In this document: piece by piece, positions 1-64,000 of the stretch
Numbering within the stretch: position 1 is the stretch's first letter
Layout of the letters: the number at the start of each line of letters is the position of its first letter
DNA from: Heterotrichella gracilis
Taxonomy: Eukaryota; Sar; Xanthophyceae; Tribonematales; Xanthonemataceae
DNA: 64,000 nucleotides
Assembly (NCBI GenBank): GCA_032358255.1
Contig: JAULBX010012433.1
Coordinates: 1 to 64,000 of the forward strand
Direction of reading: 5' to 3'
Position numbers and translations under genes: made by a program
Notes under the pieces: model-generated
Seen by the model: the letters and a program-made list of their open reading frames with translations, nothing else
Databases searched by the model: none
What the model was told of the DNA's origin: nothing

Positions 1-288
1 TAGGAAGCCGATCGTCTGATAAACGTCCTAAATGTCCCAACCAGCTTAGCCTAATGTCCCTGAGTTTGTCACTTATGGTTGATACTAAATGCCCTTTCAT
101 GAAGTTATGAGGCACGGGCAATGGGCTCCAAAGTGTTTCGACCATTTGACCTTAATTCAATTGTGTTGGGATTCGCATGAGGGCCCACATGGTATGATGT
201 GATTGACCAGCCTTCTGTATCCTGTGCAGGTGGCCCAACCCTAAACCCTAAACCCTAAACCCTAAACAGCCTTCTGTATCCTGTGCAG
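1..288. other. Intron sequence upstream of first visible exon
   Basis: No coding exon was found here. It is most simply the intron before the exon starting at 289, whose upstream exons lie outside the window. It holds a direct duplication of the acceptor region and a telomere-like tract, described separately. Confidence 0.5.
239..267. repeat. Telomere-like (CCCTAAA)4 tract between two acceptor copies
   Basis: Four perfect CCCTAAA units followed by C. A 31-base segment containing the polypyrimidine stretch, the CAG acceptor and the first ten exon bases occurs identically at 209-239 and 268-298, so the tract sits exactly between the two copies. The second copy leads into the open exon. The first is cut off by the repeat. 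Confidence 0.95.
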
Positions 289-3200
289 GTGGCCCAACAG
301 GCTGCCAAGGCAGAGGCAGAAGCACAGGATGCCGCCGCCCAATCCACCGGAGGCCTCATGCATCGGTCGAAGAGCCTCCCCATGGGCGCCGCTCGCCCCG
401 ACACCAACGCCGACCGCCTGCCCCAAGCATCATCCCTACCCCTAGGCACATCGGCCACTTGGCCCTCGGCACAACCCACATGTTCTACATCACTGGTGCC
501 CAAGAGGCCAACCTCCAGCTATAAGCCAGCCACGCCCAGTTTGCCAAATCCCGCACCGACGCCGCTGGCGTCGGCGGCGGCGCACGCGGCGCGGGCGCTG
601 CAATCCCCGGCGGCCACCGACACATCATCCCTGCCCAGGTCCTCCTCCTTGCAGGCTGGGAATCGCGCCCCTGTCAGCCAAACGCAGGCTGCGGCACTGC
701 TGCTGCCCAAGACCACGTCCCTTCCGGAGGGTTTTTCTTCTGGGATCAGACCTGCGCCAGTGGCCCATGGAAACCTGCAGCGGGTGGCGTCGGTCCCCAC
801 TGGTACCTCAGGTGAGTTGCATGCGACAGCCTGGTCCCTGATCCAGATGTGTCACTTACATTGCACGCCCTCAATTGTTTTCCCCTCTTTTTGAAGGCAA
901 CAGGATGAATACTCGCTCATTCATCCAGTAGGCCAAAATCACGTCAGCTAAAACAAATGAAAATATGGGCTTACATGATCACAATGACAAAAAAATGCTT
1001 CCAAGCCACGCACCGACTCATGCACATCATTGTGATGGAGTAGCCCGTTTTTCGAGTCCACTACTCATGAAGAAAGGCAACAACAACGGCAACAAAGCAA
1101 TAGTAACACCCTAAACCCTAAACTTGCTGCTCCCTCAGGTGCAAATCCCCGGGAGCGCCTGTCGCTGACGGGGCACCAGCATGGCGCACCAATTACCCTA
1201 ACCCCCAAACCCTAAACTTGCTGCTCCCTCAGGTTCAAATCCCCAGGAGCGCCTGTCTCTGACGGGCCATCAGCAAGGCGCACCAGCAGCCCCCAGTGGA
1301 CACGCGGGGCCGCCCTCGGGGCCGGATGCCATGCGCCGCCCCGGCTACGAGCCTGTTAGTGATGTGCATGTCCCGCCGTACAAGGGCGTGTTTTTCATCG
1401 GCTACGATCCGCAGGTAATTGCACATGGCATTCATTTCCATACCCATGCCAATAGGCTCTAATCCCTGGGATCTCGCTCCCTCTTGTTCCTCGCACCATC
1501 ACTCTGCTTTGCTCCCTCACCCCTGATTATTATCCACCACCTGGTTCCACGACGAAGTATCGTCAAAATATCTTCTTTTTGGGGCCAAATACCTGTACGG
1601 AACCAAGTGTTTCAATCTTTTCTTTTCCAGCAGGATCCTCCTGTCATCCACAGCCTGCTACAGCGGGTGGCAAGGTTTAAGTTGGGGCGGGACCACCAGC
1701 CGCACCCCCACACCACCCGCTACATTCTCGTCAACCCAGCCACCACCAAAATTCACAAACCAAATGACAAGACATCATAAAAACTTTCCTTTTCAGCGAA
1801 TACTAAGTATCTAATATTATTCTTCCCCAGCAGGATCCTGTCATCCATAGCCTGCTGCAATGAGTGGTAAGGTTGGCCTGGGGTTGCACCACCTGCTGCA
1901 CCCCGACACCAACCGCTGCATGCTCATTAACCCAGCCAGCTCCTCAAAAAAGTTAGCAGTGTCAGGACAAATGCAGAGGGGATTCTAATGTAGCAAATTT
2001 TAAATAGTGCCGTGTTTCCCCTGCAGGACCCTGTCATCCACAGCCTGCTGCAGCGGGTGGCGAGGTTCAACGTGGGCCTGGACCACCAGCCGCACCCCGA
2101 CACCACCCACTACGTGGTCATCAACCCAGCCAGCGCCAAGCATGGGCTGGAGACTATGGGTAACCTCATCCGCATCAGGGACTGGCTGCTCGAGCCGCGC
2201 CACCACGTGAGGTTCTTCCTGGGCTACAAACTGCTGGAGTCGATGGACAGGTGCGATGTGATTTACTGTTGTTAAATTATCAAATGTTACAAGCATGTGA
2301 TTCACTGGCGTTTAATTATTTGTACGTTTGCATGCATGCAAATGCATGATGTAGTGGTCTGTGTTGTAGGGTTGCTATATGCTATACCGGTGGGGGCTTA
2401 CGCGCTTTGCTGGATGTTGCACATGCTGGGGTCACCGGGACACACCCGGTCATGCCACCAGCCTTCGATTGAAAATTCATCTTGTTTGGATCTTACTGGT
2501 TTTGCTTGCAGGGCCAAGCAGCATTGCAACCTCGGGTCATGCAGTGGCCATGCCCCAGCTGTGAGCTGGAACCTGCTGAGCTGTCATTCAAAACACCAAA
2601 CAGAAATCTGAACATCTCAAGATTGTACGTAACTGAAGGTGGTTGTTTTCATAAAGTGAAGATGTTGTCTTGCAGGCCCAAGGAGAGCATCGCTGACCGC
2701 CACCTGAAGGATGCGATGCAGGAGCGGCACTCGAGAGCCTTGACCAGAACAAATCATTTTTCTGTTGCTGCGGCCATTTTAAACCTGTCATGTAATGTTA
2801 CCAAGTATTGAGTGCAATCCAAAACCCTTTGGGTTGCAGGGCTAAGGAGAACATCGCTGACCGCCACCTCTCCCTAAGTGATGGTCAGATGGAGCAAAAC
2901 CTGGGGCCAAGCTTCAACGGCCCTTTTCCATTATTGTGTAACTATTGATTAACTGCTTATCAACAGTTGAATAAACATCTTACAATGTTCGTTATTGAAG
3001 GTGACTGTTTTTATTGAAACCGAAGAGGTATGCCGTGCAGGGCCAATGAGAACATCGCTGACCGCCACCTATTCCTGGGGGATGCGTTGCCGGATCGAAA
3101 CCTCCGTGCAGGCGAGAGGATGGGCACCGGGGCGCTGGTGGTGGTGGATGCAATGTCCCTGAAAGAGGAAGATGACATCGTCCTAGTGCAGGTGGGGCCG

Positions 3201-4353
3201 ATGGGACTCATGAGGGTCTCTCTCTCTCTTCTCTTCTCCACAGTCTCCTTGAATGGTGTGCATCGGCCAATGAAATGAGGTTGCACTCACTGCGGTGGCA
3301 TTCACCACAATTCAGGATTTGAAGGTATTTCAGGTATTTCAGAATGTATTTTTGGTCCTCGATTTGTGGTGCATTTTTCCTAAAACGTCTTCACAACTTG
3401 CAGGTGATTGAGGGTCTGGTGGAGTGCCAGCGCAGCACCTCTATGGGGTGGAAATGGCGCATCAAGATGCGGCGCGCGGATGTGGAGGAGCGCTTTGGGC
3501 CCAACTCGCGCCTGGCCCAGACGTTTGTGCGCTACCCCAAGCACGTGAAGGACATCAAGGCCTCCGACTGTAGCTCCAGCGCCCCCAGGGACATTGTGCG
3601 CACCGCTGTCAAGCTGCTGTGGTTGCACATGATCAAGTGCAGGTGAGGGGGGTAACTCTAGTGTAATGTAAAATCGGCTTTGAAAAATGTGGGTGAATTT
3701 CTGCGCGCTCTGCGGTTTGTGGCCGCCTTATGGATGCAAACATGGGCCATTTTGAGGTCAAGGCCAGCCAGTGCAGGTCCAGTGATCCCCTGGGGACGTT
3801 GTGCGCACCGCTGTAAAGCTGCACATGATCAAATGCAGGTGAGAGGGGGGTACCGTAGCGTAACTATATTGGTCTTTAAAAAAGTGGTGAATTTCTGTGT
3901 GCTGAGCGGATTGGCGCCGCCATGTCTTGATGCATATGTGATGCAAATATGGGCTATGCAAGGTCGTTTCCAGAGAGTGCAGTTCCACCCCTCAAGGACA
4001 TTGTGCGCATTGGTGTCAAGCTGCTGTGGCTGCACAAAATGAAATGCAGGTAGGGGGGGATACCAGAGTGTGACGAATAAGTGCCTGCAGTGTAAGGACA
4101 TCGCCTAAACTCCCAAAAAGCAACGTAGTGCGTCTTACCTGTACCTACAGTGTGGCATGTTGCATTTGCTCCCGCCAGCTACCTTTTCACTCTCCCTTGC
4201 AGGTATTTGGTCCTAGCCAGCAACAGCAAGAGCGTGCTGACAGAAGCCGCCAGCCAAAACACCATCCTGCATGCCAGGACCAGCACCGAACTGGTGGCGG
4301 TGATGCGGCGCGTGAAACACGCGATGGAGCGGGGCTGGGTCAAGCGGCATTGA
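289..4353 (+). CDS. Unrecognised protein, 3' part (489 codons visible)
   Basis: Six exons join in one frame: 289-811, 1233-1414, 2027-2250, 3041-3191, 3404-3642 and 4203-4353, ending in TGA. The first begins at an acceptor, so the gene starts outside the window. Residues 1-174 are low complexity, rich in Ala, Pro and Ser, with about five copies of an SLPxG-type motif (KSLPMG, SSLPLG, TSLPEG, SVPTG). The rest looks globular: a YKGVFFIGYDPQ block, a segment with HYVVINPASAKHGLETMGN, then basic helical stretches ending in MERGWVKRH. I do not recognise the fold or family. Introns 2, 3 and 5, and the 3' flank, contain degenerate copies of the adjacent exon edges. The downstream neighbour, topoisomerase III, is convergent. 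Exon choice is supported by matching phases at all five junctions; the function is unknown. Confidence 0.8.
1112..1232 (+). repeat. Acceptor-side duplication with CCCTAAA tract
   Basis: The acceptor and about 52 exon bases of the exon starting at 1233 are present upstream at about 1116-1190. They are followed by a CCCTAA-type tract (1193-1216) and then by the functional acceptor. Both copies are preceded by CCCTAAACTTGCTGCTCC, so the repeat unit includes telomere-like sequence, intron end and exon start. Confidence 0.9.
1628..1945 (+). repeat. Two degenerate upstream copies of the exon at 2027
   Basis: About 1630-1760 reads as a near-complete open copy (…VIHSLLQRVARFKLGRDHQ…). About 1830-1945 is a more decayed copy with an in-frame stop. 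Both keep a CAG acceptor just before the homologous start. The functional exon is taken as 2027-2250 because only it continues to a good donor in phase. Confidence 0.88.
2670..2910 (+). repeat. Two truncated copies of the exon at 3041
   Basis: Segments at about 2675-2740 and 2838-2905 each start with CAG plus the homologue of the ENIADRHL coding segment and then diverge. They lie in tandem upstream of the functional exon. A third, very weak match begins near 2511. Confidence 0.85.
3765..4055 (+). repeat. Two donor-side copies of the exon ending at 3642
   Basis: About 3780-3845 and 3995-4055 repeat the last 40-50 bases of the exon (CGCACCGCTGTCAAGCTGCT type) with the AG|GT donor and the first intron bases (gtgagggggg). 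Here the duplication covers the donor side instead of the acceptor side. Confidence 0.85.
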
Positions 4354-5823
4354 CACACCGATAGGCTTTTGGGTTGGAAACCCTCAACCCTAAACGGCGC
4401 GTGAAGCAGGCCATGGAGCGGGGCTGGGTCAAGCGGCATTGACTGTGGCACGCCCAAAGGTTTTGAGATGGAAACCCTAAACCCCTATGGGGCGGAAGAG
4501 CTGTCAGGGGCAGGGAGCGCCAGTGGGCCACTGGGGATGTGAGGTGGTGCCATGCGGGGATGCGGTGCCAATTGGGGATATGAGGGTGGGGGCTTGCCCT
4601 TGGCTCAAGTCATGATCGCCTCGACAGGAGCCTCAGGGTGGGTGGGGTGTGGGTTGCTCCTCCTACAACTTTTTAATTTTACAGGGGTGAAGCTTCAAAT
4701 AATAGAGTGTCACTGCAACAATGACCTGTGGTAGTCTTTTTCCCCCCTTGTTCGTGTTTGGAGCAATAGCAATGATACATTATTTATTGGAAGCCGATTG
4801 GGTAGTGTGCGCATTGAATGTTCACATTTCAATGCCCACTTCTTCATCTTTCATTTCAAACTTGTCCCTCCACCAAATATAGGCTGAACTGGGCTGAATC
4901 GGCTTTCCTGCCAAATACTTGAGTTTGAACTGACGTTTGCTTCTTATTGAATACTTATTTCGTAGATTTGTTAGATTCCTTCAAGTGTGTATCAAGCTTT
5001 TGCTGTCTAAACGATGCACACGTGAACTGCAGATCTCATGCGCCCTTACCACCCGGTGAGTCATGTACTAGTAATGTTGGTAGTAAGGGACAATGGGACA
5101 GTCATGGTGATCCGGTCATGTTAACACTGTCCAGACACCAACGTTAAGACAATGAGATTGCATTGCTTACGGGCGTGACATTGTACAATGCTGAGGAGCT
5201 TGAATCACCAACAGCGTTATACAGATGTCTACTCTGTAGGAGGTTACTCTAGACTAGGTGAATGAAGAGGACGTTGTAACACTTCTTGTCATATACATAA
5301 TTGCATGCACATGTTACTAACCTAGGTATAAATATGCTGGAAGTGTGCGTTTTGTCGTGTCATGTATTTATGTGTAGTCATGGGGAAAACATGCCCAGTC
5401 ACAGTTACCAGGCATGCAAACATTAGCAGAAAATTGCGCGGACAGATGAATTAATCTGCCAAGGGGTCACATAGACTTGTAAGGCAGACTCTCTGAGACA
5501 TTAGCAGAAAAACGCGCAGAATTGAACAAAATCAGACCAAGAATGCTCCTACCAGGCATGAAGGACACTGCGTTTTCAACTTCCACTCTGGTCACGATCG
5601 CTGGAAAAAAAAAAAGCCAAATACCATACATAAAACTTGTAGTGCCGTTGACGTAGGCATGGGCGGCCATCTTTCTTGTGCTGAATAAATGGTCACATCA
5701 GAGTTGGGAGTAAGTCATCGTACCCAAGAATGTAACTTGATGCTAATGCAAAAGCTATGACTGCTGCCCTCCACACGGAGGAGACTGATAAGCTTACTGC
5801 ATTGGCGACATCTGATGGCTGAT
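4354..5823. other. Convergent intergenic region
   Basis: Apart from the copied terminal segment at its left end, I see no gene. It would hold the 3' UTRs and poly(A) signals of the two convergent genes. Confidence 0.5.
4378..4490 (+). repeat. Copy of the terminal coding segment after the stop codon
   Basis: The last 15 codons plus stop of the upstream gene are repeated at 4396-4443 (one substitution in the peptide, MERGWVKRH unchanged). The copies are separated and followed by AACCCTAAAC telomere-like pieces. It lies in the presumed 3' UTR, so it does not change the protein. Confidence 0.9.
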
Positions 5824-8800
5824 TCATTGGTTCGGGCAGTCCCTGGCCCAGTGGCCCAGCTCTCCGCACTTGAAGCATGGGTTGCCACCTCCTGAGGGTC
5901 CACCAGCGCCTGCAAAACACAGCCGTGGCTTACAAACAGGGATGCGTTCGCAACCTTGTATGTATTTACGACACGGTGCAGTGGGCACCACGGTGCATTG
6001 GCGTGCTATGGGCTAGATATCAGTTGCAAGAACCAGCCACACCTATATCCATGGAGTGCACACCACCACTCATGTGCATACGTACATCCATTCCATTCCA
6101 TCCATTCCATTGCCCACATGCAGCCTTCCTTCGTCAAGCAAGGGATGGCCCATGACAACGCAAACCTGCTTTCCTACTGCGCAAAATCACCTGGCATGTG
6201 CACACACATATCACATGGCCTTAGCCGACCACACAACACACCTCTTGCAGTGCCCCCTCGCCCAGTCGCCCCCCTCCCTGTCCTGCCACCCGCCCTGGCC
6301 CCTCCCCTCGCCGCCCCCGCGCCCCCACTGCGTGCGCCGCCGGACTGGAACCCGCTACCCCTGCCCCTCGCGCCGCTCCCACTCCCGCCTCCATCTGTGT
6401 ACTCATCCACCCACTTGAACTGCAGGCATTGGGGCCCTACGCTGGGGTGTGCACACTTGTAGTACCTGCACAGTCGAAGGAAGATCTAGATCAATAACTT
6501 AACTAATTAATGTATTAAAGACGGTAGGTACCCTGTTTGGCAGAGTTGCAGCAGGAGAAGAAACATAGCATGGCACTGGGACTCGGTGTGCACTCCACTG
6601 CCTTGCGCCATATGCACACAGCTTATTAGCTAATAACATGCATTGCAGCTGCAGCCGGATTTGCATGCATACATATCTTGCCAAGAAAGCTGCAGATGCG
6701 TCAAAACGGCGCTCATTCTGTACTCACTGCCTGCCGTCGTTTGCTGCGGTGTGTGCGGTCAGTAGCAGCAGCTCCAAGCCGTGCATTGGGCATCGGGGTA
6801 TGGATGACTGGCCCCTGCCCCCGCCCCCACCCCGCCCTCCACGCGCCGCGCTCCCACCCCTGTAGTGCACATCATGGCAGATGAGGACACAGGATTGTAA
6901 CCATACATAAAATGACTCTTTTAACAGTAATTAAGATAGATCCAATTTTAGACATACAGATGATACCATGTTGTGTTGGGCGAGAGATATAGAACAAGCT
7001 TCAAGCGCAGGGGTAAAGACCATCAACCAACCGCCCAGCCTGCAATAGGGACCTGCTGAGCGCAAGGCCTTGACCCCTCGACAGTCCCCACCACTCACCG
7101 TGCGCCACGCGGGGGCCCAGACGCAGCCCCACCGCCTGCCCTGCCCCTGGCTGCGCCCCTGCCCCTGGCACGGGGTGCGCGTCCAACCCCCCGCCCACCA
7201 TCGCTGTCCTCATCACTATCGTCTTCCCTGGGACGCCGGCTGCCAGCAGCGCCTCCTCGGTTCCCTGTACATACAGATTGCACAAAATACATATATAAAA
7301 CAAATTAAACGGGAAGGGAATTAAGTCCCGGCTGCCACCTTGGTCTATTCTACACACATATTTATTGGTTTTATTCTTATTACCTGGTATGGCACAGGTG
7401 GAGCTGGTCCTGGATAGCGGGAAAGAGGTCTGGGGTTGTTGTGGGGACTGTATCGGTTCCATTGCACACAGGGTGCGTGCGACCATGCGTGCGCGCATAG
7501 ATTCGCAGTCAAACTAGAGCATAGTAAACGAGTGCGACAAGGAAATCCGGGGTAGCATGCAGGTTGCCATACCAGTGGATGCGCCTGTTCCCTGGGGACC
7601 AGCTCCCCCCCTGCCTTGCGCACCTCCTCCCCCTCCCCTGCCTGCCCCGCCAAACCCTCCCCTTGACCCAGAGGCCTGGGACTGGGCACCGCCATTGGAA
7701 CCTTGCCATACAACAGGGGCCATGTCTAAGAGTTAGTAGCCAGATACAGCTTTCCAGCAGTACAGCTAGATGAGCATTTGTTGCCCTGGCACGAGCTCAT
7801 GCTACCGTCCATTTCTAGTATTATTACCCTGGGAAGTTCCAAGCACACATGACCCTTCATATGCAAATTCAAGCAGCCTCAAAAGTGCAATATTCGTATT
7901 ACTACCCGCCATCGCCAAGTGGCTGTGTAATCCTGCATATGAAGCGGGTAGCACTTGCAACTTTCCACCCATCTGGCATGTCCAAGTGCGCATGACCCCT
8001 TCATATGCAATACAGGGGCCGTGTGTACTCGGGAATCCCTCATCACCACCGGATAGCGGGCATGCAGGTCCCCCCACCCACCTGTCTGTGTGCGTGGCCG
8101 CTGTGCTCCACATGACTCCAGCAGGCTGGCCAGCTGGCGGTCGCAGGCAATGCACGCAACCTGCAGCAGTCAAACAAAAAGGGTAAATAATGTAAATAAT
8201 TTACACATTGTCGAGATAGCTGAGATAGCTGACAGGAATGCTTCAATAACATGCCCCAGACCCACCTGGTCCGGTGCATGCCCATAGGGTATGGCAGGCG
8301 GGCGCCTGAACACCAGGTGCAGCTTGAGGGCAGTCATACTCCCCGAGCACGAGGCGCACATCTCATTGGAGACTTCCGCCAGGGTGAGGGCAAGGGGGAA
8401 GTCGATGCGCTTGCGACAGAAGGGTGCGGTGGAACACTCCACGTACCAAGAGAGGACCGAGGAGGGGCCCTCATGGGACCTGCGGGTGGGGCAAGGAAGC
8501 GGGGTTGTGAAGGGCAAGGGGGGTACTCGTGTGGGGGGTGCAGGGGTTGATGGTGCATTTGCGGCACCCTAGGGCCGCCAGAGCATGCCAATTGATTGCC
8601 AAGGTGTCTGCGGGTGTTTGTGTGTGCGGCATCAGATCAGCACAATGATTTGCGCAAGGTGCAGGCGTTGCTCAGGGGCTGGACATGCATGGTAAACCAA
8701 TCCTTGCAGCATCACCACCATCACCATTGTAAATGCAACACATTGGTCCATGCTTCATGTGGCACCCGGCATGGACCTTAATATAAAAAAAATAAAAAGC

Positions 8801-11800
8801 CAAAAAAAATGGTATGCACAGGTTAATTTCACAACAACGAATGTGATTGTAGCTAATCCAAAATGGATTACAACACGCACTTGAGCAGCAGGGTTGCCCC
8901 GCACAGTGGGCAGGGGCATATTTCCTCCCCAGGACCGCCGGCATCGCGCTGACCACCGCCGCCCCCTGCAGGAGTCACACACACCAATTCTGGTCTCAGA
9001 ATTGCTTGCAATAATGTAATCAGAGCTCTCTTCGTTTGTGGCTGAATTTGAATTCCCAGCCATTTGGTCCAAACGCGTGCGTTTTCGCCCCTTTCTACCC
9101 AGGGGAGCAGGCCAATTTAGGCCAATCAATAGCACAGATTTGGTTTGTCTGTGTTTACATTATAAACTATTCCTGTTACCAGATGTCATTCACTATTCGT
9201 ATTAACCATGTACATGTTGTGTTACCTGTGGCCATGTACCAAATGGCAGGCAAACCAGCAGGACCTGCACTCACACAGGATGCAGAGGCTGGTGCTAGGC
9301 AGCCATGCAGCCCTCACCTGTTGCCCTGTTAAGGAATTGACCAACCTCTTGTACCATGAGCTGGGAGCGCTGGGTGGCTGAGGCAAAGTCTGCTTCAAAT
9401 GCGCGGATGGCCTCATCTAACACGCTCGCCTGGGGTGAATGGAACAGACTTTAGCCCAAGGTTGGCCAGGTAGGAGGCAAATCGCGGCAGCAGGCAATGC
9501 ACTACCTCGCCGATTGAACCCTTGTAGGGTTTTGGGTTCGTGTGCTGGTGTGCACATGCAGCCTTGTAGGGCTTGTGCGGTGGTGCTCGTGCGGTGATGT
9601 GCACTTGCGGCATTGAGTGGCCCAGTGCCCACATTGCTTTCCAGCAGTGATTCGAAAGGCGCCAACAGTCATTAAGCCAGCTCCACTACATGCATACCCC
9701 GATTTATGTTGTGGTTGCGATCCCCAGGCTGGCACCCCTACCCCCTCTATCAGCCCACCCACCCAAGGATAATAAAATAATAAATAGGACTATTACAATC
9801 TTCTTATGGGTAAAAATATTACCCTTGACCCACCTTGGTCCGCTGGCCACGCGCCACCCCCGTAATGGCCACCTCGATCTTGGCCCTCAGATCAGGCAAC
9901 CACAGATTCTCCAGATCCATTTTCCTGTATGCCGCAATGAGCGCCTCACCGAGCAGGGTGGGCCTAAATCGCAGGTTTTCGTCCTTTATCGCGTAGCCAC
10001 GCTCCAGCATGGTCTTGATGTGCGAGGCCACTGTGGCGTCTGTACCTATGCCGTGGCGCTCCATCTGTGAGATGAGGTCGGCCTCGGAGAGGAGGTCAGG
10101 GGGGCGGGTGCAGCCCTGCGGTCAGATGAGATTATATGTCACATGGGAACACAATTTTGGTGTCTATAGTTCATGAGTGTTGATGCAGTATTACTCTTTA
10201 TCTTTACAGACTGGAGCCTATGCCGTGGCGCTCCATCTGGGAGATGAAGTCGGCCTCGGAGAGGAGGTCAGGCGGGCGGATGGTGCCCTCCGGGGTTTAG
10301 GTTTCAAGATTTAGGGTTGAACCCTGGGCTGAGGGTTTAAGCCTTCTTTGTTGGTAGTGCTCATGTTGAGTGCGCATTGATACAGCTTTGCTGCGCAAGC
10401 AGGGGTGCTTGGCCCGCTCCCAGGGGTGCATCCTTACCCTCACAAGGGTTTTGTGCTCTTATTGCACCACCTCACCAAGGGTTTCATTCACCTCCCTCAG
10501 CACCAGCTCCTGCAGCATGAAGGTCTGCCCCTCCTGGAACCGAGGAAGCGCATCGCTGGACATGCGCCCACCGCTCCCAAGGGTAAACCCGTCAACCCTA
10601 AAACCCTAAACTCTCAATTTGGATTTTCTGCAGGTACCCGACAAGGGTTTCACTCACCTCCTTCAGCACCAGCTCCTGCGGCATGAAGGTCTGCCCCTCC
10701 TGGAACCGAGGAAGCGCATCACTGGACTGGCCCCACCTGTCCCAGTGGTACACATCCAGCCAGTTGCGCTCAAGCACCATGAGGCCGGTGGCAGAGAACG
10801 TTTCATCGGAGATGCTGACACGTGCGTTGCTGCGGGCGCCCACCGCAGGAAGCGAGCAGGCGCTGCAGGGTGGGGGTAGCAGGGGTTCAGGTGCTGAGAA
10901 GGTGGGAGGTTGGTGCACGGTGGCAAGAGATGGGATTGGGGCAGGTTTTGTAATAGAAAGGGAGTCGGAGGTGCGGGCACGTGCATGCTGTTTGTGTGAA
11001 GGGGGTAAGTAGTGTGGTGGATTCGCATGGCTATGCAGCATAACTATTATTTCAGCGTATTGTAAACACCATCAACCAAGAGTATTTGTCCCTCGCCCCT
11101 ACTGGCCACAAGCTGACAATAATACAGGGCAGCAGAGGTCGATGCCTTCAGGTTTAGGCACGTACGCAAGGAAGGAGCGCACGACAAATTCATACAGCTG
11201 CTTCTTGTCGTGGTGCCAGTCAGCCTCCCCAGGGGAGTAGCGGGTGGGGTGGATAGGAGGATGGGCCTTGTCGTCATTGCCCCCCCCTCGAGGCCAGTTG
11301 AACCCCCCGTTCAGCAGGTGCTGCGCGTATGCGCCCCACCTGGGGTCCCCGGCTTGCTCCTCCACCATGCCCTGGGATGGGATCATGGGGTGATTGCATG
11401 AAATTTTAGATCCGAGATGTGACCACAGTCACCACACTTAATAATGGCATCGTTTATGATTTATTGGACATTTTGAGCGGATTTTGCATGCATGTAATCT
11501 CCAAGTGCATTGCAATCCGCAGCAACACCACAATCCAACCCTTCCGTAATGTTGTATGCTGGGTTCGTGCCATCTGGGGCATGATGTTCCAATGCTGGAA
11601 ATGGCATAGAATGTATGCCTTTTCCAGCCTTGGGACATAAATATGCATAATATTGGCAAATGGGCAGGATGGGCAAGCGCTACCATGAAACCACAATTTT
11701 GGCATACAAGCGCTCACCCTGAGGTCCATGTTGGGGTCAAAGCTGTCGGTCTCAGTGCGCGGGTAGCTCAGGTACCCAGCCTGGTACAGCTCCTCCGCCA

Positions 11801-14228
11801 GCGTCATGATGCGCTCACCTGGCAAGCACACCATCATCTCAGTAACTGACCACCGCAAAAAAATGGCACAAAATGGGGAGAAAACATTAGGATGGTGGGT
11901 TGGGACAGCAGGAAGGAAGGTAATCCCCGGCCTGCTGTAAATCCTCGACACACCTGCACAATTTGCCACCTACCCCTGCTGCCATGGTCCTGCTAGCAGG
12001 TTGGTTCTTCTGCTGGCCTGGCTGGAGCACACGTGCTGGCACCAAACTGCCAAGTGCATGAAAATATCATATCTTCACAAATTTAGATGTGCTAGCAGGT
12101 TCTGGCTTTGCTCCCTGGAATGCAGGTAGCTACACTAACATCCACCCATGCGCCTCACCAGGTATGCGCAGCAGGGCGGCGCACGCTTGTGCAAGGCTGA
12201 TTGCTGATCTGGCTTTCATGCAGAATGCATGTAGTTGTAATAGAAGATGACAATAATGCGCCTCACCAGGTATGCGCAGCAGGCGCGTGCCCTTCTTCTG
12301 CATCTCGAGATCCAGGGTGTGCTCAGCATGCGCCGGAGTGCAGGCGAATGGCGTTGCTTTTATGCAGTTGAGGATTGACGCTGTGTGGGGATCCGGGAGT
12401 AAAAACCGAGGATCATGTATTTGCTGGCAGCTTAGCCAGCGCGTGTCTGCCTAGGGGCAACTAACTACACTAACATCCACCTATGCGCCTCACCAGGTAT
12501 GCGCAGCAGGCGCGTGCCCCTCTTCTGCATCTCCAGGGTGCTCAGCGGGTGCGGGGGCTGGCGCAGCTCCTGGCGCCCACTCACATGCACCACCGTGGCC
12601 AGCGGGCTGTCCACGCACATCTCGTACAGGGTGATGGCCACGTCACGGTCAAACATGTGGCCCCGGTCCCATTTGAATTCCACGGATTTCTTTTCCTCGG
12701 GGTCCCGGTACGTGACGTGGATGTACCAGAACTCCTCCCGAAAGTGGGATTCAATGAGCCTGCATGGGGTTGACGCAAACACAGAGAGTTAAAATATGTG
12801 TTGCTGATGGGAGCCTAGGAGCATCTAGGACAGCATCATGGGATGTGTCAGATGTATAGAGTCAGATTTGATGAGCCTGCAAAACGGGCATGTGCTTGGG
12901 ATTGGATGTGGGGCAAAACAATATGTGAAAAAAACGAATTGCTCAGCATTGATATTTACGAGGACTGATTAGATGTTTCTGGAGCATCACAATGCCAAAG
13001 CCTTGATTAGTTGCCAATTGGTAAATGTACTGTGAGTTGGGAGGCACTTCAGCCGAGCAGCCAACACCAGGGACGCATGAGCGGGCAATCACATGATCAT
13101 CATACCATACATACAAACATGTTTAATCTGCATTACGTACCAGCGCCGCATGACGATCAGCCCAAGGGTAGGGAACTGGCATGGCCCGTAGCTGAGGAGC
13201 TTCCGCTTGTCTTCCTCTGACGTGTCAAAGTCAAACTTGCTCTGCAAGAGCAAGGTCTGATACCGGGTGAATGACGCCCCGATCCTCAGGTCGATTTCTT
13301 GCCTAGCTTCCACGGCCTCAGATTCGGCTCTGTTGGGTTGTTGCAGCTGTGCCATGGCTCGTTGGAGGTCACGTGCTATGAGTGCTGAGAACCGTGCTCT
13401 CTTGACCTCCATGCGGGGGTTGACCTTAGTGCACACCTCAATCACCTGCAAGGAGCCATGCGATTTTCCTATTACATGCTCCTTGTATAACACAGAACCA
13501 GGTGAAGTTTCAAGCAAGGGCCAATGCAGCAGTGGGTACAGTTGGCACACACTGTGATCGTTTACGTTTTGCTGCCAGAAAATCCAAGCAAAACCCACCT
13601 CAAATGCAATGTTCTCTCCTTCCCTGTCACAATCCAGCCACAGGACCAGCCATTGCGCACTGCGTGCCTGCTGCTCAAGGTTCCTTTCTAATTGCCGGTT
13701 GCGCTGCAGCATACAATTCTAGTCAGCAGGTTGCAAGGTGTGGAACGTGGGCTGGGCATCTTGATCTATACTAAGCTATGCGCACTGCATTGTTACACCC
13801 AATTTTACCTCTGGGACGAATCTACGTATTGGCAGGCTGTAAAGTTCAGACGGTGAGCAAGCATGCCACTTCCTGTACTGCTCTGGAAAGTCCACTTCCA
13901 TGAGGTGTCCTGACACTGATGTGAACACCATCTCTGACGGCCCAGGGAACCCGGTGATGTTGTAGTCGAAAAAGTACAGTGGATTGTACATAGAGCTGCA
14001 GGGAACAACTCCAACGCTCAGCTCATGTTCAGCCACTTCTTGTGAGATCCCAGGGGAAGAAATGGATGAGCGCTAGCCCATGCATGCATATGAGAATGTC
14101 AAAAAAAAGCCAAAGCAAACTCACCAGCTCTGTTCCTGACGAGCTGTTCCATTGCTCAACAACCGTGAGACCTCCTTTGCCACGCTGTTCTTCTCAGCCA
14201 CGTTCAGCACCCGCACCCTTCGTGCCAT
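5824..14228 (-). CDS. TOP3A: DNA topoisomerase III alpha (995 aa, 18 exons)
   Basis: Type IA topoisomerase that, in the RTR complex with a RecQ helicase and RMI1, relaxes negative supercoils and dissolves double Holliday junctions. Exons (genomic): 14228-14125, 13995-13809, 13703-13599, 13445-13141, 12759-12494, 11818-11718, 11371-11166, 10862-10658, 10115-9834, 9429-9318, 8965-8881, 8479-8266, 8160-8082, 7701-7573, 7264-7099, 6859-6728, 6465-6242, 5909-5824. All phases agree. Toprim motifs are present (VLNVAEKN near residue 8; DCDREGEN near 120). The catalytic tyrosine lies in SYPRTET near 340, and HGIGTDAT is conserved. The C-terminus carries a CPCPLCG zinc finger, a second cysteine-rich finger, an acidic RG/GGR-rich linker (about 751-875), a GRF finger (CPMHG…YYKC…QC) and a terminal CCHC knuckle ([14 protein letters not shown]). 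No clear mitochondrial presequence precedes MARRVRV. It is divergent with DNAL4. Three introns carry splice-junction copies. Confidence 0.96.
10218..10330 (-). repeat. Acceptor-side copy of the TOP3A exon 10115-9834
   Basis: About 80 bases match the first part of the exon (coding [16 protein letters not shown]). They lie upstream in the transcript and end in telomere-like variants (GGGTTTAGGTTTCAAGATTTAGGG). An internal GTACAGAC-to-CTGGAGCC type change shows decay. Confidence 0.85.
10460..10615 (-). repeat. Donor-side copy of the TOP3A exon 10862-10658
   Basis: About 100 bases repeat the exon 3' end and donor (coding EGQTFM…QELVL) with a few substitutions. A CCCTAAAACCCTAAAC tract at about 10596-10612 separates this copy from the functional exon. 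Confidence 0.9.
12119..12345 (-). repeat. Two donor-side copies of the TOP3A exon 12759-12494
   Basis: The exon end and donor (GCGCCTCACCAGGTATGCGC on the + strand) occur three times: at the functional exon, at about 12257-12345 and at about 12151-12185. The flanking intron piece (CTACACTAACATCCACC) is copied too, so the duplications span the junction. Confidence 0.9.
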
Positions 14229-15137
14229 GGCCACAACTCAACCCAACACAACTTGGGTACACTCATTCAGTCACACCATACTCGAGCTTGCTTCAAACGT
14301 CACGAAGGTGGTTTAAATGTCTGGTTTACTCAGCACCAACCAGAAACATATAGGGGACCACCCAAGTATTTGGGTTGTCAGAGCTGTGGTGGCAAGTCTA
14401 AGCAGTTGGTGGGATGTAACAACTTCCGTATTTGGTTGTTGTAAACACAGTCTGTTTCTATTGTGTTGTCAAATAGTGAACAGCGTCAACAAGTATCCTG
14501 AATTATGGCTCTTTGCTAAAAGCTGACTTGCCCAGCACAGTACTAGTGGTCTTGCATGCAGTCCAGTTCAAACCCAAGTTTGAAACGGCGTGCCTAAAAG
14601 TCCTACAAGAGGTGCACAAAGCTATCTACAGCATAGGTTAACACGCATGTTAAACCCCTGCTGTTCTCCGAGGAGTGTCATGACAGTGCCACAACAAGCC
14701 CCACAATTGGCATAAGTCCAAACAGTTTCGTCTGGAATATATCATCCCCCCTTGCAGGACATCACGTTCTATGAAAACTACACAAGTAGTCCCAAACTTG
14801 ATAGGCAGTCTCAACGATGCCACTCCAAGGTCTTATGATATCACTGGAGTTGCGGGGTTGCCGTCCATAGGTTGCGCCGCAGTAAAATTGGGCTGCCTCT
14901 CGGCATTGCATCACATGCGGGCAATCACCTTTCGAGCTGCCCTCACTTTGAAGCTTTACACGGACACACAAGCAGAGCTTTCTCTACCCAGCGCAGCTTT
15001 CTCTAACCCACTGGAAAAATGCAGTCTCCTGACGCCGGACCAGAGCTGTTCCCTTTGAATACAGCAGCCCAATAGCGTTTTCCAGTGCCCTGCGGTGCCC
15101 GTTCCCTGTGGGTTGACGAAGGGTGTCTTTGTCCACC
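14229..15137. promoter_or_regulatory. Divergent promoter region TOP3A / DNAL4
   Basis: 909 bases between two divergent start codons must hold both promoters and 5' UTRs. No TATA box or other element can be assigned with confidence. No gene is seen. Confidence 0.4.
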
Positions 15138-15656
15138 ATGGCCGAAGTTGGGGACTTTAATCAGCTCAAAGACATGGAGGGCTTTCTTCGAATGGCAAAA
15201 TATCCACTCGTCAAGTACTCTGAAATGAACAGCGAAATGAAGGAGGAGGCCATTGACGTGTGCATCACTGCTGTGGAGAAGTATCAAAACGACATGGAGA
15301 AGTGCACACAAGTAAGTTGGTGCCCTTCTCACCCAGTCATGGCTACCAGCCCTTGCTGTATTGGGTTCTGGTTGCAGGTGTAAACACATGCTGTACTGCT
15401 GCAGGTGATTAAGGATACACTAGACAAGAAGTTTGGTGCCAAGTGGCATGTGGTGGTGGGCAGGGCGTTCGCCTACGAAATCACGTTTGAGGTGTGCACT
15501 GGGACTGTGCCAATGCCTTGTCACAGTTGCTTGCCGGGTGCTTGATACTCCCACACATATATCTCCCACCTCCTTTGTGACTGTATGTTGCAGTGCAAGC
15601 ACATTATGTACTTGTTTGTCGGAGGCAACATGGGAGTGCTCTGCTGGAAGATGTAG
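15138..15656 (+). CDS. DNAL4: Axonemal dynein light chain 4-like (107 aa)
   Basis: Small LC8-related light chain that in animals and algae belongs to outer/inner arm axonemal dynein. Exons 15138-15311, 15405-15491 and 15594-15656 join in phase 0 at both junctions and end in TAG. Family-typical blocks are visible: FPLV/YPLVKYSEM near residue 24, EKYQNDMEKC, KDTLDKKFGAKWHVVVG (about 61-78), FAYEITFE, and the closing YLFVGG…VLCWK. Length matches the family (about 105 aa). TGTAA, the usual chlorophyte poly(A) signal, occurs about 40 bases after the stop. It implies the lineage has, or only recently lost, axonemal dynein, or uses this chain in another complex. No junction copies are seen in its short introns. 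Confidence 0.93.
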
Positions 15657-15901
15657 AAGGCAAGATGCTCAAACAGCAAGCAGCAATAAAGTTGCAGCAT
15701 GTAACAGTGCACACAAGTTGCCATTCATGGTGCAAGTGCGGGTTGTGGCAGTAGCCTGAAGACAGTGGGGTAATTGCGACGGACAACTATAGTTCAGCGC
15801 CAGCTGTTCCAGTCCCGTGGCCTCAACGCTTCCCAGAGGGACAAAACCTGTGCCGGGTGCCAGGCTGTGCGGTGGTGTTGTACCATATTGAACGCACCCA
15901 A
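15657..15901. other. Convergent 3' spacer DNAL4 / Ycf21-like
   Basis: 245 bases between two stop codons; they hold both 3' UTRs. Nothing else is seen. Confidence 0.5.
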
Positions 15902-17688
15902 TTAATGGCCATGATGTCCAGCAGCTGTAGCCCACTCCTCCTTTGACGCTGGCCCCAGGTAGCGTTGCAGCGCAGGAGAAAACACCTCATAAATCACTGT
16001 TAGCGGACGCTCCTGATGCCAGAATAAGTACTGCCGGCCCCAGAATGGACCAACCTCCCCAAACTCCCTGCAGCAGTGTCAGTGGCAATAATTTGATTTT
16101 TGTAACAAAAGAGAAAGGATATTCCAGCTTAGGTCAAGGCCTTGTGAGCTCCGGTTGGCTCCCTGAATGTGACCTCGTTTAATACATCTGTAAATATAAA
16201 CAACAATAAGAAGTAGAGTTCTCTGCTGTCATAAATGACCATCTGCAGCAGGCTGAAGCTACCCGCTACATGCCATGCTGAGCGAGATAGACTTACTCCT
16301 CCAGGTATGGATTGCTGCCGTAGTAGATCTGCTGGATCTCTCGGTACAGCTCGGTGCGTCCTTTGCTGAGCTGCTGCCAGATGGGCAGCTCCTGCTGCGG
16401 CAGATAGCTGTTGACTTGCTGCGCTGGCCACCACGAAGTTGCGTACACAAGCGGCTGCTCACATGCTGGGCTCTTTAGAAAGACCTGGAGAGAAACGTTT
16501 GGGCGTTGACAATAAAATTGGCTAGAATCAGGTGACAAATCCTATATATAGAGGAGTCTGATGACAAGTTGTGCACAATGGCACAGATTGCAGGCAGCAC
16601 ATGTGCGCCAAGTGTGCAGGGGTATACTATTACAGTAAATGTTGTCACCTGTCGCTGCACCAGGGGTGCTGAAATAAGACCAGTGGCGGCTGGCAGGTCT
16701 TTTGCTCCGTCTGGAATGCCACGCATCTCTAAACAGTCCTGCATTGAAAACAAAAATGAAGGATCTGCAAACTACGCAGGGGTCCAACTAATCCAACCGT
16801 TGTGCAGCATCATCTTGTTGTCTAGTTTGGCAAGATGAGCGACGTGACCTCTGGGTGTCCATTTTTCAGAGCTCAACTTCCCATCATCGTGCAAGGCGCA
16901 GAGGTAAAACCTCATGACACGGCACTTGATGACACCAAGGAAGTGTGCAGCGCCTGGGCATGCCGCATCGCACTGCCACTGAAACCAGGGCCTCACCACT
17001 ACGATCCTCAGGTCTGTCATCAATTGTAAATGCCGGGTAACAGAGCCATCGCTCATCAAGATGACCTGGACCAAACAGCATACAACGGTTAGCAGGGAAA
17101 ATGCAGGGGCACAGAGGCCGTAATCCAGACCATGCAGCATGGAATTGTGACGCGTTGCGTTGATTTGCTGGGCAGCGTGTGTCTATCTGGTTGTGTAAAC
17201 ATTTCATACATAACCAAATGAATGCATATGTTGGGTGAGAAAGTCATTCAAAGGAGGCTTGCGCACGCATGCATATATCGTTGTGACGCGAGCGCCAAAA
17301 CTGCTCATGTGAACAGCTGCTGCAATACCTTCCAAGGCGGGGTGAGCTTCACTGGCAGCGCTCCTTGGAAAACAGCTTCCTCCTCTGTTCCCTAAGCACA
17401 GGCACCCGGTTCACTTCGAAAACAGTGGCTGAGACCAGACTAGACCAGACTGAGTGACAAGGGGAGGACATGCACCTGCCAGATGAGCGGTGACATTAAG
17501 GGATGCCACCCTGTCTCTGTTTCCAGTAACGGCAAGCTCCTTGCACCGCTACCGTTGCTGATACACTGCACTATTAACCTGCCCCCTCGCGCTACTGGCG
17601 GTCGTGACCAAGCTGTGTGCTGCCTGTAGGATGTGCTGCATACTCCTGGGCATCGCAGGGGGGCACCTCTTGGTGGGGCAGTCAACAT
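15902..17688 (-). CDS. Ycf21/chorismate lyase-like protein, plastid-targeted (241 aa)
   Basis: Member of the Ycf21/DUF98 family related to chorismate lyase, which in other organisms makes 4-hydroxybenzoate. In red algae Ycf21 is plastid-encoded; here it is nuclear with introns. Exons 17688-17476, 17065-16997, 16738-16649, 16484-16297 and 16067-15902 are phase-consistent and end in TAA. Residues 1-50 are rich in Arg/Ser/Thr/Pro and poor in acids, as in a transit peptide. The core contains VILMSDGSVTRHLQLMT (about 72-88), a CLEMR segment, APLVQRQVFL, PLVYATSWW, LPIWQQLSKGRTELYREI and IYYGSNPYLEE, all matching Ycf21. A C-terminal WGRQYLFWHQERPLTVIYEVF segment follows. The start is the first ATG after an upstream TTG-only stretch; an extra 5' exon is possible. 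Catalytic activity is inferred, not shown. Confidence 0.85.
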
Positions 17689-18254
17689 GGCTTGTGAAGT
17701 TTGGAGTGGGAATCGGCGTCTTTCAAAGACTACTTGGTTGATCAGCAACGCTCGTGTAAGGTTGCCGTAGCAGTTGCAGCCTCTCTGCTGTTGTATGATA
17801 CACGATGAGCCAGGTATGACCCTCTAGTTCACAAGGACCCCCTGCATTATCGACTGCACTCATACAAGAACGCTACATAATAGTGCAGCCATGCTTGCAC
17901 GTTCGCCACTAGTGGGCTTCCGGTCCATTTGTGATGTCACCTGTGCACGGTTATATTGTAGGCACCTCCAGTACATCTCTTTATTCACATGCCGTCTGCA
18001 AGTCACGCCATACGCGCCCATAGAACGAAACCTTGTCGTGCTACTGGTGCATGCATCCAGCTGTCTTTACCGGAAGTTTACATTCACGTCGTTGAGCTTT
18101 GTTGAAAGAAACGAAAAGAAAAACGAAAAGAAAAACGAAAAGACATGGCCTAACATGGCATATGCATGCATTGATGCATGCATGCATCCTAATTAGGATT
18201 CCCACTGCACACCCAAGAGAGGTGGGAGGCATGTACTAACCACTCCCGGAGGCA
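17689..18254. promoter_or_regulatory. Divergent promoter region
   Basis: 566 bases between the Ycf21-like and glycosyltransferase starts. It includes a purine tract made of three AAACGAAAAGA-type 11-base units (about 18105-18143), followed by a TGCATGCA-rich stretch (about 18163-18187). No core promoter can be assigned. Confidence 0.4.
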
Positions 18255-21200
18255 ATGCTGATACCATCTTCGGTATGGAGGCTGTTGGCGTCATACCACC
18301 CCACCACGATACGTGCCATTGCCATTCTGGTGCTGCTGGAGTGGTATCTTGCAGTGGTCCATTGCCTAGACACCAGCAGCGTGCTACCCGACGCAGACAA
18401 CGAAGAGTGTACAGTCTACCCGCAAGTGGATGCCACCAAGTTTCACAAGGGCATGTGCGAGCACTACACCCAGGTATATCAGAAGGGTGGATGCATCAGA
18501 CATGTGGTGTTTGTGCTGGCTGGAAACCCACCCAGACAGACCAGTATTCAATAGCTGGTGCCTTGTGCTGTCTCCATGGCCTGTATGCACCATCAGCTGC
18601 AGTGAAACCGGCCTCTGGGTGGGTATGCACCTGCCCTCCTGCGCACCCGTATTGACAATGCATGGAAGGTCCTTGCAAACTGGCTTGGTGGGCGTGTGAG
18701 CTGAACAAGGGTTGCCCCCGCCTGGGTGGAAATGCTGTGAATTTTCTTTGAAGCATGGAGTAATTAATTTTGCCATGCGGGGGCTGTTGGCGGGGACTTG
18801 GGACTGGACACCGACCGCTTTTGAGAAGTTTGACCAAACCAGTAGCAGCGTCCCAGACAAAAGGGGCCAATCAGAAGCGCACAGAATTAGATAACTGGGT
18901 ACGCGCCACCCCATTCCAGCCTTGCATTCGCACGTTGCGCAGGTTTGCGTCGACCAGCAGACCATCGTCATGTTTGCGCCTCAGTACCGGCCAGACTCAC
19001 CGAGCCCAGATGACCTGCCCTCCTGGGCACCCGCCATGGACTACGCGCGCTTCAACTGGCCCTGGGATGGCGGTGGAGGGGATGTGTACAAGAAGGGTAG
19101 CCACCTGAGACCTGCGGAGCTCAAATTCAGGATCCCGACATCCATGGAGCCCACCCCCGATTTGCAGCACCCGCGCTTCCAGCGCTGCACCATACCGCTC
19201 TTGTTCTTCAATAGGTGCGCTGTTGTTAACGGGTGCATGGCACGGGAGGTGGTTCACGGGCTTTTAATCTCATTTGACTTTTACTTTTTGAATTTTCATT
19301 TCTTTATTTTTTTAGATTTTAATTTTCTGAGCATCATCATCATCTGGTGTAGTTTACAGCCCTAACATCAACGCTTCCAGCGCTGCACCATGCCGCTTTT
19401 GTTCTTCAATAGGTGCGCAGAAGTAAGGAATGGCATGGCATGTGGAAGACAGATCAATGGTCCACAGCTCACGATCTAGGTTGCCATATCCAGCATCCAG
19501 TTTGCCATGTCCACCACCTAGAAGCTGGGTAATGGCCTCAACATGCATGGAAGCCATCAGAGAAGCCGTCTACAGTTGGCACTCTAGAGTGGATTGTCGG
19601 TGCGGGTTGCACCTGCTCCGTTGGCACTGGCTGCACATCCATGTCCATTGACACACAGCTGCTCCCCATTCACCACATCTGCCGCAGGTACATTTATAAC
19701 TACTTTGATTTTTGACCTTACGGTTAAGCCAATGTACAGTATGTCTGGTCATCAGGAAGGGGGTGCAATTGGTGGCGGGCTAGGACTGTTTGGCGCTGCA
19801 TGTGCAGGGCCAGGTTGCCGGAATGTTGAAAATGACGAGAAAATATAAAATGATTAAATCTGAAGGTTTCTTGAAAGGCTGCCCGTCCTTCAACATGTTC
19901 AGGTTGCACACCAAGAGCTTTTTTCCCACATCCGCCGCAGGTACATGTACAACTACTTTGAATTCTTTGACCGGGCAGTGGAGCTCATGTACAACTCGAT
20001 CGTCAACAAGGGGGTGCAATTGGTGGCAGGCACGCCCTGGGGCCTAGCTGCCCGCCCCTACGTCGACTTCATGCTGGCCCCCTTGACCGACCACACCATC
20101 GAGACCTTTGCAGACTTCTCCAACCGGGACCCAGGTGATTGATTGTAGCTCTTCCCCTTTCAGGTTGTATCTTTCAGCGTGGCTTTCATTTTGTTCTCCT
20201 GCTTGCCTGTTGGTACCTTTCCTTGTCAAAACCTGAACCCTAAACCTTACATCTTGCCAATTTGTGCTGTTGCTGTCATTTGGCCCCCAACCTCATCCCT
20301 GTTTCCTCCCCTTGTGGCTATTTTGGGCTGCCTGAAACAGGTGCCACGCGCACATGTATGTATATCTGCCTCATTTTGGTCCTCAAACTCATCCCTGTTT
20401 CTTTCCCTTGTTCCCCATCCCTGTTTCTTCCCCTTCAGGCCGCAACAGGTGCTACGCGCACATGCACATCTGCCTCATGGAGAGCTCCGACGACCCCGAT
20501 AGGCCGTGGCCAGTCACCGCCCGGCTGCTGCAGCACTACACCCCTCAAATACCGCCCCACCCGGTGGCGCCGTGGCCCTCGTGGGGGGATGCCCGCAGCC
20601 TTAAGGTGTGGAACATAGTCCTGTGGGTTTATTTAAACCCTTAAAATTTAAGGGTCGTAATAACCTTAACTTTTGAGCCAACACCGGGTCTAACTTCGAG
20701 AAAACCCTTACAAGAACCTTAAAATAAAGCGCAGGAAGAAGGATTTTCCCAAAAATTTATTTTTCCCAAAATGATTTTTTGAAAGTTGGGGATTTACCTG
20801 GTCCCCACGTCATTCTGCTTTCTTCACCCTTCATCACCATGTACCCAACTTTAAATATATGCACTGCAGCTGCCGGCGGGTTGTAAACGTGGTAGTGTAC
20901 GCTTGTTAGCGACCGAAAGGTCGCCAGTTCGATTCCGCAAGCCGGCAAATGACCCTGATCACGCACATCCTTGTGATCAGGATCAAGAGACATATCCAAT
21001 GTTGGCTGGGAGTGACCATGATCAATGTTGGACCATGTATCTTGATCCTGGTCACACTGTCGTGCGTTAGCAAGATCAACTCGGTGCGCTCTTGATCAAT
21101 TGCAAGAACACATTTTGCTAGCTGGTTACGCCCAAGTGTCGAGCTGGTGCGATGGGATGGCAAGTCCATTCGTGCACCATATGTCATGCAGATGCGGGTG

Positions 21201-22516
21201 CCAGCATGCCGGGTCTTGGCGGCTGCTCGATGTACATCACACTGGGGGAAATGTTCGGAAACTGCAGTACTTTACTTTGTGCATTCCAGCTCTGTAGTGC
21301 CAGGTTGGCATCTGGGTTGGCATACCTTGTCCGTTCTCTTGCCCTAGTCATCCGCCTTCATGCCTGGTCTTTGATTCTTGCTCCCGTGTATAATCCACTG
21401 CTTTCTTGGTCCCCAAGGTGCTCATCGCCAGCCGAAAAGGCAAGACCAGGCGGCTGCTCAACGCCGCTGCGCTGGTGGAGGAATGCAACGGGTGGGCGCC
21501 AGCTGGCGACGCGTCGGCTGTGTGGCAGGGGGTGCAGTGCGCCTTCTGGTGCTTCGATGACCACCCCATGCTGCACAACCTGGCGGTGATGCGCGAGGCG
21601 GATGTGTTTGTGACGCACCACGGGGCGGAGACCCTCAACACCTTCTTCATGAAGGTAGGGACCTGGCTGACCCTAAAACCTGACCCCAAAATTGAAGTTC
21701 CTATCATTGCTGGTTGCTTTATCTTCCATCCTCCCCTTCCACCGTGGGACAGGCCGCTGTATAATAAATGTTTTCTGGCCACCTAATAATATGTTTCAAA
21801 AGCATTATCCGTCTATATCTAGATTAATTTGTAAGTTAATTCTGCATAATAATTATCAATCTGCTCGTTTTTGTCAAGCAGGAGGGGTCGTCGATTGTGG
21901 AGCTCAGAGGGCGCGGGTTTGGGAACGGCGGCTGGGCCAATTTGTACGCCTTCCAGGTCCTGCAACCCTCCTTTAGGGTTTTCTTCTGGGCCCTCAACAT
22001 GGAGGCGCACGAGTTCAACAAGCCGGGGTGGTACGAGGAGCATTTAGAGGGGTCCAAGGCGGTGGTCGAGGGCACCTTTTTCAGGGACAAGCACGTGATT
22101 GTGCCGTGGGCATTGCTGGAGCGGACACTGTCTATTATCCTGAAGGTATGGTAGAGGACAAAGTGGGCAGGAGGGAACTGCCTTTTCGCTCTCTTAATTC
22201 CTCTTCCTTCACCAACGCGCCTCCTATAGGACAGGCTGCGTAGACATCCATTTAATTATTTATTTATTTTATCCCGAAGGTGGGTAGGGACCGAGCGGCC
22301 TACTTCCGCATGCTGCTGCGCCACGAGTGCCTGGTGAATGTGTTGAGCGACAACCGACTGAAGCTGTTCAAGGACCATGGCAAAGAGGAGTGGCCAAAGA
22401 TCCTTGAGTATGCCCAGAAGCACAGGCTGGTGGCTGTGGATGAGTTGCAGCAAGCTGCGCAGCGCAGGCTGCGTGGGCAGGCGCTTGGGGAGGTCATGCG
22501 AGGTGGCACTGCCTGA
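18255..22516 (+). CDS. GT61-family glycosyltransferase (529 aa, 7 exons)
   Basis: GT61/DUF563 enzymes (EOGT, plant xylosyl- and arabinosyltransferases) add sugars to secreted glycans in the ER or Golgi. Exons 18255-18473, 18943-19214, 19941-20134, 20439-20605, 21418-21654, 21882-22145 and 22280-22516 keep frame and end in TGA. A hydrophobic stretch at about residues 21-40 (AIAILVLLEWYLAVVH) suits a type II signal anchor. The family signature READVFVTHHGAETLNTFFM (about 267-285) and EGSSIVELRG follow. The acceptor substrate cannot be told. A paralogue lies at 28619-31136 on the other strand; the transporter gene lies between them. Introns 2, 3 and the last part of 4 hold exon-edge copies and a tRNA-like hairpin element. 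Confidence 0.93.
19365..19420 (+). repeat. Donor-side copy of exon 18943-19214
   Basis: About 45 bases repeat the exon end (coding RFQRCT.PLLFFNR) with the AG|GTGCGC donor, about 150 bases into the following intron. Confidence 0.9.
19680..19790 (+). repeat. Decayed acceptor-side copy of exon 19941-20134
   Basis: CCGCAGGTACATTTATAACTA and about 90 further bases match the exon start, ending near GGGGGTGCAATTGGTGGC. Indels break the frame, so it would not encode a usable alternative exon. Confidence 0.85.
20330..20420 (+). repeat. Copy of the start of exon 20439-20605 and its upstream intron
   Basis: CAGGTGCCACGCGCACATG and ATCTGCCTCAT at about 20338-20374 match the exon start. The pyrimidine-rich intron end (CTCATCCCTGTTTC…CCC) occurs several times between 20289 and 20440. 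Confidence 0.82.
20871..21055 (+). ncRNA. tRNA-like head plus nested inverted repeats (SINE-like candidate)
   Basis: TGCCGGC (20871-20877) and GCCGGCA (20941-20947) form a perfect 7-bp acceptor-like stem 77 bases apart. Between them lie a 6-bp stem with a GAAA loop (20909-20924) and a pol III B-box-like GTTCGATTCC (20927-20936). The T-arm stem is poor and an anticodon arm is not convincing, so this is not a normal tRNA gene. Just after it, CCTGATCAC/GTGATCAGG (20954-20962/20973-20981) form a hairpin. 20973-20988 pairs with 21040-21055 with one mismatch. It sits in intron 4 of the GT61 gene. A decayed tRNA or the 5' end of a tRNA-derived SINE would explain it. Confidence 0.4.
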
Positions 22517-23185
22517 TAGTATTAGTGTTTTTATTTATGTACATGCACATTGAAATTGCTGAAATTTCAGCAATACTGCCCGATCAGCAGTCAGCCTTGC
22601 ACGGGGACCGCGATGCCATGCATATGTATATCTGACAGCACGCTATTTTTATTTTGATGTGTTCTGCAGTAACTGTTCCAATGCTGACAGTTCCAACCAT
22701 TTTGGGAAGTGGGCGACATCTGATGCAAGTCTGCCGCCTGGCCCAGTAAATACAATTTTACAACATGCCTTTGCGGCCTTTGCAATGTTACAATTCATTG
22801 CTGGGATTTGAAGCCTGGGGCCTTTGGGACGGAGTTGTAAGATCCTATGTCCGCCATCCAATTTGGCAATTGAATATGCACATTGCTGTTCACGCGCGAG
22901 CGCAGACTCTGGATGTCCAAATGATGCGCTGTCAGGTCTGCGAAAGCACTGGTCAGAATGCAAATACACTTTACAGTGTATAAAAGCATTTCCATAGAAA
23001 TTTTCCATCCTGCCCAGCGGTTGAAGTATATCGAATTGTTTATACTGCACATACATGGTATATCATCTCATGTGTCATCTCAGGTTCCCCACAGTACAGT
23101 AAATATGCTCTCCATTGCAACGCAAAATTGTGCGGCCGCAAATGTGAACGGCAGGTCCCGCCCTCCCCTTCCCACCACCTGCCCG
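22517..23185. other. Convergent intergenic region
   Basis: Holds the 3' UTRs of the GT61 gene and the transporter. It contains a short palindrome-like AAATTGCTGAAATTTCAGCAAT (22553-22574), which could form a stem. No gene is seen. Confidence 0.45.
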
Positions 23186-26100
23186 TCACTGCTTCTTGAT
23201 AGCATTGGCTGTGCCTTGCACCGCTGCAACCACGCTGATTACCAGCATGGCCCAGGCGAGTGCTTTTCGCCATGGGTTCTCCCCCTTGCTGGTGACAATG
23301 AATGCCCCGGGGAAGATATAGGAGAAGATCACGCAGGCAGTGGAGCCCACAAAGGCCATGATGCCCCAGACCTCGGGGACTAGGATGGCGAGCACCACAT
23401 TGCCTGCAACAGGGGGGTTGTCATATGAAGTTTGCCTGGAACAGCTAGTAGCTACCGGAATATTGCCGGCATGATGCCATGTTTGTTGTCAGCATCGCCA
23501 GTAATCAGACACTGCCATGTACTGTACAACCAAAGCCGACGACAAACATGGCATGATGCCAGCAACATCCCGGAAGAATCATACGATGATGGGTGCTGCA
23601 TACCTGGATGGATGCTCAGCCCGACTTGTATGCAAGTGACCACATCCTCTCACTGCAGCAGACGATAAACTCTAAACCCTAAACATTGTGTATGCTGGTC
23701 TGATGCACCCGCGCCAAGTCACGGCAAATGATCAACCTGCAGGCATTTTTACATGCACTAACAGTTACTGCTGATACTCACCAAAAAGCACTGCATACGT
23801 GAGGAGGTAGAACTTGCTCAACGGGAGCTCCAATGCCCCATCACTCTTGTAGATGATTTCAGCCAGGTTTTCCCGCAGGCCCCAGTTTTTGAGCACAAAG
23901 GACACCAGTAGGGTATAGGTCATGGTCAGCCGCACAGAGGCGCATGCTACTTGAGCAGCCGGTAGTGGCAGGAGGTGCGTGATGTTGTTGGGCTGCAAGA
24001 GACACACAGTAAAAATGCATTTCAAACAAACGCTGGAGTTTGTGTAGTATGCTGACGTTATCTGACAACAATTGCAGGATAGACCCGTGTTCACATTACA
24101 AACCGTAGACCCAATGCAAACCCAGGTAATATAAAAAGATTTTAGTTAATCACGTGTATGACTTTTTCCTACACGGCCTGATGCGCTATTGACTCGACGA
24201 GCTGCATATGAGCTTCGAGAACTGGAACTGATTGAGCTACACATTCCACAAATGGGGATGTTGATTTGCTGTGCTTTAGAGTGAGCTTGGAGATGGCAAG
24301 CTCACCTGTAGATTGAGGAACACATTCCCATGTGTCTGGGAACCAAAAATGATGTAGCCAGACAGCCCCACAGCTGTGTAGATGACTGTGATGAGACCAG
24401 TACCACCAGCAATCACTGAATACATGTTGGCTGCTGTGGGCTGCACCAGGGAGGTTTTCTGCGTGCACAATGGTTGGGCATCAGGAACTTGCTGGCGCAT
24501 TTTACAAACCAGAGTGCAACTTGGTCAGCAAGGGCCAGAACTTTGAGCACCGTGCTGACCTCAGCATGGTTTGGTGAGGGGATGAAGGACAGAATGGGTG
24601 CATGCTTCTTTGCATTCACACCAATATAAACCGATTGAAACTAATTGTCAAGGAAATTTGTTTTGGAAAACGGTTGAGGATGAGGACTTACGATTGGCAG
24701 GACGTTGAAGTGGCAGATATAGGCCAGCGCCACCACCGGATATACCCCAAAAATGGTCCCCAGAATTTGCACAGCTGTGGTGCCAGCCATCAGTGGGTCA
24801 GGCAGCAATGAGAAATCAGCCCCATCGTGCTTTGCCAAGGCAATCCCAGCCAAGATCAAGAATGAAGATGTAAAGAAGAAAGAGCATGCGATGCTGATTT
24901 TGCTGGCCATTTCGAGCCCGCCGAGGTCTCTCAGTGCGAGCATGGGGGCCTCGAAAGCCCCTGCCGTGATGACAATCTGCAGGGCAGGGAGGAGCTCAGG
25001 AGTCGCCATTGGATGGGAATGAGACAACTGATGTCATGCTCGGGAAAACATCCCAGTCCTTTATCTGGCATGGGACACGTGATATCAGGTACGCAATTCA
25101 ATGCACTGGCAAAGCATGTTACATTGCCTCTGGAGCTTCCACATCATGAGCTCAGTGTATGATACTGATAGTGCAATGGGACAATCAAGCAGATTTGCGA
25201 TACCATTGCAGGCAACAAACGTGTCCCAACCCACTTTTAACTTACCAGCAGCCATCGGGATAGATACCAGGGATTGGTGTAAATCCCAAATGTGTTTGTG
25301 ATCAGGCCCTGGTAGCCATTGGCCTTGTTGCCCACCATCATATCGGCAATCATGATGAAGTACACAGTCATCACACCTGCAATCAGGCGAAATTGTCCTC
25401 ACATCATAAGTGAGGATGTAAAGTTGTCATCACAGCAAGTACACAGTGAGAAAACAGTCATCACACCTGCAATCAGGCGAAATTGTCATCACACCATAAA
25501 TGATGATGTAAAGTTGTCATCACAGCAAGTACACAGTGAGTACACAGTCATCACACCTGCATCAGGCATGACAAACTTTACCTGGCATCAAACACCCAGG
25601 TACGGTTTGATCTGTCTTTTGGCTGGTTGCGTTCAAACTCAAACACAAAAGCGTGCAATTAAAAGCATGCTGCTTCAGGGATTTGAACGCACCCAAGTTG
25701 TTGATGACTATCATGTATTGGAGTAGGCGTGCCCCTACCCGCCCAAAGCGCTGCTGTACTGCAACCGCATACGAGGTCACTTGGCACTCATCCGCAACCC
25801 TGCAGTGCAGTGGGTGCCCAACAATAAGCACCGCGCTTGTTGCTTTAGAAACTGTACGCACTGAGACGTGAGCACACACTGTAATTCCAAGGGGTGCAAG
25901 ACCATCAGGACAGCCCCCCTTTGATTTGCCAGTCCCGCTGCAATCCGAACTCCAACACATGCAGCTATTTTGATGCAGGACTCATTGCAACACGTGAAGA
26001 TCAAATCATGTCGGCCAAATGTCAAACCTGACATCTAGCCCCTAAACCGGTTTAGGAAGGGCTTTGGTCGTACTGGAAGATGATTGCACCAGAGAAGTGG

Positions 26101-27362
26101 GTCCTGGCTGTGATTACCCTAAACCCTAAACCTTGAATCATACTGGATAGAGTGTGATCGTACTTGACGATGATTGCAGCAGAGAAGTACGTCATGGCTG
26201 TGATCACCAGCATGATTGCAAGTCCCAGCAGGACGCCCACTGCTGCAAACACCTTGGGAAGCGCCAGAATACCTGCAACACACATACATCCCTTTTGTAT
26301 GCATATCCTTGTGGCACATGCATATCCCTGTGGCATACATCGATACTCAATACCATACCACTTCACCAACACAACTCTGCTGTGTTGCAGGGGTTTGGGG
26401 ACAGAGTGCACATACTGCGACATGTGAGTACGGATGGATACCATGAGCCATGCGGCCGTAAGGTGCTCTCAGTATGCAGACATTCTGTTTAAAGCTGTTG
26501 TGTGGTGGTAGACACTGGTACTGGTAGAGATGTCTCGTGTGATGGACACTCACCACAGCCCATGAGCGTCATCGCAAAGTTGGCTACGGCGGTGGCGGTG
26601 GTTGAGGTGCCTGCGTAGTGCTCCTCCTGCAAGTCCTTGCCGCTGGTGTCGGAGTGAAGGAGGACCATGGAGTGCTGGTGGGACAGCAAGCGGCGCCTGC
26701 GCAGGTAAGAGGGTTTACCAATGTACTCCCTGGTGCCAACCCCGACGACCCTAAACCCTAAATCCTAACCAAAACAGGCAAAAAGGGTTGCTATTCTACC
26801 TGAAGGTATTGGGTGGAATTGCCCGCATAGTCCTCCTCCACGTTTTTGCCACTGGTATCAGAATGGAGAGGGCAATTACAAGTGCTGGTGGGACGACATG
26901 CGGCGTGCCCAAGATCAATCAAGTGATAAGCGGATATATCATGGTTAGCTTGTATGGGACGCAAGTGGGCGAGGCAGCTACTGACCATTGCATTCAGGCT
27001 GCAGGCCTGTGACTGCACAATGCAAGCAATCCTTTGTTTGCTTCCTGGTACTCTCAGTCAGGACGTGATTCCACATGCCGCCCTTTGTACCACTGGCCGC
27101 AACTGTTTGAGACTTTGCCACAGCTTGCGCCAGCCAAGCTGCCAAGAGCTAACACTACGATGTATTCACTAAGCACTAGGCAGACGATGACGGCTGCAAA
27201 TGCCTCTTCTCGGAAGGCTGTAACTATCTATCCCACTGCCTAGGTGCCAACTTACCTTGCCAGCGAAGTGGCGGCCCTGGCATAGCTCTGAGACAGCAGT
27301 GGCCGCTCCAAGTCTTCTTGTACTCGGGCGAAAGGCGAGGTGCCGGTGCCCACGTCCGCCAT
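23186..27362 (-). CDS. AAAP-family amino-acid transporter (487 aa, 9 exons)
   Basis: Secondary transporter of the amino acid/auxin permease (SLC32/36/38) superfamily, an integral membrane protein that couples amino-acid transport to H+ or Na+. Exons 27362-27256, 26696-26554, 26272-26164, 25799-25693, 25376-25246, 24976-24692, 24458-24306, 23992-23782 and 23403-23186 are phase-consistent and end in TGA. A charged N-terminus of about 70 residues precedes roughly eleven hydrophobic segments. These include the usual first-helix start GCGILALPKVFAAVG (about 82-96), LLQYMIVINNLG, VITAGAFEAP, VYPVVALAYICHFNVLPI, YTAVGLSGYIIFG and VWGIMAFVGSTACVIFSYIFPG. Substrate and membrane are not predictable from this. 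It sits between the two GT61 paralogues without an obvious functional link. Three introns carry junction copies. Confidence 0.92.
25370..25562 (-). repeat. Tandem acceptor-side repeats before transporter exon 25376-25246
   Basis: A unit of about 85-95 bases containing the CAG acceptor and the first 12 exon bases (GTGTGATGACTGT) occurs at the functional exon and twice more upstream in the transcript (acceptors near 25465 and 25557). The two inner units are nearly identical, so this array is recent. Confidence 0.92.
26053..26135 (-). repeat. Donor-side copy of transporter exon 26272-26164
   Basis: About 48 bases (26069-26116) repeat the exon end and donor with six or seven substitutions. They are joined to the functional exon through CCCTAAACCCTAAACC (26116-26131). 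Confidence 0.9.
26745..26895 (-). repeat. Acceptor-side copy of transporter exon 26696-26554
   Basis: About 26810-26895 repeats the exon start (coding HSDTSGK…EE.YAG) with several changes. It is joined to the functional copy by CCCTAAACCCTAAATCCTAACC (about 26751-26770). Confidence 0.88.
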
Positions 27363-28618
27363 CGTTGCTCGTGTGAAGCGTGAAGGACTGTCAGCAAGAT
27401 CTATGTCTCATGAAGGCACACTGAAACAAGGGCACTGTCGCCGTGAAACACAGGATATGAAGTAAGCCTTTCAAGGGTCCGCATGCAATATATGTGGCTT
27501 TGTAGGAGTAGCGAGAAGCAAGCACCTAGCCGTCCGAAACGGTTTATAGCTGCCACTTATGCATGCATGCACACAGCCACATCAGACAATAGTGCTAACG
27601 CCTATCACGTCCACGATAGGGGCAGTGAAATCTGTAACAGTCGCCTTACGGTTATACAGCCAGTTATGTCGTTGTTGTTGTTTGGCAACGTCAGGTTTTA
27701 CCTTCATGTGTACGTCGCTGCAGCGTGGCTACCAAAGTGATAGACCCTAGGGTTCTGTTAGGGTTGAGCTTTCACAATAATTAATTTGGGCAGTTCAGCT
27801 GGCTGGAAAGGGAGAAAAGAAAAAAAGCCAGATCTGAGTAGGGGCAAAGAGTCATGTGTGCAACACCAGAGCTCAGTACATGTACAACCTACACCATAGG
27901 GACTCGACCTCGTTTCCAAGCCCAGTCCACGCCTGCAATTGCAGTTCATCGTGTACAACTGTATGTATTGGTGCACGTTATCATGAAAACTGCAGGACCT
28001 AGGCCAACATGTACATGCCACGCCTGCAGGACCTAGGCCAACATGTACATGCACAGTGGGTGTGGCTCAAGCGCCTATCTCGTTTATGCAACAAAAACAA
28101 GTGAGAGGTATCCAAAAAGGAGACCTGCTGAAAAAACGGTCCTATATGCTAACCTGTCCCTGAACAAAAAAACATGCAACAGCAATAAAGACAATCCATG
28201 ATCCTAAACCCTACACCTTCACCCTAACGCCTACAAAGGCATGCACCGCGACTCATGGCATAGGATCAGGAACTGCTGATGGCGCAGCACGGCTCTCACT
28301 GGGAGTGGGGCAATGCATGTAGCCTACGGGCACCCTAAGGGCACCCTAAGGGCACTCTGCTGATTGTGCTGCGTCGCTGCAATGCAAGTCGCTCATTGAG
28401 TCAGTACTGTGGTGCATGCTGTTGGAGCACGTGTGCCGACACCAGCTGCTCCTGCACTGCTTGCTCCACAATGCGCCGCCACATGCGCGGGGGGTGCTTG
28501 CTCATGATAACCGGCTGCGCTTGGTCCGGTTAGGAAGTCACCACCAACTGGTGGGGCAAGGCATGTAGGGCACATTGCTGCTTGTGCTGAAGCGCCGAAA
28601 TGCATGGCACTCGTCAAT
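27363..28618. other. Intergenic region between tandem minus-strand genes
   Basis: Contains the transporter promoter at its left end, a 29-bp direct repeat at 27990-28018 and 28024-28052, three 12-base GGGCACCCTAAG units (28328-28357), CCTAAACCCTACACC telomere-like variants near 28202, and a decayed copy of the last GT61 exon at its right end. No gene is seen. Confidence 0.5.
28393..28565 (-). repeat. Decayed full copy of the last GT61 exon, after the stop
   Basis: About 170 bases resemble the terminal exon (28813-28619), including its end and the CATGCGCGG…CTCATG core, but with indels. It lies downstream of the stop codon, so it is part of the 3' UTR or intergenic. Confidence 0.85.
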
Positions 28619-31136
28619 TTAGTGCTGTGGTGTATGCTGCAGGAGCACATGTGCCGGCACCAGCTGCTCCTGTACCGCATGCTCCACGATGCGGCGCCAC
28701 ATGCGCGGGGTGAGCTCGCTCATGTTGACCTGCTGCGCATGGTCCTTGTAGATTGTCACCACCGACTGGTGGTGCAGCAGCACGAAGAAGTACTTGTGCC
28801 GGTCCCTGCCCACCTAGAAAATAACAGTAAATTAAAGTAGTTGTAGAATTTACTTTATACTTGAAATGATAATGAGATGACAGTTGAGGACTGTGGCGCA
28901 GCAGCACAAAGGAGAATTTGTGCCGCTCCCTGCACACCATCACAATGAATTAGTACTGAGTGATTTTATACCAATGAGAACTGATGAGAATAACCATTTT
29001 TTTGGATTAAACTTTTCCCCACAATGTATCAAGATTTTAATGGAGAGACAGGGAGAGACATGGGGGAGACATGATGGGAGAGACATAATTTCTTGCATAC
29101 CTTCATGAGGGTGAGCAGCAGCGGCTTGAGCACCCGCCAGGGCAGGATAACATGCATGTCCCGGGCAAACGCGGGCCCGCCCACCAGCAGCGTCTTGTTA
29201 CCATGCTCCTCATACCAGCTTGGCTTGTTCAGCTCCGGGCCCTCAACATTGAGCGCCCAGAAGAAGCGGGTGAAAGTCGGGTGGAATTCCCGGAACGCGT
29301 AGTTGTTCGCCCACCCAAACAGCCCGAAATCCCGGGGACGGACCTCTATCAGGGATGCCCCCGGGCGCAAGAAAACCGCGTTCATGGCCTCCGCCCCATG
29401 CATGGTGATGAACACATCCGCTTCCCGCACCGCCGCGATGTTGTGCAGCATGTCGTGGTCATCGAACCACCAGTAGGCGCACTGCGCGGCGTCCCAGATG
29501 GCGCCATCTGGCACCACATCCCGGGGATCCCAACTGTTGCACTTTTCCAGGAGGAGCGGGTAGTTGAGGATGCGGCGCACCTTGCCCCTGCGGCTGGCCA
29601 CCAGGATCTTCATGCGCTCCTCCTCGAGCCAGGCTGGCCACTTCACCACCGGAGCCCTGGGTAGCTGCGGCTGGTAGTGCGCCAGGATTTTCTCGGATGC
29701 CACCCACGGCATGCCTGGATGGCCCGAGGAATCCAGCAGGCAGATGTACATCTGCTGGTAGCATCTGTTGACCCCCGCTGCCCGGGTGGAGGCATCCGCC
29801 AAGGTGAGGATTGCGTGCGCGGTCAAGGGGGCGAGCATGAATTTGACATAGGGGCGCATCTCCAGGCCCGCGGGGGTGCCTACCACCAGCTGCACCCCTT
29901 GGTTGATGGCTGAGGAGAGTGACATGTCGTAGAGGGCCTCCACGCCGCGGGTGAAGAACTCGCCAAAGTTGTACAGGTACCTGCGGGGGAGTGGCGGGGG
30001 AGTGGGGTTGCGATGGGTGGAGGGCTGTGGGATTGTTTCAGCTTTGAGGTTTAGGGTTTAGGGTTTCAGCTTTGAGGTGCATTGCTGTGCACAATGATAT
30101 CCGTGTTGCAGGTACCTGTGGGCAACGGCGGGTGAGTGGCTGTGGGATGGGTGGAGGGCGGGGAGCAAAACGGGGCTGGCATTGTGGAATAGTGGCTTTT
30201 ATATAATGGCTACATGTTTTGGTGGGTTAATCTTCAGCTTGCGGGATGCCATGCTGTGCACAATGAGATCCATATTGCAGCGTGCAATAAACATTAAAAT
30301 AACAAATAAAGAGGGTTTGTGCCTGGTCGAGGGGTCGAGGAGTCATGCATACATCACGACCATGCCCAGCTAAGCCATGCCCAGCTAAGCTTATGAGTCT
30401 GTGTGCCTGCGCCATCACAAGCCTTACCTGGTAAGGAACAGCAGGGGTATTGTGCAGTTCTGAAAGCGCGGCTCCTGGAGGTCCGGCCATGGCTCACTAT
30501 TGGTAGCGACCCTGAACACAAGCTCTTCATGGGGCAGGTGGCCTCCCGCATGGTAGACATCTCCGCCTCCCCCATGCCAGGGCCAGTTGTAGCGTGCAAA
30601 ATCGGTCTGCTTGGACCAATCTGGCAGGGCAGTCACGTTTGGGTGGTCTGGGAGGTACTCCGGTGCGAACAAGACGATGGTTTGCTGGTCCAAGCACACC
30701 TGCGTTGTGGTGGTGCACAGGGCTGGTTGACCAGTGGTAATACTAGTATGGTCCTTCTTGTGGGTCTTGCTTGTGCTAGTGGGTTCTGCAGGGTTAATGG
30801 TACCCAACAGACACTGCAAAAGCTGAGGTGCACTTGTCACAAGACTGACTCTGGGGGTCTCCATGTTGTGGGAGCATGGCACATGGCCCGTTGGTGCAGG
30901 GTCTGTCAAGATTGAGCTGCACAACTCCTCCTGCCGGGAACGCCCACCTGAGTGTAATGACCGCAGCGGAAGCGTCCTGTGAGTATTTCGTAGTCAGCTT
31001 TTGGTTCAGGAGGGTGGCATGTCTCGGTGGGCCCTCCACCCCCATGCCCACCCACGCCCCACTCAGCTACCAGTGATAGGAGTGTTACAGAAAACACAAC
31101 TGATATGCACTGATCCTTGCAACTCTGTGAGGTCAT
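28619..31136 (-). CDS. GT61-family glycosyltransferase paralogue (511 aa, 4 exons)
   Basis: Paralogue of the enzyme at 18255-22516. Exons 31136-30948, 30699-30428, 29980-29101 and 28813-28619 agree in phase and end in TAA. A hydrophobic N-terminal stretch (ISVVFSVTLLSLVAEW, about residues 10-25) suggests a signal anchor. The shared blocks are VCLDQQTIVLFAPEY, WPWHGGGGDVYHAGGHLP, CTIPLLFLTR, READVFITMHGAEAMN and PGASLIEVRP; the latter two are GT61 signatures. The 880-base third exon equals four exons of the paralogue, so three introns differ between the copies while the first, second and last positions are shared. An upstream in-frame ATG is absent; a nearer ATG at 31164 is out of frame. The glycan target is unknown. 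Confidence 0.93.
28880..28945 (-). repeat. Acceptor-side copy of the last GT61 exon
   Basis: About 50 bases repeat the exon start (CGGCACAAGT…GTGCTGCTGC type) just upstream of the functional acceptor at 28814. Changes destroy the frame. Confidence 0.82.
30040..30135 (-). repeat. Telomere-like tract and acceptor copy upstream of GT61 exon 29980-29101
   Basis: TTTAGGGTTTAGGGTTTC (about 30050-30067) is flanked by two copies of CAGCTTTGAGGT (30038-30049 and 30067-30078). A second GCAGGTACCTG block at about 30109-30119 resembles the acceptor region at 29975-29985. Confidence 0.75.
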
Positions 31137-31683
31137 CGTCTGCGCCGCTGAGCGTTGAGCCCATTCCAAAGCATCTCATTGTACATTGGTCAAAATAAGT
31201 GTGGCAAGATGTGTCAGACTTCGATGAGCCCCGTCGCCGTCACGCTGGCTTAACGTTGTAGTAAATTCTACCAAACCTCCTGTAGCCACACCTATGGACA
31301 TATATGTTGACAAGCTGGGATAAGGTCCCCAGCCTGGGGCCCAGGACAGAACCCTAATGTGAACCTGGCCAGATACCAGGATAGTCCACGCCAACCAGTT
31401 GAGTTGAGCACTGGCAGCTAGCTATCCGGTTGAGATAAGTGCTATTTTGCACAAGTTGGTATATGCTGTTTGAGTTCACGATAACTCGGGTGTTGGTGGT
31501 TCAATCGCACCTATCCCCAGCCACTTATCTATCCGCAGCCACAAAGTTGCATGCACATACACCGTGCACTCCGAGAAGAAACGATGCTTAGATTCGATAC
31601 TACTGTTTAATTGGGTACCTATTACATCGTTGGGGAACTGACGGAAGCAGTGGGTTGTTTCGTTTGTGGTGAGTTGCATCGCA
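31137..31683. promoter_or_regulatory. Divergent promoter region GT61 / PNPase
   Basis: 547 bases between divergent starts must contain both promoters. No element can be assigned and no gene is seen. Confidence 0.4.
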
Positions 31684-34600
31684 ATGCAGTCTCATGGGCA
31701 GATGGGCAGTACTAGCGCAAGCACAGCAAGCTCCAGCCGCCCAGTTGCTGGCGTTACGTCCCTTCACCACAGAACCAGGTCAATCAGCGACTGCGTCCAC
31801 TGGAAGCAGCTGGCAGGGACCAGCAGCCTGCACCGTGCTGCCCATGCTTGCACCCTCAGAAGTGTCCATGGCAGGCAATGCCTGAACTGCACGGCTTCTG
31901 CAGCAACCACCGAACAGCCCTCACCTGCACCTGCAGCTCCAGAGGACCAGGCGTTTGGTGACGCGCACCGGCTGGTGATTGACGTCGCTGGGAAAGAGGT
32001 GGGTCTTTAGAGGGGCCAGCCACCATGCATAGTCATGGCTAGGCCACAAGTAGAAACTACGGACTTCTGCCACAGCTGTTGTGGGTTGAAGGGAACTTCC
32101 TGTTTTTCACATCCCAGAATACTCCCACTTTTAGCTTTCTGCAAGCTGTAGAATTGCTTTGCCAAGTTGCAATTGCCAATGCCTATACTGGTGTACCCCC
32201 ATCATGCCTGTGCTATTTACACATGCACTGCTGCCAAAGCACTGTCAGTGCTTGTAACTTCTGCCCTGGTTGCTGCAGTTGGTCCTAGAGACTGGGGAGA
32301 TTGGTCGCCAGGCCAATGGAGCAGTCTTTGCCTCGATGGGCGGCACGGTATGTGCAGTGAGCGCCCGGTGGCAGGGTCCACTGCAGTCCTATAGTGCTTT
32401 GTCCCCAGCTCGCCGCTTGTCATCATACTGAGCCACAATTACCCATCGCCATGCTCTTGGCCATGCACGTGTGCATCCGCAGTAGCTCTTGCCAGTGTAA
32501 AAGCCTCATGCCACTGCCATCGGTCCAAAGAGGCGGTCTGCCTAGGGTACTGTATGGCGGATTCATGTGCACCATACTGCCTTCTCAGGAAGTCTATGCA
32601 CAGGCATTGTTCTGACCTGGCCCATGCCTTCTGCCAGATGATCTACACCACTGCGTGCTGCGGCGACACCCCCGTTGGTGACGGCTCCTTCACCCCCCTG
32701 TCGGTCAGCTACCAGGAGCGATTCAGTGCTGCTGGCCGCACAAGGTAGGGAGAGCAGCTCCATTGAAGCCATTATTCCTATCATTCCTTTCGCCCTGCAT
32801 TAAGTATTGTAGCGTTGATGCAGCCATCTGAGTTATGGCATTGTCTCCAATGCCATCCCCTGGCCCCTGTGCACTGCCACCCAGCTTTGGTTTGCAAGCG
32901 TCCACCACCCACGCAGCTTGCCATTGTGGTAATCAAACTCAATTGCCTGTTGCAGTGGCGGTTTCCAAAAGCGCGATGGGCGGCCAAGGGACCACGAGGT
33001 GTTGGTATCCCGCCTGATTGACCGCCCCCTGCGGCCGCTTTTCCGCAACGGGTGGAGCAACGACACTCAGGTGGGACGGGGGTCTGGGGGGTCTGTGGAA
33101 GTTTGTCTTGCATCGCATTTTGTGCAAGCTCCTTGTCAAAATGTTGGTCGGTCCCAAGCTGGATTTCTTGCCCACACTGGGCTGATACGCTTTGTAATTG
33201 TGTTCATTTCTTGTTGCCTGGCCTTCTGTCAGGTGCTGCTGTGGGTGATGAGCTATGATGGCCAGATCGCCACCGAGCCCCTGGCGATCACTGCCGCGGG
33301 CGCTGCACTGGCGGTGTCAGGTACTGCGGGGGTGGACATGGGGGGGAATGCACAACGGTGCACAAGACATATTGGTGCATGAGGATAGCATGCGTATGGT
33401 ACATCAAAATTCCTGAAGTACGAACAATTCCACGAGCTTACAAAATTGCGCGAGTATGATACAGCAAAATTCCAAATATAAATTGAAACCCACCCTTTCG
33501 GCAGCGCGTGCAATGTGGGTACCCCCTACATTGCTCCAGTGCGCGGCGGCCCCACTCCCCGCCCCCGCGCCCCCCTGCGATGCCCACACCAAACTGGCGG
33601 CGTCGCGTCGCGCCACCTGGCAGTCACATGCGAGGTGTCGCTTCGTGGCGCTGCCCGGCTGACATCCGGAGTCCCCTCCCACGGGTAGCGCTTGATCCCC
33701 ACAGGCGGGTGCCCACTAAACAGGGTCCACATTCACGCATTTTGCACCATTGCACTACATTTCCACTAGCCAACAAAAATTAAAAGGCTGTTTAAGCAGG
33801 CCAACAGCTGGTTTAACCAGCTTGTGCCAGAGGACCATGCTCATGGTGTTCGTTCCCCTGTTTCATTCCACAGACATCCCCCTTGTGAAGCCCATTGCTG
33901 CGGTGCGGGTGGGCCTGCTGGAGGGCCAAGGGTTTGTGATAAACCCTAGCGTGAGGGAGCTTGAGAGCAGCAAGCTTGACCTGATGATGGCAGGCACTGC
34001 GGATGCAGTCCTCATGATCGAGGGCTTCAGTGACTTTCTGACGGAAGAGCAGATGCTGGAGGTAACATAAGTAATGATTATAGTTAAATTATATTTTCCG
34101 GTAAAATTTATTCTTGTGAAAGTAGTAGCGGAGACCAATTATCCAATTAAAAAACAAATGTTACCCTCTTACATGCGTGTGCGCTAGGCCAGTCCCCAAT
34201 TTGCTCCCATGTGCACACGACCCCTAGGCTTTGTACAGGGACCCTACACCCTGATGCTTCATACTTGTCGCAGGCACTCGCGCTAGGCCAGTCCACCATC
34301 AGTTCCATGTGCAAAGCCATTGCCGGGTGGGTGGAGAAAGTAGGGAAACCAAAACGGGAGCAGGTGGTGCTTCCTCCCACAGGACTGGATGAGCAGATCG
34401 AGGTGAGCAGGGTTTAGGGTTTAGGAGGGCTGCGCTGCGGTTGGGCAGGGTGCAGGATGTGAGAACAGGGCAGAGGCGTGCTGCCTTTGCATGCCATTGC
34501 GTTGTGCAGAATTTTGCATGTGTGGATTTGAGAGCATACAGCACCTACCCTAAACTCTAAAGATGACATTGATAATGTTCTGCACCCCTTTGCCAAGAGA

Positions 34601-37600
34601 TGGGGGGGTAACTTTAGGACCCGTTACTAAACCCTAAGCGTTAAAGCCTGGTTCATGAACCTACATTGTGCTCCCTTGCGCAGGAGATGATTGGTGCCCA
34701 GCTGCGTGATGCGTACCCAAACCCTAAGCCTGAAACCCTAAACCCTGAACCTACATTGTGCCCCCCTTGCGCAGGAGATGATTGGTGCCCAGCTGCGTGA
34801 TGCGTACCCAAACCTAAGCCTGAAACCCTAAACCCTGAACCTACATTGTGCCCCCCTTGCGCAGGAGATGATAGGTGCCCAGCTGCGTGATGCGTACCCA
34901 AACCATAAGTCTTAAACCCTAAGCCAAGAGCTGACCTTGTGCCCCCCTTGCGCAGGAGATGATTGGTGCCCGGCTGCGTGATGCGTACCGCACGCCATCG
35001 GCTAAGCAGGAGCGAGGGGCGCTGCTCGGCGCACTCAAGGCACAGGTGAAACATGCTATTTTAATTAGGCTATTTAGACTATTGGATAGAAAGTATTCTT
35101 ATGATCGCTCTGCCGCACCACAAACCCATCCTGTGTATCTGTAAAGCAATATTGAACTTGGGATATGAAGTAAGGCGTACCGCACGCCATCGGCCAAGCA
35201 GGAGCGAGGGGGGCTGCTCGGCACACTGAAGGCACAGGTAACATAGGCTATGTGAAATCTGCCGCCTCACAAACTCATCCCAATATCTGTCAAAATAACG
35301 AGCTTGGGACATGAAGTAAGGCATTGTCCCCCTTTTGCGAAGTACTCTACAGCGGTCACCTAAAAGTGTTTTATACAGAAATTCCTTTGCTTAAAATACA
35401 AATGATTTATATATCAAGATCCTGTGAGGTTCTACCTTAGGCATGCCTGGAGCTAACCAACCACTTGTGGCACAGGCAAAGCAGCGGTTTGTGGGCTCGC
35501 TGCCCCTTCCTGTGGCCCTGCCAGCTGCCTTGTCGCAAGGGGTGCTGAGCAGCGTCGAGTCAGACGGGGAGGAGGATGAGCTGCTTGAGGATGGGGTGGC
35601 GGAGGTGTCTGCAAAGACCTACACAGAGCATGTGGTGTCGCTGGCTCTCAAGGTAGATTCATGAATTCGTTTCGTTGTGATCGTCTATCATTGTGACAAT
35701 TGATGTAAGTATTGTTGGAGGATGGGGAGGCGGAGGTGTCTGCAAAGACCTACACGGAGCATGTGGTGTCGCTGGCACTCACGGTGAGGGGTATACTCAG
35801 GCAGTACAAGGGATCGCGGCATGCTCAGTATTTAGGAAATCCACAGATAATGCTTTCGTTGTGGTCTATTGATCGTTTATGATCATGGCAATTGGTTTGT
35901 TGGAGGATGGGGAGGCGGAGGTGTCTGCAAAGACCTACACAGAGCACATGGTGTCGCTGGCACTCAAGGTGAGAGGAATGAGGGATTGCTAGGGAGTGCA
36001 ACCTGGTACAATGGATAATTGTAGGAAATCAGGAATAGTCCTTTGATTGTGTTGGTTATGTATGTACATACTTGTCTGATATCTACCTATTTTCCTGCAG
36101 CGCGTGGAGTCCCGCATCATGCGGCAGCTTGTGCTCTCTGAGGGTATCCGGGCGGATGGCAGGGGAGTGGCGGATGTGCGGCCAATCAGGAGCAGGGCGG
36201 GGCTCCTGGCAAGGACACATGGCAGCGTGCTGTTCACCAGGGGGGAGACGCAGGTAAGGGGAAGTGAAAAGGGAATTCATGTCTTCTTCCAGCTTCCTGC
36301 TTCTTCCTAAATAATGTTATTTAACACTTGCTAAGTAGGACACTTGGCAGCGTGCTGTTAACAAGGGGTGGGGGGGACGCAGGTAGGAGAAGCGGGAAGG
36401 AGAGAAAATCACTGAACGTGATTGCAATTGCTATCCTGAGCCATGGCAGCAGCGCGCTGCAAACCGACACCATGGCAGAGCGGTTTCAGTTGCATGTATA
36501 TACCATATGGTTTAGTGCCCTGTCAGGTGTCCTTTGCAGCAACACATCACTCAGTTTCAATCGGAAGATTGGGAGGTGTTTTGTCCATCTCAATTGGAGT
36601 TTCTTTCCTTGTCCAGGCATTGCAGTTGCCACCCTGGGCCACCGCAGCAGCGTGCTGCGCATGGACACCATGGCGGAGCTCACAGGAAAAACCCTAGCCG
36701 TGAATCCTGAACCCCAAACCTAATTTTCCAGAATATTCCCCTCCGAAGGTTATTGCAGCTGCTGCTTTGAACCCTCCACACACGCCATATATCCCCTCCT
36801 TGTCCAGGCCATTGCAGTTGCCACCCTTGGCCACCGCAGCAGCGCGCTGCGCATCGACACCATGGCTGAGCTTGACGAGGAGCGGCGATTCTACCTGCAG
36901 TACTTCTTCCCGCACTCGAGCGTGGGCGAGACGGGCCGTGTGGGCCCCGTTGGCAGGAGAGAGGTGCGGAGAGGTTATTGGGTACATGGTCCATGCAGCA
37001 TGGATGGTGATCGTGTTGCGACTAAAATGGGGAGCCGTGTTGCTTATGTGGCATAGCAGAGGGTTGGGTTTGCAGCCATGACTGATGTGTTAATGTTTAG
37101 TTGCATGCAATCGAGTTTTGGAGGACGTGCAGTGTGGGTTTGACAGGCAGGAGAGAGGTGTGGGTTGATGACCAGGCTGTGGTGCATGTCTCCTGCGACC
37201 ATAAATTTCAGTAATTCTGTGGAGATATATCCGCTGTGTTCATCGATCACTCACGATCTACCACTCCCTGCAGCTGGGTCACGGTGCCCTGGCCGAGCGT
37301 GCCCTGACACCTGTCGTGCCCCCCTTGGACGACTTCCCCTACACCATCCGCGTGGAGTCAACCATCACGGAAAGCAATGGCAGCAGCAGCATGGCGTCGG
37401 TCTGCGGGGGTTGCCTGGCGCTGCTGGATGCTGGTGAGTCAGGGGGTTGAGATGCGGGGTTCAGGGTGCATGGCGTGCCTGTGCATGTGCGCTGCAGTCA
37501 ATCTCTGTGGTACTGTGCCCAGTGGAGTACCACGCCCTTTGTTGTACAACAATTACCACAGCCAATTGTGAGCCTGTGCATCTGGCTTTCCTGGATGGCG

Positions 37601-40600
37601 GTGAGGCAGGGTTGTAGGTCTCAGGGTGTAGGTTTGGCGTGAGTCAACGTCCTGCTGAGATGAGGGCCAGATTGCCTCGTCAGTATACCACTGTTTAGGG
37701 TTCCAAGCTTTAGCGTTTTAGGGATGTCGGGCGCTGCAGGATGTAGACTGAGGACATCAGGCAGCAATTGTCTATTGTTTGGTGTGTTGCATCATGTTGA
37801 GTCAATTCACAAGTTTGTTATTGTACAACATTGACAAGTATGTAGGACATGGAGTTTGGGCTCAATGATATCAAATTAAATGTCAAGTATTGAGGACCAC
37901 GTAGTTGGCACTCATGACGTACAGTGTCTTCTTTCTTATGAGAGCCCTACTCCAGTTGCATTGCATTGCGTTGCATATCAGCACACACCACCACCACATA
38001 CAGTACGCAGTGCATCGTACATCACGATTGTTAGCTTGGAATGGTTCCATAATGATGTAAAATATTTCCTGCTAATCTGATTTAGGACGATCCAAAACGA
38101 TCAAAGATGATATATAGTGTTTTAGGATCCTGCTACTGGGCGTTGAAGTTGTGCATCGTAAACAAGTGCATTGTTTACATTCCAATGAAGGCCATGCAAC
38201 GCAAGTTTATTCTTTGTTTGAAGTGCATGCTCTTGCACAGAAGAACTTAGGATAGAAATTTGGGCTCAATGATTTCAAATCATTTCAGGGACTGAGGACC
38301 ACCGCAAGTTGGCACTCATGACCTTTAATAATCTATCTTATGAGAGTCCTGAATTGCAACCATTGCATTGAGTGCTAATGCATCACACACCAGCAATGTT
38401 GCCATCAGATCCCTTTGAGCAGTCGCAAGCATCTAATAACCTGCCAGTAAAGCTGCAATAGGTTTTCGACTCATTTAAAGCAATTGCTTAAGCGTACAAA
38501 ATTGGGTACCGTGCCACAAAGGTTCATCTTGTTCTAGGTGCGTTGTGTTTGCTATTAGGACAGGTAGATTTGGGCTCGCTGATTTCAAAAACTCTCACTG
38601 GGATCGAGGACCAACGCAGTTGGTACTCATGACGCCATTTACCTTCAAGTCTTCTGTTTGAGAGCCTAGGGTTTGCAACACATGGACAGGTTGTCAAGGG
38701 GTCTAGCTGTACACACACTCATGCGGGGTGGTTGTTGTCGAACAAGAAACTCCCAACCCTCGCCAACCCCCAGGAGCACAGGGCTGACAGTGCCTGGGGT
38801 GTGTAATACTAATGACATGGGGGGCCTTGATGTGAGTATAATACATGCACAACAACGGCACGAGAGGCCAACAGGGAAGTTGGGCTCAGCTATGCCAGTA
38901 CCTCGTTTGAAGCTTGGTGAAGGAGATACACTAAAATGAACTGATTTTTGCGTTGCTAGGTGTTCCCATCAAGAGCATGGTGGCCGGGGTTGCCATGGGC
39001 CTCATTCTGGAGGCAGATGGCTCATTTGCGGTGCTGACTGACATCCTGGGATCAGAAGACGCACTTGGGGATATGGATTTCAAGGTGGCGGGGAGTTCCG
39101 AGGGCATCACCGCCTTCCAGATGGACATCAAGGTGTCGATTGGCCTGGATTGGCTACGATTGCATCACAATGTGTTAATCGGTGGTTAATCAGGATCTTG
39201 GGATTACATTACCTGTCAGATGGACATCAAGGTACTGTTGTCCGAGTGTGGCTAGCCATTGCATCACAATATGTTATTTAGTCGGTAATCAGGATGTTGG
39301 ATTACACTGATTGTCATATGGACATCAAGGTACAGATAGCCAAGTTTGGCTAGCGATTGCATGATAATGTGTTATTTGATCATTGATTAGGATCTTGAAT
39401 CAATATTTTGTCAGAAATAGGGCTTGTTCTGCTGGCAGATGGACATCAAGGTACTGCTGGCCAGGATTGGTCAGGGCTTTCCATCCATTTAATTGCATTC
39501 AGTTATCATTAGCCTAACTTCTAAATTGTACACCCATTTGTACGCACTCGGTTTCGAGTACTGTACATATTACATAACACGGGTCATTTAATGACCGCGT
39601 TGGTGAGCATTGTGCAATCCCCCACTACCACACAGGTTGAAGGCATTACCCTGGAGATCATGGCGCAAGCATTGAAGCAGGCGCGGGCAGGCCGGGAGCA
39701 CATTTTGGAGGAGATGGCCAAGTGCAACCCCGCTCCCCGGAGAGCGCTGTCGGACTACGCCCCTCGCATCCTGCAGATCCAGATCAACCCAGACAAGATC
39801 GGCATGCTCATTGGGCCTGGTGGCAAGAACATCAACAAGATCCGGGAGGCGACGGGTACAAGCATCGAGGTATGGCTATTGGCATGGTACTAGGGTTGCT
39901 AAAACTAATGACATGTTTGAACATTAAATGCATGTTAATATTATATTAATTGTTCGTAAGCATCATTGCGCTTGCACTTCCAAAGTCAATTGTACGCCCA
40001 CCGCCAACCAGTACAGCGTACAGCTGTACTATACTTTTGCCTATTATTCTTTTTTTACACTATAGTTTTTACATTCCCGCAGATTTTGGAGGAGGGCAAG
40101 GTGGAGATCGTGTCCATCGACCCCGCCGCCCTGGAGGACGCCGCCTACCGCGTGCGCATGTGCGTGGCAGAGGCCGAGGTTGGCAAGGTGTACACCAAGT
40201 GCAAGGTCGTGGCCCTGCACGCCTTTGGGGCCTTTGTGGAGATCCTGCCTGGCAAGCAGGGGCTGCTCCACATCAGTGAGATGGACATCGAGCGGGTGGA
40301 GGATGCCGAGAAGTGGTGCAAGGAGGGGGACGAGGTGGAGGTGATGTGCATGGACATCATGGCCAATGGCAAGCTGCGGCTGTCCAGGTGGGTGTGTCAG
40401 GATTAGAAAAAGATATAATGGGTTTTTTATAGCCTCCAGTTGAAGAACATATGCTTTGGTCAATGGAAAATTCTGACTGGTTCCTGCAATCCAGGCCACT
40501 GAGATGCATAACAGGTCATTCATATGAATGCTGCGTCCGGTGATAATGCATGGGCCCGTCCTTTCCTCCTACTGCCCTGTGCAAGTATTTTTGCTTTCCA

Positions 40601-41145
40601 GGCACTTTCTGGCCATGTTCGCCACCCAGGACTGTGTTACAAGAGCCTAGCATGTTGATGCTCTCCCCTGCCCCTGTCCCCTCCCCTCTCCGCTCTCCAT
40701 GTCCCCGCCCTGGGCATCATTGTTGCTGGCAGCACGCAGATTAGTAAATTGAACATTGTGGGGAAATTGTGCATGGATCAGCCTTACCCTATCCTGACTG
40801 GGCATTGTGGTGTGTTGCAGGAAAGCGGTGCTGCTGCAGGCGCAGGGCATCGACCCCTTCGAGGCGGCGGCCGCAGCGGCTGCAGCAAGGGCTGCAGCAA
40901 ACCCCTCGGACTCAGAAGACGGGGGCAGGGGGGGCGACCGACGCGGCGACCGAGGGGACCGCGGCGACCGGCGCAGCAACAGGCGGCCTCGCCAGGACAG
41001 CCGCCCGCCGAGGGTCAACAACGGGGGCAGTGCGGAGCCGGAGGCGCCAAGTACGCCCACTGCTGAGGCAGCGGCGCCGCCTGCGTTGGCGGCCACGCCA
41101 CCTGTGCGGCCAGCTACCCCGCCTGCCACACCTCCGGAAGCCTAA
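31684..41145 (+). CDS. PNP1: Plastid polynucleotide phosphorylase (927 aa, 16 exons)
   Basis: 3'-5' phosphorolytic exoribonuclease and poly(A) polymerase of the chloroplast, forming a trimeric ring. Exons 31684-31998, 32279-32347, 32638-32744, 32956-33070, 33233-33320, 33874-34061, 34274-34402, 34956-35045, 35476-35652, 36101-36253, 36808-36963, 37274-37433, 38960-39132, 39636-39869, 40083-40387 and 40821-41145 sum to an exact frame. A Ser/Thr/Ala/His-rich transit-like leader covers residues 1-90. The first RNase PH core (about 97-290) has [11 protein letters not shown]. The helical domain follows. The second, catalytic core (about 427-640) carries GIRADGR, FTRGETQA and [19 protein letters not shown] with the metal-binding aspartates. 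A KH domain ([15 protein letters not shown], about 690) and an S1 domain (about 745-815) come next. The tail is odd: an RGD/GDR-rich basic stretch, then Ala/Pro-rich repeats. The start is the first ATG after a GTG-only stretch. Confidence 0.96.
34680..34955 (+). repeat. Three tandem acceptor-side copies before PNPase exon 34956-35045
   Basis: A unit of about 88-95 bases (pyrimidine tract, GCGCAG acceptor, GAGATGATTGGTGCCCAGCT, GCGTGATGCGTAC, then an AACCCTAAGCCTGAAACCCTAAACCCTGAAC telomere-like stretch broken here for length) occurs at exon-copy starts near 34683, 34774 and 34864. The functional exon follows at 34956. Every copy stops at the same GCGTAC and then turns into the telomere-like stretch. 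The copies differ by only a few bases. Confidence 0.95.
35175..35240 (+). repeat. Donor-side copy of PNPase exon 34956-35045
   Basis: About 62 bases repeat the exon end (CGTACCGCACGCCATCGGC … GGCACAG|GTAACAT) about 130 bases into the next intron, with four changes. The same exon is thus copied on both sides. Confidence 0.92.
35711..35972 (+). repeat. Two donor-side copies of PNPase exon 35476-35652
   Basis: The segment coding [17 protein letters not shown] with its donor is repeated at about 35714-35784 and 35898-35969, each with one to three base changes. Intron bases after the donor are partly copied as well. Confidence 0.95.
36330..36385 (+). repeat. Donor-side copy of PNPase exon 36101-36253
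   Basis: ACACTTGGCAGCGTGCTGTT and GGACGCAGGTAGG repeat the exon end and donor about 100 bases downstream, with a frameshifting G-run. Confidence 0.87.
36415..36725 (+). repeat. Two acceptor-side copies of PNPase exon 36808-36963
   Basis: Copies of the first 65-75 exon bases (coding [20 protein letters not shown]) start at about 36422 and 36617. The second ends in AAAACCCTAGCC…CCCAAACCTAA telomere-like sequence. The functional acceptor follows at 36807. Confidence 0.93.
39200..39460 (+). repeat. Short donor-side copies of PNPase exon 38960-39132
   Basis: ATGGACATCAAGGT, the exon end plus donor, recurs at about 39219, 39318 and 39440. The intervening intron (TTGCATCACAATGTGTTA…AATCAGGATCTTG) is repeated with drift, so units of about 100-120 bases are in tandem. 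Confidence 0.9.
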
Positions 41146-42994
41146 GTGCCGCGCCAGGGGTCGCCAACCGCTGCCAACACCAGCCGCTGCGCAAGCCGCT
41201 GTCCAAGCCATATGCTGTGCGTGAGTGTGCGCGAAGTGCGCAAACTGCTGCGACAGCCGATGCGTATCGTTTCCTGCGCAGCCTGCTGCTACAACCTGCT
41301 GCAGGACTACTGGGTAAATAGCACACCATAAAGCAGTGGTCGTTCACGGGGCATTGTCAGCTGGCTGACATGAGGAGTTGCCTGTTCACCATTATGGCTC
41401 TCATATTGAGAAGATTTGTTTGAATCTTACTTTTGCTGGGTGCTACACACTTGCATTCTATGCAGTCAACAGACGCAGACAGACAGGGACAGTGTTCACC
41501 ATGATAAATTATCGCACTGTCTGTGTAGGCGGGGGATGAGTTTTGCGTTTTCAGATACCATGCATTCAGCTATCTGATTTTGTATAGCTATTGCCGTTGG
41601 CTTCTTGCGCATGTTGTCAACAGAGCGCTGTGTGTATATGCATACAACATATGGCTATCATGCCATTACAGCATGCCATGGTTTTTACGTAATGTAATTT
41701 ATTCCAAGCTCGGAGGGTTCAATCTCTTTCAGTGAGCAGCTGCTGGCCTGCTGGTCAACCTGTCAGTGAGGGGTTTTGTAATACAGTTACTGTATTGTAT
41801 TGCTTGTATCCCATGCATTCTCAGGGAAATTCCATTCAATGTTGTATGCACGATAGCAGGTTTTGCCTTTGTGCGAATGCGAGCGGCTGCCACATGGCCC
41901 TGACAACCCGTCACGGTGGCACCGGTTCACCCCGTAGCAACTACTGTGTTACAAAAATCTGCTCAATTTTACAGAGTGCAACAAACAGCCGCCGGCGCGG
42001 CTGTTCCACTACTAGTGCTTACTGCGCAAGCATTATCTCTTACCACGTTATGTGGTATGGTACCCAGCCAGGTTCCTTCAACTGAATGCTACCTTGCTAA
42101 TAGTTCGTAACCAATTGGTAATCATGCTATGGCGCAGCCAAGCTGGTCCAGAACTACTTATTCAGCGCAAAATCTAATCATTATGTAATGATTGTGCAAT
42201 GCGCACTTTTACAACAGTATGTACTCACTAAGTAAAATTTAAAATGCCCAATGCCTTCCAAGGCTTGTACCACCACGCCACAAACATCCAAAGTCATGTG
42301 CACCTCGTTGCAATAACTACCAACATGCTTCCCTACAACTATGCACGAATTCACAAAAATACTCAATAACTAAAGCATACGTGTTTACATAGATGCACAA
42401 CTGTACCTACACAATTGTCTAATCCAATGCGCAACACCAAATGCGAATATGTTCCAACCGTGCTAGCTGTACTGATGCTATGTCTACACCACACGAAAAT
42501 TATTCCATTGATGCCTATTCATGATGGAGATCCTAGACCTGCAGCAGGCAGCTGTCTACGTGTTTACCATATCCTAATTGGCCACTCTGGCTACATATTT
42601 CAACCCACCTGCGATGTCTGTCACAGAAAGATTGTTTTTGTGCCACATCATGGCCATGCCTGTCCACAGCCTGTCCTTGTGTATCCCCTTGTGCCATGTA
42701 ACTGAGATATGCTATGTGACAAAGCATACATCTAGAGCAAGGTAATTTGATGCACAAGAAATCAGACCCTGTTTGACCCAACGTGTAAAACAACAACCTC
42801 ATGCACAGTGGTTGGTAATCTGCCAGCTTAAACCAAATATGCTTCAGCCAATCGGATTAATTCAAGAACATTGACAGTTGTTCTTGCCATCCATTGCCAA
42901 GCACGTCAACTAGTTTCTGCACCTACCCACCACCAAGCTTGCAATGATGCGTGTTCAAGCTTCAGCAATGCTATACAATCTAGAAGACACCCAC
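41146..42994. other. Convergent intergenic region, no gene seen
   Basis: About 1.85 kb between the stop codons of PNPase and the LEA-like gene. I find no conserved coding exon, RNA or ordered repeat beyond simple AT-rich stretches. Confidence 0.5.
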
Positions 42995-45900
42995 TTAACT
43001 TCCACCAACAGCATTCTGCGCCGATGTCAGTGTCTCACATGCGGCCTCGCATGCAGACTGCACCACTCCTGGGCCCTGCTGCGCAGCACCAGTCCCACTG
43101 CCTTGCTCGCCTGGCGTATACCCTGAGAACCAGGAGACCACACATTTTAACCTTGCTTGTCATACCACACTCCGCCACATGAAAACAATATTTTCCAAAA
43201 CGTATGCCAATATGAATGCTATATACAATGAATACAACAGCCAACAAGATGTAAGGAACCACGCGCTTGCAAGTTGTGGATAAATTATGCCCTTTCAATT
43301 CAGCACTTTATTCAGGCAGTCGGGGGATTTTATTCCACACTCACCAACAGCCTGCTGCGCCGATGTTAGTGTCTCACACGCAGCCTCACATGCAGACTGC
43401 ACCACTCCTGGCCCCTGCTGCACGACACCAGTCCCGCTGCCTTGCTCGCCTGGCGTGTAACCTGAGGAACAAAGAACTTGCCTCACCTACTGTACACAAT
43501 ACATACAGGACAATGCTCATTGACTACGATCATTTAAAATTAAAACAATTTCTCTTTAATGAAATGCATTTATAGGTCATCCTTTTGGTGATAGGAAGTT
43601 TGTTGTTCCACGACTCTGCATGTAAACGCAGAGGCTACACATTGCACTGCATATGCAGCCTACTGCAATACAGAATAGGCTAGGGGTGCATACGTACTCT
43701 GGCATTAAATGTAGTGCAACATTCCCACACTTACCAATTGCCTGCTCTGCTGAGGTGAGGGTCTCACATGCAGCTTTCTGGCCTTCCTGCACCATGCCCT
43801 GCGCCCCCTCAACCAATCCCTGCCCTGGCACTCGTGCTGACGTGTCACCCTCTGCACAAATTATGGATTATTGCATAAGAATATAAATGAAATACAGAGT
43901 AGGTAAAAACAAATTTCAGACCAACTTATAATGAAGCTGCTAATTTTTAGAATGCGAGTCAGTCAACTCTCGCAGGTTCCAGACGCAAGTTGGTGCTACG
44001 GTAACGCACTAATCTGCAAAAACCTGGTGCTGCATCAATAGGGCATTGGCCACGTCTTTTCAAAACCCTCACCGCCAGGATTGGAGTTTCCATGGACCTC
44101 CCTATGGGAACCCTAACCCTGGCGATGCAGGTTTGGGAATAAATCTGGGTAAGGCCATAGTAACGCAGCACAAGCTTCAAGGCCGATGTGCCACCCTGTG
44201 CAGCAACGGTACTGATTAGGGTTGTGCGAATGCACGCATAGTTTTGGCTATTACCGACGATCATGTCCATTCTAAACCTATCCGGTAGGGCCTTTGCCAA
44301 TAACTACTCTGCCAAAGCATTGTGCACACAGAACAGAGGAAGGTCAGGCAATGCACACATCATTCAAGGTCAAAGGGTGTGGCACATGTGCAAAAATGGA
44401 TGTGCCACATTGGCCCTGCCCCTGGTGCTGTGTTATTAACGCCTTGTCCAGGTTATCCTTCAGTCCTCCAGCATGTATTGGGAACCCCAACACTGATGCT
44501 AGAGGACTGAAGGAATAACTGGACGAGGCTCTAATACCACAGCACCAGGTGCAGGGCCAATGTGCCACCCACTGCAGCAGTGGCGAATGATCCGATCCCA
44601 TCATTCCACACCTTTCCTTTGCCAAAAACTACCCTGCCAAAGCACAGTGCAACCAAAACAGAAGAAGATCCGGCAGTACTACACTCATCAGGCAACATCA
44701 CAAGACGTGACACATGTGCAAATACTGAGGTGTCACTTGCTTGTCCAGCACTTACCCAGAGCGCGCTGGGTCTCATTCAGGGTGGCACACGCATCCTTGC
44801 GCACATCCGTGGCCTCCTCGCCCGCGCTCTGCACCAGCCCGCTACCAGCCTGCATTATCTCGGAAGCTACCTCCTGCACCATGCGAGTACAACAAATATT
44901 AAGTTACAGGGCTGCGCTTGCAAAGAGTGAAAGAGCGGCCGCCTCCGTGGATAATTATCCCCTCACGAGGACATTCATCATTGCATGTTCTTAAGAGCCT
45001 TCCCAGTGATAATACTCATATCCAACTTTGATTTACATATTAGCGTTTTAATTTAATAGCTGTGCGTAATTTTTATGTAGTTTATATTTAATTTCATGGA
45101 AAACAAATATTTGCCACTCGGCGCCTGACAGCCCTTGCTGCAGCACGATACAATTTTGCACACCTTGGCAGCAATACGTTCAATACATACATGCAAAACC
45201 CTTTGGATATGCGGTATTAAATGTTGTGCTGCAGCAAGTGCAAAGCTATATTCCACTACAGCAGAGGCTGTCAGGTGGCCCACTGGTGAAGCGGTCAATG
45301 TTTAGGGTTTTAGGGTTTAGGATTTAGGGTTTAGGACTGGTGGCCCACTGGGTGAAGGTGCAGATAATGAACCACGCCTATGGCCACACAGTGCTGTACT
45401 TGCCTCCCACATACGTATGCTCATTTCAATGGTTAAGCTTTATGTTATACATTGCTTAAAAATCCATACACATTGGTGCAAGGTCATGCTTTACCTGCGC
45501 CACGCCAATGGCCACGCCAGTGCCGTACTTGGCTCCCTCAACAGCTGTGCTGGCGGCTGAGCCAGCAACGTAAGCTGCGGATTCGGTCCCAGCCTGGGCA
45601 GTGTCGAGGCTCAGCTGGGCCACCTTGTCAACTGTTGCATATGCCTGCGGGACAAAGATGTACTAAAATAAAATAGTACAGTACATTACTATTTTACTAT
45701 TTTACTAATATAGTAAAAAACAATTTTTTATATTACATTAAAAATAAAATAGGACTAATAAAAAAAAAAAATTGTTATCTTCTACTACACTGCACTTGTA
45801 GCACAGCAAAGTGCTTGCACCGTGTGTTGCTAATGAGGAATTGTGGTTTAGGGTTCAGGGATGCAAAGAGGGAGTGCATCGGGCATCACGCAATAATGGC

Positions 45901-48900
45901 TGGCCCATGAGGTCCTCAGTGGTACACCAACACTGGGTAGGCTTCGACAGGGGTATGCTTGTAGCGCGTACCCCCTGTCAAGCCTGCCCATTCTTGGAGT
46001 ATCACAGTAGCCCCCATGGGCAAAGCGCACAGGCCCATCATTACTGCGTGATAGCTGATGCAATGGCGGAGTATGCAGGACACATGCCCACTGCAGGACA
46101 TATGCCCACTGGGGTGGCCTTGCTGGTGGACATGGAGCTGTTCTTTGTAAACAAGGTATGCAGGGGGGGATAATCTGTTCCTTGCACAAATTGGGGTAGC
46201 AACTTTCCGATAGCTAGAGCGCATGTGATACGAATTTCACATCACCAGTGCATTCCGGCACAACATTGGCAATGCAATCGTACCTTGTCACTGATCTCCT
46301 TCCCCTCCTCATACCCAGTTCCATAGGCAGCCCTGGCCTCCCCAGCCAGCTGCCCCGCGGTCTGCATGGCGCTCTGCACAGCACTGGTAGCCGCGCCCCA
46401 CACGCGCTGGGTCAAGCCCTGCCCGGTCTGCACCCCCTGCCCTGCCACCTCAGCACCCTTCTCAACTGTCTGCCGTGCGGTGGCGGCTGTCTGCCCCGCC
46501 ACCTGCCCTCCCTTCTCAAGTGCCTGCTGGCCGTACTGCTGTGCGGTGACGGCTGTGGTGCCAGCAACCTCACCACGCTTCTCCACTGCCTGCTGGCCGT
46601 ACTGCTGCGCAGTGGCGGCGGTCTGCCCCGCCACCTGCCCACCCTTCTCAAGGGCTTGCTGGCCGTACTGCTGTGCGGTGCCCACAGCAGATCCAGCCAC
46701 TTCACCCCCCTTCTGCAGAGCCTGCTGACCGTACTCGCCTGCCTGCTGGGTAATACCCTGTGCCCCCTCCGCCGCCTGCTGACCCACACCCTGTGCGTAC
46801 CCACCAGCCTGCTGACCATACTCCCCTGCCTGCTGAGCCACACCCTGCGCACCCTCCACTGCCTGCTGGCCCACACCCTGCGCACCCTGCTGCGCCTGGT
46901 GACCATACTCCCCTGCCTGCTGTCCCGTCCCCTGCTGCTGCTGACCGGGAGGGCACACCACACCCTTGGCGGTCTCGATGCCAGCGCCAATTGCCTGGCG
47001 ACCCATCTCCACCGCCTGCTGGCCAATCCCCATCACCCCTGCACGCAACAAAGCATACTTATATCTTTTTTGCTACATTTCCTACTGCTGGAAATGGGGG
47101 TTGCATCACCCATCTTGCAGCTGGGTGATGCCGGAGTGGCTGCAAATATACCTTGTGACCCAGCCCTAAGGTCCAGCCCTAAACTTCAAAAACCTATGCC
47201 ATAAACCCTAAGCCTCAAACCCTATGGTAGGGGGAACAGTGGACAGGTGGGCACTACCAATGCCGTTCTGAGCTCAATCCTCCTCCTTAATCAACACGCG
47301 CTTGTTCGAGGACAGGCTGCGCTCTAGTTGAGGACGAGGTTGGAGCTTAGAAGGGCAATGGCGGTGCCCTCCTGAGATGTTTACCAATTTTGAACTCCAA
47401 CTCTTCACCATAAACCCTCGCTCCTACACAAATCAACAACCAGACTCAGATCAAAACTCAAAAAGGGTATTTACCTTGTCCCAAAGGCCTAGCTCTAAAC
47501 CCTAAAACCCCTACCTGGTCCGCCCAGGCCCTGCATCCCCCCCTCCTGCGCGCTCACGATCCTGGGCTGGGCATGCCCCACCACCTCCTGCTGCGTGATG
47601 CCGGGGTGGCTGGGCATAACCCCCACCGCCTCCCTCCCATACTCCTTTGCCTGCTGACCGGCCCCAGCCACTGTGTCGTATGCCCCTTGGACATACTCCG
47701 CTGCCTGCTGCGCCACTCCCTGCGCTCCCTCCACTGCCTGCTGGCCATACCCCTTGGCCTGCTGGGCAGCGGCTGAGGCGTACTCGCCTGCCTGCTGGGA
47801 GATGTCGTGGGCACCCTGGAGGGTCTGCTGGCCTGCGGGTGATGGAAAGCATATGTCAGGCCTCAAACCCTAAACCCTAGCCTCAGAGATTAGTGTGATG
47901 TCTCACTGGGTTATTTGTGGAAGCTAGTGATGGAGAGCCACCCGCAGCAAAAACTGTTTAGTGTTTAGGGTTTAAACCATGAACCCTAAACCCCAAACCC
48001 TAAACAGACAATTGAAGACAAAGGCGTGCATGAGGCGGCATGAGGACAACGCATAGCTCCCATGAAAAAGGCATTCGAGGAAACAATCACTCAGAGGGGG
48101 GAATGCGGTGGCGGAGGGGGCAATGTCAGGAAAGCGGATGGGGGTTGGAAAGGGGGCGGGTGATGTTGGGGGGTTGTAGTGCAATTGCACAGGGAAATGT
48201 CATCAGAAGGACTGGACATTAGCAGCACGGCTATAAGATAAGAGGTAAGCCACCTTTGAGCATGACAACTTGTCTTGAAGAGAACAATGTATTTACAGCA
48301 CATGGTTACCTTGTGATACCGAGGTAGCAGAAAGGAGCATCTAACGCATTATAATGAAGCGGTACAAATTACTATGTACAAATTACTACGTACACACCTT
48401 GCCCTTGTAGTTTGTATGGGAGTGTTGTAGTGCAGCCTATCCTTTGCTATTCGGCTGTATCCTTGGTTAAAACCAATATTTAGTCGACAACAAGAAAGCA
48501 GACGAACAGCTTTGGATAGGGTGCACTACAATTCTCCCACACACATTCCCGCCTCAACCATCTCTTTCTTAGACCTGCCCTGCAAACCCTACACCCTACA
48601 TCCTCAAACCCTGAAGTGCTGTGTGCTACCTAGTCCCCCACTCTACACCCTACACCCTAAAACCCCAAACCCAGACCCTAAACCTCAAGGATGGAAAGTA
48701 TATTCTTACCTGTCTGCTGGAACTGCCCTGCAACCTGCTGGGGCTGGCCTCCTGGCTGCTGTCTAGCTCCCCCACCTGCACCGCATGTGGAATGAAACCA
48801 TTCAGGGTTTTGAGTGTAGGGTTTAGGGTTAGGGTTTAGGGTAATTCAGGGGCGAGTTGCAGGTGGGGGGGTGGCCAACGCCTCTCGAGGTGACGAGGAA

Positions 48901-51900
48901 CATGTATGAACCATTTTGCGGTTACTGAGCAGCATGTTCATCACCACACTAAGCAAACTGCTGTTAAGACACCCTCCCCCACCTGCAACAAATGTGAATA
49001 ATCAGCCTCATGAGCATTTGTGGAACATGCTGAAAAGTGGAATGATGCGATTAACATCAAATGCAAAATTTGCGCCTACAACACACATGCAGCCACACAT
49101 CGCAAAGGGCAATTGGTAGCATGATTGCGACTGAAATGAAGACCAGGAACGCAGTAATGAACCTCCTTGCTAGAGCAAGAGGCTGTCAACATTGAAGGGT
49201 CAAAAATATCATTGTGGACCATCCAAAGCAGACACGGAGGATGGGCATATCGGAGGATATTGGGTGAAAGGGTCCTGCACCTAGTCAGCCCCTACATCTA
49301 GGTCTGGTACTGCGATGTATCACCAGTTGTCTAGCCTCTTTGCTAGTAAATTTCATGGTGGGGGCTGCTAGACATGTCTGGGGACAATACAGAGCTGAAG
49401 TTTGAGGTATATAGCGAGCTCTTGCAGCCTTCAGTGCCATCAAACTTGACCATGTGGGAGAAGGATAGTTAACAGTACAGGATTGAGAGTGGCTATATAC
49501 CTATGCCTTGAGCTCTGTATAATCCCCAGCCAAGCCTTGCATCCCTCCCTTCTGTCCTATCCCCATCCACTATCCTACTGGATTTTAACCAACCCCTTCA
49601 CCTAACACCCTCCAAGCAACCTGCAACTCTCTCTACCCATAAATACTCGTCTATCTGCCAACAAACCACACAGTACCTCGCACACTTTGAGAGGGAAGGG
49701 AGCAAGACAAAGGAACAGTTGATGGACAAGAACACCCCAGAATACTGTGACAGAAATGCCTGCACACACCTGTACCAGGCATTGCCTACTTCCCCTGCAA
49801 TAAAACCCTAAGCACTAGCCCTAAACTGCAACCCTAAACTCCACGACAACAATAGCAGCCATGCTCGAAACACACCTGTGCCAGGCATTGCCCACTTCCC
49901 CTACTAGAACACCCCAAACCCCAAGTCCTAAACTGCAACCCTAAACTTCATGACAACAATAGCAGCAGTACTTGCTAACACACACACCTGTGCCAGGCAT
50001 TGCCTACTTCCCCTACGAGAAAACCCCAAACCCTAAGTCCTAAACTGCAACCCTAAACTCCATGACAACATTAGCAGCAGTACTCGCTAACACACACACC
50101 TGTGCCAGGCATTGCCTGCTGAGCCTGCTGCCCCGCTCCCTGTGCCCACTCCCCTGCCTGCTGCCCAGCACCCTTGACACCCTCTGCTGCCTGCTGGGCC
50201 ACACCCTGTGCACCCTGGTACAGCTGCTGACCTGCATGCGTGATAGGGACATGTGAGGCAGGCAAAATGCTAGCTGAGTGTACTCACGTCGATACCAACA
50301 GTCAAGTCTGTGTTCATGTTTATGTCTGACAACGGCCAATTCCATCTGTGTGTTCATGTCTGACTGAGTACTAAGTAGTACTGGATAGATTTGTAATTAG
50401 TATGACAACTAAACAGTACTGGATACATTTGTAGTCGGTAGTATTAGCCCCCCTGGTGAATCCATGGCACATATATGAGCTCAGCTGGTGCGTCATCATC
50501 AGCTGCTGTATTATTTTTAAAAAATAATATGCTTGTATTCTTATATGCTCATGTCAGCCAGATCTTTCTTACCTGTCCCAACAGTCCCCTGAGGTGCCTG
50601 CTGACCATACTCCCCTGCCTGCTGAGCCACACCCTGGGCGCCCTGATACCCCTTCTCCCCCGCTGACTGCACAGCGCCCATACCAGACCCTGCAACACCC
50701 TGCGCCTCAGCTGGGTAGGGTGCAGTGCGTGCTTCCTCAGCCGCCTGCTTCCCCTTCTGGACAGACCCTGTTGCGAGATGGGATGTTTGGGTCAAAAGTC
50801 TGTGCTATTTTGTGGAATGGTAGAGTAGTGGGTGATATTTCCCCGACTCCCCAAGTTGATATGCATTGGTTGACAGTTTTGTCATTATCCAGGCTAACAT
50901 TGGAAGGCAAATGCAAGGGATGATAATGAAGGATTAACATCTTCATCAATGCGCACAGTCCATTCAAGTTGATTTGCACTGCCAGAGTGGAGAAAAACAA
51001 ACATATATACAGCACCAGAACCATGGGGTGTGTGGGGAGGCACACTGTGTTGTGTGGATGGGGGGGAGGGGGGGGGGAGGGGGTGACAAGGTAAGGAGCA
51101 ACCACCCATGCATGCATGGTTGTGGTACGTACCCTTCAGGAAGCCAGGCACATCCACTGTATGGGCCACAAACCCAACCCAAAGTTTATTTTAAAATGTA
51201 CTTCTCTATATTGCAAATGTCCCATTATCACACACGCACATTTGTGGCGTTTGTGCACGTACCCTTGAGGAAGCCAGGCACATAGCCATACGCGGTGTGG
51301 GCCACAGACCCCACCCCAGAATCCACAGCATCCTTGATCTGGTCCAGGCTGCTCTTCTCAACGTCGAATGGCTGCTGAGCTGCCTTGAGTGGAGGGATGT
51401 GCTCCACCGCGCTGTCAAGGATTGGCTGGGCCACGGCTTCAAATGCATGCCTTGACTCTGCAAAACATTGAGATTGTGTCAGTGCAAACGCTACCTTACC
51501 CTTTCAAGTATGCCATCAACTGGCACTGTCAGTGATGGACGTGCAAATGTTTCTGCATGGTACAGGGTTCCTCTCTGTAAACAAATACATGATTGTATGT
51601 GCATGGTGGGATATTGTGCACGTGGGATTAAAAAATGCATAACGACGTTCCTCATCTCAAGAATTGAGGGCGTTGGTTGAGGAAGCGATAGAACGACAGA
51701 GAGCCAACCTCTGAGGCTGGCTTTAACACTACGTGTGTTCCACAGCACCGGCCAGGAGGGGCTGCACCACGGTTTCAAATGCGTGCCAGGACTCTGCAAA
51801 TTTGTCGAGGCTAGATGCACTTGAGCCTGCGCAGTGCCTCATCCAAAGCACCGGTAAAACATGCAGGGGGAATGAGTGCCCACCAGGTGTCAAGGTTGGG

Positions 51901-54900
51901 CCGCTCACGCACCCAGTACGTTCCGCCGCAACTTTGGATGAAAAGATGCGCAGGCTCAAGCGTATCTGGCCAAAACACTGGCATAAGCTGTAATATCCTG
52001 ACTATATGGTAGCTCCAAAATAGAGTACCCAGTGCAGGATTGATCAAGTAACATACGCATGCGCTACAATTAGAATAGCAGACGCGTGCACGTTCATAAG
52101 TCAGGCATGCGCATATGGGCACCTATAAAATAATCATTTGCCAACATGCCCACGGGCAGGCGCCATACAGTAATGTGGATGCTCACATTATTGTACTCTA
52201 CCAAAACCCTAACCCAAAACCCTAACCAGACATACCGCTGTAGGAGTCAATTGACCTCTCCAGGCCCTGCTCCACCAGCTTCCCAGTGGTGATGGCAGCT
52301 GCCTCCCCTGCTCCCCTTGCATACTCCACTGCGGCGCCGGTGTACTCCACCGCCTTCTCCGCACCCTTGCGGGGCACCTCAACCGCCACACCTGCAATGA
52401 AAGTGACAAGTTGCAATCAGGTGCAGGAAGCCCTTATTCAATCAAAATAACTAAAAACTCCTGGCTCTGCAATTTAACAACCTTTCCAAGGCAACATAAT
52501 GAGCATAAAGTCCGCTCGGTCCCGCAACCACCGATCATTTCTCATTATGTTACATAGATGCAATTGTATTACAAGCAATGTGGCCATGAGCAGTACTGAT
52601 GTTGCAGAAGACTCCCAAAAATAAACTGCAGAAGCTTCGGAGACCCATGTAGCCAGCCTTGAGGACAACATGGTGACCATTGTGAGGAAGGGGCACAACT
52701 AAACCCTAAACCCTTAGGTATAACACCCAAAGAACGCATAATCACAGCCACATTCGAGCCTACCTGCAGCGATGCCAGCATACTCTGCCGGCTTGGTCAC
52801 CGCAGCATGCATGGCAGACTGGGCCACCTGGGTGCCCGTCTCCACAGCCTTGTACCCAAACTGCTGTGCAGTCTGCACCGCCTGGCCCGCCTTCTGTGCA
52901 CCAAGTTCCACGACCTGCTGACCATACTCGAATGCCTGCTGGCCGTACTGCTGCGCAGTGCCCACTGTCTGCCCCGCCACCTCAGCACCCTTCTGAAGGG
53001 TTTTCTGGCCATACTGCTGTGCGGTGGCTGCGGTCTGCCCAGATATCTCAGCACCCTTCTCAAGGGCTTTCTGGCTGTACTGCTGTGTAGTTGCGGCTGT
53101 CTGCCCCGCCACCTCAGCGCCCTTCTCAAGCGCCTGCTGGCCATACTGCTGTGCAGTAGCGGCTTTGGTGCCAGCCACCTCAGCACCCTTCTCAAGGGCT
53201 TGCTGACCATACTGCTGTGTAGTGGCGGCTGTCTGCCCCGCCACCTCACCGCCCTTCTCCAAAGATTGCTGGCCGTACTGCTGTGCAGTCCCCATAGTCT
53301 GGCCAGCGGCCTGGCCGCCCTGCTGCATTGCCTGCTGGCCATACTGCTGCGCAGCGCCAACCGCACCACCCACAACTTCTGCACCCTCCCCAGCCGCCTG
53401 CTGGCCATACTTGCCTGCCTGCTGAGCCACTCCCTGGGCCCCCTCCGCCGCCTGCTGACCCACACCCTGTGCGTACCCACCAGCCTGCTGACCAATGCCC
53501 TGGTCATACTCCACTGCCTGCTGACCCGCACCGTGCTGCTGCTGACCTGGAGCAGGGCACACCACACCCTTGCCAGTCTCAATGCCTGCGCCAACCACCT
53601 GACGACCCATCTCCATCGCCTGCTGGCCGATCCCTGCCCCCTGCTGCGCCACACCCTGGGTGCCCTGCTGTGCCTGCTGCGCCATGCCCTGTGCAATCTG
53701 TGATGCCTGCTGCCCAGTCTCCTTCAGTCCCTGGGCTCCATGCTGAGCTGTCTCGGAAACAGCCTCCCCGGCTTGGTTGACGGCATCGCCTGCGCATGCG
53801 GACAACAAGTGGTAGAGTGCAATTTACGGCACTGCATTTTGCATGACCCGTACTTTTGTAAGTAATCTGCATTTTTGGCAGTAAAATTGTCTTGCGTGTG
53901 CAGCAGCATTGCAGCACGGCAAGCTTGCATACACGATAGTTTGCTTATACCCAACACTGTTTGGAAAGTAATCACCATGGAGACAAGCAATGTACTATTT
54001 AATTAATGTGCTACAGGTGCAATGACATACTCTCCACCTTTGAAGGGGAACCATTTTCAGTTGATATGTTGTACAACAGGAGGAAAAGCGGCATGCCATG
54101 GACGGGGTCATTGTAAAGCCAATGTCACAGTGCGCCGTGTAAGTCACGTACCATGTTTGCTCAGCTGCTACCCGCTACAGCTTAAATTACACATGCTCAC
54201 ATGGATAATGTTAGCAGTATGACGGACCAACTCATCAACATCGTATGTGACTTTCCAGGTGCACATTGACATTGGCTTTATAAAGGGCCCCTCCATGCCA
54301 CATTTGGTGATGCATAGCGTTGGCAAGGCGTAAAAACACATGATTACTGTGGTGCTTATGATGACCCACCACCCCAATTACGGCAAGTGACATCCCATAG
54401 CAATATAGTGGGGTGGGTGTGGTACATGACTGATTTGGCAATTATTTTAACCATAACACCATTACTCCTGAAGGGATGCAGTTAAGGATACAGTGGCCAT
54501 GCAGCCTGGTGTGATATTTGCGGAAGTGGAAGAAGGCCAGTACACTGTCAGTGGAAGAACCCACTTGGTCTAGCCTTGTTCAGCTTCAACAAAAGCCACA
54601 CCGAGACATGCTGTATGGCCAGCTGCAACCTCCAAAATATCACTTCCACGCAAAACTTCTTCATTTACTTTAGAAGTTACGCACAAATACCATCCCTGGC
54701 CGCCATCTGGGAACTACGGCGTACCTGCTTGGCCCAAGGAGGGCACATACTGCTGGAAGGACCCCACCATGCGGGACACCAGCCCGCGTCCAGCCTCCAA
54801 CCCTTCACGGGTGCTGCTACCCCACTCGGGCTGGATCAGGCTCTCGCCCTTGGGCGCCTGGCTCCACTCCGCCTCCATCCCTGCAGCCTGCTCACGGCCG

Positions 54901-57900
54901 CGCTGGAAGGCATCGGAGGCGGTCTCCAGGGCAGCATCACCGTACTGCTGTGCTGCACCAGCCACCTGAGGAAGAAATGCATGTTGTAAGATGTTGAGGT
55001 GACGCAATGTCGGCCCACTTTGATTGTATTGGTAATATCCTAAAGGGGTTCTGCTAACAGAGCACAAGAAATGATAAAAAGGGGCCGAAAAATGAGGGAT
55101 AAGTAGACAAGAAAAGTCCCAAGGAATAATGTTCAATTCTTTGAGTCAACGAGGCAGAGAATTGACAATATTGTTTGCCCTCTTGCTTGTCTACTCCTTC
55201 ATTGCTTTTCCGCCATTCTCTCATTTCTTGTGTGCTGTTAGCAAATCCAATTACCAGACAAGTTGCCAACACAATCAGACATCAAGAGGCAGACGCAAGG
55301 ACAAACAGCGGAGTAACCAGCACAAGTCACTGGATGAAGAAAGGCTTTGCTTAGCAGGACAGATGCAAGGGGCCCCTGAGACAGAATGCACGTGCATCTT
55401 CCCACCTGGCCAGTTGCCATAGCAGCAGTATCAGTGACTGGCTGGAGGTAAGGCTCAACTGTACCGGCAGCAACGCCTGCGGTACCCGCCACCACATTGG
55501 CAGTAGCCTCAAACGCGCGCTGGCCTGCAGGAACATAATAATTAAGTAAGCTCTAGTTACTAAAATATAGGCCACTGAAAATTAAATATGCAATCTCCCA
55601 CTGTACTGAAATATTTTTCCACAGGAAAGTGATAAACAAATCCCAACACAACCCGATGCACATGGTAATTCAAGAGACCTTGCAGCCAGGCACATCAGGT
55701 TAGCTACACATGTGATGTTTACGCAATTAGGCTTTACGCAGTTCGCCTTGATTGAATACATATGTCAGAGGGTGCCAACAGTTAAAGAAGTTACGTTATT
55801 GTGCTGGCCCGCCCATGGCATGTAGAGACAACTTGTAGGCTACTATCTCCACCTGGCTGTGGTGCAAAACGCATGTCACTAATTCCTCGCATGCATGCAA
55901 AGCCAACATTTGGCTTAGCACCACACCACTGTTTCAACTGTGCCTTGAATTGCATGGTAAGTACATTATGTGTATGATACACATGCAGCCTCTCGTTGCA
56001 ATCAACCCTTGGCTTGGCAACACATACGTGCTTCAACTGCGCCTGAAAGCGCATACTAAGTGCATTTTATACGCTGCCCACCCATTGCAAAACATGCAAA
56101 CAATAGGTTTTTCCCAGTAATTCAGTACATTTCCAAAAATGCATATGTAATCAACCCTTGCCTTGGCATCACGCACCTGTCTCAGCTGTGCCTTGGAGTG
56201 CTTGCTGAGCCAGCCCAGTCACTCCCGGACCCTCTGGGCACACCAACTCCTTGGCTCCCTCAATGCCTGAGATTGCGCCCTCGCGGCCGTACTCTTTTGC
56301 CTGCTGTCCAGCAGCCTGGACTCCCTCCGCTGCCTGCTGGGCCACGTCCTGTGCACCCTGGTACAGCTGCTGACCTGCATGCGTGGCATGTGTGTGAGGC
56401 AGATAGCTCTACATCCACACTAGATTACGCAATACTGACATGAACCCTGAAGATTTTAGATACATTTAAATGGACAGGGGGGTTATTGCCAATTACAAAT
56501 GCCATTCAAGAACAGGCTGCACAGTACTTCGATATCTGCAAGTTGGAAAAATCTGGAACAGGCACAACAAGTCAGTGTGAGGCACGTCAATACCAATGGC
56601 CAGGTGGTGTGTTGCTCTTACCTGTTTCAGCAACGCCCTCAGCGGCCTGCTGGCCATACCCCACTGCCTGCTGCCCAACACTCTTGACACCCTCCGCTGC
56701 CTGCTGGGCCACACCCTGTGTACCCTGGTACAGCTGCTGACCTGCATGCGTGACGAAAAAAGATGCAGGGAGACAGTTGTTAGTTGTGGAGATATAAGAC
56801 AGGAACACAATGCTTTCTATTATGCTAATGCATTTATCCCATCGACAAGCATGTCTACAGAACCAAAGCATTTCTCTAACAAGGCCTGGGAATTGATGCT
56901 AAACCCTGACCGGAACCCTAAAGTGCGCACTGTCATTACTGTATGACATACAGAAATGACATACAGTAATGACAGTGCGCAACTTCAGGGTTCCAATTAG
57001 GGTTAAACAGTTTAGGGAAACTGTTTGTTACATTGCAACTTGGATACATACATTGTTCCAGACAATTTCCAGGCCTGTTAGCAATTTTATACTCAAACAT
57101 ATATATCTATGTAACTCATTTGTGCTGCCAAAGAACGACAAGGCAGGGACAACGATAGAAGGTGCACCAAATTCATTAGGCCCTGTAAGCCATTCATACT
57201 ATTTCATGCGACACTCTTACCTGTTTCAGCAGCACCTTGCGCAGCCTGCTGGCCATACTCTATTGCCTGCCGCCCAGCACCCTGAACACCCTCCGCTGCC
57301 TGCTGGGCCACGCCCTGTGCACCCTGCAGCGCCTGCTGACCATACTCCCCTGCCTACTGGGCCACGCCTTGGCCGCTCTGGTACAGCTGCTGACCTGCAT
57401 GCGTAGACGATGTGAGAAAGACATATCCACCACAAGTTGCACAATGTGGGGTGGGACACCACTGATATCACTGTCACAGGAGGGTTACCCATATATAGAT
57501 AAGTAGAAAGGAATGGTGCATGGTGGGTTCAACAATCCAAGTCAACATCACCGACATGATAACATACACATTGCGTGACATCTTGAATGGCAACCTTACC
57601 AGTCTCAGCAGTACCCTGTGCTGCCTGCTGACCATAGCCGCTGGCCTTCTGAGCCACGCCCTGCGCCCCCTCCACTGCCTGCTGGCCCACGCCCTGCAAA
57701 CCCTCCGCTGCCTGCTGACCAGCCTCCCCTGCCTGCTGCCCCGCACCCTGCTGCTGCTGGCCTGGAGAGCACACCACCCCCTTGGCTGTCTCCAGGCCTG
57801 AGTCAACCACCTGGCGAAGCTTGTCCAGTGCAGGCTGGCCTACGCCCTGCACACCCTGCTGCGCCTGGGCAGGGGCTCCTCCTGCACCGTTCCTCACTAC

Positions 57901-59700
57901 ACGTGCCGAGTCCAGGGCATGGCCGGCGCGCATGCGCCCCGCAACATCTGCACCCATGTGACAATGATCAGTTAACCACCCAAGGACTTCATGCAACATG
58001 CCTGTGAAAGTACATTCTTGTGTTGGATGCAGATTAGCCCTTCTGAAGGCCAGATTTGTATCATTGGTAAAAAGCTTGGCATAATCAATCAGGGAATGTG
58101 TATTTGACATTGCAGACACTGATGTGCCATCTCATTCCTTACCTGAACGATACTGCTCAGGAGTTGGTCCAGACACATCTGGATCAGGTGCCTCCTCCTG
58201 CACATCACACACCATCTATTGCCAAAGTGCGTTACAGACAACTTGCAAAACAAAAGGGGCTGACTCTTTATTAGTACTGAGGGTGGTTTGTGTGATGCCC
58301 ATCCCTGAACAGCAGGGTACGCCTGTGCTTACCCACTCCCAACCACTCCCAGCATGACCATGCTATCTCACGGTGCAGGCAGGGCATGCAAACAGGCTGC
58401 TACAGAGCTAACGCAGCGCAGGCGCAGTATTGTTGCAGGCTGCTGTCTTGCCCTTGCTTAACCATGGCCGCAATTGAAGCAATAGCCTGATTGTGGCTGC
58501 GGGGGCTCAGGAGTGGGTAGACAATGCCATACAGCGATGCCATGCAGTTCAGGGGCACGTGCAGTTCCAGCGGAGTGCCGCACCACTGTATACTTATGGG
58601 TGCGGGCATTATTGCGCAATGGTTGTGGCATTCTTGTGACAGGATGCGGTATCATGAAAAAGAATGCATTTTTTCACGTTCTTCAGCTAAAAAGCTTGCA
58701 ATACTCTGAAGCTTACAGACACTGCATGGACCAAAGCAAGGCACTCGCAAAGTTCCTTTAACACGCTAATGCATGATGCGCAGGCCTCCTCATTATCTCT
58801 ACTGACTAACCATGTGTCCATGCTTTAGACTTGGAACATGGAGTAAAACTATGATGCCCACCATAGATGGGCTCACCCCAAGACCGTGGGGAACTGTTTC
58901 AAACACACTGTTTTAGCCATGTATGCACACTGTTTTGGACACACTGACAGGGGAGGAAACCATCAGAACATCACACCAACAAGTGACTTACAATGCCAGC
59001 CTTGAGGTCCTCTGGCGTCAGACGGTAGTATGGGTCCTGAGATCCCAGAAGAGTGCTCATCCTGCAAGCATGCAGTTGCCTTGGGAGTCAGCCTGATCAG
59101 AAGTGAACTACGTGGGCAGCAGCAGTTGCATGCAGCAAGCACTGCTGTTCCATGTGCAGTATATAGGCAAGCCACATGGCAATGTTTTAACACCACCTCG
59201 GGAAGAGGCTTTCTGTCACTGTGAAATCGTTCTGAGTAGAAGAGTGCATGGGACAAATACCTGGACGTGGATGGTAGTGTTGCAGGACGAGGCGGCTGGT
59301 TGTCAGAAGGGAAGCCTTGCCTGCCCAGACGAAAACCCAGTTGCTCTTCTACTGCTTCAACGTCCCGATCGTGCAGGGTGTTATGCTCACCACCAACAGA
59401 CTCGTACGCGTAGTAGTTCAGAGGACTGTCAGCAGGCTTGTCTGTAACACCGGTGGTAGGTGGAAAGGAATCTTTGGAACTGCTGGCAAAGTCGGTAATG
59501 GCTTTATAAGCCTCGCCCGTGCTGCTTTCACCAACAGGTAATGAGTGCTGCTGTGAGAACGTCTTGGCCTGCAAGTCAAAGTCTGATGCGGTGTAAGGAG
59601 CCGGCTCTTTATAGGATCCTGGCTCAGGGTGCTTCAAGGCCGTCTCGTGGTGTTCCGGCAGAGGGTTAAACATGTTGATGTCCCCGCGACGCATACTCAT
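42995..59700 (-). CDS. Giant LEA-like 11-mer repeat protein (about 1,745 codons, 22 exons)
   Basis: Group-3 LEA-like protein: amphipathic, Gln/Ala/Gly-rich repeats of 11 and 22 residues (consensus AQQYGQQALEKGAEVAGQTA plus two), expected to be disordered when wet and helical when dry, protecting membranes and proteins. Exons: 59700-59261, 59061-58992, 58197-58143, 57947-57600, 57394-57221, 56741-56622, 56374-56177, 55524-55406, 54965-54725, 53789-52764, 52391-52236, 51457-51263, 50767-50573, 50231-50100, 48775-48710, 47832-47515, 47038-46284, 45644-45495, 44873-44756, 43851-43735, 43461-43345, 43122-42995. Every junction keeps frame. Most exons are phase 1-1. The N-terminal 190 residues are non-repetitive (MSMRRGDINMFNPLPEH). 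Exon 57394-57221 has an in-frame TAG at 57356-57354 (codon 318) where Gln is expected; skipping it keeps frame (1,687 aa). The frame is open a little upstream of the chosen ATG, so an extra 5' exon is possible. Confidence 0.85.
45273..45357 (-). repeat. Telomere-like tract flanked by an 18-base direct duplication
   Basis: GGTGGCCCACTGGTGAAG (45274-45291) and GGTGGCCCACTGGGTGAAG (45339-45357) flank TTTAGGGTTTTAGGGTTTAG and further units (45301-45336). This is what filling a staggered or resected break with telomere-like sequence would leave. Confidence 0.9.
45360..45412 (-). repeat. Donor-side copy of LEA-like exon 45644-45495
   Basis: CACGCCTATGGCCACACAGT and GCTGTACTTGCCTCCC match the exon end at 45500-45540 with several changes, downstream in the transcript. 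Confidence 0.82.
46284..47038 (-). repeat. Large LEA-like repeat exon, third copy of module A
   Basis: Encodes GIETAKGVVCPPGQQQQG followed by 11/22-residue repeats. It is clearly homologous to the exons at 53789-52764 and 57947-57600. The opposite strand shows a long spurious open frame because CAG/CTG-rich codons avoid stops. Confidence 0.9.
48585..48845 (-). repeat. Telomere-variant tracts around LEA-like exon 48775-48710
   Basis: CCCTACACCCTACATCC and ACACCCTACACCCTAAAACC type variants lie at about 48588-48685, and GGGTTTAGGGTTAGGGTTTA at about 48820-48840. They flank a 66-base exon, and a short copy of its acceptor region occurs near 48967-48990. Confidence 0.8.
49750..50110 (-). repeat. 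Three tandem donor-side copies of LEA-like exon 50231-50100
   Basis: CACCTGTGCCAGGCATTGCC (exon end and donor on the + strand) occurs at about 49767, 49874, 49987 and, as the functional one, at 50098. Units of about 110-120 bases also contain CTAAACTGCAACCCTAAACT and ATGACAACAATAGCAGCA. After ATTGCC the three extra copies change to TACTTCCCCT and then to telomere-like sequence. Confidence 0.95.
51058..51085 (+). repeat. Long G-run, possible quadruplex
   Basis: A near-continuous run of about 22 G residues broken by single A bases in an intron of the LEA-like gene (C-rich on its coding strand). It could fold as a G-quadruplex and may be a weak spot for assembly. Confidence 0.7.
51110..51170 (-). 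repeat. Donor-side copy of LEA-like exon 51457-51263
   Basis: The exon end coding VPGFLKG with its G|GTACGT donor is repeated about 130 bases downstream in the transcript. Confidence 0.85.
51735..51800 (-). repeat. Acceptor-side copy of LEA-like exon 51457-51263
   Basis: About 60 bases repeat the start of the exon (coding ESWHAFETVVQPLLAGAVEH versus ESRHAFEAVAQPILDSAVEH) and then reach TAG. As a cassette it would truncate the protein, so it is taken as a relic. Confidence 0.87.
52764..53789 (-). repeat. Largest LEA-like repeat exon, second copy of module A
   Basis: A 1,026-base exon of almost pure 11/22-residue repeats, including about eight consecutive 22-mers, phase 1-1. It shares the GIETGKGVVCPAPGQQQHG segment with the exons at 47038-46284 and 57947-57600. 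Confidence 0.92.
56177..57394 (-). repeat. Three short LEA-like exons with a common 5' end
   Basis: Exons 57394-57221, 56741-56622 and 56374-56177, and also 50231-50100, all begin with the same GCATGCAG acceptor and GTCAGCAGCTGTACCAG start. They are phase 1-1 duplicates of one ancestral exon. Confidence 0.92.
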
Positions 59701-61342
59701 GTTGAGGCCAAAAAGTGGCACGTTTTGTTCGTAAAGGCCCTTATCAGGTGGCGCAGGGGTGGCTTCCAGCCACAGGGCTCACTACTGACCAGCGGGACCG
59801 CAGCTGCTTCAACACCCCACGGGTGCTGCACAGTTGCCGCACATGTACGGCAACTGAGCCGCAGAGTAGCTGTTGGGCAGCCCACTTGGATGGCATGAGG
59901 GTTTAGCAGGCTTTTCATTAGGGTTTCTGCTGGCCAAGTGGCCCCAGGGATGGTGCAGGTAACAGGGATTGCTGGTTTCATGTGAAATGGATTTATAACC
60001 ATGGATTCAGCATAGTTCACCCCAGGGAATGCCTGACAGCAAGGCAAAGAAATACCTGGTGGCTAGTAACACGTAATGTTGTGTTCTCAGTTATGTTCTT
60101 CATGCCCTTCACTGTGATTTAAATGCATGCAAAGGCTTTGCACAAGATGACCATTGCGGGATGCGATGCAGTTGGCAATTGCTATATCTACTGCCATATT
60201 CCATTGGTGCAAAAAGCGCATGCTTGGCGCATGAACTGGATGCATCGTGGGGAATAGCCTGGCGAAGTTTCACTCCACCTTTTGTGGGTGCAAGCATGGC
60301 GCTGGCACCGGCACAAGGCAAAAATGTGTGGTCAGTGTGCTATACATGTCCATTTGGTGCAGTTCCCTTAAAACACGGTGTATCGTATTATCAGGATATC
60401 CAGAAAAGGTTTGCTCAGGGATCCTTACCACCGTTAAATTGCAGCCTAAGCTGATAGTGTATGACCCTTTTGACCCTATTCTAGGGTTTTTCCCCCCAGC
60501 GATACTGTCCGCTCACAACCTTTTGCAACTCCGTGGCGTCCGAACCCATAGACGGAGTCTGATCATTGGTGCCTGGATGTATATAGGAAGGCACTAGGCA
60601 CGAGCTTGGTAACCCTACAACACTGTACACCGGAAAGTCCTTGGGTGGTTTCAACGTTGCAACGCATGCGCGTCAGTATAAGACGCAAGTGGGTGGCAGT
60701 ACTTTCTATCTGAGCGGGCGATGCGACACAAAGAAGATATTGGATACAACTAACAACGGAAGGGTACGCCTTCCTTCCACTTTCCGTTGATCCCTGTGTA
60801 TGCATGCACACATCGTCCACCCGCCGTTTCACAAGTCAACCGGGGTGCAAAAGATGATGGTATCGTTGTAAACACTAGCATGTTTTGGAGTTCCTGTACG
60901 ATGGGTACACCTATTAGGTGTCTCTCTCTTCCAGCTGCTTAATTCAGTAACTGTGACTGGCTAGTGAGCAAGTGGGGGCGCGGCATGTGCCGGAATAGTG
61001 CCCTACTGGCTAGCTGGTTTTGGTTAGAAACGTTGAAACAACGGAGTCTGTACAGGTTGCTGTGACCCACAACTTATTTCCGTTCCTTACCCCTTTGCTT
61101 GGCTGCACCCTTGGCCCTCGATTGCATATGTGTGAGCAGGGACTACCCTCCTTACTCACTCCCATGCCAACTCTCCTTTCGGTAGACTGTGAAACCGTTT
61201 GGTGTGCTGCAGGCAGTTACGCAACAGCACAGGAGACCTAAAGTTAATTATCTGCTGGGTTCCAGGTTCTAGAAGCTGGAAACTTCTAAAACCGGTGGAA
61301 GATTGCAGTCCCATCCAAGACTCAGCACTGCTTTTGTGCACC
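59701..61342. promoter_or_regulatory. Divergent region between LEA-like gene and SDR
   Basis: About 1.64 kb. The first 80 bases continue the LEA-like frame (…DKGLYEQNVPLFGLN) without an ATG, so they may be 5' exon sequence with an acceptor near 59781. The remainder shows no convincing gene and should contain both promoters. Confidence 0.45.
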
Positions 61343-62689
61343 ATGGGACCTCCTCGCAAGGCCAAGAAGGAAGGTGCAGCAGCAGGCTATGTGAAAAACT
61401 TCAAAGTTGTTCTGGTGAGTGAGGGCACATGTTTTGACCATGTACTGTGACTTGTCAAGTGCTGACCAATGGTGGCTACTAGCTCCCAGGATTTTAGGGT
61501 TTGTTGGTGCATAAGGACGATACACTATACCCTAAACTGTTTTGGGCCTCATCATCTACCACTCCCAGCAAGCCAAGTAGTTGCATGCCAGGTGATCAGG
61601 CAGCTTTGTATTTGCTTCAATCGTCCCTTCAGGGCATGGGATGCACCTCTGGCTTGTGTGAAGGCTCTGTTGCGCTTTCCAGAGCCAGTGAAGTAACAAC
61701 AAGTAGTGTAAAATATGCTCAAAACTTATTACCTACATAATCCACTTAGATACTTACTTGCACAGATACCAACCCCTGGTTTGTGTGCCCTTCAGGTCAC
61801 AGGATGCTCCTCAGGCCTAGGCGAGGCACTCTGCTACGCTTTCCACAGCCAACTGAGTAATGACAAGCAGCGTCTGTTCAAGGTGTACGCAAGCGCCCGC
61901 TTCCCCTCCTCCATCCAGAAGCTGAAGAACGATGGCATGGAGGCAATCCACCTCAACGTCAAGAGCCCAGACAGCGTGCAGGCTGCCGTGGGGCATGTGA
62001 TCAATCAGGAGGGCAGGATTGACGTCTGCGTGTGCAATGCTGGGATCATGGCAGCGGGGCCCGTCATTGAGCAGCCCATGGATGAAATCAGGAATCTCGT
62101 GGACACCAACTATTTAGGCCCCCTGGTGACGGCCAGGGCTGTGGTCCCCTACATGGTGAAGAACAAGCAGGGGGGATTAATAGTCAACATCAGCAGCGTG
62201 GGAGCCACCATGACCAGCCCCTTCAGCGGGGCCTACTGCGCGTCCAAGGCCGCCCTGAACGCAGCGAGCGAGGCCATGCGCATGGAGGTGGCGCCCTTCG
62301 GCATCAACGTCATGGTGGTAGAAGCGGGGGGCATCAAGAGCGCCATCGGGCTCAACGCCAGCAAGATCTCCAGCGTGGAGCGGTACTTTGATGTGGGGTC
62401 GCTGTACTACCGGGTGGCAAAATACATCAAGGCAAGGGTTCAGCTGTCACAGGAGGGCAAGAATGTGGCCAGCCCGGAGGGCGTGGCAGCGCACATCGTG
62501 GCGGCGGCAAGGAACGTCAACCCCCCGTTCAAGATCCGGGTGGCGGGCAACGTGTGGAAGTTCACCATCCTGGGGTTCCTGCAGAAGTGGCTGGCGCCTG
62601 TGTATGTGCACCAGCGCTTCACCGCAAAGTTTGGGCTATCGCTGCTGGCTGACAACGGGCCGGAGCTCAAGAGCGAGGACAAGACCTAA
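61343..62689 (+). CDS. Short-chain dehydrogenase/reductase, AYR1-like (321 aa)
   Basis: NAD(P)H-dependent classical SDR. The closest family by eye is the yeast Ayr1 type 1-acyldihydroxyacetone-phosphate reductase, which works in ether-lipid/phosphatidate synthesis at the ER and lipid droplets. Exons 61343-61414 and 61796-62689 join in phase 0 and end in TAA. The Rossmann motif is VTGCSSGLGEAL (about residues 25-36) after a basic leader (MGPPRKAKKEG). NAG (CNAGIMAAGP) follows near 107, then the active-site Ser in NISSVGA and YCASKAA with catalytic Tyr and Lys. The C-terminal FTILGFLQKWLAPVYVHQRF segment may bind a membrane. Substrate assignment is inference; a retinol- or 3-ketosteroid-type SDR is possible. 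It diverges from the LEA-like gene. Confidence 0.93.
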
Positions 62690-63695
62690 TGACAGGGAGT
62701 AAACAATCCCAGTCAATCAACCAGAGCTGACCCATGGGCGGTTTACAAAATACATATTATTCACAGCTAGTGATCTCCATTCCAGGAATGTTGTGCAATT
62801 GGGTTGGAAATCATTTGAAGTTCACTTGTTGCCCTTAAGGTCTCCAGAATCAGCCCTTGGATAAAGTGCATGTGATATGACATTGCGTACAGGGATCGGC
62901 AGCTTTTATACAGTGGGCACCAATCCCTAACAGTATGCAGCAGGCTGATCAGACATCTGGGCAATGACTCCATTATTTTGGGTCATCAAATTAATTTACA
63001 TGCGATTTGAAGTTGAACCCTTACAAATCTTTTGTGGCAGCCTCTACCCCATGCACCAGCCATTATTGTATTTTATCGTACCCAGCCAAGTTATGGAATC
63101 CATGCGCAAGCCAGTAAATAGTAGTTTGAAATGACAACTTTTTGTATAGTGAGCATCCTGCATGCCTCTGATTTGTCGTTAGGTTGGAGTCCCTTAGCAA
63201 TTGATATTAAATTGAATGACCAAACAGGAATGTGATCATGATGCGCTTGCTTAGCGGAAACCATTAGAATGTGCAGTTCTGTAACCCAGCTCATACATTT
63301 ATCCCACGTGCAGCAGCTGGAACATGGCAACTGCCAATCCGCTGCAGCTCCGCATTCATGGAAACGTTGTTGTGAAATCACCATTGATTTATGTCAAACT
63401 GGCGGAAGGCGTGGTACAATAAGTTCCAAAAATGATGGCATACAAGCAGTACTACTACTAACAAACAAACGACAGGCATTTCCAGCCGTCATTGGCTTAT
63501 TGCCTAATGTACTAGTGACATAAAACATTGCTATCATAGTGTGAAAATATTTATTGGTTTGGGCTGGGTCACATGTTGCACAGGCATGAAAATCTGCTCT
63601 CGTGGAAAATTGCGAGCCTCGGGTGCTTCCCATCCACTTGACAACAAATTGCATTTATGATGACCAGCATTTGCACCGCCATTCCTGGCAGATGC
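62690..63695. other. Convergent intergenic region, no gene seen
   Basis: About 1 kb between two stop codons. Contains 3' UTRs; I see no exon, repeat array or RNA gene. Confidence 0.5.
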
Positions 63696-63949
63696 TCAAG
63701 ACTCAGTGGGCCACTCAATTGGCTCCCGGAAATGCGCTCCTGGCAGGAGCCTGCCCCATAGTTCATGTTTCACAAACTGGTCCAACTCATGAGGGATGAC
63801 CAGCTTGATCTCCTGCACTCCCAGTGTGCACTGAGGCATGATGAACATGGCCCCGTACACTGGTGAAGGTTGGCCTGCAGCTGAAGGCATGTATACCTGC
63901 TTCTCACAGCAGATGGGGGTTTGACCAGGTACAAACTCCATGATCGACC
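63696..63949 (-). CDS. Last exon of an unrecognised gene
   Basis: An open frame runs from a GTGCAG acceptor at 63950 to TGA at 63696, about 84 codons, phase 1 on entry. It includes EFVPGQTPICCEKQVYMPS, FIMPQCTLGVQEIKLVIPH and a WGRLLPGAHFREPIEWP stretch near the end. Codon use and the clean acceptor argue for a real exon. The rest of the gene lies beyond the window, and I do not recognise the family. Confidence 0.65.
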
Positions 63950-64000
63950 CTGCACACAGAATGGAGAGACACAAAAATCAGCGCCAGAAGCGTGCGTAAG

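Follow-up and report, generated by a model that had tools for sequence, protein, structure and literature searches.

In mammals, short interstitial telomeric sequences (ITS) were inserted at double-strand breaks, and an involvement of telomerase has been proposed (Nergadze et al. 2007, PMC2246262). Fill-in at breaks with 3' overhangs by CST-Pol alpha-primase is an established source of small tandem duplications (PMC8355091), and the introns of Daphnia carry repeats ascribed to staggered breaks, where 100 of 617 established introns contain internal repeats (PMC4202315). A paper on Chlamydomonas telomeres suggests interstitial repeats (PMC6549138); nothing comparable to the arrangement reported below is described in the available part of its text, nor in that of a paper on Auxenochlorella (PMC12633428). 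Among the matches listed in the open-licence literature (partial lists, judged on titles and abstract openings), no association between telomeric tracts and duplications was reported in a green alga.

Here, we analysed a stretch of 64,000 nucleotides of Heterotrichella gracilis (the window) and a 200 kb sample drawn from five other contigs (C2, C3, C8, C9 and C13). Self-alignment of the window gave 109 hits for copies at most 1.5 kb apart and 0 in three dinucleotide-preserving shuffles. Window and sample together contain 90 local duplication pairs (copies at most 600 bp apart, overlaps collapsed; shuffles, 0); nine of them, inside a protein-coding repeat region at 46.2-58 kb of the window, were excluded, and 34 of the 81 pairs kept belong to the window. 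The gene finder returned seven models in the window, one of which was divided by hand in two, giving eight gene units; the models are self-trained, independent support being confined to places covered by PNPase homology or Pfam. A predicted splice junction is touched by 26 of the 34 window pairs (acceptor 19, donor 16, some both), and such pairs are present in all eight gene units. Of the 108 window introns, 24 contain a copy of the exon edge next to them, as do 34 of the 378 introns of the sample. The duplication of exon edges in the window is confirmed (Table 1), at a size similar to that claimed in the initial annotation, which had counted at least 25 partial exon copies in seven of eleven genes. 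Scanning the whole window for Rfam families and tRNAs gave no matches, and Pfam gave none for those parts of gene 1 and the 11-mer repeat protein that were scanned.

Table 1. Exon-edge copies and telomeric tracts in the window (X, copied segment)
Position	Strand	Feature
209..295	+	X-ITS-X at acceptor; identical 28-bp copies 209-236 and 268-295, tract 237-267 between, no outer tract
1104..1285	+	Acceptor and exon start in two copies, 91% identical, tracts 1108-1123 and 1195-1217 upstream of each
1602..2139	+	Acceptor-exon segment in three copies, spacing about 200
2611..3103	+	Acceptor-side copies; source exon begins near 3041
3555..4080	+	Exon end and donor in three copies; source exon 3404-3642
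4307..4484	+	X-ITS-X-ITS across stop codon; tracts 4378-4395 and 4472-4484
10045..10293	-	Topoisomerase gene, acceptor-side copy, 91% identity, 95-nt filler; outer-edge tract 10293-10318
10476..10753	-	Exon and donor copies flanking tract 10584-10611
12101..12555	-	Topoisomerase gene, donor-side copies
19174..19440	+	Donor-side copy, 41 exon and 28 intron bases; filler 19243-19371 single-copy in genome
19673..20031	+	Acceptor-side copy
26600..26905	-	Exon sequence and its acceptor copied, tract 26748-26762 in between
28349..28938	-	Glycosyltransferase-61-like gene, exon and junction copies
29974..30159	-	Acceptor-side copies flanking tract 30048-30066
34409..34425	+	G-strand telomeric tract, 6 nt past PNPase donor
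34622..34998	+	PNPase array: three decoys (acceptor and about 35 exon bases) with telomeric tracts between, then real exon 34956-35045
35582..35979	+	83-bp segment with exon end and donor, three copies
36212..36872	+	PNPase intron: donor-side copy 36337-36400; acceptor-side copies 36421-36481 and 36606-36680
36912..37163	+	Donor-side copy
39101..39479	+	Donor-side copies, four, spacing 98-121
43003..43860	-	Whole exon and both junctions in three copies; may be true exon duplication
49763..50129	-	Donor-side array; tracts 49803-49839, 49927-49946 and 50028-50058
61625..61873	+	Short-chain dehydrogenase gene, acceptor-side copy

In a single alignment with the solved PNPase 4aid, exon 34956-35045 is matched once, and the end of exon 36101-36253 is joined without a break to the beginning of exon 36808-36963. 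Neither the three copies that precede 34956 nor the two acceptor-side copies of the later intron therefore belong to the conserved protein. The PNPase exon previously described as copied on both sides has a near match in this intron (36254-36807), which holds copies of both kinds.

The two copies of a segment X are separated by a filler (X-filler-X) in 60 of the 81 pairs, and the remaining 21 are plain tandems. Similarity extends into the flanks in none of the 50 gapped pairs tested, which is partly expected, as alignment ends sit where similarity drops. Ordinary slippage or unequal exchange, leaving tandem copies whose intron halves have decayed, would agree with the plain tandems, some of which have long weak similarity, and with intron parts decayed on both copies. 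However, 10 of the 14 pairs at 85% identity or more are still gapped, probably too young for decay of the middle segment, and at 36606-36872 the copies are 93% identical, yet a 116-nt middle lies outside the copied unit; we regard it as unlikely that such a process suffices alone. When 52 fillers were compared with the sampled sequence, a small part of the genome, eight matched elsewhere, where the shared sequence was telomeric or simple repeat or lay in a refetched overlap; a single coding match was 3 kb distant. Two fillers searched genome-wide were both single-copy, with no dispersed family. A transposon or intron-generating element as filler is unsupported by these two and by the 52, which share essentially telomeric or simple repeat only. 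No sign of an element family emerged. Telomeric tracts lie inside the gaps of 16 of the 81 pairs (about a fifth; 6.8 expected).

Telomeric repeats, which bound some copies and strongly concentrate near donors, were overlooked in the initial annotation. The 264 kb hold 138 short interstitial tracts, one per 2 kb or so (∼0.5 per kb). There are 130 in the 200 kb, against 4 in its shuffled and 24 in its reversed version, and they are depleted in exons (3 versus 45.3 expected). Their repeat unit is the genome's own telomere unit, contigs C70 and C140 starting with CCCTAAA arrays (telomere TTTAGGG), and the telomerase reverse-transcriptase domain PF12009 scores above cut-off in two stretches of contig C626. 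In total, 41 of 137 tracts sit between copies of their own flanks, whereas among 2402 mismatched pairs the share is 0.42%; 78 of the 137 have a flank score below 14 and so no clear flank duplication. For long tracts the figures are 20 of 49 and 0.52% of 959 controls; 40 long-tract places were hand-picked from a list, omitting lower-listed ones and the contig-end arrays of C70 and C140, and one place (L003 and L015) counts in both sets. Of the boundary phase that telomerase would be expected to leave there is a modest sign: among long tracts, 26 of 77 end in CCTAAAC (p 3e-4), but the opposite edge is also uneven (p 0.011) and short tracts are biased differently.

A further telomeric tract lies outside the copies in 34 of 60 tracts between copies, including 14 of the 16 doubly flush cases, in a count that omitted tracts with flank scores of 14-17. 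This makes it less likely that all flush cases are simple target-site duplications; a unit of X plus tract, duplicated about a tract already present, fits the pattern no less well than an insertion accompanied by target duplication. The tracts may indeed have come first, as old insertions or functional motifs, and be fragile, with slippage or breaks at their edge duplicating exon edge and tract and telomerase taking no part in the duplications. Arrays that repeat unit and tract jointly (window 34622-34998; L014, 4575-4840), and donor-plus-tract arrays elsewhere, e.g. C75:85517-85827, point the same way. Against this, no outer tract is seen within 30 nt in 26 of the 60, the perfectly flush 237-267 included, and at the threshold applied a telomeric gap is missing from 65 of the 81 duplications. 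Of those 26 without an outer tract, only two are doubly flush, and at least one belongs to an array. We give this order of events an appreciable chance, well short of even.

Regarding splice junctions, 55 of the 81 pairs span one, whereas 40.3 would be expected under random placement, which omitted 46.2-58 kb of the window although three observed pairs fall there. Some enrichment over random placement is therefore seen, but at only 1.36-fold it does not bear out the earlier proposal of a process directed at junctions. Such a modest excess could result if exon-internal events are selected against and intron-intron copies decay faster. Copies occur on both sides of introns, as had been reported, and nearly at parity (32 donor-side and 31 acceptor-side among 486 introns). 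One copy set (4307-4484) spans a stop codon and not a splice site, which suggests that tolerance rather than splicing is decisive. Copying need not have been directed at the junction as such. No support was obtained for intron gain by AGGT tandem duplication, the corresponding geometry (intron start equal to next exon start, intron end equal to previous exon end) being found in 0 of the 486 introns at a score of at least 15.

Telomeric pattern matches on both strands after 5' splice sites number 717 at 0-20 nt and 260 at 100-120 nt, in counts that tally overlapping matches and array members separately and rest on a donor consensus, which is not equal to a proven donor. The two strands are enriched alike (305 versus 117 and 412 versus 143), and G-strand matches fall from 412 at 0-20 nt to 217 at 30-50 nt and 143 at 100-120 nt. 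Among intronic tracts, 38 of 126 lie within 30 nt after a donor, compared with 9.3% of uniform positions, and in a second set 16 of 45 lie near donors, compared with 17% in its own control, taken from the same short loci; the two flank classes in the donor-distance comparison omitted tracts with flank scores of 14-17. This clustering and the excess of junction-spanning pairs would suit a junction-aimed process, be it reverse splicing, intron-making elements or selection for decoy splice sites. The small size of that excess, the equality of donor and acceptor sides, the set crossing a stop codon, the fillers that form no family and the absence of intron-gain geometry all speak against it, and we judge it very unlikely. 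The same preference for donors could mean that the tracts are intronic signals under selection (telo boxes or splicing enhancers), and plant telo boxes act in 5' regions (PMC3022908). But both strands are equally enriched past donors though the RNAs differ, and a strand preference is seen near acceptors only (16 C versus 4 G; genome-wide 382 versus 274), making such a function very improbable in our opinion. The idea that sense CCCTAAA tracts provide CTAAC-like branch points was not retained, tract orientation in introns being even (68 versus 60); it survives weakly as the acceptor-side bias.

Taken as a whole, we consider it fairly probable that the copies mark staggered double-strand breaks mended by end joining, some with telomeric repeat as filler, and are not a new genetic element. 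A staggered break with overhangs of ∼25-130 nt copied on both sides would convert X into X-filler-X, a layout that the pairs display. Within genes, events sparing one intact junction or stop codon would persist, the functional copy being the first at donors and stop codons and the last at acceptors. The telomeric filler would most simply come from telomerase acting on a broken 3' end, and tracts may later have formed the edges of further tandem duplications, giving the X-ITS-X-ITS arrays observed. The earlier interpretation stands as to frequency, intron lengthening, the two sides and tolerance, the duplications being tolerable because one intact junction remains; its junction-aimed component is not supported. 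The donor-side concentration of tracts does not follow from uniform breaks and counts against the repair-scar reading, as do the tracts outside the copies, the 78 tracts with no clear flank duplication and the modest boundary-phase signal.

More tentatively, telomerase might be a routine break-repair filler in genes, with breaks concentrated just downstream of 5' splice sites and co-transcriptional breakage recorded genome-wide. If so, extrapolation from the density in 264 kb would put the telomeric tracts of the genome in the tens of thousands, and duplicated splice junctions would number in the thousands. Repair scars would mean thousands of readable events in one genome, each with its position, strand and overhang length, which would suffice for testing where genes break and how often telomerase mends them. 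Junction copies would account for intron growth and ready-made alternative splice sites without a mobile element, and the both-strand zone past 5' splice sites poses the question of transcription- or splicing-linked breakage.

As in Daphnia, direct repeats are common to intron and adjacent exon; however, those of Daphnia measure 4-12 bp and mark new introns (PMC4202315), whereas ours are mostly far longer and carry no intron-gain signature. Direct repeats bordering introns were also described by Rogers and Bendich (2025, PMC11782384), at 4-30 bp and interpreted as intron-insertion traces, unlike here. With land-plant telo boxes (Gaspin et al. 2010, PMC3022908), the tracts share the AAACCCTA motif and its rarity in coding sequence, but they lie near donors and are tied to duplications, and their density is 1083 per Mb of predicted intron, compared with 151 in Arabidopsis and 72 in rice. 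The doubling of an overhang-sized segment on either side of a break resembles the CST-Pol alpha-primase duplications (PMC8355091, from whose main text the word telomerase is absent), although most copies here are separated by filler. Finally, mammalian ITS are likewise internal tracts of the telomere unit with altered flanks, including target duplications (PMC2246262). Such duplications accompany 6 of 130 insertions in rodents and 4 of 25 in primates, whereas in this alga 41 of 137 tracts, and 20 of 49 long ones, lie between copies, and a tract occurs about every 2 kb.

Self-alignment of the window yielded 109 local direct-repeat hits, against none in three shuffles. The window lies on contig C126 of a 68.5-Mb genome in 903 contigs, marked as eukaryotic by its introns and telomeres, and a self-trained gene finder was run on it together with 200 kb from five other contigs (the sample), predicting 486 introns with donor CAG/GTGAGT and acceptor TGCAG/G. 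The PNPase gene was recovered, and scanned parts of predicted genes match topoisomerase, glycosyltransferase 61, amino-acid transporter and short-chain dehydrogenase models; the second glycosyltransferase in the window was assigned by likeness and the 11-mer repeat protein by eye. The latter, which we take to be LEA-like, gave no Pfam match in its scanned 239-residue part, and most of its internal repeats were excluded from the pair counts.

Features of the window and of two other contigs of the same genome
Position	Strand	Feature
237-267		Tract; perfect example of the form without outer telomeric sequence
4307-4484		Duplicated segment spanning a stop codon; the first copy can serve as stop
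17795-22516	opposite to next gene	Glycosyltransferase-61-like gene
23186-31045	opposite to previous gene	Glycosyltransferase-61-like gene; model also includes the amino-acid transporter, probably two genes
25359-25567		90-bp tandem array with GTCATCACACC motif, mostly within a predicted amino-acid transporter intron
34.6-35.0 kb		Four copies of a PNPase exon edge
36101-36253		PNPase exon
36808-36963		PNPase exon
37836-38633		Three copies of a segment of roughly 80-160 bp inside a large PNPase intron; they include no predicted exon sequence, and their gaps are not telomeric
46284-57947	minus	Long protein of 11-residue repeats, DNA units 33 and 66 nt
G000:C75:85517-85827		Four-unit donor-plus-telomeric array, spacing about 75-300 bp
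C48:58268-58882		Four-unit donor-plus-telomeric array, spacing as in the preceding row

The initial annotation claimed a recurrent tandem duplication of splice junctions, and these duplications are real: a copy of an adjoining exon edge lies inside 58 of the 486 introns (score ≥20; donor-side copies in 32, acceptor-side in 31), against 0.04% and 0.08% when partners were exchanged between introns. Since the window is richer in such introns (24/108) than the sample (34/378), a true trait had been seen in a rich stretch. Within the window, 26 of 34 pairs (two direct-repeat copies at most 600 bp apart) touch a junction, and all eight gene units (one gene model was divided manually into two) are affected. 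In the one alignment considered, a PNPase of known structure pairs with the last of the four copies alone and runs straight from one tabulated exon into the other, so that the extra copies look like decoys.

For window and sample together, 81 of 90 pairs were kept, nine in a coding repeat region being dropped. A junction-spanning copy was found in 55, compared with 40.3 expected from random placement of the same pairs, and 9 pairs were intron-internal where 18.8 were expected. We see no need for a process aimed at junctions, because selection would remove exon-internal events and copies of conserved exons would remain recognisable longer than intron copies.

The majority form is two copies separated by a filler: the gap exceeds 10 nt in 60/81 pairs, with a median of 92 nt, and at identity ≥85% it is present in 10 of 14 pairs. 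No filler family was found, as only 8 of 52 fillers match elsewhere in the sequence compared, these matches being telomeric or simple repeat, refetched overlap or, once, a coding match 3 kb away; two fillers are single-copy genome-wide. The gap is telomeric in 16/81 pairs (6.8 expected), and telomeric filler thus explains a minority of the duplications.

With a minimum of three overlapping telomere 7-mers, 43 interstitial telomeric tracts were counted in the window and 130 in the sample, against 4 in the shuffled and 24 in the reversed sample; raising the minimum to four leaves 138 in 264 kb, about 0.5 per kb. Most short tracts have the telo-box phase AAACCCTA; among isolated 7-mers AAACCCT is the favoured form (82/187), and either decay or function might cause this. 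Copies of their own flanks (150 nt) enclose 41/137 tracts, compared with 0.42% of 2402 mismatched pairs; for long tracts, a non-random set drawn from listed pattern matches, the figures are 20/49 and 0.52% of 959.

Predicted exons are nearly tract-free (3 vs 45.3 expected). Among 126 intronic tracts, 38 lie within 30 nt of a donor, compared with 9.3% of 7275 uniform positions; leaving aside 18 intermediate tracts, this proximity is seen both with duplicated flanks (17/37) and without (17/71, p 2e-4). A second set gave 16/45 near donors (local control 17%). Near acceptors, an excess accompanies duplication (9/37, p 0.01) and is absent without it (8/71 vs 10.1%). Genome-wide, a telo box follows the donor consensus at 0-20 nt in 305 (C strand) and 412 (G strand) matches, but at a distance of 100-120 nt in 117 and 143, respectively; the G strand gives 217 at 30-50 nt, and reversed patterns give at most 4 per strand. 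That both strands are similarly enriched favours a cause acting on the DNA over a signal in the RNA. The C strand is commoner near acceptors (16 vs 4 tracts; 382 vs 274 genome-wide matches), presumably because TTTAG/GG would create unwanted acceptors.

At 34 of the 60 tracts enclosed by copies, further telomeric sequence stands outside the copies, against 5.3% per outer interval in the control, each tract having two such intervals. These 34 supply 14 of the 16 cases flush on both sides, so that whole units of copy plus tract were duplicated, which speaks against simple insertion; among the other 26, two are flush on both sides. The likeliest course is that breaks were repaired with the addition of telomeric repeats and the result was later duplicated again; the nearest rival is duplication at a pre-existing tract. 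Starting from what is established (pair anatomy, telomere identity of the repeat, a telomerase domain in the genome and the position effects), such repair would begin with staggered breaks, possibly linked to transcription, be filled in on both sides and take its repeats from telomerase.

Among the matches listed from the open-licence literature, no report was found of such a load, of co-occurrence with copied exon edges or of a zone just downstream of 5' splice sites. The ingredients of the pathway are each known separately: PMC8355091 describes small tandem duplications at 3' overhangs from CST-Pol alpha-primase fill-in, and PMC2246262 the insertion of telomeric repeats at mammalian breaks, where 6/130 rodent and 4/25 primate insertions carry duplications.
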